From: Agromyces italicus DSM 16388
GTDB taxonomy: Bacteria; Actinomycetota; Actinomycetes; Actinomycetales; Microbacteriaceae
Assembly: GCF_000421545.1 (NCBI RefSeq)
Contig: NZ_ATXF01000011.1
Span: 1-64,000 of the forward strand
Reading direction: 5' to 3'
DNA length: 64,000 nucleotides
The translations under genes and the position numbers were made by a program. Positions 1-64,000 of this stretch are shown piece by piece (the first letter of the stretch is position 1; each line of letters starts with the position of its first letter). The notes beneath the pieces were generated by a model. The model was given only the letters and a program-made list of their open reading frames with translations, had not been told where the DNA came from and searched no databases.

Positions 1-95
1 CCGGCGGCGGGTCGGTTTCTGGCGGAGGGTCGGGGTCGAACCCCGTGTGCGGGTGCTGTGCGCGCACCCGGCGGCGGGTCGGTTTCTGGCGGAGG
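1..95. repeat. 28-bp direct repeat, two copies, flanking a decayed tRNA end
   Basis: Positions 1-28 and 68-95 are identical over 28 bp, a period of 67 bp. On the minus strand each copy reads the last bases of an acceptor stem, the discriminator G, CCA, and then the same 18 bp of downstream DNA. Only the 68-95 copy belongs to the intact tRNA-Ser. The array may continue to the left of the window. Confidence 0.85.
20..47 (-). pseudogene. Remnant of a tRNA 3' end (T arm, acceptor strand, CCA)
   Basis: Read on the minus strand, this stretch gives a T stem CGGGG/CCCCG, an acceptor strand ACCCTCC, a G discriminator and CCA. The T loop is only five bases (TTCGA) instead of seven, and no 5' half of a tRNA precedes it, so it cannot fold as a tRNA. 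It lies just downstream of tRNA-Ser and shares its CCA and downstream flank. It is probably a diverged partial duplication of that gene. Confidence 0.6.
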
Positions 96-174
96 ATAGG
101 GGATTCGAACCCCTGAGGGCTTTCACCCAACACGCTTTCCAAGCGTGCGCCATAGGCCACTAGGCGAATCCTCC
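87..174 (-). tRNA. tRNA-Ser, anticodon GGA, CCA encoded
   Basis: The minus strand folds into acceptor GGAGGAT/ATCCTCC, anticodon loop CTTGGAAAG (anticodon GGA, reading UCC/UCU), a long class II variable arm (TGGGTGAAAGCCCTC) and T arm AGGGG-TTCGAAT-CCCCT. A discriminator G at 90 is followed by a genomic CCA at 87-89. The long variable arm and the anticodon identify serine. The 5' end lies about 6 nt from the SRP RNA, which is transcribed in the same direction. Confidence 0.96.
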
Positions 175-176
175 AG

Positions 177-270
177 TGACCCCCCACGCACCCGCCAGAG
201 CCCGGTTACCCTTGCTGCGTTTCCGCCCTGGGGGAGTTGGCCTGGATGACGCCACGTGGGGAGCCGCAGG
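177..270 (-). ncRNA. ffs: Signal recognition particle RNA (small bacterial 4.5S type)
   Basis: The minus strand carries the conserved SRP helix 8: CCAGGGCGGAAACGCAGCAAG contains the asymmetric loop with GGAA and AGCA that binds Ffh. The ends pair (CCCCACG near 260 with CGTGGGG near 184), giving the single rod-like hairpin of about 90 nt typical of small bacterial SRP RNA. The RNA guides ribosomes making membrane proteins to FtsY. It sits directly upstream of tRNA-Ser on the same strand. Exact ends are estimated from the terminal pairing. Confidence 0.88.
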
Positions 271-341
271 CAAGTCTACCCGAGCCGAGCCGGGTCGATG
301 AACCAGCCTCCGCACGGGTGGCGGGGCACTACGTTGAGGGA

Positions 342-923
342 ATGTCCCAGACCGACGTCGATGCGGTGTTCGAGCACGTGATGGCCGCCCGGGCTGCCGC
401 GGAGGGGCCGATCGTCGTGGGCATCTCGGGCTTCTGCGGTGCGGGCAAGTCGACGCTCGCGCGGGCCCTCGTGGAGCGCGCCGACGGCATCGTGCGGATT
501 CGAGGCGACGACTTCCTCGACCCGGCTCGTTCACATCGGCGGTCGGGCGATTGGAGCGGCGTCGAGCGCGAGCGCCTCGCCGATGAGGTGCTGCGCCCGT
601 TCCGCGAGGGCCGTGCGAGCGAGTTCCGCCCGTACGACTGGGGTGCGGGACGCCTCGGGGAGCCACGCCCGTTGCCGAGCGCCGAGGTGCTCGTCGTCGA
701 CCTCATCGGGCTCTTCCACCCCGACACGGTCGGGCTGCTCGACGTCCGCATCTGGGTCGACCTCGATCTCGAGACCGCCGCACGGCGCGGCAAGGCGCGC
801 GACGAGGCGCTCGGCCGTCGCCACGATCGGCTCTGGGACGAGGTCTGGGTGCCCAACGAGCGCGACTTCGCCGAACGATTCCGCCCGCGCGATCACGCGC
901 ACCTCATCGTCGACGCGCGCTGA
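342..923 (+). CDS. P-loop nucleoside/nucleotide kinase-like protein (uridine kinase family)
   Basis: This 193-residue cytosolic protein has a Walker A motif GFCGAGKST at residues 30-38. An RGDDFLDP segment follows near residue 55, where uridine kinase-like enzymes hold the substrate-binding Asp residues, and later Arg-rich stretches resemble a lid. It probably phosphorylates a small metabolite; the substrate is not known. The ATG at 342 is chosen because Walker A falls at the usual distance from it. A TACGTT hexamer at 330-335 ends 6 nt before the start, suggesting a leaderless or nearly leaderless mRNA, although GAGGGA just before the ATG could act as a weak ribosome site. The longer frame upstream runs back over the SRP RNA and is rejected. 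Confidence 0.8.
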   Translation: MSQTDVDAVFEHVMAARAAAEGPIVVGISGFCGAGKSTLARALVERADGIVRIRGDDFLDPARSHRRSGDWSGVERERLADEVLRPFREGRASEFRPYDWGAGRLGEPRPLPSAEVLVVDLIGLFHPDTVGLLDVRIWVDLDLETAARRGKARDEALGRRHDRLWDEVWVPNERDFAERFRPRDHAHLIVDAR

Positions 924-938
924 GCCGCGCGCCGGCGC

Positions 939-1025
939 GTGCAGAACTCAGGATGCGGGGCCCGCCACGCCGGCGACCGGGATGCCCTGTGCGGCGTGTC
1001 GCGCGAAGCATCCTGAGTTCTGCAC
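939..1025. repeat. Inverted repeat with 18-bp perfect arms between convergent genes
   Basis: Arms 939-956 and 1008-1025 (GTGCAGAACTCAGGATGC and its reverse complement) are perfect and enclose 51 bp. The element lies between the stop codon at 923 and the convergent epimerase gene ending at 1069. It could act as a bidirectional terminator, or be a small dispersed palindromic element with short terminal inverted repeats. No T-run follows. Confidence 0.7.
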
Positions 1026-1068
1026 ATGCCCGACGGAGGAGTGACGCCGCCGGAGGAGTGCCGCCGCC

Positions 1069-2019
1069 CTACCCGCGCGCGGCCCGCGCCGCGAGATACG
1101 CCTCGAACGCCTCGCGGCTCGTCTTCGCCGGGGTGTAGCCCAGCACCGACTTCAGCCGGTCGTTCGCGAGCACCGGCCGGTACTGCAGGAACCCGACGCG
1201 TTCTGGCCCGTGCACGGTGAGCCGCAGGGCACGCCCGGCGCGCAGCGCGAACGCGAGGAGCCCGGGCGACAGGGTCAGCGTGCGCTTGTCGAGCGCTGCG
1301 GCGATCTCGTGCACGCTCACCTTGCCGTCGCCGGCGACGTTGAACGCCCCGGTCGCCTCGCCGGTCGCGCCCGCCGCGATCGCGCCGACGACGTCATCGA
1401 CCCAGACGAACACGAAGGGGCTGTCGGAGCCGCGGATCGCGAGGATCCGCGGGCCGTCCCAGAGGGCGGTGATCTGATTCGCGACGGTCGGACCGAGAAC
1501 GGTGCCGATGCGCAGCACCACCTGCTCGAGCGCGGGGTGGGCCTCCCGGTAGTCGGCGAGCATCTCCTCGACGAGGCGCTTGTGCCGCGAGTAGCTGAAC
1601 TCCTCGTTGCCGCGGATCGGGTCGCTCTCGACGAGCCACTCGGCGTTGTCTGCGTGATAGCCGTATGCGGCGCCCGACGACGACACGACGATGCGCGAGA
1701 CCCCGTAGGCGACGGCGGCGTCGAGCACGTTGCGGGTGCCCCCGACGTCGACCCGGTACTCGACCTCCTCGTCGAGGGCGCCGGGGTTCACGATCGCGGC
1801 GAGGTGCACGATCGTGTCGATGCGGTGCTCCCGCACGACGTCGGCGACGGCCTGCGCGTCGGTCACGTCGCAGTCGGCGACGATCACCCCGTCGGGCGCG
1901 GTCGCCGGGGAGCGCACGTCGCCAGAGACGACGAGTTCGACGAGCGGATGCCCCGCCAGCACGCGGACCGCGGAGGATCCGAGGAATCCGGAGCCGCCGG
2001 TGACGAGCACGCGCCTCAT
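1069..2019 (-). CDS. NAD(P)-dependent epimerase/dehydratase (extended SDR)
   Basis: The 316-residue protein begins with the Rossmann motif TGGSGFLG (residues 7-14) and has an acidic turn, the LAAIVNPG strand-4 motif and a YSRHK sequence matching the catalytic YxxxK. It is therefore an extended short-chain dehydrogenase acting on a sugar nucleotide, sterol or other alcohol; the substrate is unknown. Its ATG overlaps the stop of the BASS transporter gene by four bases (ATGA). It is the last gene of a three-gene, translationally coupled operon headed by a flavin monooxygenase, which suggests it processes a compound brought in by that transporter and oxidised by the monooxygenase. Confidence 0.85.
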   Translation of the reverse strand: MRRVLVTGGSGFLGSSAVRVLAGHPLVELVVSGDVRSPATAPDGVIVADCDVTDAQAVADVVREHRIDTIVHLAAIVNPGALDEEVEYRVDVGGTRNVLDAAVAYGVSRIVVSSSGAAYGYHADNAEWLVESDPIRGNEEFSYSRHKRLVEEMLADYREAHPALEQVVLRIGTVLGPTVANQITALWDGPRILAIRGSDSPFVFVWVDDVVGAIAAGATGEATGAFNVAGDGKVSVHEIAAALDKRTLTLSPGLLAFALRAGRALRLTVHGPERVGFLQYRPVLANDRLKSVLGYTPAKTSREAFEAYLAARAARG

Positions 2020-2969
2020 GCGGCGGGCTCGCTGCCCGTCGCGACCGCATGCGTCGGCGCTGCGGCATCCGATCGCTTCGCCGAATGCCCGGCCCACAGC
2101 GTCGCGACCGCGAGGCCCGCGATGATGTCCCAGATGCCCCACCAGCCGGCGACGATCGCCATGCCGCCGAGGCCGTCGAAGAAGGCGAAGACGAGACCGA
2201 GACCGAGGCCCGCGTTGCGGATGCCGACCTCGAAGGTGATCGCCTTGCGGTCGCGCACGCCGAGCCCGCCGATGCGGGCGCTCGCGTAGCCGAGGCCGAG
2301 CGCGACGGCGTCGTGCAGGAACACCGCGACGAGCACCACCCCGATGTACGCCATGAAGATCGTCCAATTGCCGACGAGCGCGATGACGATGAACCCGACG
2401 AGGGCGGCGAGGCTGATCCAGCGGGCGTAGGGCTGCACCCGGGCGGCGAAGCGAGGCCATCTCGCGCGGAGCAGGAGCCCCGCGAAGAACGGCAGCCCGA
2501 TGATGAGGAAGATCTCGAGCAGCATCTGCCAGCCGTTGAGGCTCACCGCGCGCACGAGCTCGGACGCGGTCGGGTGGAGGCTTCCCCAGAACACGACGCT
2601 GATCGGCAGCACGAAGATGTAGAGCGCGTTCGCGACCGCCGTCATCGAGACCGAGAGCGCGACATTGCCGCGGGCGCGGTACGTGAGCACCTGCGAGATG
2701 TTGCCCGGTGGGCAGCACGCCACGAGGATCATGCCGAGCGCGATCGATGCCTGCACGTTCAGCAGCAGCGTCAGCCCGAAGGTGACCGCCGGCAGCAGGA
2801 TGATCTGCGCGAGCATTGCGATGATCATGGCCTTCGGGGCGGAGAGCACGGCCCTGAAGTCGCTCGGTGCGGTGTCGAGCGCGATGCCGAACATGATGAA
2901 CCCGAGCACGACGTTCAGCGCGAGCATCGAGCCCGGCGTGAAGTTCAGGACGACGTCGTCGATGTTCAT
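2016..2969 (-). CDS. Bile acid:sodium symporter (BASS) family transporter
   Basis: The 317-residue membrane protein has about nine or ten hydrophobic segments. It shows BASS family landmarks: the CCPPGNISQVLTYRARGN segment near residues 90-107 and a late FEVGIRNAGLGLGL segment. The family carries organic anions such as bile acids, steroids or pantoate with sodium. Both gene boundaries overlap their neighbours by ATGA, so expression is coupled to the monooxygenase upstream and the epimerase downstream. A steroid, terpenoid or other hydrophobic acid is a plausible cargo, inferred only from the neighbours. Confidence 0.88.
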   Translation of the reverse strand: MNIDDVVLNFTPGSMLALNVVLGFIMFGIALDTAPSDFRAVLSAPKAMIIAMLAQIILLPAVTFGLTLLLNVQASIALGMILVACCPPGNISQVLTYRARGNVALSVSMTAVANALYIFVLPISVVFWGSLHPTASELVRAVSLNGWQMLLEIFLIIGLPFFAGLLLRARWPRFAARVQPYARWISLAALVGFIVIALVGNWTIFMAYIGVVLVAVFLHDAVALGLGYASARIGGLGVRDRKAITFEVGIRNAGLGLGLVFAFFDGLGGMAIVAGWWGIWDIIAGLAVATLWAGHSAKRSDAAAPTHAVATGSEPAA

Positions 2970-4360
2970 GCGTGTGCTCCGTCGGTCGAGGGCTCGGGTC
3001 TCGAGACGGGCGCTGCGCGCTCTCCTCGACGAGCGAAGGTTCCGGATGCCTCGGGCAGCGTGCGGCGCAGCCGCTTCACGGTGCGCCGGTAGGCGTCTTT
3101 GTTGACGTAGTACGACATGCGGTCGAGCCCGAGGTAGTCGTATCCGCCGGTGAGGTCGGGCCACGGGGCATCCGCACGTGCCCTGAACCGCGCCGCCTGC
3201 TCGGATGCGCTCGACGTGGCGGCCAGGTACGCGGCGATGAGCTCGGCCTGCTCGGCGCGGCCCTGCCAGCCGATGCCCGAGGCCTCGATCATGCCGAGCA
3301 CGTACAGGCCGTTGAAGCTCGGCGGGAAGATGTTCAGGAACAGCGAGGGCGAGGCCTTCGACCAGTCGAGGTGCTCGCGCGCGACGAACGGGTAGTCGAG
3401 CGTGTAGCCGGTCGCCAGCACGACGCGGTCGTACTCGGCCGAGGAGCCGTCGGCGAAGTGCACGGTGCGCCCGTCGAAGCGGTCGATATCGGGCACGATG
3501 CGGAGGTCGCCCTGGCCGAGGTGGTTCAGCACCATCGTGTTCACGATGGGGTGCGACTCGTAGATCTTGTAGTCGGGCTTCGGGAAGCCGAAGCGCACCG
3601 GGTCGCCGGTGAACGCCTTCAGCACCCGGGCGTCGATGAACTGCTTGATCGGCGCCGGAAGGGGGCGGCCCTGGTTGAGCGTGTCGGAGGGCCTGCCGAA
3701 CAGGTAGCGGGGCACGAAGTAGTAGCCGCGGCGCACCGACAGGTCGACGGATGCCGCGTGGTGCACCGCGTCGACGGCGATGTCGCAGCCCGAATTGCCC
3801 GCGCCGATGATGAGCACCCGCTCGCCGTCGAACACCTTCGCCGACTTGTAGGCGCTCGTGTGCATGAGCTCGCCCGTGAACTCGCCGCGGAACGTCGGGA
3901 CGTTCGGCTCGGCGAGAGTGCCGTTCGCGAGGATCACGGAGGAGTAGTCGCCGGTGATCGTCTCGCCGTCGTCGGTGACCGCGGTGAGCCGCCAGCCGTT
4001 CGCGCCGGGCGTCTCGCCGCCCTCGACCGGCAGTGGCTCGACCGCGGTGACCCGGGTGCCGAAGCGGAAGTGCTCGCGCAGTCCGAACGCGTCGGCGTAG
4101 TCGCGGAAGTAGCCGAGGAGTTCACGGTGACTCGGGTAGTCGGCCGTCGAACGCATCGGGAACTCGGCGAACTCGGTCGTCGTGCGGCTCGAGATGAGGT
4201 GCGCCGACTCGTACATGGTGCTTCGCGGGTTGTCGATGTTCCAGAGGCCGCCGACGTCGGCGCCGGCCTCGAAACCGTGGAAGGGGAGCCCGGCGCGGCT
4301 GAGTGCGCGCGCGCCGGCGAGGCCCGAGGGGCCCGCTCCGATGAGGGCGATGGGGTTCAC
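2966..4360 (-). CDS. Flavin-containing monooxygenase (FMO / Baeyer-Villiger-like)
   Basis: The 464-residue protein has an N-terminal FAD site GAGPSG (residues 7-12), the FMO fingerprint FTGELMHTSAY (FxGxxxHxxxY), a second NADPH site GAGNSG and an LATGY motif before the C-terminal part. It should oxygenate a soft nucleophile or ketone using NADPH and O2. The GTG at 4360 is chosen because it puts the FAD motif at the N-terminus and because a minus-strand TATGCT at 4425-4430 looks like the -10 box, leaving a leader of roughly 55 nt. An in-frame ATG at 4429 would overlap that box. The last 30 or so codons run through a dispersed repeat (2981-3035), so the tail may be an acquired extension. Confidence 0.88.
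   Translation of the reverse strand: MNPIALIGAGPSGLAGARALSRAGLPFHGFEAGADVGGLWNIDNPRSTMYESAHLISSRTTTEFAEFPMRSTADYPSHRELLGYFRDYADAFGLREHFRFGTRVTAVEPLPVEGGETPGANGWRLTAVTDDGETITGDYSSVILANGTLAEPNVPTFRGEFTGELMHTSAYKSAKVFDGERVLIIGAGNSGCDIAVDAVHHAASVDLSVRRGYYFVPRYLFGRPSDTLNQGRPLPAPIKQFIDARVLKAFTGDPVRFGFPKPDYKIYESHPIVNTMVLNHLGQGDLRIVPDIDRFDGRTVHFADGSSAEYDRVVLATGYTLDYPFVAREHLDWSKASPSLFLNIFPPSFNGLYVLGMIEASGIGWQGRAEQAELIAAYLAATSSASEQAARFRARADAPWPDLTGGYDYLGLDRMSYYVNKDAYRRTVKRLRRTLPEASGTFARRGERAAPVSRPEPSTDGAHA
2981..3035. repeat. Fragment of a dispersed GTCGAG/GTCTCGA repeat inside the monooxygenase 3' end
   Basis: GTCGGTCGAG followed by GGTCTCGAGACGGGCGCTGC and CTCCTCGACGAGC strongly resembles the second half of the long inverted repeat at 29882-29964 (GTCTCGATACGGTCGCT then CTACTCGACCGAC). 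Here it is translated as part of the monooxygenase C-terminus. Confidence 0.5.
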
Positions 4361-4604
4361 AGGTGGGTGTCTCTGTTCGGGTCGCGCCGCAGGGGGACGG
4401 CACGGCACGTCGATGTGCCCGATCAGCATAGGCGAATGACGCTCGGGTTCCGACTTCGCCCGAGATCCGGCGTGGTCGCGCTCTCTCGCGTCGCGCACGT
4501 CATCCTCTCGACGGATGGCGCGGTCACGAGGATGGGCCCAGGGTGCCACGACGACGGCACCCGGTGTCGACGACACCCTGAGGCCGCGTTCCTAGCGTGG
4601 AATG

Positions 4605-5405
4605 ATGCCCCATTCGAACGTCTCCCCGTCCACCGCCCGCTGGCTCCGCGGCCCGACCGCGATGGTGTTGCGCCTCGTCGGCCCCGGCCTCGTCCTGCTC
4701 GCGCTCGGCATGATGTGGGCGGCGCGCATCATCTTCGACGGCAACACCTACGTGAGCGGGCTCGGCGCCGCCGGCGAGATCACCTCGACCGCGTTCAACC
4801 TCTCGCTCGGCCTGGTGGCGCTCGGCGGTGCCGCCTCGGCGATCGGGCTCTGGGGGATGCGCAGCGGGCGCGGACTGTTCGGCGCGTGGGCGGTGAGCAC
4901 GAGCCTCATGGGTGCCAGCGCGATGTTCGCCGTCGGTGCGGCGGTGCCCTGCACGACGGGCTGTCCGATCCCGTTCAGCGCCGCCGCCGCCCCGCAGGAC
5001 GCCGTGCACACCATCGCCGCGGTCACCGGGTTCGCCCTTGCGGGCGTGGCGATCGTCCAGACCCTCCGGCTCGGGCGGGCGTACGCGATCCTCGCCGCAC
5101 CGAGCATCCTGCTCGTCATCGCGACCTCGGCCGCCGGCGGCATCCTCTCGCTCGCCGGAGTCGCGACCTCGCTCGGCGGCTGGCTCGAACTCGTCGCGAC
5201 GACGGCGGCGCTGCTCTGGCTCGCCGCCCTGTCGTGGCTGACGCAGCACCGCCTCGTGACGGGCCCGTCGGTTGACCGGAGACTCCCAGAGTCGGCAGCG
5301 CACACGCCGAATAGGCTGGACGGGTGGCGCACAGCATCTACATCTGCTCGGCCGAGGGCAACACCGGCAAGTCCACCGTCGCGCTCGGCACGCTCGACAC
5401 ACTGA
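4605..5405 (+). CDS. DUF998-type integral membrane protein
   Basis: The 266-residue protein has about six hydrophobic helices and a first-loop signature (GLGAAGEITSTAFN) typical of DUF998 membrane proteins, whose function is unknown. The second of two adjacent ATGs (4602, 4605) is preferred because a TAGCGT -10-like hexamer at 4593-4598 lies exactly 6 nt before it, the same leaderless layout seen elsewhere here. The stop codon lies 82 bp inside pta. The last 45 or so residues are polar, low in complexity and unlike the family, so the original stop was probably lost and the frame now reads through the pta promoter into pta. Confidence 0.75.
   Translation: MPHSNVSPSTARWLRGPTAMVLRLVGPGLVLLALGMMWAARIIFDGNTYVSGLGAAGEITSTAFNLSLGLVALGGAASAIGLWGMRSGRGLFGAWAVSTSLMGASAMFAVGAAVPCTTGCPIPFSAAAAPQDAVHTIAAVTGFALAGVAIVQTLRLGRAYAILAAPSILLVIATSAAGGILSLAGVATSLGGWLELVATTAALLWLAALSWLTQHRLVTGPSVDRRLPESAAHTPNRLDGWRTASTSARPRATPASPPSRSARSTH
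5312..5326 (+). promoter_or_regulatory. -10-like hexamer and leaderless start of pta
   Basis: TAGGCT at 5312-5317 is followed after exactly 6 nt by the GTG start of pta at 5324. There is no Shine-Dalgarno sequence in between, so the mRNA probably starts at or next to the GTG. The site lies within the 3' end of the DUF998 frame. Confidence 0.5.
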
Positions 5406-7489
5406 CCCACCGGGCGACCCGCGTCGGCGTCTTCCGGCCGATCGCCCGATCGACTGCCGAGCGCGACTACGTGCTCGAGCTCCTCCTCGCGCACGACGGG
5501 GTGGTGCCGATCGACTACGACGAGGCGATCGGCGTCTCCTACGAGGAGGTGCACGCGAACCCCGACGCGGCGCTCGCGACGATCGTGCGCCGGTTCAAGG
5601 CGATCGAGGGGCGTTGCGACGCGGTCGTGATCATCGGCTCCGACTACACCGACGTCGGAAGCCCGACCGAGCTCGCCTACAACGCCCGCATCGCCGCGAA
5701 CCTGGGCACCCCCGTGCTGCTCGTGCTCGGCGGTCGCGTCGGCGAGGGCCAGGGGCGCGGGCGCAGCGAACACCTCGGAGACACCGAGGCCCGCACCGCC
5801 GATGAGCTCGCGCAGCTCACCGAGCTGGCCGTCGAGGAGCTCGAGCGCGAGCACGCCTCCCTCCTCGGCATCGTCGTCAACCGTGCCGACCCCGAAGAGC
5901 TCGCCGAGATCGTCGGCGCCGTGCGGCGCGCGTCGCTGTCGGAGCACGGCGCCCGCGTGGCTGCGACGTCGGGCGAGGCGACCGCTGCGGTGTGGGCGAT
6001 CCCAGAAGACCAGTTCCTCGTCGCGCCCTCGATGCGCTCGATCATGCACGCCGTCGACGGCGAGCTCTACGCGGGCGACGCCGACCTGCTCGACCGTGAG
6101 GCGCTCGGCGTGGTGATCGCGGCGATGTCGATGGAGAACGTGCTCACCCGCCTCATCGAGGGCTCGGTCGTGATCGTGCCCGGCGACCGCAGCGAGGTGC
6201 TGCTCGGCGTGCTCACCGCGCACTCCTCGGCGACGTTCCCGTCGGTGTCGGGCGTCCTGCTGAACGGCGGGTTCCCGCTCTCCGAGCACGTCGAGCGGCT
6301 CGTCGACGGGCTGAAGGCCGGGCTGCCGATCATCCGCACCGAGCTGTCGAGCTACGAGACGGCGCTCGCGATCACCCACACGCGCGGCCGGCTCGCCGCC
6401 GAGTCGCAGCGCAAGCGCGACACCGCGCTGTCGCTGTTCGAACAGCACGTCGACGGCCAGGCGCTGCTCGATCGGCTCGAGATCGCCCGTCCCGAGGTCG
6501 TCACCCCGCTCATGTTCGAGTACGGCCTGCTCGAGCGGGCGCGCGGCGAGCGCAAGCACATCGTGCTGCCCGAGGGCTACGACGATCGCATTCTGCGCGC
6601 CGCGGCCACGCTGCTCGCGCGCGACGTCGCCGAGCTCACCATCCTCGGCGAGGAGATCGAGATCCGCTCGCGCGCGATCGGACTCGGTCTCGACCTGTCG
6701 CGGGCGACCGTGCTCTCGAACCACGACTTCGTCTATGTCACCCGCTTCGCGGAGGAGTACCAGAAGCGCCGCGCGCACAAGGGCGTCACGCTCGAGCAGG
6801 CGCGCGAGCGCGTGCAGGACGTCTCGTACTTCGGCACCATGATGGTCGAGCTCGGCATGGCCGACGGCATGGTGTCGGGGGCGGCGCACACGACCGCGCA
6901 CACGATCCGCCCCTCCTTCGAGATCATCAAGACGAAGCCGGAGGTCGAGGTGGTCTCGAGCGTGTTCCTGATGGCGCTCGCCGATCGCGTGCTCGTCTAC
7001 GGCGACTGCGCGATCGTGCCCGATCCGACGGCCGAGCAACTCGCCGACATCGCGATCTCGTCGGCGCAGACCGCGGCGCAGTTCGGCATCGAGCCGCGCA
7101 TCGCGATGCTCTCGTACTCGACCGGCGAGTCGGGCTCGGGGGCCGACGTCGACAAGGTGCGGCGGGCGACCGAGCTCGTGCGCGAGCGCGCCCCCGAGCT
7201 CGCGGTCGAGGGGCCGATCCAATACGACGCGGCGGCCGACGCGGCGGTGGCGCGCACGAAACTCCCCGAGTCGGATGTCGCGGGGCGGGCGACGGTCTTC
7301 GTCTTCCCCGATCTCAACACCGGCAACAACACGTACAAGGCGGTTCAGCGTTCGGCGGGAGCCGTCGCGATCGGACCGGTGCTCCAGGGGTTGCGCAAGC
7401 CCATCAACGACCTCTCGCGCGGCGCGCTCGTGCAGGACATCGTGAACACCGTGGCGATCACGGCGATACAGGCGGCGGATGCCTCGTGA
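5324..7489 (+). CDS. pta: Phosphate acetyltransferase, long form
   Basis: The enzyme interconverts acetyl-CoA plus phosphate and acetyl phosphate plus CoA. It is the 721-residue three-domain form: an N-terminal P-loop (AEGNTGKST, near residue 10), a middle DRTGG domain (about 215-330) and a C-terminal PTA catalytic domain (about 395-715). The catalytic domain shows [31 protein letters not shown] and the [16 protein letters not shown] signature. Its stop overlaps the ackA start by four bases (GTGA), so the Pta-AckA overflow and acetate-assimilation pair is co-translated. Confidence 0.97.
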
Positions 7490-8709
7490 GCCTCGTCCTC
7501 GTCGTCAACTCGGGTTCGTCGTCGCTGAAGTACCAGCTCGTCGACGCGGAGCGCGGCGAGGCGCTCGCGAGCGGGCTGGTCGAGCGCATCGGGCGTGAGG
7601 GCGGGCACGCCAGGCACGTCCGCCCGCTCACGGCGGCGGGGGAGACATCCGAGAAGATCGATGTCGATGTCGATGTCGACATCGACGTCCCCGACCACTT
7701 CGCCGCCTTCGAGGTGATGCTCGCGGGGTTCGGTGCGCACGGGCCGTCGCTCGATGAGCACCCGCCGGTCGCGGTCGGGCACCGGGTGGTGCAGGGCGGT
7801 GCCCGATTCTTCGAGCCGACGGTGGTCACGCCGCTCGTGAAGATCAACATCGACGAGCTGTCGCGCCTCGCACCCTTGCACAACCCCGCGAATCTCGAGG
7901 GCATCGACGCGGCGCAGCGGGCGTTCCCCGATGTGCCGCACGTCGCCGTGTTCGACACGGCGTTCCACCAGACGATGCCGCCGGCGGCGTACACGTACGC
8001 GATCGACCGCGAGGTCGCGACGAAGCACCGCATCCGGCGCTACGGGTTCCACGGCACCTCGCACCGCTACGTGTCGCGGGCTGCGGCCGAGTTCGTGGGG
8101 CGGCCCGTCGAGGAGCTCGACCAGATCGTCCTGCACCTCGGCAACGGTGCGTCGGCGTGCGCGGTCGCGGGCGGCCGCTCGGTCGACACGAGCATGGGCA
8201 TGACGCCGCTCGAGGGGCTCGTGATGGGCACCCGCTCGGGCGACCTCGACCCGGCGATCCTGCTGCACCTGCAGCGTCGGGCGGGCCTCGACGTCGACGG
8301 AGTCGATGAACTGCTCAACCGCCGCAGCGGCATCCTCGGGCTCGGCGGGCACGCCGACATGCGCGACCTCGTCGACGCGGCCGAGGCGGGGGAGGAGCGC
8401 GCCGTGCTCGCCCTCGAGGTGTACGCGCACCGGCTTCGCGGCTACATCGGCGCGTATCTGGCCCAGCTCGGCGGCGTCGATGTGATCTCGTTCACCGCGG
8501 GCGTCGGCGAGAACTCGGCGCCGGTGCGCGCGCTCGCGCTCGCCGGACTCGAACGGCTCGGCATCGAGCTCGACGCGAAGCGCAACGCCGCGCGCCCCGG
8601 CGAGACCCGCGTGATCTCGACCGACTCGTCGCCTGTCACGTTGCTCGTCGTGCCGACCGACGAGGAGCTCGAGATCGCCCGCCAGACCCTCGAGGCCGTC
8701 TCCGTCTGA
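7486..8709 (+). CDS. ackA: Acetate kinase
   Basis: This cytosolic enzyme converts acetyl phosphate and ADP to acetate and ATP (reversibly). The 407-residue protein has the N-terminal phosphate-binding [11 protein letters not shown], the [10 protein letters not shown] motif and FTAGVGENS near the C-terminus, all diagnostic of acetokinases. It begins with GTG, overlapping the pta stop. A short acidic insertion around residues 60-68 ([10 protein letters not shown]) is encoded by a GATGTC hexanucleotide repeat ending in an 18-bp palindrome (7669-7686). Such a repeat is a likely site of length change between strains. Key catalytic motifs are intact. Confidence 0.97.
7660..7686. repeat. GATGTC hexamer repeat running into an 18-bp palindrome inside ackA
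   Basis: Three tandem GATGTC units (7660-7677) overlap the perfect palindrome GTCGATGTC/GACATCGAC at 7669-7686. It encodes alternating Asp-Val/Ile. The repeat stays in frame when a unit is gained or lost. Confidence 0.75.
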
Positions 8710-8726
8710 CCGCGCTCGACCCGAAT

Positions 8727-8745
8727 GCGCGTCGCTCCCACGCGC
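8727..8745 (+). terminator. Possible hairpin after ackA
   Basis: GCGCGT (8727-8732) and ACGCGC (8740-8745) form a 6-bp stem with a 7-nt loop 17 nt after the ackA stop. No T-run follows, so this is weak evidence for a terminator. Confidence 0.35.
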
Positions 8746-8862
8746 GGGCCGCCACGATCTCGGGGATCGCCACCACCTCGGATGCCTGCGCCCTGATTCT
8801 CCGATCCTGTGGCGATCTCCGAATCTGCGGCGGGCGTGCTCACGAGTCGAGGCCCCGAGATT

Positions 8863-8902
8863 TGCAAGAACTGTTGCGCAACAGTTCTTGCAGAAGTAGT
8901 CT
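8863..8902 (+). promoter_or_regulatory. 30-bp perfect palindromic operator plus -10 box of the ArsR-MFS operon
   Basis: Positions 8863-8892 form a perfect 30-bp palindrome with half-site TGCAAGAACTGTTGC. It ends 4 nt before TAGTCT (8897-8902), which is 6 nt from the GTG of the regulator at 8909. The palindrome covers the expected -35 and spacer, so a bound dimer would block RNA polymerase. Autorepression by the adjacent ArsR-type protein is inferred. Confidence 0.8.
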
Positions 8903-8908
8903 GGCGGG

Positions 8909-9487
8909 GTGAGCGAGAACCAGAACTCCATCGACCTGCGCGACGCAGGAGCCATGCGCGCCATGGCGCACCCGCTCCGGCTGCGCCTCCTCGGCCTGCT
9001 GCGCATGCACGGCCCGCACTCGGTCGGCATGCTCGCCGCGGCGACGGGGGCGGCGTCGGGGTCGATCAGCTACCACCTGTCGACGCTCGCCAAGCACGGC
9101 TTCGTCGAGCCCGCCCCCGAGCTCGAGCGCGACGGTCGCGAGCGCTGGTGGCGCTCCGCGCACGACATGACGAGCCTGAGTGCCGACAGCTACCTCGACG
9201 ACCCCGAGCGCCGCGAGGCGGCCGAGGCGATGCGCCGCACGGTCATCGACTCGTACCACCGCGAGCTGCTCGATGCGCTCGACGCCGAACTCGGGCTCGA
9301 GCCCGAGTGGATCGCCGCCAGCGACTCGAGCGACGGCGCCGCGCAGCTCACCCTCGACGAGTTCCGCGAACTCACCGCCGAGCTCGCCGCGGTGCGCGAC
9401 AAGTGGTGGGCCGTCGGGCGCGAGCCCCGCGAGGGTACTCGAGCCGTTCGCTGGATCACGCACACCTTTCCGAGGAGCGAGGCATGA
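8909..9487 (+). CDS. ArsR-family winged-helix transcriptional regulator
   Basis: The 192-residue protein has an ArsR-like winged helix at about residues 15-85 (AMAHPLRLRLLGLL, then a recognition helix SGSISYHLSTLAKHGFV and a wing around ERDGRERWWR) and a helical C-terminal half. It lacks an obvious metal-binding cysteine pair, so it probably senses an organic ligand or drug. The GTG start follows the -10 box by 6 nt (leaderless). It overlaps the MFS transporter by ATGA, so the pair is a regulator-exporter operon controlled from the 30-bp palindrome just upstream. Confidence 0.85.
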   Translation: MSENQNSIDLRDAGAMRAMAHPLRLRLLGLLRMHGPHSVGMLAAATGAASGSISYHLSTLAKHGFVEPAPELERDGRERWWRSAHDMTSLSADSYLDDPERREAAEAMRRTVIDSYHRELLDALDAELGLEPEWIAASDSSDGAAQLTLDEFRELTAELAAVRDKWWAVGREPREGTRAVRWITHTFPRSEA

Positions 9488-10830
9488 GCGAGCTCGTGGA
9501 CACGGCGGAGTCTCGTGACGGCGCCGGGGCGCCTCCTCGGACGGCCGAGAGCGGTGCAGGCGCGCGACAGCGCCTGCCGCTCGTCGCGAATCTCGCGGCC
9601 GCGCTGTTCTCGCGCGGCGGCAACGCGATCGCGCTCGTGGCGCTACCGATCATCGCCCTGACGCAGACCGGCTCGGCGCTCGCGGCCGGCGTCGTCGGCG
9701 TGTTCGCGACGGTGCCGCTCATCATCGGCGGGGCGCTCGGCGGCGTGCTCGTCGACCGGTTCGGGTACCGGCTCTCATCGATCGTCGCCGATCTGGCCAG
9801 CGCCGTCACCGTGCTCCTCATCCCGGTGCTGCATGCGACCGTCGGGCTGCCGTTCGGCGCGCTGCTGGCCCTCGTGTTCCTCGGCGGCCTGCTCGACCCG
9901 CCGGGCGACACCGCGAAGACGTCGATGACGCCCGATCTGGCGGCGCTCGCGCGCACCCCGATCGCGCGTGCGGCGGGGGCTCAGTCGGCGGTCGAACGTT
10001 CGGCGATGATGCTCGGCGCGGGTGCCGCAGGCGCGCTCGTCGCGTTCCTCGGGCCGATGCCCGCGCTCCTCGTCGATGCGGGCGGGTTCCTCGTGTCGGC
10101 GCTGCTCGTGCTCTGCTTCGTGCCCCGCCGGCTCGGCGCCGTCGACGAGGCCGGCGAGCCCGATGCCACCGATGCCGCGGCCCCGGGCGGCGGGTTCATG
10201 GAGGGGCTGCGCTTCGTGGCATCCTCGCCGTTGCTGCGCGCGATCGTGCTGCTCGTGACCCTCACGAACGCGATCGACGCGGCGGGCATGACCGTGCTGA
10301 AGCCCCTGTACGCGACCGAGGTGCTCGGCGATCCGGCGCAGCTGGGTTTCATGTTCGGATGCTTCGCGGCCGGCGCGCTGACCGGCTCGGTGCTGTTCGG
10401 GGCGATCGGCCACCGTTTCTCAGGACGGCTCATGTTCGCGCTGTGCTTCATGGTCGCGGGCACCGTGCCGTACGCGACGATGGCGCTCGGCGCACCCGTG
10501 CCCGTGCTGCTGCCCGTGCTCGCGCTCTCCGGCCTCGCGGCGGGCGCGATCAACCCGATGATCGCCACGGCGATGTACGCGCTCATCCCCGACGGCATGC
10601 GTGCCCGGGTGTTCGGTGTGACGTCGGCGGGCGTCGCCGCGACCATGCCGCTCGGCGCCTTCCTCGGCGGCCTCGCGGCCGAGCAGGTGGGGCTCGTGCC
10701 GACGCTCGTGGCGTGCGCGGCGCTCTACCTGGTGCTCGCCTCGAGCCCGCTCTACCTGCGCGCCTTCACCGGCCTGCGCACGGCGACGGCGACCGCGGCG
10801 GCCGAGTCATCCGAACCCCTACCGCGGTAG
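9484..10830 (+). CDS. MFS transporter (drug efflux-like)
   Basis: The 448-residue protein has about twelve membrane segments in two halves separated by a loop near residues 210-235. The loop between TM2 and TM3 carries GGVLVDRFGYR, the usual MFS motif A position. It belongs to the MFS type with a single-protein exporter layout often annotated as enterobactin or macrolide exporter-like. Its start codon overlaps the ArsR gene stop. Coupling to an ArsR-type repressor suggests inducible export of a toxic compound. The longer upstream reading frame crosses the regulator and is rejected. Confidence 0.87.
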   Translation: MSELVDTAESRDGAGAPPRTAESGAGARQRLPLVANLAAALFSRGGNAIALVALPIIALTQTGSALAAGVVGVFATVPLIIGGALGGVLVDRFGYRLSSIVADLASAVTVLLIPVLHATVGLPFGALLALVFLGGLLDPPGDTAKTSMTPDLAALARTPIARAAGAQSAVERSAMMLGAGAAGALVAFLGPMPALLVDAGGFLVSALLVLCFVPRRLGAVDEAGEPDATDAAAPGGGFMEGLRFVASSPLLRAIVLLVTLTNAIDAAGMTVLKPLYATEVLGDPAQLGFMFGCFAAGALTGSVLFGAIGHRFSGRLMFALCFMVAGTVPYATMALGAPVPVLLPVLALSGLAAGAINPMIATAMYALIPDGMRARVFGVTSAGVAATMPLGAFLGGLAAEQVGLVPTLVACAALYLVLASSPLYLRAFTGLRTATATAAAESSEPLPR

Positions 10831-10879
10831 GGGGTGCGAATGGCTCAGCCGTGTGATGCGACGCGTTGAACCGCCTGCT

Positions 10880-10885
10880 TAGGCT
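10880..10885 (+). promoter_or_regulatory. -10-like hexamer upstream of the desaturase uORF
   Basis: TAGGCT ends exactly 6 nt before a GTG at 10892, the spacing found repeatedly in this window. No good -35 hexamer is visible. Confidence 0.45.
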
Positions 10886-10891
10886 CACGTC

Positions 10892-10975
10892 GTGGTCGAA
10901 CCCGGCCGCGGATGCACCCGAATCGTTCGTCTGAGTCTCATGCGCACCTTCGGACGACGAGAAGAGCCCCCTTGA
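10892..10975 (+). CDS. Candidate 27-codon leader ORF upstream of the desaturase
   Basis: GTG at 10892 opens a frame of 27 sense codons (MVEPGRGCTR... ending REEPP) that stops at TGA 10973-10975. The stop overlaps a TTG at 10972 that is in frame with the desaturase (TTGA). The GTG lies 6 nt after a TAGGCT box, so this ORF would be read directly from the 5' end of a leaderless mRNA and could deliver ribosomes to the TTG start. The peptide is rich in Arg and Pro and has no recognisable domain. It may be purely regulatory. Confidence 0.45.
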   Translation: MVEPGRGCTRIVRLSLMRTFGRREEPP

Positions 10976-12108
10976 GCCTCCAGGTCGCCACCCGCCCCGA
11001 CGGTGCCCTGGGCACCATGTCGCCCGTCATCCTGACTGCGGGTCGCCGCCGCGAGGATGCCGTCGATCCGGCGCAGAGCGGCTTCGCCCGGCTGTCGCGC
11101 CAGATCAAGGCCGAGGGGCTGCTCGACCGATTCGTCGGCTTCTACGTGCGCAAGGCCGTGTTCTGGGCCGTCGTGCTCGTCGCCGCGGTCGCGGCATCCG
11201 TCATGCTCGGAGACTCGTGGTGGCAGCTCGTCATCGCGGCGGTGCTCGGTGTCGTCTTCACCCAGTTCGCCTTCATGGCGCACGAGGCCTCGCACCGTCA
11301 GATCTTCCGCTCCGGGCCGGTCAACGACTGGGCAGGCCTCGTGCTCGCCGACCTCGTCGTCGGCATCAGCTACAGCTGGTGGATGAACAAGCACACCCGC
11401 CACCACGGCAACCCGAACGTGATCGGCCGTGACCCCGACATCGCGAAGGACACGATCTCGTTCCTCGAAGAGGATGCCGCGAAGAGCCGCGGGCTCGTCA
11501 GGCTGATCACGCGCAAGCAGGGCTATCTCTTCTTCCCTCTGCTGCTGCTCGAGGGCCTCAACCTGCACGTGCACGGCATCAGGCACGTCGTCGACCGCCG
11601 CAACAACGTGAAGCGTCGCGGTCTCGAACTCGCCTTCATCGGCGCGCGACTCGTCGGCGTCACGGCGCTCGTGTTCTGGGCGTTCCCGCCGCTGCTCGCG
11701 GCCGTGTTCCTCTTCGTGCAGCTCGGCGTCTTCGGCGTCTACATGGGCGCGTCGTTCGCGCCGAACCACAAGGGCATGCCGCTCATCCCGCGCGGGGTCC
11801 GCGTCGACTTCCTCGAGCGCCAGGTGCTCACGAGCCGCAACATCCGCGGCGGGCGCCTCATGGACTCGCTCATGGGCGGCCTCAATTACCAGATCGAGCA
11901 CCACCTCTTCCCGAGCATGGCTCGGCCGGCCCTCAAGCGCACGCAGCAGATCGTGCGCGAGTACTGCCGGGAGAACGACATCCGCTACACCGAGACCGGG
12001 CTGATCGAGTCGTACGGCATCGTCATCGCCTACCTCAACCGGGTCGGGCTCGCCGCACGCGATCCCTTCGACTGCCCGATGATCCAGGGGTACCGCCGGC
12101 GCGACTGA
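10972..12108 (+). CDS. Membrane fatty acid desaturase (acyl-lipid type)
   Basis: This integral membrane di-iron enzyme introduces a double bond into lipid acyl chains. Its three histidine boxes are present: HEASH near residue 104, HTRHH near residue 141, and QIEHH near residue 305. Hydrophobic pairs surround them. The start is uncertain. TTG at 10972 (378 residues) is preferred because it overlaps the stop of an upstream small ORF (TTGA) and has a purine-rich GAAGAG before it. ATG 11017 would also keep all boxes. The enzyme probably adjusts membrane fluidity, for example in cold. Confidence 0.9.
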   Translation: MSLQVATRPDGALGTMSPVILTAGRRREDAVDPAQSGFARLSRQIKAEGLLDRFVGFYVRKAVFWAVVLVAAVAASVMLGDSWWQLVIAAVLGVVFTQFAFMAHEASHRQIFRSGPVNDWAGLVLADLVVGISYSWWMNKHTRHHGNPNVIGRDPDIAKDTISFLEEDAAKSRGLVRLITRKQGYLFFPLLLLEGLNLHVHGIRHVVDRRNNVKRRGLELAFIGARLVGVTALVFWAFPPLLAAVFLFVQLGVFGVYMGASFAPNHKGMPLIPRGVRVDFLERQVLTSRNIRGGRLMDSLMGGLNYQIEHHLFPSMARPALKRTQQIVREYCRENDIRYTETGLIESYGIVIAYLNRVGLAARDPFDCPMIQGYRRRD

Positions 12109-12126
12109 GCCGGGCGGTCACGGGTC

Positions 12127-12162
12127 GTTCGGCGCGTTCGGCGCGTTCGGCGCGTTCAGCGC
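12127..12162 (-). repeat. 9-bp tandem repeat at the end of the zinc-finger gene
   Basis: Four copies of GTTCGGCGC lie in tandem. The last (GTTCAGCGC, 12154-12162) has one change that creates the stop codon of the DksA/TraR-like gene. The repeat has expanded immediately beyond the coding end and would extend the protein with an Asn-Ala-Pro-type tail if the stop were lost or read in another frame. Confidence 0.75.
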
Positions 12163-12530
12163 TCGAGGCGTGCGCAGTCGATGCAGAGCGTCGCCGTCGG
12201 TCGCGCGTCGAGCCGGGCGACCGTGATGCGCTTGCCGCAGCGCGCGCAGAAGCCGTAGCTGCCGTCGGCGATGCGGGCGAGCGCTCGGTCGATCTCGGCG
12301 AGTTCGTGCTGCACGTCGGCGAGCACCGCGGTGCGCTGAGACCACTCCTGGGTCATCGTCGGCCCTTCGGGGTCGTGCTCGTCGTCGGCGCTGGCGCCCG
12401 ACCTCGCGGCGCGAACCTCGCCCATCACGTCGTCGAACTCGGCTTCGCGTTGGGCGGCTTCCGCACGCTCTGCGCGCAAGCGCACCTCGAATCGTTCGAG
12501 CTGAGCCGGAGTCATCGTCGTCACCGTCAT
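12156..12530 (-). CDS. DksA/TraR-type C4 zinc-finger protein
   Basis: The 124-residue protein is a helical, charged rod (residues about 10-85, many Arg and Glu) followed by CARC and CIDC, a four-cysteine zinc finger near residues 93-119. This is the layout of DksA/TraR family regulators that enter the RNA polymerase secondary channel. Actinobacterial members often have unclear roles, and the acidic tip residues of true DksA were not recognised. ATG 12530 is preceded by AAGGAG at good spacing. The gene converges with the desaturase. Confidence 0.82.
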   Translation of the reverse strand: MTVTTMTPAQLERFEVRLRAERAEAAQREAEFDDVMGEVRAARSGASADDEHDPEGPTMTQEWSQRTAVLADVQHELAEIDRALARIADGSYGFCARCGKRITVARLDARPTATLCIDCARLER

Positions 12531-12594
12531 CACGCTCCTTCCGTCCGTGCATCGTACGCCAGAGGCATCCGGATGCCGTGTCGGACGCGGCAAC

Positions 12595-12609
12595 TACGAT
12601 TGAATCGTG
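12595..12609 (+). promoter_or_regulatory. -10-like hexamer and leaderless start of dnaX
   Basis: TACGAT (12595-12600) lies 6 nt before the GTG start at 12607 with no ribosome-binding site between, which fits a leaderless transcript. Confidence 0.5.
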
Positions 12610-15123
12610 GTCACCGCCCTATATCGCCGCTACCGGCCAGAGACGTTCGCCGAGATGATCGGCCAGTCCCAGGTGACGGAGCCGCTGATGACGGCGCTCC
12701 GCACCGATCGGGTCAATCATGCCTACCTGTTCAGCGGCCCGCGTGGCTGCGGCAAGACGACGTCGGCGCGCATCCTCGCGCGCTGCCTCAACTGCGCAGA
12801 GGGCCCGACCGACGCGCCATGCGGCGTGTGCCCCAGCTGCGTCGAGCTCTCGCGCGGCGGCGGGGGCTCGCTCGACGTCGTCGAGATCGACGCCGCGAGC
12901 CACGGCGGCGTCGACGACGCGCGCGACCTGCGTGAGCGGGCGATCTTCGCTCCCGCACGCGATCGCTACAAGATCTTCATCATCGACGAGGCGCACATGG
13001 TCACGTCGGGCGGCTTCAACGCGCTGCTGAAGATCGTCGAAGAGCCGCCGGAGCACATCAAGTTCATCTTCGCGACGACCGAGCCCGACAAGGTGCTCGG
13101 CACGATCCGTTCGCGAACCCACCACTATCCCTTCCGGCTCGTGCCGCCCGCACCGATGCTCGAGTACGTGCAGCAGCTCTGCACCGAAGAGGGCATCTCG
13201 GTCGAGCCCGGCGTGCTCGCACTCGTGGTGCGCGCGGGCGGCGGCTCGCCCCGTGACACGCTCTCCCTTCTCGACCAGCTGATCGCCGGCTCAGAGGGGT
13301 CGACCATCGACTACGCCCGGGCCGTCGCGCTGCTCGGCTACACCCACGGCGCCCTGCTCGACGAGGTCGTCGACGCGATCGGCTCGCACGACGCGGCGGG
13401 CGCGTTCGCCGCGGCCGACCGCGTCGTGCAGACCGGGCAAGACCCGCGCCGTTTCGTCGAAGACCTGCTCGAGCGGCTTCGCGACCTCATCGTCGTCGCC
13501 GCGTCGACGCCCGAGGCCGCCGCGGCCGTGCTGCGCGGCGTGCCCGAAGACGAGCTCGCCCGCATGGCGACCCAGTCGCGCGCGTTCGGCTCGGCCGAGC
13601 TGTCGCGCGTGGCCGACCTCGTGAGCCAGACCCTCACCGAGATGACCGGCGCGACTTCGCCGCGCCTGCACCTCGAGCTCATGCTCGCGCGCGTGCTCGT
13701 GCCCGCGAGCGACGACTCCGCACGCGGCGCCCTCGCGCGCGTCGAGCGGCTCGAACGCGCCGTCGAGGGCGGCGCCGTCGCGGTCGCGCCGGGCGGTGCC
13801 GCCTCCGGTGGTGCGGCACCGGGGGGCCTCGTGCCGGCGGCAGCCGGTGCGGCCGAGCCGGTGCCGCGAGCCGCCGTTGCGCCGCCCGCCGCGCCTGCGC
13901 CGCCCGCCGCGCCTGCGCCGCCCGCCGCGCCTGCGCCGAGCACGCCGAAGGTCCCCGTCGCCGAGGCCGAGCGCTCGCCGAAGGCCGTCGAGCCGACCGC
14001 GGCGGCGGCACCCGGCCCCGTGGCGTCGTCATCCGAGGCGCCGGCGCCCGAGCAGGAGACGCAGGCCGCTCGGCCCCGCCAGAGCGGGCCCGTCACGGTG
14101 CAGCAGGTGCGCGATGCCTGGCCCGAGGTGCTCAACGTGCTCCAGCGCACCAAGCGCACCGCGTGGATGGCGGCGCTCGCCGCGCAGGTGCTCGAGTACC
14201 GCACCGATGAGGCCGTGCTCGTGCTCGGCTTCGCGAGCCCCGGCGACCTCGAGGGCCTGCGTGCGGGCAGCGGCACGCAGACCGCCGCCGACCTGCTCCG
14301 TACGGCGATCGCCGAGGTGCTCGGGGTGACGGTCAAGTTCGTGCCGCGCGTGATCGGCGGCGGTGGCGGTCAGGCCGCGCCGGCGGCCGGTTCCGGCGGC
14401 GGGGTGGCGCCCCCGCCCGCGACCCCCGACGGCCCCGACCCGGTTCGTCCGAGCGGCGGAGCGGCGGCCCCTGCACGGGGCGACGGCACTGCGGCAAGCG
14501 GCACAGCCTCAGCGCCGGTCCGCTCGGGCGCGGTCGGCCCCGCGACGTCGAGGTCCGCCGCACCGGGGTCCACGGGTGCGCTGCCGACCGGGCCGGTCGA
14601 CTCGTGGGCGACGGTCGCGATCCCGCGCGATCCCGCACCCGAGATCGAGCCCGTTGGCACTGCCCGGGCCGCGCCGTCCGCGCGCACCGCGACCGCGCTC
14701 GCCGAACGGCCCGCACCCGGTGCGACGCCGCCCGAACCCGAGCCCGAGGTGGCCGAGACACCCGCGCCGGCGGCGACGCGCGCGGTCGCGACGGGGCACG
14801 GCATCCCCGAGTTCCCGCCCGACGACGCCGATGCGCCGCCCGCAGACGACGAACCGCCGTTCGACCCCGGCCCCGAGCCCGAGCCGTTCGACGCGCCTCC
14901 GCCGCCGACCGACTCCGCTCGGGCGTCGACCCCGAACCGCCCTGCGCCGAACCGCTCCGCATCGCGTGCCGCCCCGAACCGTCGGGCGCCGTCGCGCCCG
15001 GTGGCCTCGACGACCGACGGCGGAATCCAGCGGTACGGCGAGGCCGTCGTGCGCGAGGTGCTCGGCGCGACCTTCCTCGAAGAAGTCGAAGCGCCTGCGC
15101 GCGGCTTCGGGGAGCGAGGGTAG
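12607..15123 (+). CDS. dnaX: DNA polymerase III subunits gamma and tau (clamp loader ATPase)
   Basis: The 838-residue protein opens with VTALYRRYRPETFAEMIGQ, then Walker A GPRGCGKTT (residues 44-52), a zinc module with four cysteines (CLNC...CGVC..C, about 60-80), Walker B-like FIIDEAHM and the SRC-like TIRSRTHHYPFR. The C-terminal third is a long Ala/Pro-rich linker (about 390-480 and 590-800) around a conserved polymerase-contacting segment. No slippery A-rich site for a gamma frameshift was seen, so probably only the tau-like full product is made. recR follows 3 bp downstream. The Pro-Ala repeat near 13880-13940 is a probable length-variable region. Confidence 0.96.
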   Translation: MVTALYRRYRPETFAEMIGQSQVTEPLMTALRTDRVNHAYLFSGPRGCGKTTSARILARCLNCAEGPTDAPCGVCPSCVELSRGGGGSLDVVEIDAASHGGVDDARDLRERAIFAPARDRYKIFIIDEAHMVTSGGFNALLKIVEEPPEHIKFIFATTEPDKVLGTIRSRTHHYPFRLVPPAPMLEYVQQLCTEEGISVEPGVLALVVRAGGGSPRDTLSLLDQLIAGSEGSTIDYARAVALLGYTHGALLDEVVDAIGSHDAAGAFAAADRVVQTGQDPRRFVEDLLERLRDLIVVAASTPEAAAAVLRGVPEDELARMATQSRAFGSAELSRVADLVSQTLTEMTGATSPRLHLELMLARVLVPASDDSARGALARVERLERAVEGGAVAVAPGGAASGGAAPGGLVPAAAGAAEPVPRAAVAPPAAPAPPAAPAPPAAPAPSTPKVPVAEAERSPKAVEPTAAAAPGPVASSSEAPAPEQETQAARPRQSGPVTVQQVRDAWPEVLNVLQRTKRTAWMAALAAQVLEYRTDEAVLVLGFASPGDLEGLRAGSGTQTAADLLRTAIAEVLGVTVKFVPRVIGGGGGQAAPAAGSGGGVAPPPATPDGPDPVRPSGGAAAPARGDGTAASGTASAPVRSGAVGPATSRSAAPGSTGALPTGPVDSWATVAIPRDPAPEIEPVGTARAAPSARTATALAERPAPGATPPEPEPEVAETPAPAATRAVATGHGIPEFPPDDADAPPADDEPPFDPGPEPEPFDAPPPPTDSARASTPNRPAPNRSASRAAPNRRAPSRPVASTTDGGIQRYGEAVVREVLGATFLEEVEAPARGFGERG

Positions 15124-15126
15124 CCC

Positions 15127-15723
15127 GTGTACGAAGGCATCGTCCAAGAACTGATCGACGAGCTCGGTCGGCTGCCCGGCATCGGGCCGAAGTCGGCGCA
15201 GCGCATCGCGTTCCACATCGTGCAGACCGAGCACTTCGACGTCTCCCGGCTCGCCGAGATCCTGACGACCGTGCGCGACAAGGTGCGTTTCTGCGAGATC
15301 TGCGGCAACGTCAGTGAGCAGTCGACGTGCTCGATCTGCCGCGACCCCCGCCGCGATCCCTCGCTCATCTGCGTCGTCGAAGAGGCCAAAGACGTCGTCG
15401 CGATCGAGCGAACCCGTGAGTTCCGCGGGCTGTACCACGTGCTCGGCGGCGCGATCAGTCCGATCGACGGCATTGGGCCCGACGAGCTGCGAATCCGCCA
15501 GCTCATGCAGCGGCTCGCCGACGGCACCGTCGTCGAGGTCATCATCGCGACCGACCCCAACCTCGAGGGCGAGGCGACGGCGACCTACCTCAGCCGCCTG
15601 CTCACGACCCTCGAGATCAAGGTCACCCGCCTCGCCTCCGGCCTGCCCGTCGGCGGCGACCTCGAGTATGCCGACGAGGTCACCCTCGGGCGCGCCTTCG
15701 AGGGGCGTCGCGTCGTCGGCTGA
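15127..15723 (+). CDS. recR: Recombination mediator protein RecR
   Basis: The 198-residue protein works with RecF and RecO to load RecA on gapped DNA. It has the N-terminal helix-hairpin-helix ([16 protein letters not shown]), a C4 zinc finger (CEICGN...CSIC, residues 57-72) and a Toprim domain starting at [16 protein letters not shown]. The GTG start at 15127 follows the dnaX stop by 3 bp, so dnaX-recR is an operon. The last 10 codons have been duplicated just downstream (see the repeat at 15710-15779). Confidence 0.97.
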
Positions 15724-15779
15724 CCGGTGGCGCTGCGTCTGCTGACCGGCCTGGCGTCGTCGGCTGACCGGCGGCGCTG
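15710..15779 (+). repeat. 26-bp direct repeat duplicating the recR 3' end
   Basis: GCGTCGTCGGCTGACCGG(T/C)GGCGCTG occurs at 15710-15735 (covering the recR stop codon) and again at 15754-15779, with one mismatch and a 44-bp period. The downstream copy retains the stop codon. Confidence 0.8.
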
Positions 15780-15785
15780 TGCGCC

Positions 15786-15817
15786 CCGAGCGTCGGGTGC
15801 TCGGCCACCCGTGGTGG
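15786..15817 (+). terminator. Two small adjacent hairpins after recR
   Basis: CCGAGC/GCTCGG (15786-15804, 7-nt loop) is followed directly by CCACC/GGTGG (15805-15817, 3-nt loop). No T-run follows. They may end dnaX-recR transcripts. Confidence 0.35.
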
Positions 15818-15826
15818 ACCGACACC

Positions 15827-15838
15827 CCCCAAGTGGGG
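15827..15838. promoter_or_regulatory. CCCCA-AG-TGGGG palindrome upstream of the secreted ScyD-like gene
   Basis: This perfect 12-bp palindrome lies about 100 bp before the ScyD-like gene. A similar CCCCA-GTT-TGGGG (46857-46869) sits upstream of the Wzz/BY-kinase gene. Both precede cell-surface genes, so a shared regulator is possible. Confidence 0.4.
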
Positions 15839-15938
15839 TGAGGATTCCTCGGAATAAGGCTTGTCGCGGCATCGCGTCTTCGGAAGGCTGAGAGCTGCGG
15901 CATCCGTCGCGCCGAGCTCTCCCTCCCGAGGAGTGTCA

Positions 15939-17060
15939 ATGTCTCGCAGACTTCGTTCGATTCCCGCCGCGGTCATCGCGATCGTCGGCCTCGGCCTCAT
16001 CGCCGTCACCGCGTCGCCGGCCACTGCGGCTCCGCCCGGCTCCGGCCCGGTCACCGTGGCGACGGGGCTGAACAACCCCCGGCAACTCTCGGTCGGCCCA
16101 GGCCAGCGCCTCTACGTCGCAGAGGCCGGCACCGCCGATTCCTGCGACCCCATTCCCGGTGCCGGGCCGGAGTTCCAGGTGTGCGGCCTCACCGGATCGG
16201 TGACCGAGGTCAGCGGCACCCACCAGCGGCGGGTCGTGACCGGGCTGCCGACGATGGACTTCCTCGGCGAGATCGTCGGGGCATCCGACGTCGCGGTTCG
16301 CGGTGGCGAGATCATCGTGCTGATCGGTGGACTGGCCGGCGCCGCGACGGCCCGCGACAGCCTGCCCGACCAGTACTCCGCCTTCGGCACGCTGCGAACT
16401 GCGCGGCTGAAGTCCGCGCCGCTCACCGGTGCCGACCTGACCCCCGTCGCCGACCTCAACGCCCACGAGGTCGCGAACAACCCCGACGGCAACATCCCAC
16501 CCGACAGCAATGCAGTCGGGTTCACCGCGTTGAGCGCCGAGAGCTGGGCGGTCGCCGACGCCGGAGGCAACACCCTGCTGGCGGTCGACGAAGGCGGCGA
16601 GAGCACCGTCGGCGTGTTCCCGAACGGACCCCCGGTGCCCAACCCTTTCGGTCCGGGCCTGATCCCGCCGCAGGCGGTCCCGACCGACGTCGCGGTCGGC
16701 CCCGACGGGGCGTTCTACGTGTCGCAACTGACGGGCTTCCCCTTCCCGACCGGCGGTTCAACGATCTGGCGGGTCACGGTCGACGGGCAGGTGTCGGCGT
16801 TCGCGACCGGGCTCACGATGGTGACGAGCCTCGCCTGGAAGGGCGACGCGCTCTACGCCGTGCAGCTCGACGACGGCAACTTCTTCGACGGCCATGTCGG
16901 GTCCTTGCGCAAGGTCACTGCGGGCGGCTCCGTGCACGAGGCGGTCATCGCGAACCTGTCGGCCCCGTACGGTGTGGCGATCCGCGGCAACTCCGCCTTC
17001 CTGACCGTCGACTCGGTCTCGGCGGGCGGCGGGTCGGTGATCGAGGTCGACCTTCGCTGA
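15939..17060 (+). CDS. Secreted ScyD/ScyE-family beta-propeller-like protein
   Basis: The 373-residue protein has a Sec signal peptide (RRLR, a hydrophobic stretch, then a cut near SPATA-AP at about residue 31). It is followed by repeated propeller-like strands such as VATGLNNPRQLSVGPGQRLYVAEAG and VAVGPDGAFYVSQLTG. Proteins of this type are annotated as ScyD/ScyE family after cyanobacterial scytonemin genes, but a role here is unknown; an extracellular binding or lactonase-like propeller is possible. ATG 15939 has GAGGAG upstream. The gene stands alone between a recR hairpin region and a strong hairpin at 17070. Confidence 0.82.
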   Translation: MSRRLRSIPAAVIAIVGLGLIAVTASPATAAPPGSGPVTVATGLNNPRQLSVGPGQRLYVAEAGTADSCDPIPGAGPEFQVCGLTGSVTEVSGTHQRRVVTGLPTMDFLGEIVGASDVAVRGGEIIVLIGGLAGAATARDSLPDQYSAFGTLRTARLKSAPLTGADLTPVADLNAHEVANNPDGNIPPDSNAVGFTALSAESWAVADAGGNTLLAVDEGGESTVGVFPNGPPVPNPFGPGLIPPQAVPTDVAVGPDGAFYVSQLTGFPFPTGGSTIWRVTVDGQVSAFATGLTMVTSLAWKGDALYAVQLDDGNFFDGHVGSLRKVTAGGSVHEAVIANLSAPYGVAIRGNSAFLTVDSVSAGGGSVIEVDLR

Positions 17061-17069
17061 CGGGCAAGG

Positions 17070-17110
17070 GTCGCGGCATCCCTCTGATGAACACGGCGGG
17101 ATGCCGCGAC
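17070..17110 (+). terminator. Strong hairpin after the ScyD-like gene
   Basis: Arms 17070-17082 (GTCGCGGCATCCC) and 17098-17110 are perfect over 13 bp with a 15-nt loop, starting 10 nt after the stop codon. There is no T-run, as is common in actinobacteria. Confidence 0.65.
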
Positions 17111-17133
17111 ACCGCGCCGCGTCGGAAGCTCGC

Positions 17134-17162
17134 TTGACGTATCGTCGCCCGGCGCGTAGACC
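17134..17162 (+). promoter_or_regulatory. Promoter of the SnoaL-like gene (-35 TTGACG, 17 bp, -10 TAGACC)
   Basis: TTGACG (17134-17139) is separated by 17 bp from TAGACC (17157-17162), which is 6 nt from the ATG at 17169. It is the best-matched promoter in the window and anchors the interpretation of the TANNNT-N6-start pattern as leaderless. Confidence 0.7.
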
Positions 17163-17168
17163 GGGGGC

Positions 17169-17564
17169 ATGGCCGCATCCGCCTCCGCCTCCGCGCCCGC
17201 ACCGGCATCCGCACGAACCGCGCGCTGGATCGCGGGGTACCTGCGCGCGTGGAGCACGAACGACCCCGAGGCCATCGGCGCGCTCTTCACCGACGACGCC
17301 CGATACCTCACCGCCCCCGACGTCGAGCCGCGCCGAGGACGGGCCGAGATCGTGTCGGGCTGGATCGGCGACGCAGACACCCCGGGGGAGTGGAGCTTCG
17401 ACTGGCACGTCGTGCACGAGACATCCGAGCTCGCCGTCGTTCAGGGGCGAACCGAGTACCCGGCCGATCGCGACTATCTGAACCTGTGGGTGATCCGCTT
17501 CGCACCCGACGGGCGGGCGGGCGAGTTCACCGAGTGGTACATGCCGCGCGACCACGAGGGGTGA
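17169..17564 (+). CDS. SnoaL-like / NTF2-fold protein
   Basis: The 131-residue protein starts with an Ala/Ser/Pro-rich stretch. An NTF2-like domain (residues about 18-125) follows, with [31 protein letters not shown] as first helix and strand and a final EFTEWYM strand. The fold occurs in polyketide cyclases, isomerases and stress-related ligand-binding proteins; the substrate is unknown. A good promoter at 17134-17162 places transcription start at or next to the ATG. Confidence 0.8.
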
Positions 17565-17680
17565 TCCCACCGCGGCCCCGCGACGTCACATGGCGGGCCC
17601 CGCATGCACGCCGCCGTATGATGAAGACTCCGACGACGGGCCCGTCGGCCCGTGCGCGCCCAGAATCCCCGGGAGGCCAC

Positions 17681-20141
<2,461 letters not shown>

Positions 20142-20170
20142 CGCGGCGCCCGTCGCTCAGAATCACACGG

Positions 20171-20200
20171 ATGCCCCGTGGCCGGTCGGTCACGGGGCAT
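20171..20200. terminator. Bidirectional hairpin between asd and the GntR gene
   Basis: ATGCCCCGTG (20171-20180) and CACGGGGCAT (20191-20200) form a perfect 10-bp stem with a 10-nt loop, located between two convergent genes. Confidence 0.7.
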
Positions 20201-20280
20201 GCTGTCTCGTTCGGCGCGAGTCGGGCCGGGGTGCGGTCGCTGACGCCGTGGCGCGGCGCCCGTCGCCATGGCCCGTCGGA

Positions 20281-20937
20281 TCAGGCCGAGAAGTACGGGC
20301 TCGACGCGTTGTCGAGGATGCGCCGCATGCCCTGCATCCAGTTGGCCTTGAGCGCGATCTGTGCGCCCGGAACGTCGCCGGCCTCCAGGAATTCGGCGAT
20401 CGCGGCGTGCTCGGCCGCGACGCGTTCGATCATCACGTCGTTCGGCACGAGCAGCGATTCGTAGCGGTGGAACGATCCGCGCAGACTCGCGATCACGTCG
20501 AGCAGCCGCCGATTCGGGCACGCCGAGAGCATGATTCCGTGCCACTCGTCGTCCTTCGTCACGACGAGGGCGTGCTCGACGAGTTCTTGCTGGAAGTCGG
20601 CAGCGATGGTGACGAGCCGCGCACCGATGTCACGGAGTTCGTCGATTGGACTGAGCTCGAGGGCGAGGCCTTCCAGGTTCGCCATCACCGGCGCGAGGTC
20701 TTCGAACTCGCTCGCGCTGAGCGGGACGAACCTGAACCCCTTGCCGTTCTCGCTCTCGATCTGGCCTTCGCTCTCGAGGGCGATGAGGGCCTCGCGCAAG
20801 GGGGTGCGGCTGACGCCGAGCTCGGCGGCGAGCTGCACCTCGTTGATGCCCTCGCCGGGTTGTACTGCGCCAGTGCGCATGCGTGCGAGCAGCTCTTCGC
20901 GGACCTGTGAGCGCAGGTTCCTGCGTTCGATCGCCAT
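20281..20937 (-). CDS. GntR-family regulator, FadR/FCD subfamily
   Basis: The 218-residue repressor-like protein has an N-terminal winged helix (RRNLRSQVREELLARMRTG, then AAELGVSRTPLREALIALESEG, residues about 5-70) and a helical FCD ligand-binding domain with scattered His/Asp metal-ligand candidates. It is divergent from the SDR gene at 21057. A TGTATACA palindrome in the intergenic region is a likely operator. ATG 20937 follows GGAGGG. A ligand such as a sugar acid is typical for the FCD class but not shown. Confidence 0.87.
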   Translation of the reverse strand: MAIERRNLRSQVREELLARMRTGAVQPGEGINEVQLAAELGVSRTPLREALIALESEGQIESENGKGFRFVPLSASEFEDLAPVMANLEGLALELSPIDELRDIGARLVTIAADFQQELVEHALVVTKDDEWHGIMLSACPNRRLLDVIASLRGSFHRYESLLVPNDVMIERVAAEHAAIAEFLEAGDVPGAQIALKANWMQGMRRILDNASSPYFSA

Positions 20938-21028
20938 GTATTCGCCCTCCGGAGGGTTCGGCCGTTCGGCCGTCGCGGCAAGCCTAGGACGAGTGGGCCG
21001 TGACCGGCTCGAGCGCGGTCTCAAGTAC

Positions 21029-21036
21029 TGTATACA
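21029..21036. promoter_or_regulatory. TGTATACA palindrome, candidate GntR operator
   Basis: CTGTATACAA around 21028-21037 is nearly a perfect palindrome of the TTGTATACAA kind expected for FadR-type GntR proteins. It lies between the divergent GntR and SDR genes, 20 nt before the SDR start, and may overlap its -10 region (TATACA). Confidence 0.5.
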
Positions 21037-21056
21037 AAATGCCGAAGGAGAAAGCC

Positions 21057-21815
21057 ATGCGCCTTGAGAACAAGCAGGCCATCGTCACCGGCGGGGCGGG
21101 CGGCATCGGCCGCGCGACCTCGCTCGCACTCGCTGCCGAGGGCGCCGCCGTCGCGGTCGTCGACCTGAACGCCGAGGCCGCCGAGCGGATCGCCTCAGAG
21201 ATTCGCGAGGCGGGCGGCACCGCCATCGCGATCGGGGCGGATGTCGCGAGCGAGCCCGACATCGAACGCGTCGTGCAGACCGTCGTCACCGAGTTCGGGG
21301 GCGTGAACGTCGTCTTCAACAATGCGGGCATCATCCGTCGCACGACCGCGGTCGAGACGACCGTCGAGGAGTGGGACCGCGTGTTCGGCGTGAACGTGCG
21401 CTCGATCTTCCTCATGTGCAAGCACGTCGTGCCGATCATGGAGGCGGCGGGCGGCGGCTCGATCGTCAACACGGGCTCGGGCTAGGGCCTCAAGGGCGGA
21501 GGGCAGGCGATCTCGTACTGCGCGTCGAAGGGCGCCGTCGTCAACATGACCCGTGCGCTCGCGATCGACCACGGGCCGCAGGGCATCCGGGTGAACTCGG
21601 TGAACCCGGGCGATGTGAACACGGGGATGCTGCGCGACGAGGCCCGCCAGCTCGGCCAGGCCGAGGACGGGTTCCTCGCCGAGGCGGCCGACCGGCCGCT
21701 GCGCCGCATGGGCGAGCCCCGCGAGATCGCAGCGGCGGTCGTGTGGCTCGCGAGCGACGAGTCGAGCTACGTGACGGGCTCGGCCCTCGTCGTCGACGGC
21801 GGCGGCATCGCGTAG
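21057..21815 (+). pseudogene. Short-chain dehydrogenase/reductase interrupted by an in-frame TAG
   Basis: The frame runs through a classical SDR: TGGAGGIG cofactor site (residues about 11-18), NNAG motif (about 88), then SIVNTGSG, a TAG at 21483-21485, and directly in the same frame GLKGGGQAISYCASKGAVV. That continuation contains the catalytic YxxxK and the C-terminal GSALVVDGGG motif. Without the stop it would be a complete 252-residue enzyme similar to gluconate or glucose dehydrogenases. Trp (TGG) would fit the TAG position, so a single G-to-A change is likely. The first part alone lacks the active-site Tyr and Lys. AAGGAG precedes ATG 21057. Readthrough or a sequencing error cannot be excluded. 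Confidence 0.85.
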
Positions 21816-21820
21816 GCGCC

Positions 21821-21908
21821 GCACCCCGCGCGCACCCCGCACGCACCCCGCGCGCACCCCGCGCGCACCCCGCGCGCACCCCGCGCGCACCCCGCGCGCA
21901 CCCCGCGC
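21821..21908 (+). repeat. 11-bp tandem repeat, eight copies
   Basis: GCACCCCGCGC is repeated eight times without interruption, starting 6 bp after the SDR stop codon. Only the second copy differs, ending AC instead of GC. The unit length is not a multiple of three and the array is non-coding. It is a likely length-variable locus. Confidence 0.9.
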
Positions 21909-21934
21909 CGCCGCCACGCCCTTTTGCGGGCCGA

Positions 21935-21950
21935 CGCCGGTTCTCCGGCG
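21935..21950. terminator. Small GC hairpin between SDR and RidA genes
   Basis: CGCCGG-TTCT-CCGGCG forms a 6-bp stem with a 4-nt loop between convergent genes. Further on (about 21990-22020) are short CACGGGGCAGG-like direct repeats. Confidence 0.4.
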
Positions 21951-22023
21951 GATGGGAACTATCGTGGTCCGGCGAAAGGTCGTGACGACACGGGGCAGGG
22001 GGGCACGGGGCACGGGGCAGGTC

Positions 22024-22407
22024 TCAGGGCTGCGGGATCGCGGCGACGACGTCGATCTCGACGAGGATGTTCGCGAGGCGCGAGCCGACCGTGGTGCGCA
22101 CGGGGTACGGCTCGGTGAAGAACTCGGCGTAGGCCTCGTTGTACTCCGCGAAGTCGGCGAGGTCTTCGAGGTGCGCGGTGACCTTCACGACGTCGTCGTG
22201 GGTGAGGCCGTACTCGGCGAGCACGGCGCCGATGTTGCGCAGCACCTGGCGGGTCTGCTCTTTCACGCCGCCGTCGACGACGAGGCCCGTCGCGGGATCC
22301 TGCGGGCCGAAGCCCGCGGTGTACAGGAATCCGTTGGCGACGACGCCGTGGCTGTAGGGCCCTGCGGGCTTCGGCGCGTTCGAGAGCGTGACGGCGGTCT
22401 TGGACAT
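22024..22407 (-). CDS. RidA family enamine/imine deaminase
   Basis: The 127-residue protein has the RidA fold signature: NAPKPAGPYSHGVVANGFLYTAGFGPQDP, QTRQVLRNIGAVLAEYG, and the conserved Arg in EPYPVRTTV. RidA trimers hydrolyse reactive enamine/imine intermediates released by PLP-dependent deaminases. That fits the D-amino-acid deaminase-like gene in the same leftward group. ATG 22407 has a strong CAGGAGGA ribosome site; a longer frame from 22428 is less likely. It sits 120 bp downstream of the IclR gene. Confidence 0.92.
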   Translation of the reverse strand: MSKTAVTLSNAPKPAGPYSHGVVANGFLYTAGFGPQDPATGLVVDGGVKEQTRQVLRNIGAVLAEYGLTHDDVVKVTAHLEDLADFAEYNEAYAEFFTEPYPVRTTVGSRLANILVEIDVVAAIPQP

Positions 22408-22431
22408 GGGTTCCTCCTGGGTGTTCATTTC

Positions 22432-22478
22432 GGTGGGTCGAGGTGGGTCGAGGTGGTCGAGGTGGTCGAGGTGGTCGA
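22432..22478. repeat. GGTGGTCGA-type 9-10 bp tandem repeat before the RidA gene
   Basis: Five units of GGTGG(G)TCGA follow each other between the IclR and RidA genes, upstream of RidA in its direction of transcription. The unit resembles the GTCGAG ends of the dispersed repeat at 29882-29964. Confidence 0.7.
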
Positions 22479-22527
22479 ATCGTCTGCGGTCTCCTGGATG
22501 CCTCGGCGCCCGCCACGAGGCATCCGC

Positions 22528-23259
22528 TCAGCCGAGTTCGCGGGAGATGAGGTCGGCGGTCTCGCGCATGGCGGGCAGCTCGGCCTTGAGCCGATCGAGG
22601 TCGGCGACCATGCGGATCGCCGTGACGGAGAGCGCGCCGACGACGCCCATCGAACTGCGGATCGGCACGGCGATGCAGTTGACGAAGGCCTCGAACTCGC
22701 GGTCGTCGGTGGCGTAGCCGCGGGCCGCGGTCAGCGCGAGTTCGCGGTCGAGTCGTTCGCGCGAGTCGATCGTGAGCTCGGTGTAGCGCTGCCAGACGAC
22801 GCCGTCGAGCACCGCGTCGCGACCTGCCCGGTCGAGGTCGGCGAGGATCGCCTTGCCGACCGCGGAGCAGTAGGGGATCACGGCCCGGCCGATGCGGGAG
22901 TACATGCGGACGCCGGCCTCGTCGTCGGCCTTGTCCACGTAGACGATCGAGCGGTCCATGAGCGCGGCGAGGTGCACGGTGTTGCCCGTGCGTCGCTGCA
23001 GTCGGCGCACATGCTCGGCGCCCGCCTCGCGCAGGTCGAGCGAGTCGAGGGCCTGCTTCGAGAGGGCGGCGAGCCGGGTGCCGAGGGTGTACCGGCCCGA
23101 GCCGCGCTTGCGCACCCAGCCGACCTGTTCGAGCGCCTGGAGTTCGCGGAACATCGTCGAGCGATGCAGGCCGAACTCCTCGGCGAGTTCGGCGACGGTG
23201 CGCGGGTCGGTCGCGATCGCGTCGATGATGTGCGCGGCGCGCGTCACACTCTGCGACAT
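22528..23259 (-). CDS. IclR-family transcriptional regulator
   Basis: The 243-residue protein has an N-terminal winged helix (SVTRAAHIIDAIATDPRTVAELAEEFGLHRSTMFRELQALEQVGWV, residues 4-48) and the C-terminal GAF-like IclR effector domain with YCSAVGKAILADL and FVNCIAVPI. Members of the family sense small carboxylates such as sugar acids. It lies one base after the deacylase stop and in the same operon, so it probably regulates the surrounding catabolic genes. Palindromic motifs in the divergent region at 26342-26378 are candidate sites. Confidence 0.9.
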   Translation of the reverse strand: MSQSVTRAAHIIDAIATDPRTVAELAEEFGLHRSTMFRELQALEQVGWVRKRGSGRYTLGTRLAALSKQALDSLDLREAGAEHVRRLQRRTGNTVHLAALMDRSIVYVDKADDEAGVRMYSRIGRAVIPYCSAVGKAILADLDRAGRDAVLDGVVWQRYTELTIDSRERLDRELALTAARGYATDDREFEAFVNCIAVPIRSSMGVVGALSVTAIRMVADLDRLKAELPAMRETADLISRELG

Positions 23260-23260
23260 C

Positions 23261-25009
23261 TCAGCCCTCCCCTTCGTTTCTCAGGACGGCGTCATCGCTT
23301 CTCAGGACCGCATCGTGGTTTCTCGGGAGCGCAGAGGCGTTCGAGCGGTCTTCGGGCGTCGATCGTCCTGAGAAACCACCCCCGCCCGAGCCCCCCTCCC
23401 TGAGAAACGAGGCTGCCCGCCGGAGGGCCCGGCCCGGCGTCGCGCTGGTGAGGGTGCCGCCCGCGAGCACCGGCACGCCGGCGACGAACACGTCGTCGAT
23501 GCCGGCGGCGAGCCCGAGCGGCGATGCGTAGCTCGCGCCAGGGCCGACGCGCGCCGGGTCGACGAGCACCAGGTCGGCGACGGCTCCTTCGCGCACGAAG
23601 CCCCGGTCGCCGAGCCCGAACCGGCGCACCGCGCGTCCCGAGACCAGCGCGGAGGCGTTCGCCCAGTCGAGTGCGCGCTGCTCGCTGACGAGGAGCGAGA
23701 GGTATCTCGCGAACGTCCCGCGCGCCCGCGGGTGCGGGTGCCTGCCGAGGAAGATGCCGTCGGAGCCGCCGATCGCCTCCGGCGCCGACAGGATCGACGC
23801 GAGCTCGGCGTCGCTGCGCTCGTGCTGCACGGCCATCACCACGTTGACCTCGAGCCGCGAGCCGACGAGCACATCGAGGGCGAAGTCGATCGCATCGCTC
23901 CCGGCGCGCGAGGCGCCCTCGGCCAGGGTGAGCCCGTGCGCCCAGTCGTACTCGGGCGCGGCGACGTGCGCGAGGGTCAGCATCGAGGGCCAGTCGGGCC
24001 CCAGGCTGGCGTAGCCCGTGATCGTCGGGAACCAGTCGGTGCGCAGCCGTTCCCGCTCGACGGGATCGGCGAGCACGGCGAGCACCTCGGCGGCGGGGCG
24101 CACCGTGAGCGCGGCGGGCAGGATCGGCATCGCGAGGATCGAGCAGCCCCGGGTGTACGGGTAGGCGTCGAAGCTCGCGTCGACCCCCGCACGGGCGAGC
24201 CGGGCGAGTTCGCCCCGCACGATCGCGGGCGTCGCGTGGAAGTGCGACACGTGCACGCGCACCCCGCTCGCCGCGGCGATCGCCGCGATCTCATCGATGC
24301 CGGCGGCCGAGTTCTGCTCGTATCCGCCGCGCATGTGAGTCACGTAGACGCCGCCGGCCGCGGCGACGGGCGCAGCGAGTGCCGCGAGTTCTGCGGCGTC
24401 GGCGAAGGCGCCGGGCACGTAGTCGAGCCCCGTCGAGAGTCCGACGGCGCCGTCTTCGAGGCCGGATGCCACGAGCCCGCGCATCTCGTCGAGCTGGGCC
24501 TCGGTCGGGGCGTCGGTCGAGCGACCCATGACGGCGAAGCGCACGGTTCCGGCGGGCACGAGCGTCGCGACGTTGAGCGGTGTGGTGCCGTCGTAGCCGG
24601 CGAGGAGGGCGCCGAGGCCGCCGCCCGAGTAGTGCGGGTGAGTTCCGTTGATCGCGGCGAAGTACTCGGTGCCGTAGCCGCCGTCGCCGGGGGCGAAGCC
24701 CACGCCGTCCTGCCCGCCGATGACGGTCGTGACGCCCTGGCGCAGCAGCGCGAGCTGCACCTCGGGGTCGAACACGGCGGCGTCGGCGTGCGAGTGGGCG
24801 TCGATGAATCCGGGCATGAGCAGGCGCCCGCCGGCATCGACCACGTGTGCGGGTTGAGGAGCACCCGACGAAGGAGGATGCGTCTCGAAACCGCCGCCAC
24901 CGGCCGGCGCGATCCGTGAGATCCGCCCGGCGTCGAGCCGGACGTCGTGGCGGCCCGGCCGCTCGCCGGTCTCGTCGACGATGCGTGCGTTCGTGATCAG
25001 CACGTTCAT
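23261..25009 (-). CDS. N-acyl-D-amino-acid deacylase (amidohydrolase family)
   Basis: The 582-residue metalloenzyme removes the N-acyl group from a D-amino acid or, in this context perhaps, from N-acetyl-D-glucosaminate. It shows the HxH site (PGFIDAHSHAD, about residue 67), the HVSHFH strand (about 250), the VTHMRGGYEQNS segment and a late GSDG. These are hallmarks of D-aminoacylases. ATG 25009 has GAGG upstream, 8 bp after the deaminase. The last 40 or so residues are a low-complexity tail encoded by TTTCTCAGGA repeats and lie outside the normal family end. IclR follows by one base. Confidence 0.85.
   Translation of the reverse strand: MNVLITNARIVDETGERPGRHDVRLDAGRISRIAPAGGGGFETHPPSSGAPQPAHVVDAGGRLLMPGFIDAHSHADAAVFDPEVQLALLRQGVTTVIGGQDGVGFAPGDGGYGTEYFAAINGTHPHYSGGGLGALLAGYDGTTPLNVATLVPAGTVRFAVMGRSTDAPTEAQLDEMRGLVASGLEDGAVGLSTGLDYVPGAFADAAELAALAAPVAAAGGVYVTHMRGGYEQNSAAGIDEIAAIAAASGVRVHVSHFHATPAIVRGELARLARAGVDASFDAYPYTRGCSILAMPILPAALTVRPAAEVLAVLADPVERERLRTDWFPTITGYASLGPDWPSMLTLAHVAAPEYDWAHGLTLAEGASRAGSDAIDFALDVLVGSRLEVNVVMAVQHERSDAELASILSAPEAIGGSDGIFLGRHPHPRARGTFARYLSLLVSEQRALDWANASALVSGRAVRRFGLGDRGFVREGAVADLVLVDPARVGPGASYASPLGLAAGIDDVFVAGVPVLAGGTLTSATPGRALRRAASFLREGGSGGGGFSGRSTPEDRSNASALPRNHDAVLRSDDAVLRNEGEG
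23275..23411. repeat. Five copies of a TTTCTCAGGA-type motif in both orientations
   Basis: GTTTCTCAGGACG (23275-23288), GCTTCTCAGGACC (about 23297) and GTTTCTCGGGAGC (about 23318) point one way. CGTCCTGAGAAAC (about 23364-23376) and CCCTGAGAAACG (about 23398-23410) point the other. Spacing of the first three is 21-23 bp, about two DNA turns. The array codes the tail of the deacylase and lies just upstream of the IclR gene. Confidence 0.75.
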
Positions 25010-25017
25010 GGGGTGCC

Positions 25018-26322
25018 TCAGAACCTCGTGTGCACGAGGTCGACGACGAGGTCGCTCCCGGCGTGCTCGACGACGGGGATCCAGCGCCATTTGTCGAACG
25101 CGGTGCAGGGGTGCGAGAGTCCGAGCGCGACCACCTCGCCGACGGCGACGGGCAGGGCGGCTCCTGGGGCGTCGGCACGCAGGTAGGCGTGCTGGTCGTT
25201 CACGGCGGTCACGGATGCCTCGGCGAGCGGCCGCCCGTCGGCGCCGAGTTCGCTCGCGACGGCGAGCGGCACCGGCAGCCCTTCGTCGTACGGCAGGTCG
25301 CGCTTGCCGCCGTCGAGGAGGGCGAGCCCGGGCTCGGGGTGCGAGACGACGCGGGTGTAGCCGCGCATCGCCGGGGTGAGTTGGCGGTGGATGGGGGAGA
25401 TGCCCCGGTAGAAGCCGTCGTCGTGCACGAGCGACGCGCCCGAGCGCAGCACCCAGCGGGTGTCGCCGCGGCCGGCGCCGCTCTCGATCTCGGGGGCGAA
25501 GACGTCGGCGACGAGGTCGAGGTAGGCGCTGCCGCCCGCGGTCACGACGAGCGGGCCGTCGGCGGGGTCGGCGAGGGTGCGAACGGCGCCGTGCAGTTCG
25601 ACGAGGTCGGCGAGGTAGTCGCGCACGGCCGCGACCGCGACCGAGGAACGGTCGTGCCCGAGGCTGCCCTCGTAGCCGGCGACGCCCGCCAGGCGCAGCA
25701 CGGGCGAGTCGGCGATGCGCCGGGCGATGCCGACGGCCTCATCGATCCCGCGAGCACCGGTTCGGCCGCCGCCGGCGCCGAGCTCGACGAGCACGGCGAT
25801 CGGGCGGGGGAGGCCGGGGCCCCCGGAGGCGGTCGCGGTCGCGAGGCCGCGCTCCATCGCCTCGATCGTCTCGATCGAGTCGGCCCACGACCAGAACTCG
25901 AACTCGGGGTCGGCGTGTTCGCCGGCGATCCACGCGAGCGCGTCGGGGGCGACGAGGGCGTTCGCGAGCATGATCGTGCGCACGCCGAAGCCGCGCGCGG
26001 TGCGCACCTGGCCGGGGGTCGCGAGGGTGAGACCGGTCGCGCCGCCGCCGAGCTGGAGGCGCCAGAGCGCCGGGGCCATCGTCGTCTTGCCGTGCGGCAT
26101 GAGCTCGAGCCCGCGTTCGTCGCACCAGTGTTGGATCGTCTCGGCGTTGTGCTCGAGGGCCTCGCGATCGAGGGCGAGGAGCGGGGTCCAGAACTCGCCG
26201 AGCCGCGGCGCGGTGTCGAGGAACTCGCGGACGGTGAGCCCGGCCGCACGCGCGGGCAGCCCCTTGTCGCCCTCGCTGAGGCGGGTGTCGGCGGTCTCGG
26301 CGAGCGGGGCGAGGCGTGACAT
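25018..26322 (-). CDS. D-amino-acid deaminase / D-serine dehydratase-like PLP enzyme (DSD1 family)
   Basis: The 434-residue protein has an alanine racemase-type barrel with the PLP lysine in LELMPHGKTTMAPAL (about residue 75). A C-terminal domain carries the metal-binding H-x-C of LSHPCTAFDKWRW (about residue 405), as in zinc-dependent D-serine dehydratases and D-threonine aldolase relatives. It should eliminate ammonia from a beta-hydroxy D-amino acid. D-glucosaminate, which would yield 2-keto-3-deoxygluconate, is an attractive substrate because KDG kinase and KDPG aldolase genes lie next to it. First gene of the leftward operon. Confidence 0.83.
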   Translation of the reverse strand: MSRLAPLAETADTRLSEGDKGLPARAAGLTVREFLDTAPRLGEFWTPLLALDREALEHNAETIQHWCDERGLELMPHGKTTMAPALWRLQLGGGATGLTLATPGQVRTARGFGVRTIMLANALVAPDALAWIAGEHADPEFEFWSWADSIETIEAMERGLATATASGGPGLPRPIAVLVELGAGGGRTGARGIDEAVGIARRIADSPVLRLAGVAGYEGSLGHDRSSVAVAAVRDYLADLVELHGAVRTLADPADGPLVVTAGGSAYLDLVADVFAPEIESGAGRGDTRWVLRSGASLVHDDGFYRGISPIHRQLTPAMRGYTRVVSHPEPGLALLDGGKRDLPYDEGLPVPLAVASELGADGRPLAEASVTAVNDQHAYLRADAPGAALPVAVGEVVALGLSHPCTAFDKWRWIPVVEHAGSDLVVDLVHTRF

Positions 26323-26341
26323 CCGAAGCTCACTTTCACTT

Positions 26342-26378
26342 GTTGCGTATTCTGCAACGCGGTTGCGCAGCAGTTGCA
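26342..26378. promoter_or_regulatory. Palindromic GTTGC/GCAAC cluster, candidate IclR operator
   Basis: The divergent region between the deaminase and KDG kinase genes contains GCAAC-GCG-GTTGC (26354-26366) plus GTTGC at 26342 and 26373. GTTGCGTATTCTGCAAC is a second, overlapping palindrome. It lies where one protein could control both directions. Confidence 0.55.
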
Positions 26379-26398
26379 CACCAGACAGCATAGGGCGG

Positions 26399-27361
26399 GT
26401 GACCACCGCCCCGCTGCCCGAGATCATCGCCGTCGGCGAGACGATGGCACTCGTGGTGCCCGCGCTCGCCGAACCGCTCGCCGGGGCCGTCGACTTCCAC
26501 CTCGACGCCGGCGGCGCCGAGTCGAACGTCGCCTCGCACCTGGCCGCACTCGGTCATGCCGCAGCCTGGGCGGGCCGGGTCGGCGACGATGCGCTCGGCC
26601 GGCGGCTCGTCGCGCAGATCGCCGAACGCGGGGTCGACACCCGCTACGTCGAGCGCGACCCCGAGGCGCCGACGGGGCTCTACGTCAAAGACCCGGGCAG
26701 CGGCGTGCAGTACTTCCGCGCCGGCTCCGCTGCCTCCAAGATGTCGCCCGAGTTCTTCGATGCCCTCCCGCTCGACGGCGTGCGCATCGTGCACCTCAGC
26801 GGCATCACCGCGGCGCTCTCGCGCTCGTGCGACGCGATGCTCGACGCCGCCGCACTGCGCGTCCGTTCGAGCGATGCGCTGCTCAGCTTCGATGTGAACC
26901 ACCGGGCGGCGCTCTGGCCGGGCGAGCCGGCCGATGCGCTCGAGCTCGCCACGGTGCGCCTCCTCGAGTTCGCCTCCCGCGCCGACCTCGTCTTCGTCGG
27001 ACTCGATGAGGCCGACCGGCTGTGGGGCACCGTGACCCCGGCGGAGGTGCGCGCGTTCCTGCCGGGGCCCGAACGTCTCGTCGTGAAGGACGGCGACGTC
27101 GGCGCGACCGAGTTCGTGCGCGGCCCGGGCGGCGTCGACGCGGTCGAGCAGGTCGCCGCGCACCGGGTCGAGGTCGTCGAGGTGGTCGGCGCCGGCGACG
27201 CGTTCGCCGCCGGATACCTCGGTGCCCTCCTCGACGGTCGCGACTCGGCCGAGCGGCTGCGCGCCGGCCATGACCGTGCGGTGCTCGTGCTCGGCGAGAC
27301 CAGCGACTTCCCGCGGGAACTTCGCGCTCCCCTGACCCGTCCCCAGCGAAAGGCCCCGTGA
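26399..27361 (+). CDS. kdgK: PfkB-family sugar kinase, probably 2-keto-3-deoxygluconate kinase
   Basis: The 320-residue ribokinase-fold enzyme starts VGETMALVVP and has AGGAESNVASHLAALG (sugar-binding), YFRAGSAASKM (a segment typical of KDG kinases) and the catalytic VVGAGDAFAAGYLGALL (about residue 263). It should make 2-keto-3-deoxy-6-phosphogluconate. Its GTG start has no ribosome site and only 7 nt separate it from CAGCAT, a weak -10 candidate, so it may be leaderless. It overlaps the aldolase gene by one base and is divergent from the deaminase. Confidence 0.88.
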   Translation: MTTAPLPEIIAVGETMALVVPALAEPLAGAVDFHLDAGGAESNVASHLAALGHAAAWAGRVGDDALGRRLVAQIAERGVDTRYVERDPEAPTGLYVKDPGSGVQYFRAGSAASKMSPEFFDALPLDGVRIVHLSGITAALSRSCDAMLDAAALRVRSSDALLSFDVNHRAALWPGEPADALELATVRLLEFASRADLVFVGLDEADRLWGTVTPAEVRAFLPGPERLVVKDGDVGATEFVRGPGGVDAVEQVAAHRVEVVEVVGAGDAFAAGYLGALLDGRDSAERLRAGHDRAVLVLGETSDFPRELRAPLTRPQRKAP

Positions 27362-27972
27362 TGACCACGATCGACAACGCCGCATTCGACACGCTGCTCG
27401 CGGGTCGCCCGCTGATGGCGATCTTCCGCGGCCTCGGGGTCGACCGAAGCGTCGCGCTGGCGCGACGGGCGTGGGAGCTCGGCATCGACGTGGTCGAGCT
27501 TCCGATCCAGTCGGGCGACGACGTCGAGGCGCTCGCCGCCGTCGCCGAAGCCGGTCGCGCCGAGGGCCGGGTCGTCGGTGCCGGCACCGTGGTCTCGGTG
27601 CGGCACGTCGAGCAGGCCCTCGCCGCAGGGGCGGCGTTCACCGTCAGCCCCGGGTTCGACGAGGCCGTCGTGCGCGCCTCGTTCGAGGCGGGTCTGCCGT
27701 CGCTGCCGGGCGTCGCGACGGCGAGCGAGGTGCAGCGGGCGATGTCGCTCGGCCTGACGTGGCTGAAGGCGTTTCCCGCCTCCCTGCTCGGTCCGGCGTG
27801 GTTCGGCGCGATGGCCGGCCCGTTCCCGGGGGCGCGCTTCGTCGCGACCGGTGGCATGGATGCCTCGAACGCGGGCGAGTTCCTCGCCCGCGGGGTGCGT
27901 ACGGTCGCGGTCGGCTCGGCCCTCGAGGACCCGGCGCAGCTGCCGGCGCTCGCGGCACTCCTCGCGCGCTGA
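27361..27972 (+). CDS. eda: KDPG/KHG aldolase
   Basis: The 203-residue class I aldolase splits 2-keto-3-deoxy-6-phosphogluconate into pyruvate and glyceraldehyde-3-phosphate. The fold is recognised by VVELPIQSGDD (in the early strand), VVGAGTVVS and the Schiff-base lysine in TWLKAFPASLLGP (about residue 137). ATG 27361 is preferred over GTG 27358 because AAAGG is better spaced from it. The start overlaps the kinase stop, so kdgK-eda is a coupled Entner-Doudoroff lower branch. A perfect hairpin ends the unit. Confidence 0.92.
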   Translation: MTTIDNAAFDTLLAGRPLMAIFRGLGVDRSVALARRAWELGIDVVELPIQSGDDVEALAAVAEAGRAEGRVVGAGTVVSVRHVEQALAAGAAFTVSPGFDEAVVRASFEAGLPSLPGVATASEVQRAMSLGLTWLKAFPASLLGPAWFGAMAGPFPGARFVATGGMDASNAGEFLARGVRTVAVGSALEDPAQLPALAALLAR

Positions 27973-27989
27973 GACGCGTCTCCGCACGG

Positions 27990-28015
27990 CCCCGGCAGGT
28001 GTCTTCCTGCCGGGG
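27990..28015 (+). terminator. Terminator-like hairpin after the aldolase gene
   Basis: CCCCGGCAGG and CCTGCCGGGG form a perfect 10-bp stem with a 6-nt loop, beginning 18 nt after the stop. TTG follows, not a long T-run. Confidence 0.75.
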
Positions 28016-28058
28016 TTGCGCCGTCGGCGCGGGCTCGAGACGAGGCATCCACGACGAA

Positions 28059-28101
28059 TTGAAATAGTTGTTTCCGGTTAGTTCGTTTTCTGTTAGGGTC
28101 A
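28059..28101 (+). promoter_or_regulatory. AT-rich promoter/operator island before the ABC transporter
   Basis: A locally AT-rich stretch holds GAAA-TAGTTG-TTTC (28061-28074) and GTTAG twice, 15 bp apart (28077, 28092). TAGGGT (28094-28099) is the likely -10, leaving a leader of about 80 nt before the ATG at 28186. The ROK repressor encoded downstream is a candidate ligand for these sites. Confidence 0.5.
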
Positions 28102-28185
28102 CTTCCAGTAACGCTCGCACCGAGTTCCTGCACGCGGCGTCACTGCTCTTCCCACGCAACGAAGCACGAGAGGAATGTCGGAACG

Positions 28186-29868
28186 ATGATTCGATCCAAG
28201 CGCCGCATCGCGGTGGCACTCGCCGCAGGAGCGGCAGCGCTCGCCCTCGGCCTGACGGGCTGCGCGCCCTCGACCGGTTCGGACGGAGGCGGCGACTCCA
28301 GCGCGGCGCTGCGCGTCTGGGCCGGCAGCCAGACGCCGATCGTGGCGAACTTCAACCCGTACGCACCGACGGTGCTGCACGCAGCCCTCGGCCCGATCTA
28401 CGAGACGCTGTTCTTCTTCAACAAGACCGCCGACGAGCCCCCGACCGGGCTCGTCGGCGACAGCTACGAGTTCAGCGACGACGGCACCGAGCTCACGATC
28501 ACGCTGAAAGAGGGCGTGAAGTGGAACGACGGTGAAGACTTCACCGCCTCCGACGTCGCCTTCTCGTTCAACTACGAGGCCAACGACTTCGCGAACACCC
28601 TCGGGCTGGTCAGCGCCGAGGCGAGCGACGACACCACGGTCGTGCTCACCTTCTCGTCGCCGCAGTTCACGAACGAGTTCCGCATCCTCGGCGCCACCTG
28701 GATCATCCCCGAGCACATCTGGAGCGAGGTCGACGACTTCCTCACCTTCACCGACGAGGAGCCCGTGGGCACCGGCCCGTACGTCGTCGACTCGGTGACC
28801 GACGCCTCGTACACCGTCGTCGCGAACGAGAACTTCCGCGACGAGGGCGTGCCGGCCGTCAAGAAGGTGCAGTACGTCGGCCTCGACGCCAACCAGTCGG
28901 CGCAAGACCTGCTCACCGCGGGCGAGCTCGACTGGGCGGGCATGTTCGTGCCGAACCCCGACGACGTCACGTCGAACGGCATCATCTCCACCATCAACAC
29001 CCCGCAGGATCCGACGGTGCTCTACACCTGCGCGAACACCGAGCTCGGCTGCGTCGGCGAGCAGACCGACGTCGCGGTGCGTCAGGCGCTGAACGTGGCG
29101 ATCGACCGGTCGACCATCAAGGAGAAGGCGTTCGTGAACCTCACGGGCGACATCTCGCCCACGTTCGCGCTCCTGCCTCGCGACGAGAAGTGGCTCGCCG
29201 ACCCGGAGAACGCGGTCAGCCCCCAGTCTGCGGATGTCGCGGGCGCGGCCTCGATCCTCGAGGCGGCCGGCTACACGAAGAATGCCGACGGCTTCTACGG
29301 CAAGGGCGGGGCGACCATCGAGCTCGACCTCATCTCGGTCGACGGCTGGACCGACTACAACGACGCGGCCAAGCTCATCGCCGAACAGGCGGCCGAAGCC
29401 GGCATCAAGGTCAACGCGACCACCGTGCAGTGGCAGGAGTTCTCGGACGCCCGCCAGACCGGTCAGTTCGAGCTCATCATGGGCGGCGTCGTCGGCACCT
29501 CGGTCGCCGACCCGTACCAGATCTACAAGGACTGGTTCGCGGGCGGCTCGACGGTGGCGGTCGGCTCCGAGCTGAACCCAGGCACGTGGAACTTCTCGCG
29601 CTACAGCAACCCCGTCGTCGACGAGGCGGTCGCCGCGGCCGCCGCGACGAACGACGTCGCCGCGAAGCAGGCCGCGTACGGCACCATCCAGACCGAGATC
29701 GTGCGCGACCTGCCGTACATCCCGCTCGTGATCAACGCCACCCAGACCTTCTACAACTCGAAGGACTTCACGGGTTGGCCGACCGAGGACGACCTGTACG
29801 CCTTCCCGCCCGCCTGGGGGGCCTCGGCCGCCGGCTTCGTGCTCGCGAAACTCGAGCCGGTGAAGTAG
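28186..29868 (+). CDS. ABC transporter substrate-binding lipoprotein, family 5
   Basis: The 560-residue protein has a lipoprotein signal (LALGLTGC, lipid-modified Cys about residue 26), a Gly/Asp/Ser-rich linker and an SBP_bac_5 domain with LTITLKEGVKWNDGEDFTASDV and FRDEGVPAVKKVQYVG. The family binds oligopeptides but also cello- and chito-oligosaccharides, and the sugar-utilisation genes around it favour an oligosaccharide. It is the first gene of a five-gene importer operon. A long inverted repeat downstream may hold the transcript level of this gene above that of the permeases. Confidence 0.9.
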   Translation: MIRSKRRIAVALAAGAAALALGLTGCAPSTGSDGGGDSSAALRVWAGSQTPIVANFNPYAPTVLHAALGPIYETLFFFNKTADEPPTGLVGDSYEFSDDGTELTITLKEGVKWNDGEDFTASDVAFSFNYEANDFANTLGLVSAEASDDTTVVLTFSSPQFTNEFRILGATWIIPEHIWSEVDDFLTFTDEEPVGTGPYVVDSVTDASYTVVANENFRDEGVPAVKKVQYVGLDANQSAQDLLTAGELDWAGMFVPNPDDVTSNGIISTINTPQDPTVLYTCANTELGCVGEQTDVAVRQALNVAIDRSTIKEKAFVNLTGDISPTFALLPRDEKWLADPENAVSPQSADVAGAASILEAAGYTKNADGFYGKGGATIELDLISVDGWTDYNDAAKLIAEQAAEAGIKVNATTVQWQEFSDARQTGQFELIMGGVVGTSVADPYQIYKDWFAGGSTVAVGSELNPGTWNFSRYSNPVVDEAVAAAAATNDVAAKQAAYGTIQTEIVRDLPYIPLVINATQTFYNSKDFTGWPTEDDLYAFPPAWGASAAGFVLAKLEPVK

Positions 29869-29881
29869 GGCCGAGCCCGCA

Positions 29882-29964
29882 GTCGGTCGAGTAGGCGCGC
29901 AGCACCGTATCGAGGCCCGTCCCCGTGGTCTCGATACGGTCGCTCCGCTCCCTACTCGACCGAC
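29882..29964. repeat. Long imperfect inverted repeat with GTCGGTCGAGTAG arms
   Basis: Outer arms 29882-29894 and 29952-29964 are perfect over 13 bp. Inner arms CCGTATCGAG (29905-29914) and CTCGATACGG (29930-29939) are perfect over 10 bp. The element resembles dispersed GGTCTCGATACGG...CTACTCGACC repeats and is placed between the binding-protein and permease genes. It could form a stem that stabilises the upstream mRNA or ends part of the transcripts. Confidence 0.8.
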
Positions 29965-30008
29965 GACCCGACCTACCCGAGCAGAATCAGGGAAGCCGCC
30001 GAATCGCC

Positions 30009-31004
30009 ATGAAGTTCTATGCACGACGGATCACGTTCTACCTCGTGACCCTGTGGGCGACGATCTCGCTCAACTTCCTCCTGCCGAGGCTCATGCCCGG
30101 CAACCCGGCCGACATCATCATCGCGAAGATGCAGCGCCAGGGAGAGGTCTCCGACACCACGATCAGAAACATCCAGCTCATGCTCGGCACGGGCGGCGAC
30201 GAGCCCCTGTTGGAGCAGTACTTCGCGTACTGGGGCCGCCTCCTGCACGGCGACCTCGGCATCTCGGTGACGAAGTACCCGGCGCCGGTCGCCGAGCTCA
30301 TCGCGAGCGCTCTGCCATGGACGATCATCCTCGTGGGCGTCGCGACCGTCATCTCCTTCGTGCTCGGAATCCTCATCGGCGCATGGGTGGGGTGGAAGCG
30401 CGGTACCTGGGTCGATCACCTGGTGCCGTCGACCACGGTGCTGCAGTCGATCCCGTACTTCTGGCTCGCGCTGGTGCTCGTCGCGATCTTCGCCGTGAAC
30501 CTGCGCTGGTTCCCGATCGTCGGCGGCTACGACGTCTTCGACTTCCCGGCCGGCCCAGAGTGGAGCTGGGCGTTCTTCGTCGACGCCGTCGAGCACGCCA
30601 CGCTGCCCGCGATCACGATCGTGCTGAGCTCGGTCGGCGGCTGGCTCTTCGGCATGCGCAACATGATGGTGTCGACGCTCAGCGAGGACCACATCGTCAC
30701 CGCCGAGGCGAAGGGCCTGCGCCCGCGCCGCATCCTCACCGCGTACGCCGCCCGCAACGCCGCGATCCCCTCGATCGCCGGCTTCTCGATCACGCTCGGC
30801 TTCGTCGTCGCCGGATCCATCGTCATGGAGCAGGTGTTCACCTACCCGGGCGTCGGCAAGCTCATGTTCCAGGCCGTGCAGAACAACGACTACGCGCTCA
30901 TGCAGGGCGTGTTCCTCGTCATCACGATCACGGTGCTGGCCGCCAACTTCATCATGGACCTCGTCTACGGGTTCATCGACCCGAGGGCACGTCACAATGT
31001 CTGA
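30009..31004 (+). CDS. ABC transporter permease (DppB/OppB type)
   Basis: The 331-residue inner-membrane protein has six predicted helices, the N-terminal FYLVTLWATISLNFLLPRLMPGNP characteristic of OppB-type permeases, and the EAA loop near TAEAKGLRPRRILTAYAARNAAIPSI that contacts the ATPase. It forms the channel with the next permease. It overlaps that gene by 8 bp. ATG 30009 has only a poor ribosome site; the upstream inverted repeat separates it from the binding-protein gene by 140 bp. Confidence 0.92.
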   Translation: MKFYARRITFYLVTLWATISLNFLLPRLMPGNPADIIIAKMQRQGEVSDTTIRNIQLMLGTGGDEPLLEQYFAYWGRLLHGDLGISVTKYPAPVAELIASALPWTIILVGVATVISFVLGILIGAWVGWKRGTWVDHLVPSTTVLQSIPYFWLALVLVAIFAVNLRWFPIVGGYDVFDFPAGPEWSWAFFVDAVEHATLPAITIVLSSVGGWLFGMRNMMVSTLSEDHIVTAEAKGLRPRRILTAYAARNAAIPSIAGFSITLGFVVAGSIVMEQVFTYPGVGKLMFQAVQNNDYALMQGVFLVITITVLAANFIMDLVYGFIDPRARHNV

Positions 31005-32063
31005 AACCGAACTCACCGAGCGCGAACTGCACGACGTGCAGGTCGCGGAGGTCATCACGCCGCTGACGGTCGCGAGCGCCGCCGTCGAAGGGGCGGGGCA
31101 GCGGATGCCACGGCAGTCCTCGCGCCGGGGAATCCGCGCGCTGATGCCGCGCTGGTCGGGAAAGCTCGCGATCGGCCTCGGCCTGCTCACCGCGATCGTC
31201 GCCTTCGGCGTCGCCGGCCCCTGGTTCACCCAGGACCCGCGCGACAGCGACAACCCCTCACTTCAGCCGCCGTCGCCCGAGCACCTGCTCGGCACGACGA
31301 AGCTCGGCTACGACGTGCTCGCGCAGCTCGCGCAGGGCACCCAGGGCTCCCTCATGGTGGGGGTGATCGCGGGGCTCATCGCGCTCGGGCTCTCGATCGT
31401 GTTCGGCATCCTCGCGGGCTATCTCGGCGGGTGGGGCGACGAGACGCTGTCGCTCGTCACGAACATCATGCTCGTGATCCCGGGGCTGCCGCTCGTCATG
31501 GTCATCGCGACCTACTTCCCGGCGCGCAGCTGGCTGCTCGTGGCCTTCGTGCTCGGCATCACGAGCTGGGCCGGGTCGGCGGTGGTGCTGCGGGCGCAGA
31601 CCCGGTCGCTCCGCTCGCGCGACTACGTCTCGGCGGCCCGCGTCGCGGGTGAGCGCGCACCCCGCGTCATCCTCGTCGAGGTGCTGCCGAACCTGCTGCC
31701 GCTGCTCGCAGCCCAGTTCCTCTTCGCGATCATCTTCGCGATCCTCGGCGAGGCGGGGCTCTCCTACCTGGGGCTCGGCGCGACCGACTCGATCACCTGG
31801 GGCACCATCCTGAACGACGCGCAGACCGGGCAGGCCCTCGGCACGGGCGCCTGGTGGTGGTTCGTGCCGCCGGGGCTCCTGATCGCGCTGCTCGGCTGCG
31901 GGCTCGCGCTCATCAACTTCTCGATCGACGAGATCATCAATCCGAAGCTCCGCATCGCCCCCGAGAACGCGCGTCGTCAGCGCAAGGCCGCGAAGGCCGG
32001 GCGGGGCATCGCCGGCCCGGGGCTCCCGACCGCCACCACCACCACCGCAGAGGGGATCAGCGC

Positions 32064-32067
<4 letters not shown>
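30997..32067 (+). CDS. ABC transporter permease (DppC/OppC type)
   Basis: The 356-residue permease has a 60-residue cytosolic N-terminal extension (acidic, then Arg-rich), a first helix near residue 65, and an OppC domain with HLLGTTKLGYDVLAQLAQGTQGSL. The EAA loop is around SRDYVSAARVAGERAPRVILVEVLPNLLPLL. An Arg/Lys-rich tail follows IDEIINPKLR. It partners with the OppB-type protein and overlaps the ATPase gene by ATGA. Confidence 0.92.
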
Positions 32068-32941
<874 letters not shown>

Positions 32942-32945
<4 letters not shown>

Positions 32946-33823
32946 GCGCTACGATCATGCCGTCGGCGGATGCCACGGGCGAGGCCCGCGCGCAGGGGCA
33001 GGGCGGGTCGCTCGAGGCGCGGAACCTCGTGAAGGACTTCCGCCTGCGCAGCGGGCTGAAGGTCAGCATGCTGCACGCGGTGAAGGACATCTCGTTCACC
33101 GTCGAGGCGGGCAGGACGATCGCCCTGGTGGGCGAGTCGGGCTCGGGCAAGTCGACCATCGCGCGGATGCTGGCCAAGCTCGAGGCGCCGAGCTCCGGCG
33201 GCGTCTTCATCGACGGGGCGCCGAGCGGCAGCAGGGGCCGGGCCCTCGAGCGGTATCGCAGCGAGGTGCAGATGGTCTTCCAGGACCCGTTCGCCTCGTT
33301 GAACCCGTTCCACTCGATCTCGCACCACCTCGAGCGGCCGATCCGCCTGCACCACCCGGGGCTCGGTCGAGCCGAGGTCGCCTCCCGCGTCGAGGAGCTG
33401 CTCGAGCGCGTGCAGCTCGAACCCGCGACCCGGTACCTCGAGCGACGCCCGCACGAGCTCTCGGGCGGCCAGCGGCAGCGTGTCGCGATCGCCCGCGCCC
33501 TCGCGCCGGGGGCGCGGTTCATCATCGCCGACGAGCCGGTGTCGATGCTCGACGTCTCGATCCGGCTGGGCGTGCTGAACCTGCTCGCCGAGCTCCAGCG
33601 CGAGGCGCAGCTCGGGGTGCTCTACATCACGCACGACCTCGCGACGGCACGGCACTTCTCCGACGAGATCCTGGTGATGTACCGGGGTGACATCGTCGAG
33701 CGCGGGCCGGCCGATGAAGTCATCCTGAACCCGCAGCACGAATACACCATGCGGCTGCTCGAGGCCGCCGCCGACCCGGAACGGCACGGTGCGCTGCGCG
33801 ACGAGGTGCGGCGCGCCGAATGA
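32942..33823 (+). CDS. ABC transporter ATP-binding protein (OppF/DppF type)
   Basis: The 293-residue second ATPase has Walker A GESGSGKST (about residue 61), Q-loop QMVFQDPFASLNPFHSI, signature LSGGQRQRVAIARAL, Walker B FIIADEPVSMLD and switch ITHDL. It pairs with the OppD-type subunit. It ends the importer operon; the ROK gene downstream has its own AT-rich promoter 12 bp after the stop codon. Confidence 0.93.
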
Positions 33824-33834
33824 GCAGGATCTTT

Positions 33835-33861
33835 TTGGTAAATAACCTTTTCAGATAGGCT
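33835..33861 (+). promoter_or_regulatory. Promoter and possible operator of the ROK gene
   Basis: TTGGTA (33835-33840) and TAGGCT (33856-33861) are 15 bp apart. Between and over the -35 lies GGTAAATAACC, a short imperfect palindrome in an otherwise GC-rich setting. ROK repressors bind AT-rich palindromes, so autoregulation is likely. Confidence 0.5.
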
Positions 33862-33881
33862 GAGGCGTGGAGGGAGTCACG

Positions 33882-35039
33882 ATGAACCAGAGCGATGCCG
33901 GCACGCCGACCTGGTTGGCCGCGCACAACGACCGTGCGGCGTTCCGCCTGCTGCTCGAGCACGGCCCGCTCACCCGCAGCCAGCTCGGCGCGCAATCGGG
34001 GGTCTCGAAGCCCACCGCGGGCCAGATGATCACCCGGCTCGAACGGGTGGGGTTGATCGGCGAGGCGGGCGTCGTCTCGGGTGGGCGGGGCCCGAACGCC
34101 ATGAGCTACGGCGTGCGCACCGATCGGCTGACCGGCGTCGCCGTGAGCATCTCGGGCAGGGCGATCCACTCGGTCTTGGTCGACGCCGCCGACACCGACC
34201 ACCCCATCGTCGAACTCCCCGCGGGGGTCGACGGGCGCAGTCCCGAGGGCGACGTCGAGCGGGCCGTCGGAGCGGCGTGCGAGGCGGCCGGGGTCGATTT
34301 CGGCTCGGTCACGCTCGCCGCCGTCGGCGTGCAGGCCGCCGTGTTCGTCGAGGGCGACGAGCTGTCGCACACCGACACCCTGCCCGGCTGGCCCGCGGTC
34401 GGTGCCCGCCGACGCATCGAGGAAGCGCTCGGTCTCGACGTCGTGCTCGACAACGACGTCAACCTCGCCGCGATGGCCGAGCGCGCCACCGGTGTCGCCC
34501 AGGGCGCGTCGAGCTTCGTGCAGTTCTGGATCGGCGAGGGACTCGGCGTCGGCATCGTGCTCGGCGGTGTCGTGCACCGCGGCGCCTCGGGCGGCGCCGG
34601 TGAGATCGGCTACCTCGAGGTCGCGCGCAGCGCCGCACGGCTCGATCCAGCGGCGCACGACCTCACCGAGCTCCTCGGGGGGTGCGCCGTCGCCGAGCTG
34701 CTCGGCGCCGAGCCCGGCGAGCGCCTGGCCGAGGTGCTCCCGCGCCTCGCGGGAGACGAAGCCGCGCTCGACGCCGTGGCGGCACGCACGGCGCTCGCGA
34801 TCGAGCCGCTGCTGACCGTGCTCGACCCGGCGCTGGTCGTGCTCGGCGGGCCGACGGGCGTCGCCGGCGGCGAGCGGCTCGCCGCCCTCGTCGGCGAGCG
34901 GGTCGACACCGGCGCACACCCGAAGCTCGTCGTCGCCACGAGCGGCACCGGTGAGCAACCGGTGCTGCTCGGCGCCCGACAACTGCTCGTCGAGCAGATC
35001 CGCACGCGACTCGAGGCCGGCATCACCCCGGCTGCGTAA
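33882..35039 (+). CDS. ROK-family transcriptional repressor
   Basis: The 385-residue protein couples an N-terminal winged helix (AAFRLLLEHGPLTRSQLGAQSGVSKPTAGQMITRLERVGLI, residues about 19-60) with a ROK sugar-binding domain containing DNDVNLAAMAE and the signature GEGLGVGIVLGGVVHRGASGGAGEIG. The catalytic Asp of sugar kinases aligns near the DNDVN motif, but the HTH marks it as a regulator of the XylR/NagC kind. ATG 33882 follows GGAGGGA. It sits between the importer and the glycosidase/kinase genes and probably senses a sugar or amino sugar from this pathway. Confidence 0.9.
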   Translation: MNQSDAGTPTWLAAHNDRAAFRLLLEHGPLTRSQLGAQSGVSKPTAGQMITRLERVGLIGEAGVVSGGRGPNAMSYGVRTDRLTGVAVSISGRAIHSVLVDAADTDHPIVELPAGVDGRSPEGDVERAVGAACEAAGVDFGSVTLAAVGVQAAVFVEGDELSHTDTLPGWPAVGARRRIEEALGLDVVLDNDVNLAAMAERATGVAQGASSFVQFWIGEGLGVGIVLGGVVHRGASGGAGEIGYLEVARSAARLDPAAHDLTELLGGCAVAELLGAEPGERLAEVLPRLAGDEAALDAVAARTALAIEPLLTVLDPALVVLGGPTGVAGGERLAALVGERVDTGAHPKLVVATSGTGEQPVLLGARQLLVEQIRTRLEAGITPAA

Positions 35040-35226
35040 GCCGTCGCACCGGCCGGGGTGGGGCCGGCCGAGGCATCCCGACCGCCCGTCCCACTCCGAC
35101 GGACACCGGCCGCCCGGGCCATTCGGCCGAACCCGCGCGCGCCCGCCCGCGGCGCTCGACCGCGCGGCTCGACCGCGCCCGAAGACGCACGCACCACGCA
35201 CAATGCACCACACGAAATGAGGACCC

Positions 35227-36483
35227 ATGAAGCTCGCCATCGTCGGCGGTGGATCGACCTACACGCCCGAACTCATCGACGGCTTCGCGCGCCTCCGCGA
35301 CACGCTCCCGCTCGAGGAGATCCGTCTCGTCGACCCCGACGCCGAGCGGCTCACCCTCGTCGGCGGCATGGCCCGGCGCATGCTCGCGCACGCCGGCCAC
35401 CCGGCCCGGGTCATCGGCACGACCGAGCTCGTCGCGGGCGTCGACGACGTCGATGCGGTGCTCATCCAGCTGCGCGTCGGCGGGCAGGACGCCCGGCACG
35501 CCGACGAGACCTGGCCGCACGAGGTGCAGTGCATCGGGCAGGAGACGACCGGCCCCGGTGGCCTCGCGAAGGCCCTGCGCACCGTGCCGGTCGCGCTGCG
35601 CATCGCCGAGGCCGTGCGCGAGCATGCGAAGCCCGACGCCTGGATCGTCGACTTCACGAACCCCGTCGGCATCGTGACGCGGGCCCTCCTCGAACACGGG
35701 CATCGCGCGGTCGGGCTGTGCAACGTCGCCATCGGGTTCCAGCGGCGCTACGCGAAGCTCTTCGGCGTCGGGCACGACGAGGTGCAGCTCGGTCATGTCG
35801 GCCTCAACCACCTGACGTGGGAGCGCAGCGTGACGGTCGGCGGCGAAGACAAGCTGCCGGGCCTCCTCGCCGACCATCTCGACACCCTCGCGGGCGAGGT
35901 GCACCTCGCGCCCGAACTGCTCATGCAGCTCGGCGTCGTGCCCTCGTACTACCTGCGCTACTACTACGCCCACGACGAGGTGCTGCGCGAGCAGCTCGCC
36001 GAGCCGAGCCGCGCCGAGGCGGTGCGCGCGATCGAGCGCGAGCTGCTCGACGTCTACGCCGACGAGTCTCGGCACGAGAAGCCCGCGGCGCTCGACGGCC
36101 GCGGCGGGGCGTTCTACTCGGAGGCGGCCATCGAGTTGCTCGCCGCCATGCAGGGCGGCGTCGACCGGGCTCGCGTGGTCAACCTCCGAAACGATGGCGT
36201 GCTGCCGTTCCTCCCGGACGACCACGTCATCGAGGTGCCGGCCGTGTTCCGCGACGGGGGATTCGTCGCGGAACCGGTCGCACCGCTCGCGAGCGAGCTG
36301 GCTGGGCTCATCGCGGCGGTCGCCGGGTACGAGCGGCTCGCCCTCGACGCGGCGGTGCACGGCGGTCGCGACCGGGTGCTGCGGGCGATGCGCGCGCACC
36401 CGCTCGTGCTGCAGCACGAGCGGGCCGAGCGCCTGACCGATCTGCTGATGGCCGAGAACGCGCGCTTCCTGGAGTGGGCGTGA
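35227..36483 (+). CDS. Glycoside hydrolase family 4 (6-phospho-beta-glucosidase-like)
   Basis: The 418-residue enzyme has the NAD site AIVGGGSTYTPELIDG (residues 4-19), the metal-binding cysteine C165 in LCNVAIG and H195 in VGLNHLTW, plus the DFTNP loop. GH4 enzymes cut glycosides by transient oxidation at C3 with NAD and Mn. The sequence type is closest to 6-phospho-beta-glucosidases, although no phosphotransferase system is present here, so a non-phosphorylated or kinase-phosphorylated disaccharide is possible. Its stop overlaps the BadF-type kinase start (GTGA). The 187 bp before it are GC-rich without clear signals. Confidence 0.9.
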   Translation: MKLAIVGGGSTYTPELIDGFARLRDTLPLEEIRLVDPDAERLTLVGGMARRMLAHAGHPARVIGTTELVAGVDDVDAVLIQLRVGGQDARHADETWPHEVQCIGQETTGPGGLAKALRTVPVALRIAEAVREHAKPDAWIVDFTNPVGIVTRALLEHGHRAVGLCNVAIGFQRRYAKLFGVGHDEVQLGHVGLNHLTWERSVTVGGEDKLPGLLADHLDTLAGEVHLAPELLMQLGVVPSYYLRYYYAHDEVLREQLAEPSRAEAVRAIERELLDVYADESRHEKPAALDGRGGAFYSEAAIELLAAMQGGVDRARVVNLRNDGVLPFLPDDHVIEVPAVFRDGGFVAEPVAPLASELAGLIAAVAGYERLALDAAVHGGRDRVLRAMRAHPLVLQHERAERLTDLLMAENARFLEWA

Positions 36484-37598
36484 CCGGCGCGATCGAGGCG
36501 GCCGAGCTGAACGATCTGCCCGGCGCCCCCGGTCCGCCCCTCGCGCCCGGCATCCCCGGTACGCGCGCGCAGGTCTCCTCGGCGAGCCCTGTGGTGGTGG
36601 CGGTCGACGGCGGCGGTTCGAAGACCGACGCCGTCGCCCTGACCCTCGACGGCGAACTCGTCGCGTATGCACGTGCGTCGGGGGCCAGCCCGCACTTCGA
36701 GGGACTCGACGCCTCCGTCGCGCTCGTCGACGGGATCGTACGCGAGGTCGCGGGGGAGCACGCGGTGATGCACGCCGGCCTCTACCTCTCAGGACTCGAC
36801 CTCGCCGTCGAGATCGAGCAGTACATCGCGGCGATCTCGGGCTTCGCGTGGTCGACGGGCGCCGTCGTCGCCAACGACCTCTACGCGCTCCTCCGTGCCG
36901 GCACCGACGCGCCCGACGCGGTCGCGATCGTCTGCGGCACCGGCGTCAACGCGATCGGCCTCCGCGCCGACGGCACGACCGTGCGCTTCCCCTCGCTCGG
37001 CCCGCTCTCGGGCGATTGGGGCGGCGGCGCGGGCCTCGGCGAGGCGGCGCTCTGGCACGCCGCGCGCGCCGTCGACGGTCGCGGGCCGGCGACGCTGCTC
37101 GTCGACGAGATCGTGCGCCGGCTCGGCGTCGCCTCGGTCGGTGAACTGATCGAGGCGATCCACTTCGGCCGGCGGGATGCCTCGGAGCTGACCTCGTTCG
37201 CCCCGGCGATCTTCGCGGCGGCCGCGGAGGGCGACGCCGTCGCCGTCTCGCTCGTCGACCGGCAGGCCGAGGAGCTCGCGGCGTTCGCCAGAGCGAGCCT
37301 CACCCGGCTCGAACTGCTCGACCGCGAGGTGCCCGTCGTGCTCGGCGGCGGAATCGCCCGTGCAGGCGACGAACGCCTGCTCCGTGGCATCCGGGAGCGT
37401 CTCGCGGATGCTGCCCCGCTCGCGCGACTCTCGATCGTCGAGGCCGCTCCGGTGGTCGGCGCGGCGCTGCTCGCGCTCGACGCGGTGGGTGCCGGGGCGA
37501 CCGCGCTCGCGCGGGCGCGCGCCGAAGTCGAGGCCACGGCGTCGGCGGGTGGGCGTACGCTCACATCATGGTCATCCCGCAGCGGTTCTCACTCGTGA
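36480..37598 (+). CDS. BadF/BadG/BcrA-type kinase, N-acetylglucosamine/glucosamine kinase-like
   Basis: The 372-residue ASKHA-fold protein starts after a 35-residue flexible N-terminus. The phosphate site VAVDGGGSKTDAVAL is near residues 38-52, VVANDLYALLRAG near 128, CGTGVNAIG near 150 and VVLGGGIARAGDE near 285. Close relatives include eukaryotic GlcNAc kinase and the glucosamine kinase of Vibrio chitin operons. It is coupled to the GH4 gene by GTGA. Its last 10 codons overlap the VOC gene by 31 bp. Confidence 0.85.
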   Translation: MTGAIEAAELNDLPGAPGPPLAPGIPGTRAQVSSASPVVVAVDGGGSKTDAVALTLDGELVAYARASGASPHFEGLDASVALVDGIVREVAGEHAVMHAGLYLSGLDLAVEIEQYIAAISGFAWSTGAVVANDLYALLRAGTDAPDAVAIVCGTGVNAIGLRADGTTVRFPSLGPLSGDWGGGAGLGEAALWHAARAVDGRGPATLLVDEIVRRLGVASVGELIEAIHFGRRDASELTSFAPAIFAAAAEGDAVAVSLVDRQAEELAAFARASLTRLELLDREVPVVLGGGIARAGDERLLRGIRERLADAAPLARLSIVEAAPVVGAALLALDAVGAGATALARARAEVEATASAGGRTLTSWSSRSGSHS

Positions 37599-38008
37599 CA
37601 CTCGGCGTCGCCGACGTCGAGACGGCCACCGCGTTCTACCATCGTCTGGGCTGGCGCGAGGCGCGTTCCTCGGTCGCCGGCGAGGTCACCTTCTTCGCCA
37701 CGCCGGGCGGCGTCATCGCCCTCTGGGAGACGGCCGAGCTCGCGAAGGACGCGGCGCTGCCGACGTTCCATGCGAATGCGCCCGCGTTCAGGGCGGTCGC
37801 CCTGGCGATCAACCTCGCCTCGCGCGACGAGGTCGACGACGCCGTCGGCGACTGGGTGCTCGCGGGCGGTTCGATCGCGAAGGCGGCCGCGGCGACCGAG
37901 TGGGGCGGGTACAGCGGCTACGTCGCCGACCCCGACGGCAACCTCTGGGAGCTGGCGCACAACCCCGGCTGGCCGCTCGACGAGCGCGGTCTTCCGCAGC
38001 TGGGCTGA
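37568..38008 (+). CDS. VOC superfamily (glyoxalase-like) protein
   Basis: The 146-residue protein has two beta-alpha-beta-beta-beta modules: FSLVTLGVADVETATAFYHRLGW at the start and SGYVADPDGNLWELAHNPGW at the end, where Glu of LWELAH would be a metal ligand. Family members include glyoxalases, dioxygenases and resistance proteins; no substrate can be named. ATG 37568 lies inside the preceding kinase gene. Confidence 0.85.
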   Translation: MVIPQRFSLVTLGVADVETATAFYHRLGWREARSSVAGEVTFFATPGGVIALWETAELAKDAALPTFHANAPAFRAVALAINLASRDEVDDAVGDWVLAGGSIAKAAAATEWGGYSGYVADPDGNLWELAHNPGWPLDERGLPQLG

Positions 38009-38073
38009 TCGAGCCGGGCTGCCCCGAGGCATCCGCGAAAACGGCCCGGTCAAGGGCACCCTCGAAGCCCATC

Positions 38074-38089
38074 TACACTGGAACCCGTG
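38074..38089 (+). promoter_or_regulatory. -10-like hexamer and leaderless start of mqo
   Basis: TACACT (38074-38079) lies 7 nt before the GTG start at 38087 and no ribosome-binding site is visible. A leaderless mRNA is likely. Confidence 0.5.
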
Positions 38090-39565
38090 AATTCAGAGGA
38101 AACCGTCGACGTCGTTCTGATCGGCGGGGGCATCATGAGCGCGACGCTCGGCTCCCTCATCTCCCAGTTGCAGCCCGACTGGTCGATCCGAGTCTACGAA
38201 CGCCTGGGCGAGGTCGCGCAGGAGTCCTCGAACGCCTGGAACAACGCGGGCACGGGCCACGCCGCGCTCTGCGAGCTGAACTACATGCCCGAGAACGCCG
38301 ACGGCACCGTGAGCGCCGCCAAGGCGGTCTCCATCAACGAGCAGTTCCAGATCAGCCGGCAGTACTGGGCGTACCTCGTCGAGCACGGCGCCCTCCCCGA
38401 ACCGCACAACTTCATCAACTCGACCCCGCACATGACCTTCGTACGCGGCAAGGCGAACATCGAATACCTGCGCAAGCGGGTCGCCGTGCTGAAGGACGAG
38501 CCGCTCTTCCCAGACCTCGAGTACACCGAAGACCTCGAGCGCATCGCCGAGTGGACCCCGCTCCTCGCGAAGAAGCGGCATCCGAAGGCGCGCGTCGCCG
38601 CGACCCGCATCGCCGCGGGCACCGACGTCGACTTCGGCGCCCTCACGAAGTACCTGATGGCCGACATGGCCGACCGCGGCGCATCGATCCAGACGAACCA
38701 CCACGTGACCGGCCTCAAGCGCCTGAAGAACGGCAGTTGGCGGCTGAAGCTGCGCCACACCGTCGGCAACACGCCGAAGACGGTGCGCGCGCGTTTCGTG
38801 TTCGTCGGCGCCGGCGGCGGCGCGCTCGCCCTGCTGCAGCACTCGGGCATCCCCGAGATCAAGGGGTTCGGCGGCTTCCCGATCTCGGGCCAGTTCCTGC
38901 GCACCACGAACCCGAAGGTCGTCGCCCAGCACCAGGCGAAGGTCTACGGCAAGGCCGCGGTCGGGGCGCCCCCGATGTCGGTGCCGCACCTCGACACGCG
39001 CGTCGTCGACGGCGAGACGGCGCTGCTGTTCGGCCCGTACGCCGGTTTCACACCGAAGTTCCTGAAGACGAGCACCTGGTTCGACCTGCCCTTCTCGATC
39101 CGCCTGCACAACCTCGGGCCGATGATCCAGGTCGGCCTCAAGAACTTCGACCTCGTGAAGTACCTGGTCGGCGAGCTCATGGCGAACCGCGAGAAGAAGA
39201 TGCAGGCGCTGCGCGAGTTCATGCCCACGGCCAAGACCGAGGACTGGGAGCTCATCACCGCCGGTCAGCGCGTGCAGGTCATGAAGAAAGACCCTGAGAA
39301 GGGCGGCATCCTGCAGTTCGGCACCGAGGTGATCACGGGCGCCGACGGCACGATCGCCGGCCTGCTCGGAGCCTCGCCCGGTGCGTCGACCGCGGCGCCG
39401 ATCATGCTCGACGTGCTCTCGCGCTGCTTCCCCGATCGCTTCGCCGAGTGGGAACCGAAGCTCCGCGAGATGATCCCGAGCTACGGCACCGCGCTCTCGG
39501 CCGACCCGGCCGCCGCCGAGGCCTCGCTGAAGGCGACCGCGGGGGTCCTCGGGCTCACCGCCTGA
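38087..39565 (+). CDS. mqo: Malate:quinone oxidoreductase
   Basis: This FAD-dependent peripheral membrane enzyme oxidises malate to oxaloacetate and passes electrons to menaquinone. The 492-residue protein has the FAD motif LIGGGIMSATLGSLI, the substrate-region SNAWNNAGTGHAALCELNYMP, and FVGAGGGALALLQHSGIPE in the middle. The C-terminus has LLGASPGASTAAPIML. All are typical of Mqo. It replaces or complements NAD-malate dehydrogenase in many actinobacteria. Transcribed alone. Confidence 0.97.
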   Translation: MNSEETVDVVLIGGGIMSATLGSLISQLQPDWSIRVYERLGEVAQESSNAWNNAGTGHAALCELNYMPENADGTVSAAKAVSINEQFQISRQYWAYLVEHGALPEPHNFINSTPHMTFVRGKANIEYLRKRVAVLKDEPLFPDLEYTEDLERIAEWTPLLAKKRHPKARVAATRIAAGTDVDFGALTKYLMADMADRGASIQTNHHVTGLKRLKNGSWRLKLRHTVGNTPKTVRARFVFVGAGGGALALLQHSGIPEIKGFGGFPISGQFLRTTNPKVVAQHQAKVYGKAAVGAPPMSVPHLDTRVVDGETALLFGPYAGFTPKFLKTSTWFDLPFSIRLHNLGPMIQVGLKNFDLVKYLVGELMANREKKMQALREFMPTAKTEDWELITAGQRVQVMKKDPEKGGILQFGTEVITGADGTIAGLLGASPGASTAAPIMLDVLSRCFPDRFAEWEPKLREMIPSYGTALSADPAAAEASLKATAGVLGLTA

Positions 39566-39945
39566 CGCGCGATCGAGCGGGAGCGGCGGGCGGGCGCGGG
39601 CGGGCGCGCACGGGCGGCGGCTTGCGCTCTCGGGCCGGGCCCTGCTACGGTCGTACACGCTATGAAGTGAGTACACCCCCTCGTCCCGCGCCTGAGGCGC
39701 CGTTGACGTCGGGTGTGCACACGGTCCTGATCGACCCGTGCTGATCGCGACAGCGCTCTTGTGCACCCACGCCCGGCAATGCCCGGTGGGATCCACTCCG
39801 CTCCCGAACGGTCGCCGCATCCGCAGCGAACACGCGGGCCGGGTCGAATTCGACGTCGCCCCGGCACCGACGGTGCACCGATCGGACCGCGTCGTCGCCG
39901 TGGCATCCGGCGGCCGTTCGGGAGCACTCGCGAAGGGCGGACCCC
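39566..39945 (+). promoter_or_regulatory. 380-bp leader region before the ABC-F gene, with a short uORF
   Basis: No large gene fits here. TTGCGC (39622-39627) and TACGGT (39646-39651) could be promoter elements. A two-codon ORF ATG-AAG-TGA (39662) and a 25-codon ORF from GTG 39667 to TGA 39744 follow. Downstream are GCGCC/GGCGC (39689-39701), the palindrome GTCGAATTCGAC (39843-39854) and a long-range stem CCCGAACGG (39803) with CCGTTCGGG (39914). Such leaders often control antibiotic-resistance ABC-F genes by attenuation. Confidence 0.45.
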
Positions 39946-41745
39946 TTGGCCGTACACCTCTCCTACTCCAACCATCTTCGGGCCGACGGGCTCTCCGTCG
40001 CCTACCCCGACCGGCGCATCTTCGCCGAGCTCGGCTTCGCGGTCGCCCCGGGCGACCGCCTGGGCCTCATCGGCGAGAACGGCGTCGGCAAGTCGACGCT
40101 GCTGCGGCTCCTCGCCGCGGCCCACGACACGGATGCCTCGACCGACGAGCCGCTCGCCGGCGCGACCGTCGCGGGGCGGATCTCCCGCCCCCGGCGAACC
40201 GGCCTGCTCGCGCAGGAGCTGCCGTTCGCGCCCGACGACCGCGTCGACCTCGTGCTCGAGGCCGCCCTCGCCGAGGTGCGCGCCATCGAACGCGAATTCG
40301 ACGCAGCGGCTGCGGCGCTCGGGGCAGGTGCCGCGGGTGCCGATGCCGGCGACCGGCCGGCCGCCGAGGCGCAGGACGCGGCGGCGACCCGCTTCGCGGC
40401 CGCCCTCGACGCCGCCGAGCGCGCCGAGATCTGGACCGCAGAGGCTCGCCGCGACGAGCTGCTCGACGGGCTCGGCGTCGCCGGGCTCGGCCGCGGGCGC
40501 CGCATCGACGAGCTCTCGGGCGGGCAGCGTTCGCGATTCGCGCTCGCGGCGCTGCTGCTCTCGGCTCCCGATGCGTTGCTCCTCGATGAGCCGACCAACC
40601 ACCTCGACGACGCAGCGGCCGAGTTCCTCGAGGCTCGCCTGCGCGCGTTCGCCGGGCCGGTCGTGTTCGCGAGCCACGACCGCGCGTTCCTCGATCGCGC
40701 GGCGACGGGCCTCATCGACCTCGACCCCGGGCGCCAGGGGGCGCTCGCGGCGTCGGCGTCGGCTGGCGCCGCGTCGGGTGACGGTGCCCGCTCGGGCGCC
40801 ACCCTCGGCGGCACGGTCTTCGGCGGCGGTTTCAGCGAGTTCCTCGAGGTGAAGGCCGAGGAGCGGGTGCGCTGGCAGCGCCGGTACGACGACGAGCAGG
40901 AGGAGCTCCGGCAGTTGCGTGCTTCGCTCGGCGGGTCGGCGCGCAGTGTCGCGCACGGGCGTGCGGCGACGGACAACGACAAGTTCATCAGGCACTTCAA
41001 GGGCGAGAACGTCGCTCGCACGGTCGCGCGCCGGCTGCGCAACGCCGAGCAGCGGCTCGCGACGCTCGAGCGCGAACAGCTGCGCAAGCCGCCGTCGCCG
41101 CTCGAGTTCGCCGGAATCCCCTCGGGGTCGCACGCGCTCGAGGAGTCGGCCGGGCTCCTCGTGCAGCTCGACGACCTCGAGGTCGCGGGACGCCTGAGGC
41201 TCGAACGGCTCCAAATCGAGCCGGTCTCGCGACTGCTCGTGACGGGGGCGAACGGCGCGGGCAAGTCGACGCTGCTCGGCGTGCTCGCGGGTTCGCTCGC
41301 GGCCGACCGCGGCGTGGTGCACCGGCGCAAGGGCCTGCGGGTGCAACTGCTCGAACAGGACGTCAGGTTCGTCGATCCCACGGCGACGCCGCGGGCGACG
41401 TACGAGCGCGTCCTCGGTGAACGTCGCGCCGAGCAGGTGCCGCTCTCGGGCCTCGGGCTCCTCGCACCGCGCGACCTAGAGCGGCCCGTCGGCGCGCTCT
41501 CGGTGGGGCAGCAGCGCCGGCTCGCACTCGCACTCGTGCTCGCGCGGCCCCCGCACGTGTTCCTCCTCGACGAGCCGACGAACCACCTGTCGCTCGCGCT
41601 CGCAACCGAACTCGAGGAGGCGCTCGGCGGCTACCCCGGCGCGGTGGTCATCGCGAGTCACGACCGCTGGCTGCGCCGGCGCTGGGCGGGCGAGCGGCTC
41701 GAGTTGCATGCGGGCGCTGCAGTGCCCGCAGCGGTCGCCGGGTAG
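39946..41745 (+). CDS. ABC-F family ATPase (possible ribosome-protection antibiotic resistance factor)
   Basis: The 599-residue protein has two ABC domains without membrane segments: Walker A GENGVGKST (about residue 44), signature LSGGQRSR, Walker B ALLLDEPTNHLDD; then Walker A GANGAGKST (about 433), signature LSVGQQRR and FLLDEPTNHLSL. The linker between them (about 250-400) has the long charged helices that reach the ribosomal P-tRNA site in ABC-F proteins. The likely start is TTG 39946, which begins LAVHLSYSNHLRADGLSV after GAAGGGCGGA. A long structured leader with a short ORF precedes it, as in inducible resistance genes. A strong hairpin follows. Confidence 0.88.
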   Translation: MAVHLSYSNHLRADGLSVAYPDRRIFAELGFAVAPGDRLGLIGENGVGKSTLLRLLAAAHDTDASTDEPLAGATVAGRISRPRRTGLLAQELPFAPDDRVDLVLEAALAEVRAIEREFDAAAAALGAGAAGADAGDRPAAEAQDAAATRFAAALDAAERAEIWTAEARRDELLDGLGVAGLGRGRRIDELSGGQRSRFALAALLLSAPDALLLDEPTNHLDDAAAEFLEARLRAFAGPVVFASHDRAFLDRAATGLIDLDPGRQGALAASASAGAASGDGARSGATLGGTVFGGGFSEFLEVKAEERVRWQRRYDDEQEELRQLRASLGGSARSVAHGRAATDNDKFIRHFKGENVARTVARRLRNAEQRLATLEREQLRKPPSPLEFAGIPSGSHALEESAGLLVQLDDLEVAGRLRLERLQIEPVSRLLVTGANGAGKSTLLGVLAGSLAADRGVVHRRKGLRVQLLEQDVRFVDPTATPRATYERVLGERRAEQVPLSGLGLLAPRDLERPVGALSVGQQRRLALALVLARPPHVFLLDEPTNHLSLALATELEEALGGYPGAVVIASHDRWLRRRWAGERLELHAGAAVPAAVAG

Positions 41746-41748
41746 GGC

Positions 41749-41782
41749 GGGGATGCCTCGGGGCGCGCCTCGAGGCATCCCC
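41749..41782 (+). terminator. Perfect 12-bp hairpin after the ABC-F gene
   Basis: GGGGATGCCTCG (41749-41760) and CGAGGCATCCCC (41771-41782) enclose 10 nt. It starts 4 nt after the stop codon and contains the GGATGCCTCG motif that is frequent in this window. Confidence 0.75.
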
Positions 41783-41820
41783 GTCGCCGGGTCGCGGCCG
41801 GTGTGCTGCTTGCGCGATCT

Positions 41821-41836
41821 TCGAAGATATGTTCGA
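41821..41836. promoter_or_regulatory. LexA (SOS) box upstream of the radical SAM gene
   Basis: TCGAAGATATGTTCGA matches the actinobacterial LexA consensus TCGAAC-N4-GTTCGA with one mismatch (G for C at position 6). It overlaps a TATGTT -10 candidate (41828-41833) and lies 8 nt before the GTG start at 41845, so LexA binding would block transcription. Confidence 0.75.
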
Positions 41837-41844
41837 ATGAATGT

Positions 41845-42933
41845 GTGCGGTGGAGCGGGCAAGAACTGGGGGTCGACCAGGCCGACGCGTTGCCCGGGCT
41901 CGCGAAGCTCAACAACCTCGTGCGCTCGGTGCAGACGCCCGAGTTCGCCGGCGTCACCTTCCACGAAGTGCTCGCGAAGTCGGCGCTGAACCGGGTGCCC
42001 GGCCAATCGATGATGCCCTTCGGGTGGACGATCAACCCGTATCGGGGCTGCAGCCACGCATGCGTCTATTGCTTCGCTCGGCCGACGCACAGCTACCTCG
42101 ACCTCGACGCGGGCGATGACTTCGACCGGCAGATCATCGTGAAGGTGAACGTCGCCGAGGTGCTGCGACGTGAGCTCGCGCGGCCTTCGTGGCGGCACGA
42201 GCCGGTCGCGCTCGGCACGAACACCGACCCGTACCAGCGGGCCGAGGGGCGGTACGAGCTCATGCCGGGCATCATCGATGCGCTCGCGACGAGCGGCACC
42301 CCGTTCAGCATCCTCACGAAGGGCACGCTGCTGCGCCGCGACCTCCCGCTCGTCGCGGTCGCCGCCGAGCACGTGCCGGTCGATGTCGCGATGTCGATCG
42401 CGATCCACGACCACGACCTCCAGCAGTCGCTCGAACCCGGTACGCCGTCGACGAAGGCGAGACTCGCGACCGTGGCGGCCGTGCGCGAGGCCGGGCTCGA
42501 CTGCGCCGTATTCCTCATGCCCGTGCTGCCCTTCCTCACCGACACGCGGGCTCACCTCGACGAGGCGCTGCGCCAGGTGAAGGCCGCCGGGGCGACGAGC
42601 GTGCTGTACTCGGCGCTCCACCTCCGCGGCTCGGTGAAGCCGTGGTTCATGCAGTGGCTCGAACGCGAGCACCCCGAGCTGGTACCGAAGTACCGGTCGA
42701 TGTACTACGGCAACAACGCCTACCCGCCGAAAGAGTATCGGCGCTGGCTGGCGCAGCGGGTCCATCCGCTGATCCGGGCCCACGGGCTCGAACGGGGCCG
42801 CGAAGACCCGGTCACCGGCGGAATCCGGTCGACGGCCGAGTCGCGGGGTCGGTGGACGAGGCCGGGCGCGAGAGAGATCGCTCCCGAACTCGGTTCGCTC
42901 GGCGCACCCTCCGACCCGGCGACCCTCTTCTGA
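41845..42933 (+). CDS. Radical SAM protein of the Rv2578c family (spore photoproduct lyase-like)
   Basis: The 362-residue protein has the iron-sulfur cluster motif C69-x3-C73-x2-C76 (GCSHACVYCFARP) in a radical SAM domain, an early segment LNRVPGQSMMPFGWTINPYRG, and a C-terminal PPKEYRRWLAQ motif. It is of the Rv2578c type, related to spore photoproduct lyase, which repairs DNA lesions. GTG 41845 gives the family N-terminus VRWSGQELGVDQADALPGLAKLNNLVR; the longer frame upstream runs into the promoter. A LexA-type box next to the start places it in the SOS response, consistent with DNA repair. Confidence 0.88.
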   Translation: MRWSGQELGVDQADALPGLAKLNNLVRSVQTPEFAGVTFHEVLAKSALNRVPGQSMMPFGWTINPYRGCSHACVYCFARPTHSYLDLDAGDDFDRQIIVKVNVAEVLRRELARPSWRHEPVALGTNTDPYQRAEGRYELMPGIIDALATSGTPFSILTKGTLLRRDLPLVAVAAEHVPVDVAMSIAIHDHDLQQSLEPGTPSTKARLATVAAVREAGLDCAVFLMPVLPFLTDTRAHLDEALRQVKAAGATSVLYSALHLRGSVKPWFMQWLEREHPELVPKYRSMYYGNNAYPPKEYRRWLAQRVHPLIRAHGLERGREDPVTGGIRSTAESRGRWTRPGAREIAPELGSLGAPSDPATLF

Positions 42934-43059
42934 GCCGTCGAGAGCGAAACGTCGCGTCCTCGGTGCATGAAGATGCGCGAGATCCCGCCGGACTGAGATA
43001 ATTCGCTGAGTCCGATCGGCTCGCGAAGATCGGGCATTGCTCGCGAGTGGAGGTTCACG

Positions 43060-44379
43060 ATGAGCCTGGGGTTGCCGGGGCACCTCGCGCGCGACAGCCT
43101 GAGTCGAGCACTCGCGTTCGCCGGGCACTGCGCCGCGTTCGCCTGCCTGGCGATCATGATCGTCGTGAGCATCATCGTCGCGACCGTCGGCGACCAGCCC
43201 GCCGGGTGGACGGGCGCTGCGCTCGCCACGGTGATGGCGCTCGCGTTCGGGGCCGTCGCACTGTTCCCCTCCGTCACGCTGACGGTGCTCGCGCTCGTCG
43301 TCGGCACCGGGGTGACGATCGCCTTCACGATGCTCGTCATGGAGCCCGGGGGTTTCGAATCGACCAACAATGCGCTGCTCGCGCTCCCGAGGATCGCGCT
43401 CCTGCTCGTCGGGGGCGCCGGCAGCGGATCGCTCATCGCGATCGTCTGGGCCTCGCTCGGCTACGCGCTCGGCGAGGCGGCGGCGTTCCTCGGGGTCGCG
43501 CTGGTCGGCGGCGCCTACGCACCGAGCACTGCGGCGGCTGCGGCGTTCGGCATCCTGCTCGTGGTCCGCATCTTCGACGGCGTCTCTCGTCGTTCCGACC
43601 CCCGGCAGGAGACCGGGCTGCATCGTGCGAGCCAGCAGACCCGCGAACTCGCCATCCGACACGATTACGAGCTGCGGGCGACCGCGAGGCTGCACGACAC
43701 CGCGCTGAGCCACCTCATCGCGATCGCCGCGGCCGGGTCGGGCACGGTCGACGATCGGCTGCGCGCCGGCATCCGCCAGGATCTCGGACTCATCGTGGGC
43801 AGGGACTGGGCGATCGACCACGCCGGGCAGGCGACGGCGAGTGATCGCGGCGGCCTCCGCCGAGCCGCTGCCGTCGACGAATCCGCTCCGAACGGCGCGG
43901 CCGGGAAGGGGCGGTTCGGGCGGCGTGGCGTCGTCGGCGGGGCGACCCGTTCACGGACGGTTCCCGTGCCGGCGGAGCCGCGCCCCGACGGAGCGACGAT
44001 GCTCGCGCAGGCATTCGCCGCGGCGGCGAATGCCGGCCTCGACGTGCGCGTCACCGGTGACCCCGACATCCTGCACGTGCTCGGCCCGGGTCGTGCCGAA
44101 GCGCTCGACGCAGCCGTCGCCCAGTGCCTCATCAACGTCGCTCGCCACGCCGGTGTCGACGAGGCCGAACTCGCGCTCGGGCTCGGCGGTGGCGAGGTCA
44201 CGATCGCGGTGATGGACAGCGGGGTCGGATTCGACGAACGCGAGGTGCCCGACGACCGCATCGGGCTGCGCACCTCGATCCGTGCCCGCATCGACCAGCA
44301 GGACGGCACCGTTCGCCTGTGGTCGACGAAGGGCATCGGCACCACCATCGTGCTCACGGTGCCCGAGGGTGGAGCATGA
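43060..44379 (+). CDS. Membrane sensor histidine kinase (LuxR-type partner)
   Basis: The 439-residue protein has four to six membrane helices (about residues 20-175), a dimerisation segment ATARLHDTALSHLIAIA around residue 209 with the probable phospho-acceptor His, a Gly/Ala/Arg-rich linker, and a HATPase_c domain. The HATPase_c domain has N box CLINVARHAG, G1 MDSGVGFDE and G2 TKGIGTTIVL. ATG 43060 has GGAGG before it. It overlaps the next gene (ATGA), and a LuxR-type response regulator follows, forming a three-gene signalling operon. The stimulus is unknown. Confidence 0.86.
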   Translation: MSLGLPGHLARDSLSRALAFAGHCAAFACLAIMIVVSIIVATVGDQPAGWTGAALATVMALAFGAVALFPSVTLTVLALVVGTGVTIAFTMLVMEPGGFESTNNALLALPRIALLLVGGAGSGSLIAIVWASLGYALGEAAAFLGVALVGGAYAPSTAAAAAFGILLVVRIFDGVSRRSDPRQETGLHRASQQTRELAIRHDYELRATARLHDTALSHLIAIAAAGSGTVDDRLRAGIRQDLGLIVGRDWAIDHAGQATASDRGGLRRAAAVDESAPNGAAGKGRFGRRGVVGGATRSRTVPVPAEPRPDGATMLAQAFAAAANAGLDVRVTGDPDILHVLGPGRAEALDAAVAQCLINVARHAGVDEAELALGLGGGEVTIAVMDSGVGFDEREVPDDRIGLRTSIRARIDQQDGTVRLWSTKGIGTTIVLTVPEGGA

Positions 44380-45509
44380 TGCGACTGACGCAGCAGGAGG
44401 CCGACCCGATCGGCGGCATCACGGCGGCCCCGATCGTCGTCATCGGAGCCGCGCTCGCCGTGGGCAGCGCGGTCGCGCTCACCTGGGTTCATCGCGGCGA
44501 GGTCGTCTCGCCCCTCGCGGCGATCATCGCGATCCTGCTCGTGGCGGCGGCGGGTGTCGTCGCCGCGATCTCGGCGGCGCCGTCGCGGGCACCGTTCACC
44601 GCCGAGCGTCTCTGGATCGTGGTCACCCTCGCCGTCGGCGCTGCGATCGCCGAATACACCAGCACCGTAGGCGCCAACCGCTACCTCTACGACGACTTCG
44701 GGCCCGTCGTGATCGGTATGCTCATCCTCTCGGTGGCGCCGTACTGCACCTGGGTGTCGCTCGCCCTCGCCGGAGTGCTCGCCTCCATCGTGCTGTCGAT
44801 CCTCGTCGTCGGCGCGTCGAGCTACGTCGCGGCGGATGCGCCGGTCGGTGCCCTGGTCGCGGTGAACGCGGCGCCGGTCGTCGCGCTCTCCGCGGCCGCG
44901 GCCGGCTACGCGCATGCGATCATCGCCGAGACCCTCGGCTGGCAGCGGGAGGCGAACCGCGCGGCACTCCAGCGCGACACGGAGCTGCGCGCCGGGATCG
45001 CGCGCTCGGTGCAGCAGAGCCGGGTCTCGGTGCTCGGGCGCGAGGTGCTCCCGTTCCTCGCCGGGGTCATGACCGCCGAACGCATCTCGGTCGCCGAGGC
45101 CGACCGGGCCCGCGAGCTCGCAGAAGAACTGCGCCGCGCCCTGCGGGCCGGGCTCGAATCGACCTGGCTCGACGATCTCGCGACCAGTCTCCGGCTGGCG
45201 CGCGGAATCGAGACCTTCGTCGACGACCCCTCCGGAGCCGCAGACCTGCTCGCCGACGACCAGCGTTCGGCGCTCACGGCGCTCATCACCTGGCTGGCCG
45301 AACCGTCGCGCTCCGAACGAGTCGGGGTCTCGCTCCGGACCGACCTCGACGGCGGTCGCATCGTGATTTCGGCCGTCCCGGCCGAGCGTCCACCCGCCAA
45401 GCGCGACCTCGATCGGTTCATCGCCGTGGCGCGCGCAGTTTCCTTGGGTGCCGAATCGGTTTCGACGCGAGAGAATGTACGTGTGGAGCTGAGATATGTC
45501 ATCGACTGA
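44376..45509 (+). CDS. Membrane protein partner of the two-component system, degenerate kinase-like
   Basis: The 377-residue protein resembles the preceding kinase in layout: several membrane helices (about residues 20-190), a helical segment ELRAGIARSVQQSRVSVLGREVLPFLAGV where a DHp domain would be, and a mixed C-terminal domain. No H box, N box or glycine-rich ATP motifs were found, so it probably cannot bind ATP. It may act as a sensor or phosphatase scaffold for the kinase. It overlaps the kinase by ATGA and the regulator by 14 bp. Confidence 0.7.
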   Translation: MMRLTQQEADPIGGITAAPIVVIGAALAVGSAVALTWVHRGEVVSPLAAIIAILLVAAAGVVAAISAAPSRAPFTAERLWIVVTLAVGAAIAEYTSTVGANRYLYDDFGPVVIGMLILSVAPYCTWVSLALAGVLASIVLSILVVGASSYVAADAPVGALVAVNAAPVVALSAAAAGYAHAIIAETLGWQREANRAALQRDTELRAGIARSVQQSRVSVLGREVLPFLAGVMTAERISVAEADRARELAEELRRALRAGLESTWLDDLATSLRLARGIETFVDDPSGAADLLADDQRSALTALITWLAEPSRSERVGVSLRTDLDGGRIVISAVPAERPPAKRDLDRFIAVARAVSLGAESVSTRENVRVELRYVID

Positions 45510-46182
45510 CGCACTCCCGGTGCATCGACACCGGCTCGCGATCCTCGACGACCACAGTCTGATCGTCGACAGTCTCGCGCGGTGGTTCGTCGACCGCGCG
45601 GCCGATTTCGACGTGGTCGTCACCGCGACCTCGTGGATGGATCTCGTGCGCAGCCCCGAGTTTCCGGTCGACATCGTCCTGATGGACCTCCAGCTCCCCG
45701 ACGGGGTGTCGATCGAGTCGCGCATCAGGGCGTGCCGTGCCGCACGAGCGCGGGTGATCGTGGTGACCGCGCTCGACGACGACGACTCGCGTGAGCGCAG
45801 CATGGCTGCGGGGGCGGCCGGCTTCGTCTCGAAGACCCTCCCCGCCGAGGTGCTCGTCGACTATGCGCGCCGCGTCATGCGCGGCGAGCGGCTGCCGCGG
45901 CAGGCATCCCGACTCGGTGCCCGCCGCGCCGGTGAACCCGGCGCGGACGGCGCGGTCGCGACGATGTCGGGCGTGCACCTCAGCCCCGCCGAAGAGAAGG
46001 CGCTGCGCTACTACGCCCAGGGGCTCAGCACCCTCGAGGTCGCCCAGCGCATGGACGTCGGCTACGAGACCGCGAAGACCTACCTGCGCCGGGTGCGCGA
46101 GAAGTACGCGAAGGTCGGCCGGCCTGCGAGCCGCAAGGCCGAGCTGATTCGTCGCGCTGCCGAAGACGGGTTCCTCGAGTAG
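45496..46182 (+). CDS. LuxR-family response regulator
   Basis: The 228-residue protein has a receiver domain (LAILDDHSLIVDSLARWF, phospho-Asp in IVLMDLQLPDG near residue 75, switch VTALDD and Lys in FVSKTLPAE) and a C-terminal HTH (LSPAEEKALRYYAQGLSTLEVAQRMDVGYETAKTYLRRVREKYAKVGR). It is the output of the kinase pair directly upstream, with which it overlaps. Thymidine kinase begins right after its stop codon, so tdk may be co-transcribed. Confidence 0.92.
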   Translation: MSSTDALPVHRHRLAILDDHSLIVDSLARWFVDRAADFDVVVTATSWMDLVRSPEFPVDIVLMDLQLPDGVSIESRIRACRAARARVIVVTALDDDDSRERSMAAGAAGFVSKTLPAEVLVDYARRVMRGERLPRQASRLGARRAGEPGADGAVATMSGVHLSPAEEKALRYYAQGLSTLEVAQRMDVGYETAKTYLRRVREKYAKVGRPASRKAELIRRAAEDGFLE

Positions 46183-46797
46183 ATGGCGAAACTGTACTTC
46201 CGCTACGGCGCGATGAACTCCGGCAAGTCGACGGCATTGCTCCAGGCGGCGTTCAACTATGAAGAGCGCGGGCACCGGGTGCTTCTCGCGAAGCCCGCGG
46301 TCGACACGAAGGGCGACCACGGCATCGTCTCGCGCCTCGGCGTCGTGCGCGCGGTCGACTTCGTCATCGAACCGGATGCCCCGGTGCGGCTCAGGTTCGA
46401 GGGGCTGCGCACGCACGTGCTCGAGGAGTCGGGCCGTGACGTGAGCTGCCTGCTCGTCGACGAGGCGCAATTCCTCTCGTCCGAGCAGGTCGACGACCTC
46501 CTCCGCATCGCGCTGATCGACGGCATCCCGGTGCTCGCGTACGGTATTCGCACCGACTTCCAGACCGTCGCGTTCCCCGGCAGCCGACGCCTCCTCGAGG
46601 TCTCGCACTCGCTCGAAGAGCTGAAGACGATCTGCCGGTGCGGGCGCAAGGCGATCTTCAACGGACGCAGCGTCGACGGGCGGTACATCTTCGACGGCGA
46701 GCAGGTCGCGATCGACGGCGTCGAGGTCGAGTACGAGTCGCTCTGCGGTGTCTGCTACCTGCAGGAGTCGGGCGGCGTGCTCAACGGGCGTCACTGA
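46183..46797 (+). CDS. tdk: Thymidine kinase (type II, zinc-binding)
   Basis: This salvage enzyme phosphorylates thymidine to dTMP. The 204-residue protein has Walker A GAMNSGKST (residues 9-17), the LLVDEAQFLS Walker B, the lasso with YGIRTDF, and zinc-ligand cysteines CRCGRKA and CGVCY. The ATG immediately follows the response regulator stop (TAGATG), suggesting coupling by reinitiation, an odd pairing that may simply reflect operon fusion. Confidence 0.96.
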   Translation: MAKLYFRYGAMNSGKSTALLQAAFNYEERGHRVLLAKPAVDTKGDHGIVSRLGVVRAVDFVIEPDAPVRLRFEGLRTHVLEESGRDVSCLLVDEAQFLSSEQVDDLLRIALIDGIPVLAYGIRTDFQTVAFPGSRRLLEVSHSLEELKTICRCGRKAIFNGRSVDGRYIFDGEQVAIDGVEVEYESLCGVCYLQESGGVLNGRH

Positions 46798-46848
46798 CCG
46801 GATGTCTCGTGGGCGAGTCCGTGCGTGGAGCGTCGACCTCGGGGCGGC

Positions 46849-46869
46849 TAGAATTACCCCAGTTTGGGG
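46849..46869 (+). promoter_or_regulatory. Promoter region of the exopolysaccharide operon with CCCCA-GTT-TGGGG
   Basis: TAGAAT (46849-46854) is a good -10 candidate. Just downstream, at the likely start of transcription, is the palindrome CCCCA-GTT-TGGGG (46857-46869), leaving about 140 nt of leader before the GTG at 47010. A similar palindrome lies upstream of the ScyD-like gene. Confidence 0.5.
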
Positions 46870-47009
46870 GCGCAGCGATTCGGCTCAGCCGTGCAATCTC
46901 GGGGGAGTCGCTCACTCGCGTGTCGTGACGGGCCAGAATCGATGTGCCCGCATGCAACACTGAATTGCCAGGGGGCGCACCGCGACCCTTCATCGAATGA
47001 AAGGCCGTC

Positions 47010-48428
47010 GTGGAGCTACGAGACTATGTGCGCATTCTGCACAAGAGCTGGGTGCTCATCCTCGTCTGTCTGCTCCTCGGCGTCGGCGCTGCGGCCGCCT
47101 ACTCGATCGTGGTGGCGCCGAAGTACGAGGCCACGACCGAGCTCTACGTCTCGGTGCGCGCCGGCGAAGGGTCGGCGACCGGTGAACTCGTGCAGGGCAC
47201 GACGTTCGCCCGTCAGGCGGTGACCAGCTACGTCGATGTCGTGAACAGCGCGATCGTGCTCGACCCGGTGATCGCCGAGCTCGGTCTCGACATGACAGCC
47301 GGTGAGCTCGCGCCGCATGTCGTCGCCAGTTCGCCGCTCAACACCGTGCTGATCGACATCACCGTGACCGAGAACGACCCCGAGCAGGCCGCCGAGATCG
47401 CGAACGCGGTCGGCGCGCATTTCGCCGACGTCGTCGTGAACGACCTCGAGAAGCCCGAAGGCGAGGGGGCGAGCCTCGTCAAGATCGAGACGATCCAGCC
47501 GGCCGTCGTACCGGCGAAGCCGTCGAGCCCGAACGTGCCGCTGAACATCGCGCTCGGCGCGCTCATCGGCCTGGCCCTCGGTATCGGCATCGCGGTGCTG
47601 CGCAGTGTGCTCGACACCCGCATCCACTCGCTGCACGACATCGCGCAGGTGACCGACAAGCCGCTGCTCGGCGGCATCGCGCTCGACCCCGAGGCCAAGA
47701 AGCGCCCGCTCATCGTGCACGCCGACCCGCGCAACCCGCGCGCCGAGTCGTTCCGCAGCCTTCGCACGAACCTCCAGTTCGTGAACGTCGAGGGCGGCCC
47801 GCGCAGCTTCGTCATCTCGAGCGCGGGGCCCGGCGAGGGCAAATCGACCACGACGGCGAACCTCGCGATCTCGCTCTCCGAGACGGGCGCGAAGGTTGCC
47901 CTCATCGACGGCGACCTGCGCCTGCCGAAGGTGGCCGACTACATGGGCATCGAGGGCGGTGTCGGCCTCACCGATGTGCTCATCGGCCGCGCCGAGATCG
48001 TCGACGTGCTGCAGAAGTGGGGTCGCGGAAAGCTCTTCGTGCTGCCCGCCGGCCGCATTCCGCCGAATCCGAGCGAGCTGCTCGGCTCTGCGGCGATGGC
48101 GCGCCTGCTCGAGCAGCTGACCGCGCAGTTCGACTACGTGCTCATCGACGCACCGCCCCTGCTGCTCGTCACCGACGCTGCGGTGGTCTCGAAGCTCACC
48201 GGCGGTGCGATCCTCGTCGCGGCATCGGGTGCCACGAAGAAGCAGGAGCTCGCGGGTGCGGTGCGCTCGCTCGAGGCGATCGGCAGCCGCCTGCTCGGCG
48301 TCATCGTCACGATGCTGCCGACGAAGGGGCCCGACAGCTACGGCTACGGCGCGTACACGTACGGCATGACCCACGACCTCGAAGAGATCGACGAGGCCAC
48401 CCGCGACCGCGGCAGGAGAAGCGCGTGA
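47010..48428 (+). CDS. Polysaccharide co-polymerase fused to bacterial tyrosine kinase (Wzz/BY-kinase)
   Basis: The 472-residue membrane protein controls exopolysaccharide chain length and export. It has a Wzz domain with two membrane helices (about 15-35 and 178-198). A cytosolic BY-kinase domain follows: Walker A GPGEGKST (about residue 272), Walker A' VALIDGDLRLPK (about 297) and Walker B YVLIDAPPLL (about 377). The tail contains four tyrosines (Y444, Y446, Y449, Y451), the expected autophosphorylation cluster. GTG 47010. Its stop overlaps the phosphatase gene (GTGA), pairing the kinase with its probable phosphatase. Confidence 0.93.
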   Translation: MELRDYVRILHKSWVLILVCLLLGVGAAAAYSIVVAPKYEATTELYVSVRAGEGSATGELVQGTTFARQAVTSYVDVVNSAIVLDPVIAELGLDMTAGELAPHVVASSPLNTVLIDITVTENDPEQAAEIANAVGAHFADVVVNDLEKPEGEGASLVKIETIQPAVVPAKPSSPNVPLNIALGALIGLALGIGIAVLRSVLDTRIHSLHDIAQVTDKPLLGGIALDPEAKKRPLIVHADPRNPRAESFRSLRTNLQFVNVEGGPRSFVISSAGPGEGKSTTTANLAISLSETGAKVALIDGDLRLPKVADYMGIEGGVGLTDVLIGRAEIVDVLQKWGRGKLFVLPAGRIPPNPSELLGSAAMARLLEQLTAQFDYVLIDAPPLLLVTDAAVVSKLTGGAILVAASGATKKQELAGAVRSLEAIGSRLLGVIVTMLPTKGPDSYGYGAYTYGMTHDLEEIDEATRDRGRRSA

Positions 48429-49066
48429 CCTTCCGCATCCTCACTGTCTGCTCTGGCAATATCTGCCGCTCGCCGCTGGCCGAGCAGTTGCTGCGCGCCG
48501 GGCTCGCGCAGATTCCGGGCGTCGAGGTGTCGAGCGCCGGCACGATCGCGATGGTCGACTCGGGCATGCCTGCCCAGGCCGCTGCGCTCTCGGCACGCTT
48601 CGGTGCGACGGATGCCTCGGCGCACCGCGCCCGCCAGCTCGATGAGCAGCTGATCCGCGGGGCCGATCTCGTGCTCGGTCTCGCCCGCGAGCACCGACGT
48701 GCGATCGTCGAGCACGTGCCTGCCGCGACGCGCAAGGCGTTCACGCTGCGCGAGTTCGCGCACCTCGCGGCGGCCGTGACCGACGAAGATCTCGACGACG
48801 CGCTCTCGCTGCTCCCGCTGGTCGATCCCGTCGAAACCATGCCTGTCGAAACCGAATCTGCCGCGGTCGACGCCCGCCTCCGTGCCGCCGTCATCGCCGC
48901 CGCATCCCTCCGCGGTGTCGTCGCGCCCCTCGACAACCCCGACGACGCCGACGTGATCGACCCGTACCGCCAGTCAGACGCGGTCTACGAGACCTCCGCA
49001 TCGCAGCTCGTGCCGGCCGTGCAGGCGACGGTCGACCTGTTCGTGCGAGCGGCGCAGCGCGGGTAG
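48425..49066 (+). CDS. Low-molecular-weight protein tyrosine phosphatase
   Basis: The 213-residue cytosolic enzyme has the N-terminal P-loop C9-SGNIC-R15-S and the catalytic aspartate in the DPYRQS segment near residue 180. At 213 residues it is longer than the usual 150-200, with an insert around residues 115-165. It most likely dephosphorylates the Tyr-rich tail of the BY-kinase encoded upstream, cycling polymerisation on and off. GTG start, coupled to the kinase by GTGA. Confidence 0.92.
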   Translation: MTFRILTVCSGNICRSPLAEQLLRAGLAQIPGVEVSSAGTIAMVDSGMPAQAAALSARFGATDASAHRARQLDEQLIRGADLVLGLAREHRRAIVEHVPAATRKAFTLREFAHLAAAVTDEDLDDALSLLPLVDPVETMPVETESAAVDARLRAAVIAAASLRGVVAPLDNPDDADVIDPYRQSDAVYETSASQLVPAVQATVDLFVRAAQRG

Positions 49067-49075
49067 GCGGTCATC

Positions 49076-50041
49076 ATGGCGAAATCAGCACGACGACCCG
49101 ACCACCACGGGCGCAGTGGGCGACGGGTGTGGTCGGTCGTCGGCCTCGTCGCACTCGGCGTCGTGGTGTTCGCGCTCGTGCTGTTCGCGCTCGGTGAGAA
49201 CCGCGGCGTCGAGAACGCCGGGAGCACGCCCGGGGCGAGCACGTCGGCGACCGCCCCGTCGACACCGCCGGTCGAGACGCCCGCATTCGAACCTGCCGAG
49301 GCCGCGCCGAAGGTCGCGGTGCCCGCTCGCGTGCTCGGCGCCCTCGACGGCGCTCTGGCGGTGCGTGCGGCGAGCACGACCTGCCCCGACCCGACGACGA
49401 TCGAGGTCACCGAAGACGGTGGCGCGAACTGGGAGGCGTTCGAGGCGCCCGGCGTCTCGGCTGTGCAGCGCATCGTGCCCGGCGGCGACGCGTTCATCGG
49501 TCTGATCGGCCTCGCGGCAGAGGGGTGCGCGCCTCAGTACGAGCGCACGTTCACCGGCGGCGAGGCCTGGGAGCCCGCGCCCGACGAGCTCGTCGCGTCG
49601 TGGTACGTCGACCCGGCCGACCGCGCCGTCGTGCACTCGCCCGCCGGCGACGTCGCCGCCCCGTGCGGCGTCGTCGTTCAGCTCGCGGCGATCGACGAGA
49701 CATCCGCGGCCGTGCTCTGCGACGACGCGACCGTGCACGCGACGGCTGACGCCGGGGCGAGCTGGGGCGCTGCGGTGCCGGTGTCGGGCGCGGTTGCGAT
49801 CACCGCCGGCGGCGCGGGCTACCGGGTCGCGGTCGCGAATGTCGACGGATGCGCCGGGGCCCAACTCGTCGAGTTGGCGGCGGATGGCGGCTCACTCGCC
49901 GCGGGCGCCGGCGGGGCGTGCCTCGAGTCCTCCGTCAGCGCCGGGGGAGTGGCCGTGGCGTCGGGCGACGACGGCTCGGTGTGGATGTGGGTGGGCGATG
50001 TGCTCGCACGGAGTGATGATGGTGGGGGTTCGTGGCTGTGA
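49076..50041 (+). CDS. Membrane-anchored or exported protein with Asp-box (BNR) repeats
   Basis: The 321-residue protein has a basic N-terminus, one hydrophobic helix (about residues 20-42), a Pro/Thr/Ser-rich stalk (about 48-80) and an extracellular domain with Asp-box-like repeats: TEDGGANWEAF, TADAGASWGAA and RSDDGGGSW. Such repeats mark beta-propellers of the sialidase or photosystem-assembly type. No sialidase active-site residues were recognised. Its place inside the exopolysaccharide operon suggests a role at the envelope. Its stop overlaps the next gene, whose GTG lies 10 bp upstream of the stop codon. Confidence 0.72.
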   Translation: MAKSARRPDHHGRSGRRVWSVVGLVALGVVVFALVLFALGENRGVENAGSTPGASTSATAPSTPPVETPAFEPAEAAPKVAVPARVLGALDGALAVRAASTTCPDPTTIEVTEDGGANWEAFEAPGVSAVQRIVPGGDAFIGLIGLAAEGCAPQYERTFTGGEAWEPAPDELVASWYVDPADRAVVHSPAGDVAAPCGVVVQLAAIDETSAAVLCDDATVHATADAGASWGAAVPVSGAVAITAGGAGYRVAVANVDGCAGAQLVELAADGGSLAAGAGGACLESSVSAGGVAVASGDDGSVWMWVGDVLARSDDGGGSWL

Positions 50042-51882
50042 TCAGCAGCAAGGATCGAAGGCTGATGGAAAGTGGCTACGAGATGAAGTCCGTACGATTC
50101 GGCACGCAGTATGGCTTGGATGCCGCAGCGTGGGCGGTCGCGATCCTTCTCGCACAGGTCTTTCGCTATGAGTTCAGAGTCGACTCGATCGCCATCGTCT
50201 CGACGCTGCTCTTCATTTCCGGCGCGGTCGTGCTGCAATGGGTGATCGGCTGGATGTTCTCGCTCTACCACGGGCGGTTCACGTATACGACGTTCGACGA
50301 AGTACGGGCATTGAGCGGTGCAGTACTCGTCGTCTCCCTGATACTCGCGGTACCTGTGCTGATATTCGGGGAGGCGTTGGGCCTGCCTCGCAGCACGATT
50401 CTCATCGCGGCACCGATCGCGCTCGTTCTCATGTTCGCTGTGAGATACCTGAAGCGGCTGTACGTCGAGCACAGGCAGCGACCAGGAGCCGACGCCGAGC
50501 GGGTGATCATTTATGGAGCGGGCTACCTCGGCACTACCATCGCACGGCGGATGCTGACGGATACCGAGTCGCGGTATCTTCCGGTCGCCTACCTCGACGA
50601 TGCACCCGGTTTGCGAAATACCCGCCGTTCGGGCGTGTCGGTGAGAGGCAGATTCGAAGACCTCCAGAGCGCGGTGGAATCGACGAATGCCTCGGTTCTC
50701 GTGGTGGCGATCGGTCGCGCGGACACGGAGCTCATGCAGCGCGTCAACTTCGAGGGACAGCGCCTCGGCCTCCGAGTCAAGGTGTTGCCGCGCCTCGACG
50801 AGATCCTCTCGGGGGAACGCAGCGTCGCTGACCTGCGGGATCTCTCGATCGAGGATCTGATCGGCCGTCACCCTGTCGACACCGATGTCGCCTCGATCGC
50901 CGGATATCTCCGGGGCAAGTGCGTGCTTGTCACAGGCGCAGGAGGATCGATCGGCTCTGAGCTCTGCCGACAGATCGTCAAGTATGAGCCCGCGGAACTC
51001 ATCATGCTCGATCGCGACGAGACCGGTTTGCAGGCCGCACAGTTGGGTGCATTCGGTCATGGGCTGCTCGACACGCGAGACGTCGTGCTTGCGGACATCC
51101 GTGACGTAGTGGCGCTGAATGCCGTTTTCGAGGAGCGAACGCCGGAGGTCGTATTCCACGCCGCTGCGCTCAAGCATCTCCCCATGCTGGAGCAGTATCC
51201 GGAGGAAGCTTGGAAGACCAACGTGCTCGGTACCCTCAACGTCCTGAAGGCGGCGAGATCTGTTGGCGTGGCGACCTTCGTCAACATCTCGACGGACAAG
51301 GCGGCCAACCCGACCAGCGTGTTGGGCCACTCCAAGCGAGTCGCTGAGAAGCTCACCGCGTGGATGTCAGCTGAGACTTCGCTCCGCTATCTCTCCGTGC
51401 GTTTCGGGAATGTGATCGGGAGCCGTGGCTCGATGCTGCCTACCTTCACCGCGCTGATTCAAGCCGGTCGACCCGTGACCGTGACGCACCCGGATGTGAC
51501 CCGCTACTTCATGACCATCCCGGAGGCGTGCCAGCTTGTCGTCCAGGCAGGTGGGATCGGTTCGCCCGGAGAGGTCCTCATTCTCGACATGGGCGAGCCG
51601 GTGCGCATCCTCGATGTTGCCAAACGGATGATCCAGATGTCGGGACGAGACATCGATATCGTGTTCACGGGCTTGAGGGAAGGCGAGAAGCTCCACGAAG
51701 AGCTCATCGGCGCGTCGGAGGCGACCGCCCGTCCGCTGCACCCGAAGATCTCACACGCTCGAGTCGACAGCATCCCTCCCGACCGGCTCGACTTCGACGG
51801 TTGGATGGCACGCATGGCAGGCAGCCCACGCGATAACCAGACCGCCGTTATCGAGGTTCGTCGGGGAGAGGAACGAAAGTGA
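50032..51882 (+). CDS. Nucleoside-diphosphate sugar 4,6-dehydratase, membrane-anchored (WbpM/CapD type)
   Basis: The 616-residue protein has four N-terminal helices (about 25-145), a first Rossmann domain (VIIYGAGYLGTTIARRML, about 157) and a catalytic SDR domain from about residue 300 (VLVTGAGGSIGSELCRQI, AALKHLPMLEQYPEEAW, NISTDKAANPTSVLGHSKRVAEKL). It probably converts UDP-GlcNAc to the 4-keto-6-deoxy sugar. Starts are uncertain: GTG 50032, GTG 50038 or ATG 50065. The gene marks the left edge of a lower-GC stretch and overlaps the aminotransferase gene. Confidence 0.9.
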   Translation: MAVISSKDRRLMESGYEMKSVRFGTQYGLDAAAWAVAILLAQVFRYEFRVDSIAIVSTLLFISGAVVLQWVIGWMFSLYHGRFTYTTFDEVRALSGAVLVVSLILAVPVLIFGEALGLPRSTILIAAPIALVLMFAVRYLKRLYVEHRQRPGADAERVIIYGAGYLGTTIARRMLTDTESRYLPVAYLDDAPGLRNTRRSGVSVRGRFEDLQSAVESTNASVLVVAIGRADTELMQRVNFEGQRLGLRVKVLPRLDEILSGERSVADLRDLSIEDLIGRHPVDTDVASIAGYLRGKCVLVTGAGGSIGSELCRQIVKYEPAELIMLDRDETGLQAAQLGAFGHGLLDTRDVVLADIRDVVALNAVFEERTPEVVFHAAALKHLPMLEQYPEEAWKTNVLGTLNVLKAARSVGVATFVNISTDKAANPTSVLGHSKRVAEKLTAWMSAETSLRYLSVRFGNVIGSRGSMLPTFTALIQAGRPVTVTHPDVTRYFMTIPEACQLVVQAGGIGSPGEVLILDMGEPVRILDVAKRMIQMSGRDIDIVFTGLREGEKLHEELIGASEATARPLHPKISHARVDSIPPDRLDFDGWMARMAGSPRDNQTAVIEVRRGEERK

Positions 51883-53084
51883 TCAATGTCCCGTTTTCGC
51901 CGCCAGACATCAATGAAGAGGATATCGCCGCGGTAAGTGCAGTTCTTCGGTCCGGGTGGGTCACAACCGGCCCGCAAGCGAAGATGTTCGAGCAGGAGAT
52001 TGCTGGGGCGTGCGGCACCGACCGCGCCGTCGTGCTGAACTCTGCGACTGCCGCTCTTGAACTCACGCTGCGAGTGCTCGGAGTTGGGCCGGGCGACGAC
52101 GTGATCACCACTGCATACACCTATACGGCCACTGCGAGCGTCATCCACCACGTCGGTGCGCGCATCGTCCTCGTGGATATCGCGGCGGACGGGTACGGCA
52201 TCGATGCCGATGCCGTGGCTCGGGCCATCACGCCCAGCACCAAGGCGGTAATCGGCGTCGACGTCGGCGGTGTCGTCAGCGACTACGACCGTCTGCGCAG
52301 TGTCGCCGAATCCGCTCGTCGATCGTTCCTGCCCAAAGGTCGAGTGCAGGAAGTTCTGGGGCGGATAGCGATCATCGCAGATGGTGCGCACTCGTTCGGC
52401 GCGACACGGCGCGGGCAGACGAGCGGAGCGGTCGCGGATTTCACGAGTTTCTCCTTCCACGCCGTGAAGAACTTGATTACCGCAGAAGGCGGCGCCGTCA
52501 CATGGCGAGCGGATCTCGGCCTCGACAATGAAGCCCTGTACCGTGACTTCATGCTGCTCTCGCTCCATGGGCAATCGAAGGATGCCTTCGCGAAGGCGAG
52601 GAACGGAGGTTGGGAGTACGACGTCGAGTTGCCCGGGTATAAGGCCAACATGACGGACATAATGGCTGCGCTCGGACGGTCGCAACTGAGACGCTATCCC
52701 GAGATGCTCGAACGGCGACGTGCAGTCGCCCTGTCGTACGACTCGGGCTTCGCGGATCTCGATGTGGCGCCGCTCCCGCACTCCACGGCGGACGGTGAAT
52801 CCAGCCTGCACCTCTACATGATCGACCTGGCCGGTCGCGGCGTAGAGCAAAGGAACGAGTTGATATCACTGCTTGCCGAACGAGGCGTTTCATCGAATGT
52901 TCACTACAAACCTCTGCCGACGCTCACCGCGTATCGGCGCATGGGGTTCGATATCGCGGACTTTCCAAAGGCCCACGAACGATACTCGAATGAGGTGACG
53001 CTGCCGTTGTTCTCAGCGATGGCCGACGAACAGGTCGACCATGTGATCGAGTCCTTCCGCAACGCGATAAACCAGATCTCGTGA
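51879..53084 (+). CDS. DegT/DnrJ/EryC1 sugar aminotransferase
   Basis: This PLP-dependent enzyme aminates a keto sugar nucleotide. The 401-residue protein has the N-terminal FSPPDINEEDIAAVSAVLRSGWVTTGP, the NSATAALELTLR substrate loop, Asp in IIADGAHSFGA and the PLP lysine K197 in FSFHAVKNLITAEGG. Acting after the 4,6-dehydratase, it probably yields a 4-amino-4,6-dideoxy sugar. GTG 51879 overlaps the dehydratase stop; GTGA also couples it to the ATP-grasp gene. Confidence 0.92.
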   Translation: MINVPFSPPDINEEDIAAVSAVLRSGWVTTGPQAKMFEQEIAGACGTDRAVVLNSATAALELTLRVLGVGPGDDVITTAYTYTATASVIHHVGARIVLVDIAADGYGIDADAVARAITPSTKAVIGVDVGGVVSDYDRLRSVAESARRSFLPKGRVQEVLGRIAIIADGAHSFGATRRGQTSGAVADFTSFSFHAVKNLITAEGGAVTWRADLGLDNEALYRDFMLLSLHGQSKDAFAKARNGGWEYDVELPGYKANMTDIMAALGRSQLRRYPEMLERRRAVALSYDSGFADLDVAPLPHSTADGESSLHLYMIDLAGRGVEQRNELISLLAERGVSSNVHYKPLPTLTAYRRMGFDIADFPKAHERYSNEVTLPLFSAMADEQVDHVIESFRNAINQIS

Positions 53085-54187
53085 AGACGCTACTTGTACT
53101 CGGCGCTTCGGCCGTGCAGTCGGATCTCGTGCGGGAAGCGAGCCGATTGGGCCACCGGACAGTGGTTTGCGCGGCATCGGAAGGGCCTGCGATGAGGCTG
53201 GCCACCGACTCTTGCATTCTCGATTTCTCGGATCGAGAGGCGGTCGTAGGGCTTGCGAGATCGGTCGAGGCCGACGCCGTTGTCTCAGTCGGTTCAGATA
53301 TCGCCGGGATCGTTGCTGCCGACGTGAGCGAACAATTGGAGCTGCCGACACTGGTGAGTTCGATCACCGCTGAGCTTTGCAATTCGAAAGGGCGGATGCG
53401 TGAGAGGCTTGCGTCGTCGCAGGCTGGGGTCGGATTCGAGGTGATCGGTCCGGGGGATCTGGCACGGCTCGAAACGGCCCAGTTGCCGGTCTTCGTGAAA
53501 CCCGCATCTGCGCAGGGGCAGCGCGCGATCGCGCTGGCTGAGGACAGAGAGTCCCTGCGAGAATCGGTGGCTGCCGCCCAAGCGGCGAGCCGAGACGGGC
53601 ACGCGATTCTGGAGGAATACCTCGACGGACCAGAACTGTCTGCCAACGGCTATGTCGTCGATGGGCGTGTCGTGTTCACTGCAGTGTCAGACAGGGAGAC
53701 GTGGCCGGCGTTCGTCGGATTGGTGAGCGCGCATCGGTGGCCGTCGGTGTGGGCATCTTCCGAACTTGAGTCGGAAGTCCATGCTCTGCTGCAGACGGTC
53801 GTTGATCGAATGAACATCGAACATGGCTCGGTCTACGCGCAGGTCAAGCTCTCAGGCGGGCGCCCTCGTCTCGTGGAAGTGGCGCCGCGACTCGACGGCT
53901 GCCACCTTTGGAGACTGATCCGGGCGGCTACGGGCGTCGACCTGCTTTCGATCGCGATCGAGCACACCATCGATGGACGGCAGCCGTCCGTGCGAGATTT
54001 CGAGCCGACCAAAGCACACCCGCACCGGCTCGACTTCATCTGTCAACCGACCGGGGGGAGCGCCGACTATTCAGGTTGGGTGGGAGGGCCGCTCGGAGGC
54101 ACCTACTACAATCAGGGCGACGAGATCCGTTCGGTGAACGGGCGCTTCGAGAAGATCGGTTACTCGATATCCGCGGTGCCGGAATGA
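53081..54187 (+). CDS. ATP-grasp ligase in the sugar-modification segment
   Basis: The 368-residue protein has a pre-ATP-grasp Rossmann-like domain (TLLVLGASAVQSDLVREASRLGHRTVV) and an ATP-grasp core: LPVFVKPASAQGQRAIALA with the ATP-binding Lys, AILEEYLDGPELSANGYV, and VEVAPRLDGCHLWRLI as the metal-binding end. ATP-grasp enzymes join a carboxylate to an amine or thiol. Between a sugar aminotransferase and an epimerase, it may attach an amino acid or another acid to the new amino group. The exact reaction is unknown. GTG start coupled by GTGA, stop by ATGA. Confidence 0.8.
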   Translation: MKTLLVLGASAVQSDLVREASRLGHRTVVCAASEGPAMRLATDSCILDFSDREAVVGLARSVEADAVVSVGSDIAGIVAADVSEQLELPTLVSSITAELCNSKGRMRERLASSQAGVGFEVIGPGDLARLETAQLPVFVKPASAQGQRAIALAEDRESLRESVAAAQAASRDGHAILEEYLDGPELSANGYVVDGRVVFTAVSDRETWPAFVGLVSAHRWPSVWASSELESEVHALLQTVVDRMNIEHGSVYAQVKLSGGRPRLVEVAPRLDGCHLWRLIRAATGVDLLSIAIEHTIDGRQPSVRDFEPTKAHPHRLDFICQPTGGSADYSGWVGGPLGGTYYNQGDEIRSVNGRFEKIGYSISAVPE

Positions 54188-55092
54188 GCTCACCTCTGAT
54201 TGCGATCGTCGGAGGGACCGGGCTCCTCGGGCGCCACCTCCAATCCGAGCTTTCGAGGCATGGCCTGGACATGATTGTGCTCTCGCGGAATCGACCCGAG
54301 ACCACGAACTCTGATTGGCTTCGCTTACCTGACGATCCCGCCGACCTGACCCGGACCTTCTCCGCATGCGACGCGGTGGTCAACCTCGCTGCGCAGCGAA
54401 GCCCGATGGGCGGAGTGGAACCGCAGTTGGCGAATACGTTGCTCGTCTCGAAAGTGCTCGACGCCGCGGCGGATGCCGGAGTTCGGGCGTTTGTCAACGC
54501 GTCGTCCATTTCGGTCTACGGCACGGGTGGATCGTTGCCTTGGCCTGAATCCGTCAAGCCTCATCCGAACTCGTACTACGGAATCATGAAGCTCGCCGGG
54601 GAGTTTCTCGTCGAGAGACGCGCGGTCGATTTTGACGCCTGCGTTAACCTGAGGCTTGCTCACTTGTTCGGCGAGGGCGAACACAACAACTACATGATCA
54701 ACCGCTTTATGCGCTTGGCGTACAACAAGCTGCCACTGCCGTTGAACGCACCGGCCATCGCCGAGCGCGACTTCCTCTACGCAGGCGAGGCGGCCAGGGC
54801 GATCAGGCTCAGCCTCGCGCAGCGGCGCGTTCGCGGTACGTTGAACATCGGATCGGGCGTGGGATTGACGAATCTCGATGTCGCGATGGCAGTCAATGAA
54901 GGATTCCGTAGCCGGGCCGGGACTGTCATGGCTGACTCTACGGCGACTGAAGGAATAAAGAGTTCTGTGATGAACGTTGCAAGGGCCGCCTCGGAGATCG
55001 ACTTCGTCTCGAGGATTTCCATGCTCGAGGCGATGAGCGCGATCTCCGAGGGTATGCGTCGAAGGGGCGGGGATGTACCGATCGATTATTAA
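54184..55092 (+). CDS. NAD-dependent sugar epimerase/reductase (extended SDR)
   Basis: The 302-residue protein has IAIVGGTGLLGRHL (residues 6-19), VVNLAAQRSP, NASSISVYG and the catalytic YYGIMK (YxxxK). It probably epimerises or reduces the sugar nucleotide made by the preceding genes. The start overlaps the ATP-grasp stop (ATGA). The end overlaps the initiating transferase gene by 20 bp. Confidence 0.87.
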   Translation: MSSPLIAIVGGTGLLGRHLQSELSRHGLDMIVLSRNRPETTNSDWLRLPDDPADLTRTFSACDAVVNLAAQRSPMGGVEPQLANTLLVSKVLDAAADAGVRAFVNASSISVYGTGGSLPWPESVKPHPNSYYGIMKLAGEFLVERRAVDFDACVNLRLAHLFGEGEHNNYMINRFMRLAYNKLPLPLNAPAIAERDFLYAGEAARAIRLSLAQRRVRGTLNIGSGVGLTNLDVAMAVNEGFRSRAGTVMADSTATEGIKSSVMNVARAASEIDFVSRISMLEAMSAISEGMRRRGGDVPIDY

Positions 55093-55660
55093 GCGCGCGG
55101 CGGACGTGCTGCTTGCCATCGCGCTCTTGCCATTGCTCGGTGTCGCTGCGGCAGTTATCGCAATCGCGATCAAATTGGATGACCGAGGACCGGTCTTCTA
55201 CAGGTCGAATCGGCTCGGTCTGCACATGCGCGAGTTCAGCATGTTCAAGTTCCGCACGATGCACGTCGCGGCGCCCGACATCCGGAATCCCGATGGATCG
55301 ACGTTCAACGCCTCAACAGATTCACGTGTCACTCGCCTCGGCAGATTCCTTCGCGGCAGCAGCCTCGATGAGCTTCCTCAGATCATCAACGTTCTCCGAG
55401 GCGAGATGAGTTTCATCGGTCCGAGGCCAAGCCCACTGGGGAACGAACACACATACTCCGATGCCTTCCGCCAAAAGTTCAGGGTCCGACCCGGACTCAC
55501 CGGTCTGAGTCAAGCCAAGCTGAGGAACCGAGCGACTCGTGACGACAGAATCCGACTCGACACCTACTACGTCGAGAATGTATCTCTGAAGCTTGATCTG
55601 CAGATCGTGTTCACGACGATCAAGACTGTGGCGCGCGCGGAGAACGTCAACCAGAACTGA
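55073..55660 (+). CDS. Initiating sugar transferase (polyprenyl-phosphate phosphosugar transferase, PglC-like)
   Basis: The 195-residue protein is the short form: an N-terminal reentrant membrane helix (AADVLLAIALLPLLGVAAAVIAIAIKL), FKFRTMH, the catalytic Asp-Glu pair in SSLDELPQIINVLRGEMSFIGPRPSP, and a C-terminal YVENVSLKLDLQI. It transfers a phospho-sugar to undecaprenyl phosphate, the first step of repeat-unit assembly. Start ATG 55073 within the epimerase gene, with GAAGGGG upstream. Confidence 0.94.
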   Translation: MYRSIIKRAADVLLAIALLPLLGVAAAVIAIAIKLDDRGPVFYRSNRLGLHMREFSMFKFRTMHVAAPDIRNPDGSTFNASTDSRVTRLGRFLRGSSLDELPQIINVLRGEMSFIGPRPSPLGNEHTYSDAFRQKFRVRPGLTGLSQAKLRNRATRDDRIRLDTYYVENVSLKLDLQIVFTTIKTVARAENVNQN

Positions 55661-55668
55661 TAGGCGAA

Positions 55669-56916
55669 ATGTCTTCTACACTGATCCTTCTCACGAACTA
55701 CTTTCCCTACTTCAAGGGCGAGGAATACCTGGAGGCGGAGATCGAAGTACTCGCCGAGCACTTCGACCAGGTGGTCGTAGTGCCGACGATGAAGACGGCG
55801 GGGATGACGACAACGCGTTCGCTCCCGGTCGGAGTGGATGTCCTAGATCTTGATCTCGGATTGTCGCGAACCGCGAAGATGCGCGCGCTTCTCCGGCCCG
55901 ACTCTGCTCCGCGGCATCGTGATCGACGCTTTGGGCCGGTACGACATCCTCTGCGCTCGGCGTACGACCGGTACTTCGAGGGGCGTGCTCTCGGTGCTTT
56001 CGAGCAGATCGAGCGCGCGTTGATGGCTGGTCGAATTCCGGTGGGCTCTTCGATCGTCATCTACAGCTACTGGTTCTACGTGACCGCGCGAATCGGGGTC
56101 GCACTCAAGAACCAGACATTCCGCGGGCGCGCCATCCTCGTCTCGAGGGCTCACGGGTACGACGTCAATGTCTCCGCCTCGAGGTTGAACTACCTGCCGA
56201 TGCGCGAGAGTCTGCTCGAGGGGGCGGACCACGTCTACCCAGTCGCCGATTCCGCTTCGAACTACCTTCGAGCCCGATATCCCGCATTCGCGCGAAAGGT
56301 CCAGACTCGACGCCTCGGATCGCCAGCGGTCACTGCGAGCGTGCGTGCCTCCCGTGAGCAGTTGAGGATCGTCACCTGTTCGACGGTCCGCGGGCTCAAG
56401 CGCCTCGACGTCATCGCCGATGCCGTTGGGATCCTGCGTTCCGCGGGGCACGACGTGGTATGGACTCACATCGGAGGTGGAAAGCAGTCCGACGTTGACC
56501 GCCTCACTCGACATGTGGAGAGGCTCAAGCTTCAGGAGTTTTGCGCGTTCCTCGGACATCTGAGCAATATCGAGGTCCGCCAATGGTACGCCGGTAATCG
56601 TGCGACGGTGTTCGTCAATGCGTCTTCGAGCGAGGGCGTGCCTGTCTCGATTATGGAGGCGATGAGCGTTGGCCTCCCGGTCGTGGCCACCGATGTAGGT
56701 GGGACACGCGAATTGATCACGGCCGACATGTTCCAGGGGCTCGTCGCGGCGGGCGCTGACGGATCCGTATTGGCTGACCGTCTTCTCGCGCTCTTCGCGC
56801 TCACTGATTCTCAGTATGCGGCGGTGGCGCACGCGTCGCGGGCGGCATGGGAGGAAAACTGGAACGCAGATTCCAACTATCGGAGCTTTGCGCATGAGAT
56901 CGCGGGAATGACATGA
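55669..56916 (+). CDS. Glycosyltransferase family 4-type
   Basis: The 415-residue GT-B fold enzyme has an N-terminal domain beginning LILLTNYFPYFKGEEYLEAEIEVLAEHFDQV and a C-terminal nucleotide-sugar domain with IVTCSTVRGLKRLDVI. Its EX7E-type motif is NASSSEGVPVSIMEAMSVGLPVVATDVGGTREL (about residue 318-350). It adds a sugar to the lipid-linked unit; donor and acceptor are unknown. It is the only clear glycosyltransferase in the window, so others may lie beyond the right edge or elsewhere. ATGA overlap with the next gene. Confidence 0.9.
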   Translation: MSSTLILLTNYFPYFKGEEYLEAEIEVLAEHFDQVVVVPTMKTAGMTTTRSLPVGVDVLDLDLGLSRTAKMRALLRPDSAPRHRDRRFGPVRHPLRSAYDRYFEGRALGAFEQIERALMAGRIPVGSSIVIYSYWFYVTARIGVALKNQTFRGRAILVSRAHGYDVNVSASRLNYLPMRESLLEGADHVYPVADSASNYLRARYPAFARKVQTRRLGSPAVTASVRASREQLRIVTCSTVRGLKRLDVIADAVGILRSAGHDVVWTHIGGGKQSDVDRLTRHVERLKLQEFCAFLGHLSNIEVRQWYAGNRATVFVNASSSEGVPVSIMEAMSVGLPVVATDVGGTRELITADMFQGLVAAGADGSVLADRLLALFALTDSQYAAVAHASRAAWEENWNADSNYRSFAHEIAGMT

Positions 56917-58427
56917 GGGCTGCGCTCGTGCCATCGAGCGGGGCTAGCCCTGTCAGCAACTCCCGGATGGTATCGAACGCGGTGGTGTGGCTGCTCGTTC
57001 TGCTAGCGAGTGTCGCTGCGGCGTTCGCATGGATGGCGAACGAGCCACTCCCATTACTCGGAGCGCTGCTGGCACTCATTCTGTCCATCGGCATCTGGGT
57101 TCTGTCAGGTCTGGACACGCGATACGCGCTCGGGGCTTTCGTCGCATGTATGGTCGTCTTCCTCGTCGGGAGAATGGTCATCGCCGCAGTATTCGGAAGC
57201 GAAGGGCGGGCAGTCGGGATACTCGGGACCAACTTTCGGGACCCAGCGATTGTGTCCTACTCGATTGCAGCGATCTTCGTCGCGTGTCTGGGGATGATGC
57301 TCGGTGCAATGGCGGTCGCACTTCTCGCCCGCGCGCCCAAGACCACGATGAGTCGAGATGATCCGGCACGGATCCGACCTCTCCGAACCACGGCGATCGT
57401 CCTTCTCGCTTTCGCGGTGCCGAGCTACGCGCTGCAATCGCTGGCACTCGCGAGCTTCGTCGGAAGCTCCGGATTCTACGAAGTACGACTGAACTACCAG
57501 TCGCCTCTTCCGCTTCCAATCGCGGTCCTCGCCTCAGTGCTCGACGTGGCCTTCTTCGGGTATCTGGCGACGATGCCCTCGCGGCGCCATGTCGGAATCG
57601 CGAGCGCGGCCTACCTCGGGGCGCTAGCGACATCGCTGCTGACCTGGCAGCGCGCGGATTTCATGTTGGGCGCGCTGACGGTTCTCGTCTACGTGTTCTT
57701 CCGGAACGCAACCGAAACGACTGGTAGGCGCTGGATCACGGGGCGCGGCGTCGCGGTCGCTCTGGTCGCCTTCCTGCCGATGGTCGCTCTTCTGGGTCTC
57801 GTTAACCAGTTGCGAGGGCGCACGACAGGCTCGACCTTCCCGGGGTTCGGGATCGTCGACTTCTTTTTTGACCAGGGCGTGAGTGTCAACGTCATCGGCT
57901 ACGTCAAAGAGTTCGAGAGTCTGATACCCCAGGGCCGGTACTATTCTTTCGGGTCCCCAATCGAGCTCTGGATGTCGCGCGTTGCCCCCCTCTTCGGGAG
58001 CGGCCAGGAATTCGTCGGTCAGAGCGCGGAACGGGCTGCGGACGGACACCAGCTTGCTCACACCATCAGTTACATCGTGATGCCGCAGGTATATCTGACG
58101 GGTAGCGGCTACGGCTCGAGCTTCGTCGCCGAGTTGATTGTGGACTTCGGATTCGCCGGCCTTGCCATCGGCGCCCTGATTCTCGGGGCCATCCTCATGG
58201 TCATCCCACGGTGGATGCAGCGAGGCTGGTTCGCGCGTCTCCTCTCGCTGTTGCTGGTACAGCAGTTGCTCTTCGCGCCGCGAGCTAGTCTGACCCAATG
58301 GGTCGTCCTGCCGTTCAGCCCACCGGTGCTGGCTGTCCTGATTCTGATGCTGGTCGTCTGGACCTTCTCGGGGTATCAGGGGCGCCTCGGGGTGGCCCGT
58401 GTCGATCGATCGAGGCACGTTGTCTGA
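56913..58427 (+). CDS. O-antigen/exopolysaccharide polymerase (Wzy-like)
   Basis: The 504-residue protein has about ten to twelve membrane helices and little sequence signature, as usual for Wzy. A periplasmic loop of about 100 residues lies between late helices (about 300-400, containing NQLRGRTTGSTFPGF and HTISYIVMPQVYLTGSGYGSSFVAELIVDFG). Position between a glycosyltransferase and a flippase supports the polymerase assignment. It overlaps the flippase gene by 29 bp. Confidence 0.8.
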   Translation: MRAALVPSSGASPVSNSRMVSNAVVWLLVLLASVAAAFAWMANEPLPLLGALLALILSIGIWVLSGLDTRYALGAFVACMVVFLVGRMVIAAVFGSEGRAVGILGTNFRDPAIVSYSIAAIFVACLGMMLGAMAVALLARAPKTTMSRDDPARIRPLRTTAIVLLAFAVPSYALQSLALASFVGSSGFYEVRLNYQSPLPLPIAVLASVLDVAFFGYLATMPSRRHVGIASAAYLGALATSLLTWQRADFMLGALTVLVYVFFRNATETTGRRWITGRGVAVALVAFLPMVALLGLVNQLRGRTTGSTFPGFGIVDFFFDQGVSVNVIGYVKEFESLIPQGRYYSFGSPIELWMSRVAPLFGSGQEFVGQSAERAADGHQLAHTISYIVMPQVYLTGSGYGSSFVAELIVDFGFAGLAIGALILGAILMVIPRWMQRGWFARLLSLLLVQQLLFAPRASLTQWVVLPFSPPVLAVLILMLVVWTFSGYQGRLGVARVDRSRHVV

Positions 58428-59832
58428 GGGCTCGAAGAGGTTCATCCGCGGATTCACGTATGTGCTTGGGTCGAACCTGACCGGACTTCTTGCGAACTCG
58501 GTCCTGATATTCGGACTTCCTTTCGTTCTCACGACCGAAGAGTACGGCTACTGGCAGCTCTACCAGTTCTTCTCCCTCTATCTGGGGTACGTGACATTCG
58601 GCATCACCGACGGCGTGCTCCTACGGTATGCGGGGAGTCTTCGCAGGGACCTCCGCGCAGGATCGATCTCATCGCAGTTCTGGATACTCGGCCTTCTCGT
58701 TACCCCGATGCTGGGGCTGATCGCATATATCTCTTCTCAATTCGAGACGGACTCCGTGAACGAGGTCCTCCTCTGGGCCGCGGCACTTGGATCCATGCTG
58801 TTTATTCCGCGGACGCTTGTGACGAGTTCTGCCCAGGCTGCGAACGAGCTGAGTCGATTCGCAATGCTGAACTCGATAGATCGTGTTCTCGCTTGCGTCT
58901 TCACAGTCGGCTTGATCGCCCTCGGAGTGCGGGAACTCTACTGGCTCGTGTTGGCCGACCTCGGAGCGAAACTCATCGCACTCGCCGTTTCAGTCGTCGT
59001 TGAGAGGTCGCTGGTGTTCAGTCGCTGGCCTTCGTTCAAGGGTGTCGTGTCTGAAACGTGCGCGAACGTGCGTGCCGGCTCGATGGTGCTGGTTGCGAAC
59101 CTCTCGGTGATCCTCGTTCCGGGTGTGGCTCGCTTTGTCGTCGAGCAATATTGGTCAATCGAAGAATTCGGCATGGTGAGTCTCGCGTTCAACGTCTCGA
59201 ACATGCTGCTCGTCGTCGTAATGTCGCTGTCGATCACTGTGTTCCCCGCCTTGCGTCGGCTCGATCGACGGCGCTATCCGACGCTCTTCGAGGCAGCTCG
59301 GTCTGTGATCACCCCGGTTCTCTTTGCCATTCTGCTCTTGTTCTACGTGGTCGCCGCGGCCGTCGACTGGCTCATCCCCGACTATGGGCCCGCGGTTCTG
59401 TTCCTTTCGATCCTGTTCCCCGCCTTCGTGTATGAAGCGCGGCTCCGGGTGCTCGCCTCGAACTTCCTCAAGGCGATTCGACGGGAACGGACACTGATGT
59501 GGATCAACATTGCGAGTGTCGCCGCGATCGTGCCGCTCTCGTGGTTGGGCGCATCGGTGTTTCACAGTATCGAGCTCACACTCGCGACAGTGCTTCTCGT
59601 CACCGCCATCAGATGTGCCGTTTCGGAGGCAGTCCTCACGCGCATTATCGGTGGTCGATGGCTGAGCTGGGCCGTCATCGATGCGTCGATGGTCTGCGTT
59701 TTCCTTGTAACGACCATCTGGCTTCCCCTGCCTCTCGGAATGCTGGGCTATGGGCTGGTCTGCGCAGGCTACTGGCTCGGTGTGCACCGGAGATTCGCGG
59801 ATGGTGCGGCCGCGCTTCGTTCTGCGATGTAA
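58399..59832 (+). CDS. Polysaccharide flippase (Wzx-like, MOP superfamily)
   Basis: The 477-residue membrane protein has about twelve to fourteen helices and the Wzx-type start FIRGFTYVLGSNLTGLLANSVLIFGLPFVLTTEEYGYWQLYQFFSLYLGYVTFGITDG. It should move the lipid-linked repeat unit across the membrane for polymerisation. GTG 58399 lies inside the polymerase gene. A 178-bp spacer without coding follows. Confidence 0.87.
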   Translation: MSIDRGTLSEGSKRFIRGFTYVLGSNLTGLLANSVLIFGLPFVLTTEEYGYWQLYQFFSLYLGYVTFGITDGVLLRYAGSLRRDLRAGSISSQFWILGLLVTPMLGLIAYISSQFETDSVNEVLLWAAALGSMLFIPRTLVTSSAQAANELSRFAMLNSIDRVLACVFTVGLIALGVRELYWLVLADLGAKLIALAVSVVVERSLVFSRWPSFKGVVSETCANVRAGSMVLVANLSVILVPGVARFVVEQYWSIEEFGMVSLAFNVSNMLLVVVMSLSITVFPALRRLDRRRYPTLFEAARSVITPVLFAILLLFYVVAAAVDWLIPDYGPAVLFLSILFPAFVYEARLRVLASNFLKAIRRERTLMWINIASVAAIVPLSWLGASVFHSIELTLATVLLVTAIRCAVSEAVLTRIIGGRWLSWAVIDASMVCVFLVTTIWLPLPLGMLGYGLVCAGYWLGVHRRFADGAAALRSAM

Positions 59833-59997
59833 CACATCGGACCAATGGCTCAGAATGGTCATCGAATCGCGATGCGTCACCCTTGGAGGGAGGGCTGTGC
59901 CGGTTTCGCGTGCGGCCCCGAGTCATCGATCAAGGAGTCCAGCGGTCCATCAGCGGCCGTTTCCGCCGGCCTCGACGTCCGTCTAGCCACGGCCGAT

Positions 59998-60013
59998 TAG
60001 GATTCCTCGAGTG
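59998..60013 (+). promoter_or_regulatory. -10-like hexamer and leaderless start of the DUF4012 gene
   Basis: TAGGAT (59998-60003) is 7 nt before the GTG at 60011 without a ribosome site, so this gene probably has its own leaderless transcript. Confidence 0.45.
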
Positions 60014-61795
60014 GGTAGACGATCACAGGCGAAGACGAAGCGACCGCTGATGAAGAGCGCTCGGCTATGGGTTCCGGTATGCATTGCCGTGGTGGTCGTC
60101 ACGCTCACGGTCATCGCGATCGTGCTAGCGACACGTGCCCTCGCCGCGAAAGGTTCACTCGAACAGGCGATCCCACTCGCGCAGAGGGTCCAGGCGCAGA
60201 TCGTTGCAGGCGATTCCACCGCCTCAGCCACAGCTGACGAGCTCGCGGATCACACAGCGGAGGCTCGTGCCCAAACCGATTCGCCGCTTTGGCGCGCGTT
60301 CGAATGGGTACCGGTGCTCGGGTCGAACCTCGAAGCTGTGCGACTGGCTGCGAAGTCGACCGACGAGCTCGTCAAGGGTGCCGTCCAACCGGCCGCTGCG
60401 CTGAGTCTCGATGCGCTCAAACCAGTCGATGGAGCATTCGATCTGGCCTCGTTGGCGGAGCTCGCTGACGTCGTCGACGGCGCCACAGCTACGGTTCGCG
60501 CCGTCGCCGAAGAACTCGACACGATCGACCGCGGTGAGCTGCTCGATCCGGTTGCTGATGGGATCGAGCAACTCGACAACACGGTGGCGAACGGCGAGCC
60601 GATCCTCGAGACGGCTCAGCGAACCCTGCGGGTGCTGCCAGCCGCGCTCGGCGCCGATGGGCCGCGCCGCTACCTGATGATGTTCCAAGGCAACTCCGAG
60701 GCGCGCAGTCTTGGCGGCAACCCCGCGGCTCTCCTCGTCCTCAGAGTCGACGGCGGTGCCGTCTCGATTGCGCAGCAGGCCTCCAGCTTTGATTTCGAGA
60801 ACGCTCGCTCCACGCCGGTGATGGAGCTTGACCCCGAGGCAGTCGCGATCTATGGCGACAAGATTGGTCGATGGATCCCCGACATCACGATGACGCCCGA
60901 TTTCACATACTCCGCGGCATTGATGCGGGCATACTGGGCTGAAACCTTTGGTACACCCATCGATGGCGTGATTTCGTTCGACCCGGTTGCTCTCAGCTAT
61001 CTCCTGACCGCCACAGGACCGCTGACGCTCACTACGGGCGAACAGCTCACCGCTGAGAACGCGGTATCGCTCCTATTGAATGAGGTGTATTTCCGCTACG
61101 AAGAACCTTCGATGCAGGATGCCTTCTTCGCGGCGACGGCGGGGACCGTGTTCACCTCGCTCACTCGGGGCGGCGCCGAGCCGCAGGCGCTCGTCGCCGC
61201 ACTCGCCCGGGCTGTGGACGAAAGACGTCTGATGTACGCCCCCTCGAGCGACGCCGAAGCCGATGCCATCGCTGGAACCAGCATCGCAGGGCGGCTGCCG
61301 ACAACGAACGAAGAAGTCACCACTTTGGGCGTCTTCGTGAATGACAACACGGCGTCTAAAAAGGACTACTACATCGACATGGCCATCGTGGCGCACGCGA
61401 CACGGTGTGAGGTCAATGCTCCGCCGAAGTTCACCGGCACTGTCACGCTCACGTCCGCGCTCGATGAGGCGACGGCCGCAGGTCTGCCCGATTACGTCAG
61501 AGGTCCGTATTTCGCGCCGGATACGATCAGCACGTATCTCGTGCTTTACGGTCCGGTCGGCGGCTCGCTGACGGCTGTGACGCTTGATGGCACTCCGGCC
61601 GAGATTCTCAGCTCCGGCAACCATCTCGGCCGCCCTGCCGTAAAGGTGGAAGTCCGAAGCGGGCCCTTGTCCGTCCATGAGGTCGGATTCACGTTCACTG
61701 GTCCCGAGGGTGGCGAGGAAGGTGGCCCGATTGAAGTGAGGCACACTCCGATGGTACGAAATACCCCGGTGAGTGTGAGCGAGCCGCGATGCTGA
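60011..61795 (+). CDS. DUF4012 domain cell-envelope protein
   Basis: The 594-residue protein has a basic N-terminus, a single membrane helix (about 17-40) and a large extracellular part with DUF4012. Recognisable segments are DGPRRYLMMFQGNSEARSLGGNPAALLVL, PDITMTPDFTYSAALMRAYW and TPIDGVISFDPVALSYLLTATGPL. The domain is common next to actinobacterial exopolysaccharide genes and is distantly like LCP proteins in placement; no activity is established. Start GTG 60011. Confidence 0.85.
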   Translation: MGRRSQAKTKRPLMKSARLWVPVCIAVVVVTLTVIAIVLATRALAAKGSLEQAIPLAQRVQAQIVAGDSTASATADELADHTAEARAQTDSPLWRAFEWVPVLGSNLEAVRLAAKSTDELVKGAVQPAAALSLDALKPVDGAFDLASLAELADVVDGATATVRAVAEELDTIDRGELLDPVADGIEQLDNTVANGEPILETAQRTLRVLPAALGADGPRRYLMMFQGNSEARSLGGNPAALLVLRVDGGAVSIAQQASSFDFENARSTPVMELDPEAVAIYGDKIGRWIPDITMTPDFTYSAALMRAYWAETFGTPIDGVISFDPVALSYLLTATGPLTLTTGEQLTAENAVSLLLNEVYFRYEEPSMQDAFFAATAGTVFTSLTRGGAEPQALVAALARAVDERRLMYAPSSDAEADAIAGTSIAGRLPTTNEEVTTLGVFVNDNTASKKDYYIDMAIVAHATRCEVNAPPKFTGTVTLTSALDEATAAGLPDYVRGPYFAPDTISTYLVLYGPVGGSLTAVTLDGTPAEILSSGNHLGRPAVKVEVRSGPLSVHEVGFTFTGPEGGEEGGPIEVRHTPMVRNTPVSVSEPRC

Positions 61796-61892
61796 ACAGG
61801 TTTGGAAGTGCGAGTACGTCGTTGCGGTTCGGGACCCTTCGCGCACCGAGCCCGCCCATCGGGCAGCGATAACCAGAAAGGAGCCCGACTGC

Positions 61893-62891
61893 ATGCGCAT
61901 CCTCATCACCGGAGGTTTGGGATTCATTGGATCACAGGTGGCGGTAAGTGCGATCTCCGATGGCCACGAAGTCGTAATCCTCGATGACGAATCCACAGGC
62001 CGTGCCACGGCTGTGGAGCGGATCCGTCGAGTGACAGGGATCGCGCCTCAAAGAGTCACACGAGACGTGAGATCACCCGATGCCCTCGATGCTGTTCTCG
62101 AGCAGGGGATCGATACCGTCATCCACTGCGCTGGCGCAAAGTCCGTCGGCGATTCGGTCCACACTCCGCTCAAGTACTACGACATCAACGTTGGCGGTAC
62201 CATGCGCCTCCTAGAGCGCATGGCCGCGAACGGAGTAAACCGGTTGGTGTTCAGTTCGTCGGCGACGGTCTACGGAGCTCCAGAACGACTGCCGCTGACG
62301 GAGGACAGCATGGTCGGGTTCGGCTTGACGAATCCCTACGGGCGGACGAAATACATCGCGGAGTTGCTCCTTCAGGATGCGGCGAACGCCCATCCGGAGC
62401 TTGAGATCACGCTCCTCCGATACTTCAATCCCATCGGTGCACATGAGAGTGGGCTCATCGGTGAAGACCCGTCCAGTAGGCCGACGAACGTGTTCCCTCT
62501 GATTGCCGAGGCGGCGGTCGGGGCACGAGATCACGTCGTCGTCTTTGGAGACGACTACGCGACTCCGGATGGCACCGGCGTACGAGACTACATCCACGTG
62601 ACGGATCTCGCGGATGGCCATCTCGCTGCGGTCGCGGGACTACGACCGGGCGTCCAAACGTTCAACCTGGGTACAGGTCGAGGTACGTCGGTCCTGGAAC
62701 TTATCCATGAGTACGAGCGAGCGTCCGGAAACCCCATCGAATACATCATCGGGGAACGACGCCAGGGGGATGTGGCGTCGTGCTATGCCGACGCAGCGAA
62801 GGCCGCGACCGAGCTCGGTTGGACTGCTCGCCGTACGGTCGCGGATGCTTGTGAGGATAGCTGGAAGTGGCAGAAGACCCTGCACGGGTAG
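61893..62891 (+). CDS. galE: UDP-glucose 4-epimerase
   Basis: The 332-residue extended SDR interconverts UDP-glucose and UDP-galactose (or the GlcNAc/GalNAc pair). It has GGLGFIGSQV (residues 7-16), FSSSATVYG, the catalytic Y149-x3-K153 (YGRTKYIAE), LRYFNPIGAHESGLIGEDP and YIHVTDLADGHLAA. All are characteristic of GalE. ATG 61893 has AAGGAG 10 nt upstream. It supplies galactose-type precursors to the polysaccharide. Confidence 0.95.
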   Translation: MRILITGGLGFIGSQVAVSAISDGHEVVILDDESTGRATAVERIRRVTGIAPQRVTRDVRSPDALDAVLEQGIDTVIHCAGAKSVGDSVHTPLKYYDINVGGTMRLLERMAANGVNRLVFSSSATVYGAPERLPLTEDSMVGFGLTNPYGRTKYIAELLLQDAANAHPELEITLLRYFNPIGAHESGLIGEDPSSRPTNVFPLIAEAAVGARDHVVVFGDDYATPDGTGVRDYIHVTDLADGHLAAVAGLRPGVQTFNLGTGRGTSVLELIHEYERASGNPIEYIIGERRQGDVASCYADAAKAATELGWTARRTVADACEDSWKWQKTLHG

Positions 62892-63025
62892 CGCTTCGCG
62901 GCTTCGAACCGCGAGTTCCAGACACTCTCTGCACAGGACCCAACAGCTGGCGGGGAGAGCCGTAGTGTGGCTGATAGCTGCGTTCACCGGGCGGCAGTTC
63001 ACCCGACTCACTCAGGATTGACGAA

Positions 63026-63040
63026 TAATCTCGCACGGTG
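63026..63040 (+). promoter_or_regulatory. -10-like hexamer and leaderless start of the LCP gene
   Basis: TAATCT (63026-63031) lies 6 nt before the GTG start at 63038; no ribosome site is visible. Confidence 0.5.
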
Positions 63041-64000
63041 ACTGAAACCAGCCTCGCTCCGACGCGCCGACGGCGTGGACTCTCAATCACTCTCATCGTG
63101 ATCGGGGTCACCGTTCTCGGCACCGTAGCGATGGGCACGATCTGGGCGGCTTCGGTTGCATCGAAATTCGACAGTGGCACCGAGAAGATCGACAAGGCAT
63201 TTCCCGACGAGTCATCGCGGCCGGCAGAGCCCACGGGCGCCGCGGCGGGGGCGCAGAATATCCTGCTGCTCGGCTCCGACACGCGCGGAGAGGTCGACGA
63301 TATCGATGACCTCGAAGGGCAGCGATCAGACACGATGATGATCGTGCACGTGCCGGCCGATCGGCAGAATGTCACGGTCATGTCGATCATGCGCGACACG
63401 TGGGTCGACATTCCCGGGCATGGGAGCGCCAAGATCAACGCGGCGCTGTCGTACGGCGGCGTGCCGCTCGCGGTGCAGACCGTCGAGTCGCTCACCGGAT
63501 CGCGGATCGACCACGTCGCCATCATCGACTTCGAAGGGTTCAAGGGACTCACGGACGCGCTCGGCGGTGTCGATGTGAGCAACCCGATCGCCTTCGAAAG
63601 CTCACAAAAACCAGGGCTGGTCTTCGATGAGGGGTTCATCCATCTCAACGGTGAAGACGGGCTCGTCTTCACGCGCGAGCGCTACGCCTTCGATGACGGC
63701 GATTACCAGCGGGTCCGCAACCAGCAGCTGTACCTGCGAGCGATCATCAACCGATTCTTGAGCAGCGAGACGCTCACGAATCCCGCCCGCATCGGCGAAT
63801 CGATCGGCGCCATCGCGCCGTTCCTCACCGTCGACCGGGAGCTCACGAGCGGGTATGCCGGCGGGCTCGGCCTCGAGTTGCGCGAGGTACGCGGCGATGA
63901 CATCACATTCTTCACGCTGCCGACCTCGGGGACGGGCACCTCTGACGATGGGCAATCGATCGTTGTGCTCGACGGGGCACGACTCCCGGAGGTTCAGGCT
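63038..64000 (+). CDS. LytR-CpsA-Psr (LCP) family glycopolymer ligase, 3' end outside the window
   Basis: Partial: 321 codons without a stop reach the window edge. GTG 63038 starts an Arg-rich cytosolic tip, a membrane helix (about residues 17-40), and the LCP domain. Recognisable LCP segments are NILLLGSDTRGEVDD, SDTMMIVHVPADRQNVTVMSIMRDTWVDIPG, AKINAALSYGG and YQRVRNQQLYLRAIINRFL, with the conserved Arg and Asp residues. LCP enzymes attach lipid-linked glycopolymers to peptidoglycan. Here it probably anchors the polysaccharide made by the preceding genes. GC content returns to the window average within this gene. Confidence 0.92.
   Translation, partial: MTETSLAPTRRRRGLSITLIVIGVTVLGTVAMGTIWAASVASKFDSGTEKIDKAFPDESSRPAEPTGAAAGAQNILLLGSDTRGEVDDIDDLEGQRSDTMMIVHVPADRQNVTVMSIMRDTWVDIPGHGSAKINAALSYGGVPLAVQTVESLTGSRIDHVAIIDFEGFKGLTDALGGVDVSNPIAFESSQKPGLVFDEGFIHLNGEDGLVFTRERYAFDDGDYQRVRNQQLYLRAIINRFLSSETLTNPARIGESIGAIAPFLTVDRELTSGYAGGLGLELREVRGDDITFFTLPTSGTGTSDDGQSIVVLDGARLPEVQA

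Follow-up and report, generated by a model that had tools for sequence, protein, structure and literature searches.

The 64,000-nucleotide stretch of Agromyces italicus DSM 16388 analysed here (contig NZ_ATXF01000011.1; hereafter, the window) holds two adjoining units, at positions 22024-27972 (unit 1) and 28186-37598 (unit 2). Unit 1 is probably an IclR-controlled system for the catabolism of N-acyl-D-hexosaminates, and unit 2 a ROK-controlled cassette for the import and splitting of beta-glycosides. The first comprises RidA, an IclR regulator, a deacylase and a DSD1-type deaminase (DSD), with a KDG kinase (KdgK) and an aldolase (Eda) divergent from them, while the second comprises an ABC importer, a ROK regulator, a GH4 glycosidase and a BadF kinase. 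The genes named in a preliminary description of this DNA are all open frames near the places assigned to them, each matching the family given there. The features, in window positions, are the following:

20281-20937, GntR-type gene, which begins at the start coordinate of the preliminary description, goes unmentioned there and is left out of unit 1
22024-22407, minus strand, RidA-family protein, counterpart of OngD by family (PF01042, 9e-34; TIGR00004 above cut-off)
22528-23259, minus strand, IclR/KdgR-type regulator (PF01614, PF09339)
23261-25009, minus strand, predicted N-acyl-D-hexosaminate deacylase, relative of D-aminoacylases (PF07969; PDB relatives 3gip, 1m7j and PpOngB 9kb1)
25018-26322, minus strand, DSD1-type PLP deaminase/dehydratase, putatively converting D-glucosaminate to KDG (PF14031; PDB 3gwq)
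26323-26398, divergent promoter region, with the palindrome GTTGCGTATTCTGCAAC at 26342-26358, then a TTGC half-site ending at 26366
26399-27361, plus strand, KDG kinase (KdgK) of the PfkB family, GTG start (PF00294)
27361-27972, plus strand, KDPG/KHG aldolase (Eda; PF01081)
28186-29868, plus strand, family 5 solute-binding lipoprotein of the ABC importer (PF00496)
30009-31004, plus strand, Opp/Dpp-type permease 1 (open frame; counterpart matched in relatives)
30997-32067, plus strand, Opp/Dpp-type permease 2 (open frame; Opp/Dpp models)
32064-32945 and 32942-33823, plus strand, two ABC ATPases (open frames; model matches)
33882-35039, plus strand, ROK-family regulator, probably of the import cassette (PF00480)
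35227-36483, plus strand, GH4 glycosidase of the 6-phospho-beta-glucosidase group (PF02056, PF11975; PDB 5c3m, 1s6y, 1up6)
36480-37598, plus strand, BadF-type sugar kinase (PF01869; NagK model NF046058 at 66 bits, cut-off 370)

The most likely substrate of unit 1 is N-acetyl-D-glucosaminate and/or D-glucosaminate. The deacylase would take the acyl group off an N-acyl-D-hexosaminate, and the DSD1-type PLP enzyme would then eliminate ammonia to yield 2-keto-3-deoxygluconate (KDG), which would be phosphorylated by KdgK and cleaved by Eda into pyruvate and glyceraldehyde-3-phosphate; the enamine/imine intermediate would probably be cleared by RidA. This order of reactions, already put forward in the preliminary description, agrees with the genes present, with their conservation, with the gluconate-type symporter frequent in related loci and with the amino-sugar neighbours of some of these loci. 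The deaminase holds a PF14031 domain, and its motifs PHGKTTM and SHPCT, which we take to be the PLP-lysine motif and the H-x-C motif of DSD1-type fold III enzymes, are invariant in nine aligned proteins. KDG/KDGal kinase models rank best for KdgK, with scores under their cut-offs. In this genome PF01081 matches Eda alone, for which the best model is TIGR01182 (eda; 141 bits, cut-off 156), followed by that of KDPGal aldolase (121 bits). Both proteins are fused in one Agromyces genome (L033).

Unit 1 is conserved beyond the window. Among 80 named actinobacterial loci with a DSD gene, the deacylase is nearby in 67, RidA in 63, IclR in 51, KdgK in 51, Eda in 48 and a gluconate-type symporter in 34; all six core genes are together in 37 of these loci, representing 15 named genera by hand count, and the genes occur in two main orders. 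In a comparison set of 20 loci of other genera, centred on GH4 rather than randomly chosen, KdgK and the symporter are absent, and Eda and the deacylase occur once each. Within the genus (24 loci, namely the window and 23 others chosen from best hits), the deaminase has both KdgK and Eda nearby in 20 loci, more often than by chance; KdgK is missing in the other four, three of which retain RidA, the deacylase and DSD. Neither KdgK nor Eda is nearby in 21 of the 37 DSD loci of the family, nor in 24 of the 80 named loci, and both figures count against the proposed pathway. Amino-sugar genes lie near DSD in 9 of the 37 family loci (GH20, NagA and NagB in three; NagA and NagB in one; NagB in one; NagB, GH4 and BadF in one; GH4 and BadF in one; NamZ and MurQ in two), where the NagA and MurQ labels are our reading of amidohydrolase and SIS matches. 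No GntP match was found in this genome, which leaves import of the monomer without an explanation. An SDR at 21060-21818 was rejected as a pathway member: its reading frame is broken by a stop codon in the window, and of the 23 further loci of the genus, 7 gave a match. In L053, an SDR is located between the deacylase and DSD.

The absence of both KDG enzymes from those 24 loci would suit a different function, in which unit 1 degrades N-acyl-D-amino acids (such as those of D-serine and D-threonine), and KdgK and Eda are there by coincidence or belong to the breakdown of some other sugar acid. Relatives in named records are annotated as D-aminoacylase and alanine racemase/amino acid deaminase, labels under which a hexosaminate pathway would be hidden, and a Comamonas cluster combines DSD, a deacylase, MurR and a peptide-type ABC transporter without an annotated kinase. 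Since OngC, according to the consulted part of PMC9537276, is itself active on D-serine and D-threonine too, the deaminase family is insufficient to fix the substrate. Nevertheless, we regard this function as very unlikely. As anticipated in the preliminary description, D-amino-acid catabolism alone leaves KdgK and Eda unexplained, one or the other being near 56 of the 80 DSD loci versus 1 of the 20 GH4-centred loci, and the two gene orders, the common palindrome and the gluconate-type symporter also argue against it. Elsewhere in this genome, cluster L068 lacks KdgK and Eda; it contains a DSD paralogue, peptide-type ABC genes and a deacylase that has the classical Cys and Lys residues, and it appears to resemble a D-amino-acid route more than unit 1 does.

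Within the hexosaminate reading, the acid could instead be N-acetyl-D-galactosaminate, degraded through KDGal and KDPGal. This is suggested by the top scores of bifunctional KDG/KDGal kinase models, by the second rank of the KDPGal aldolase model and by the VELPIQS motif of the window aldolase, which presumably resembles galacto-type aldolases, versus VEFTFTT or VELTYTT in L046, L050, L051 and L056. However, the top aldolase model is eda, and the ong genes of Klebsiella also have a kinase and an aldolase annotated as galacto-type next to them, so the type of kinase and aldolase does not discriminate. The amino-sugar neighbours, where there are any, look glucosamine- or muramic-type, and the galacto form is considered improbable.

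Regarding regulation, the best NCBIfam model for the IclR protein is KdgR NF011671 (149 bits, under the cut-off of 275). This regulator was absent from the gene list of the preliminary description. The shared operator region postulated there between the divergent genes was found: a single operator-type match without mismatch lies at 26342-26366, where 0.05 matches would be expected with up to three mismatches. The palindrome GTTGC-N7-GCAAC, at 9/10 positions or better, is present in 43 of 48 named divergent promoters (mean 0.9 in 10 shuffles) and in 27 of 35 intergenic regions of the genus and family (mean 0.65 in 20 shuffles), two sets that have a few loci in common, with two of the 35 regions not being divergent promoters. 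The IclR protein is the candidate binder of this palindrome. No further operator site turned up at the ABC cassette when the window was searched with up to three mismatches, and the cassette promoters of unit 2 hold their own conserved motif, unlike that of unit 1 (read by eye, without statistics). Across the genome, the operator pattern gave 13 matches, the same number as a reversed control: the window site without any mismatch, two with two and ten with three. Outside the window, the two matches with the best palindromes (C6:352443 and C5:612506) were inspected and rejected as regulon sites, one lying within a gene call and the other in a stretch free of gene calls.

The deacylase active site is altered relative to that of OngB. 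The residues were scored in 88 proteins, in OngB numbering. Asp occupies the position of the zinc ligand Cys97 in 86 of them, including the window protein, where it is Asp101; Lys254 is found in none, being replaced by His (His258 in the window protein) or Thr, rarely by Val or Cys; Gln298 is also found in none, with a hydrophobic residue instead; and Tyr stands in place of Glu226. The metal histidines 222 and 252, as well as Tyr285, Asp368 and Arg379, are retained in all 88, and His68 and His70 in 87, with one gap. The window deacylase therefore departs from the Cys97/His222/His252 zinc site of OngB by its Asp at position 97. Of the OngB specificity pair, Ser292 is present in the window and in all 23 genus proteins, but in only 5 of 65 named proteins, and Gln298 is missing from the window protein. 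According to the consulted part of PMC12017989, the equivalents of Cys97 and Lys254 are strictly conserved in D-aminoacylases of the AfDam/BbDam type; the window protein, with Asp and His, differs from these as well. As Lys254 and Gln298 are absent from all 88 proteins, the N-acyl substrate may differ from that of OngB.

Unit 2 is separable from unit 1, and the view of the preliminary description that the region forms one integrated locus did not hold, given the promoter motif of unit 2 and the absence of DSD near 19 of the 20 GH4-centred loci of other genera, all of which have a BadF-type kinase. The best PDB relatives of its binding protein are 6lzu (named as peptide-binding) and 1zty (named as chitin oligosaccharide binding). 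The GH4 protein holds both the N- and C-terminal domains of its family, and its nearest structures are 6-phospho-beta-glucosidases. The cassette would import a small beta-glycoside, probably containing an amino sugar, which BadF would phosphorylate and GH4 split.

That the units are functionally unrelated and joined in Agromyces by position alone would agree with the 19 loci without DSD, the different promoter motifs and the 5 of 24 genus loci in which GH4 is missing around a unit 1 that includes KdgK. On the other side, both units are present in 15 of the 24 genus loci, with either ABC type (L159), and GH4-BadF is also near DSD in G191, G201, G016 and Glaciibacter L251. The genomes with GH4 and with DSD overlap beyond expectation (DSD in 29 of 39 GH4 genomes versus 51 of 210 others; one-sided p = 3.9e-9, uncorrected for phylogeny), and outside the genus, 3 of 26 GH4-DSD pairs are at most 9 kb apart (p = 2.8e-4, the distance having been picked post hoc), the other 23 pairs, many of them split over different contigs, having been counted as unlinked by eye. 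We consider a lack of functional relation less likely than not; the units lie side by side in Agromyces probably because one product of unit 2 is a substrate of unit 1.

The preliminary description had also pointed to oxidised chitin, with the LPMO-linked pathway of marine bacteria as its model. An actinobacterial branch of LPMO-driven chitin oxidation would agree with an enzyme logic equal to that of ong in the consulted part of PMC9537276, with three GH18 and four GH20 matches in the genome (one GH20 being a short piece) and with the relation of the binding protein to 1zty. However, AA10 (LPMO) has no match in this genome and occurs in only 3 of 31 genomes of the genus and 5 of 249 of the family; three of these five have DSD, which is no significant association (p = 0.19). 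The OngB marker residues are also missing from the deacylase. Chitin oxidised by the cell's own LPMO is not supported as the source of the acid, and we regard this reading as unlikely. A NagB-like protein by score (C4:332603) lies, by eye, in a zwf-opcA-pgl cluster and is probably a 6-phosphogluconolactonase, and a weaker match (C7:185290) is the NagB candidate of the genome.

A broader and more tentative proposal, which we put forward as possible rather than probable, is that Actinomycetota built a widespread IclR-controlled N-acyl-hexosaminate route independently of ong, with a new Asp-ligand deacylase subfamily and a substrate source other than LPMOs. Under this proposal, the carboxylate site of the deacylase would have been re-shaped, the free acid would often be imported by gluconate-type symporters, and the substrate would come from other amino-sugar oxidation (dehydrogenase plus lactonase), as suggested by the lactonase genes that adjoin the unit 1-type module in L053 and L071, or from cell-wall sugars, as suggested by the two loci with NamZ and MurQ neighbours. 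No actinobacterial report of the N-acetyl-D-glucosaminate (GlcNAc1A) pathway was found in the literature searched. If true, a similar route made of non-orthologous enzymes would be widespread in Actinomycetota. The palindrome, the gene set named here and the deacylase, whose metal site is unusual, can each be put to a direct test.

The closest known system is the ong cluster for GlcNAc1A of Pseudoalteromonas prydzensis and other Proteobacteria, which, in the consulted part of PMC9537276, comprises a deaminase, a regulator, a deacylase, RidA and KdgK, with KdgA also in Vibrio, Klebsiella and Serratia; the complete pathway is reported there for Gammaproteobacteria and one Betaproteobacterium. 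As far as that part goes, unit 1 shares the reaction logic and these five genes, the deacylase, DSD-type deaminase, RidA and KDG kinase being co-located at 22024-27361. Nevertheless, the proposal of the preliminary description that it is simply the marine pathway in actinobacterial form was not supported: its deaminase and deacylase, with 31% and 29% identity to the proteins of P. shioyasakiensis, fall in tree groups separate from OngC and OngB, and the OngB marker residues are replaced. The regulator is of the IclR family instead of MurR/RpiR (OngR), none of the ong-associated GH20, TonB receptor and SSS symporter genes is seen in unit 1, the companion AA10 LPMO has no match in this genome, and many other Actinomycetota hold a gluconate-type symporter, unlike ong. 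The window deacylase shares a sequence family with the D-aminoacylases and OngB deacetylases 1m7j, 3gip and 9kb1, but proteins of its type differ at positions 97, 254, 226 and 298. The window GH4 has its domains in common with its nearest solved relatives, the 6-phospho-beta-glucosidases 5c3m, 1s6y and 1up6, and unlike these is accompanied by a BadF kinase and an ABC importer. Finally, a route acting on phosphorylated glucosaminate also yields a 2-keto-3-deoxy sugar-acid product, when compared at the level of reactions; the separate KDG kinase of unit 1 suggests that, unlike in that route, phosphorylation follows deamination.

Gene calls and family searches bear out the genes named in the preliminary description, which had left out an IclR regulator, and place them in two adjoining units within a genome of 3.73 Mb in 12 contigs:

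22024-27972: unit 1, with RidA, an IclR regulator, the deacylase and the deaminase, divergent from KdgK and Eda, the latter being the sole PF01081 match in the genome
22528-23259: IclR regulator between RidA and the deacylase, with KdgR as top model (149 bits; cut-off 275)
25018-26322 (-): DSD, the DSD1-type PLP deaminase
28186-37598: unit 2, with an ABC importer (family 5 binding protein), ROK, GH4 and BadF kinase genes

At the margins, the SDR gene at 21060-21818 (+) carries an in-frame stop near 21483-21485, while in seven Agromyces relatives the frame is open over 251 codons. Within 36480-38008, the last 30 or so bases of the BadF frame are shared with the following frame, which starts at 37568, is VOC-type by eye, has no NCBIfam match, and adjoins Mqo in many Agromyces loci.

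Unit 1 is a conserved module. DSD homologues (E 1e-30 or better) occur in 80 of 249 Microbacteriaceae genomes, and matches at E 1e-60 or better in 35 of 60 genomes of the genus. The neighbourhood survey of this family proposed in the preliminary description finds conservation beyond the window: the 24 genus loci mapped (the window, three from the family extraction and 20 from the genus search) hold, near DSD, the deacylase in 23, RidA in 23, IclR in 20, and KdgK and Eda in 20. The family neighbourhoods, covering 20 kb around 39 matches in other genomes and one paralogue of the window's genome, have KdgK or Eda near DSD in 16 of 37 loci (genus set excluded, own paralogue included). The named actinobacterial set comprises the top 80 of at least 594 relatives and overlaps the unnamed set in a few loci. 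It has the deacylase in 67, RidA in 63, IclR in 51, KdgK in 51 and Eda in 48; all six core genes occur together in 37, and 24 lack both KdgK and Eda. A gluconate-type symporter, searched with a Tsukamurella protein annotated as gluconate:H+ symporter, is present in 34 of these 80. In a non-random comparison set of 20 GH4-centred loci of other genera, KdgK and the symporter are found in none and Eda in one. In one locus (L033), KdgK and Eda are fused into a protein of 555 residues.

Two gene orders prevail. In the Microbacteriaceae type, DSD, deacylase, IclR and RidA lie mostly on the same strand, with KdgK-Eda divergent; most of the remaining named loci have DSD, deacylase and Eda on one strand, often with the symporter behind either of the latter two, and KdgK, IclR and RidA divergent. 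A palindrome GTTGC-N7-GCAAC between DSD and KdgK, scored at 9 or more of the 10 fixed positions, occurs in 27 of 35 genus and family regions (mean of 20 shuffles, 0.65) and in 43 of 48 named divergent promoters (mean of 10 shuffles, 0.9). The extended site has one match within the window, at 26342-26366.

Other neighbours vary. A small protein (c7) follows Eda in seven family loci (L036, L037, L038, L042, L044, L045 and L052), that of L037 being a rhodanese-domain protein (Pfam). A transporter read by eye as MFS-type adjoins the module in several Microbacteriaceae loci (L054, L042, L220-L222, L253, L260 and L271) where the gluconate-type symporter is unmatched.

Because KdgK and Eda are present, unit 1 is expected to form 2-keto-3-deoxygluconate (KDG), and the symporter in 34 of the best 80 named loci suggests that the substrate is a sugar acid in its free form. 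Of the 37 family loci, 9 have amino-sugar genes in the neighbourhood of DSD; in the 20 GH4-centred loci, NagA occurs once, NagB never and GH20 once. Lactonase genes adjoin the module in L053 and L071, and in L053 the module also contains an SDR, an arrangement compatible with a route in which an amino sugar is oxidised and the resulting lactone opened; a galacto-type acid may be an alternative substrate. Cell-wall sugar genes (NamZ and MurQ-like) stand beside the module in two genera (L045, 4123-7271; L063, 2842-7943). D-amino-acid use is a less likely role for the window, since the same genome carries a second locus (L068) that resembles one for that purpose: its DSD paralogue (40%) is accompanied by peptide-type ABC genes and by a deacylase that has the classical Cys97 and Lys254, and KdgK and Eda are unmatched there. 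A Comamonas odontotermitis plasmid locus (L084), a possible D-amino-acid counterpart, holds DSD, MurR/RpiR, D-aminoacylase and peptide-type ABC genes together and no annotated sugar kinase.

The ABC-ROK-GH4-BadF genes of unit 2 are a cassette of their own. The 20 GH4-centred loci hold BadF in 20, ROK in 19 and DSD in one; the importer has a family 1 binding protein in 15 and a family 5 one in three. The preliminary description had taken pathway genes and importer as one locus, which the GH4-centred loci of other genera do not support. In the genus, KdgK and GH4 are both present in 15 of 24 loci (KdgK without GH4 in five); the unit 2 promoter there has its own conserved motif, read by eye, different from that of unit 1 and resembling one upstream of the ROK gene. 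DSD is found in 29 of 39 GH4 genomes vs 51 of 210 others (p = 3.9e-9, kinship ignored), and GH4 lies within 9 kb of DSD in 3 of 26 genomes outside the genus (p = 2.8e-4, for a distance picked post hoc); Glaciibacter is a further case of proximity. Unit 2 may supply unit 1 with a usable product, which would be why the two came to lie side by side; an amino-sugar disaccharide ending in an acid is a conceivable source. In Agromyces sp. Root81 (L168, L215), DSD directly faces the ABC-GH4-BadF cassette, and RidA, IclR, deacylase, KdgK and Eda are undetected, as if lost.

The proposed supply from LPMO-oxidised chitin finds no backing: AA10 has no match in the window's genome, occurs in 3 of 31 genus and 5 of 249 family genomes, and is not significantly associated with DSD across the latter (p = 0.19). 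The genome has three matches to GH18 and four to GH20, one of the latter being a short fragment. On contig C7, read by eye, GH20 and ROK genes accompany a sugar ABC importer, so that the use of unoxidised chitobiose may depend on loci outside the window.

The closest known system is the proteobacterial ong pathway. In Pseudoalteromonas prydzensis, OngB is described as deacetylating N-acetyl-D-glucosaminate, OngC as deaminating the product to KDG, and KdgK as phosphorylating KDG, growth also requiring the RidA protein OngD (PMC9537276). A study of Aeromonas sought ong genes, the route being unconfirmed there (PMC11653859), and for natronoarchaea on chitin a different oxidative route has been proposed, which passes through glucosaminate and its 6-phosphate and involves IclR and RutC-type genes (PMC12343721). 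No report of an actinobacterial N-acetylglucosaminate pathway was found in a literature search mostly outside subscription papers. Reference clusters come from P. shioyasakiensis (L081) and Klebsiella (L075), both annotated apart from the Klebsiella deacylase, and from Vibrio (L073, sequence match). In the trees, where Klebsiella is represented for the deaminase only, the proteobacterial proteins cluster separately and have a Comamonas protein as neighbour. Sequence identity to the P. shioyasakiensis counterparts is 29% for the window deacylase and 31% for the window deaminase.

In OngB, Cys97 is reported to bind the zinc and Lys254 the carboxylate, while specificity is ascribed to Ser292 and Gln298 (PMC12017989). 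Among 88 actinobacterial deacylases (23 from the genus and 65 left of the 67 named after removal of shorter sequences, several of these 65 belonging to strains of one species), position 97 is Asp in 86, with one gap and one Thr; position 254 is His in 36, Thr in 48, Val in three and Cys in one; and all 88 have Tyr226 and a hydrophobic residue at 298. Since His222, His252, Tyr285, Asp368 and Arg379 are conserved in all 88, the catalytic frame is kept, with a different metal ligand and substrate pocket. Haloarchaeal D-aminoacylases of two plasmid loci (L086, L087) have Asp at the Cys97 position and retain Lys254, one near sulfatase, PIG-L deacetylase and GH20 genes and the other near RidA and IclR. 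By its sequence, the window deacylase is not an OngB; judged by its context, it may work like one.
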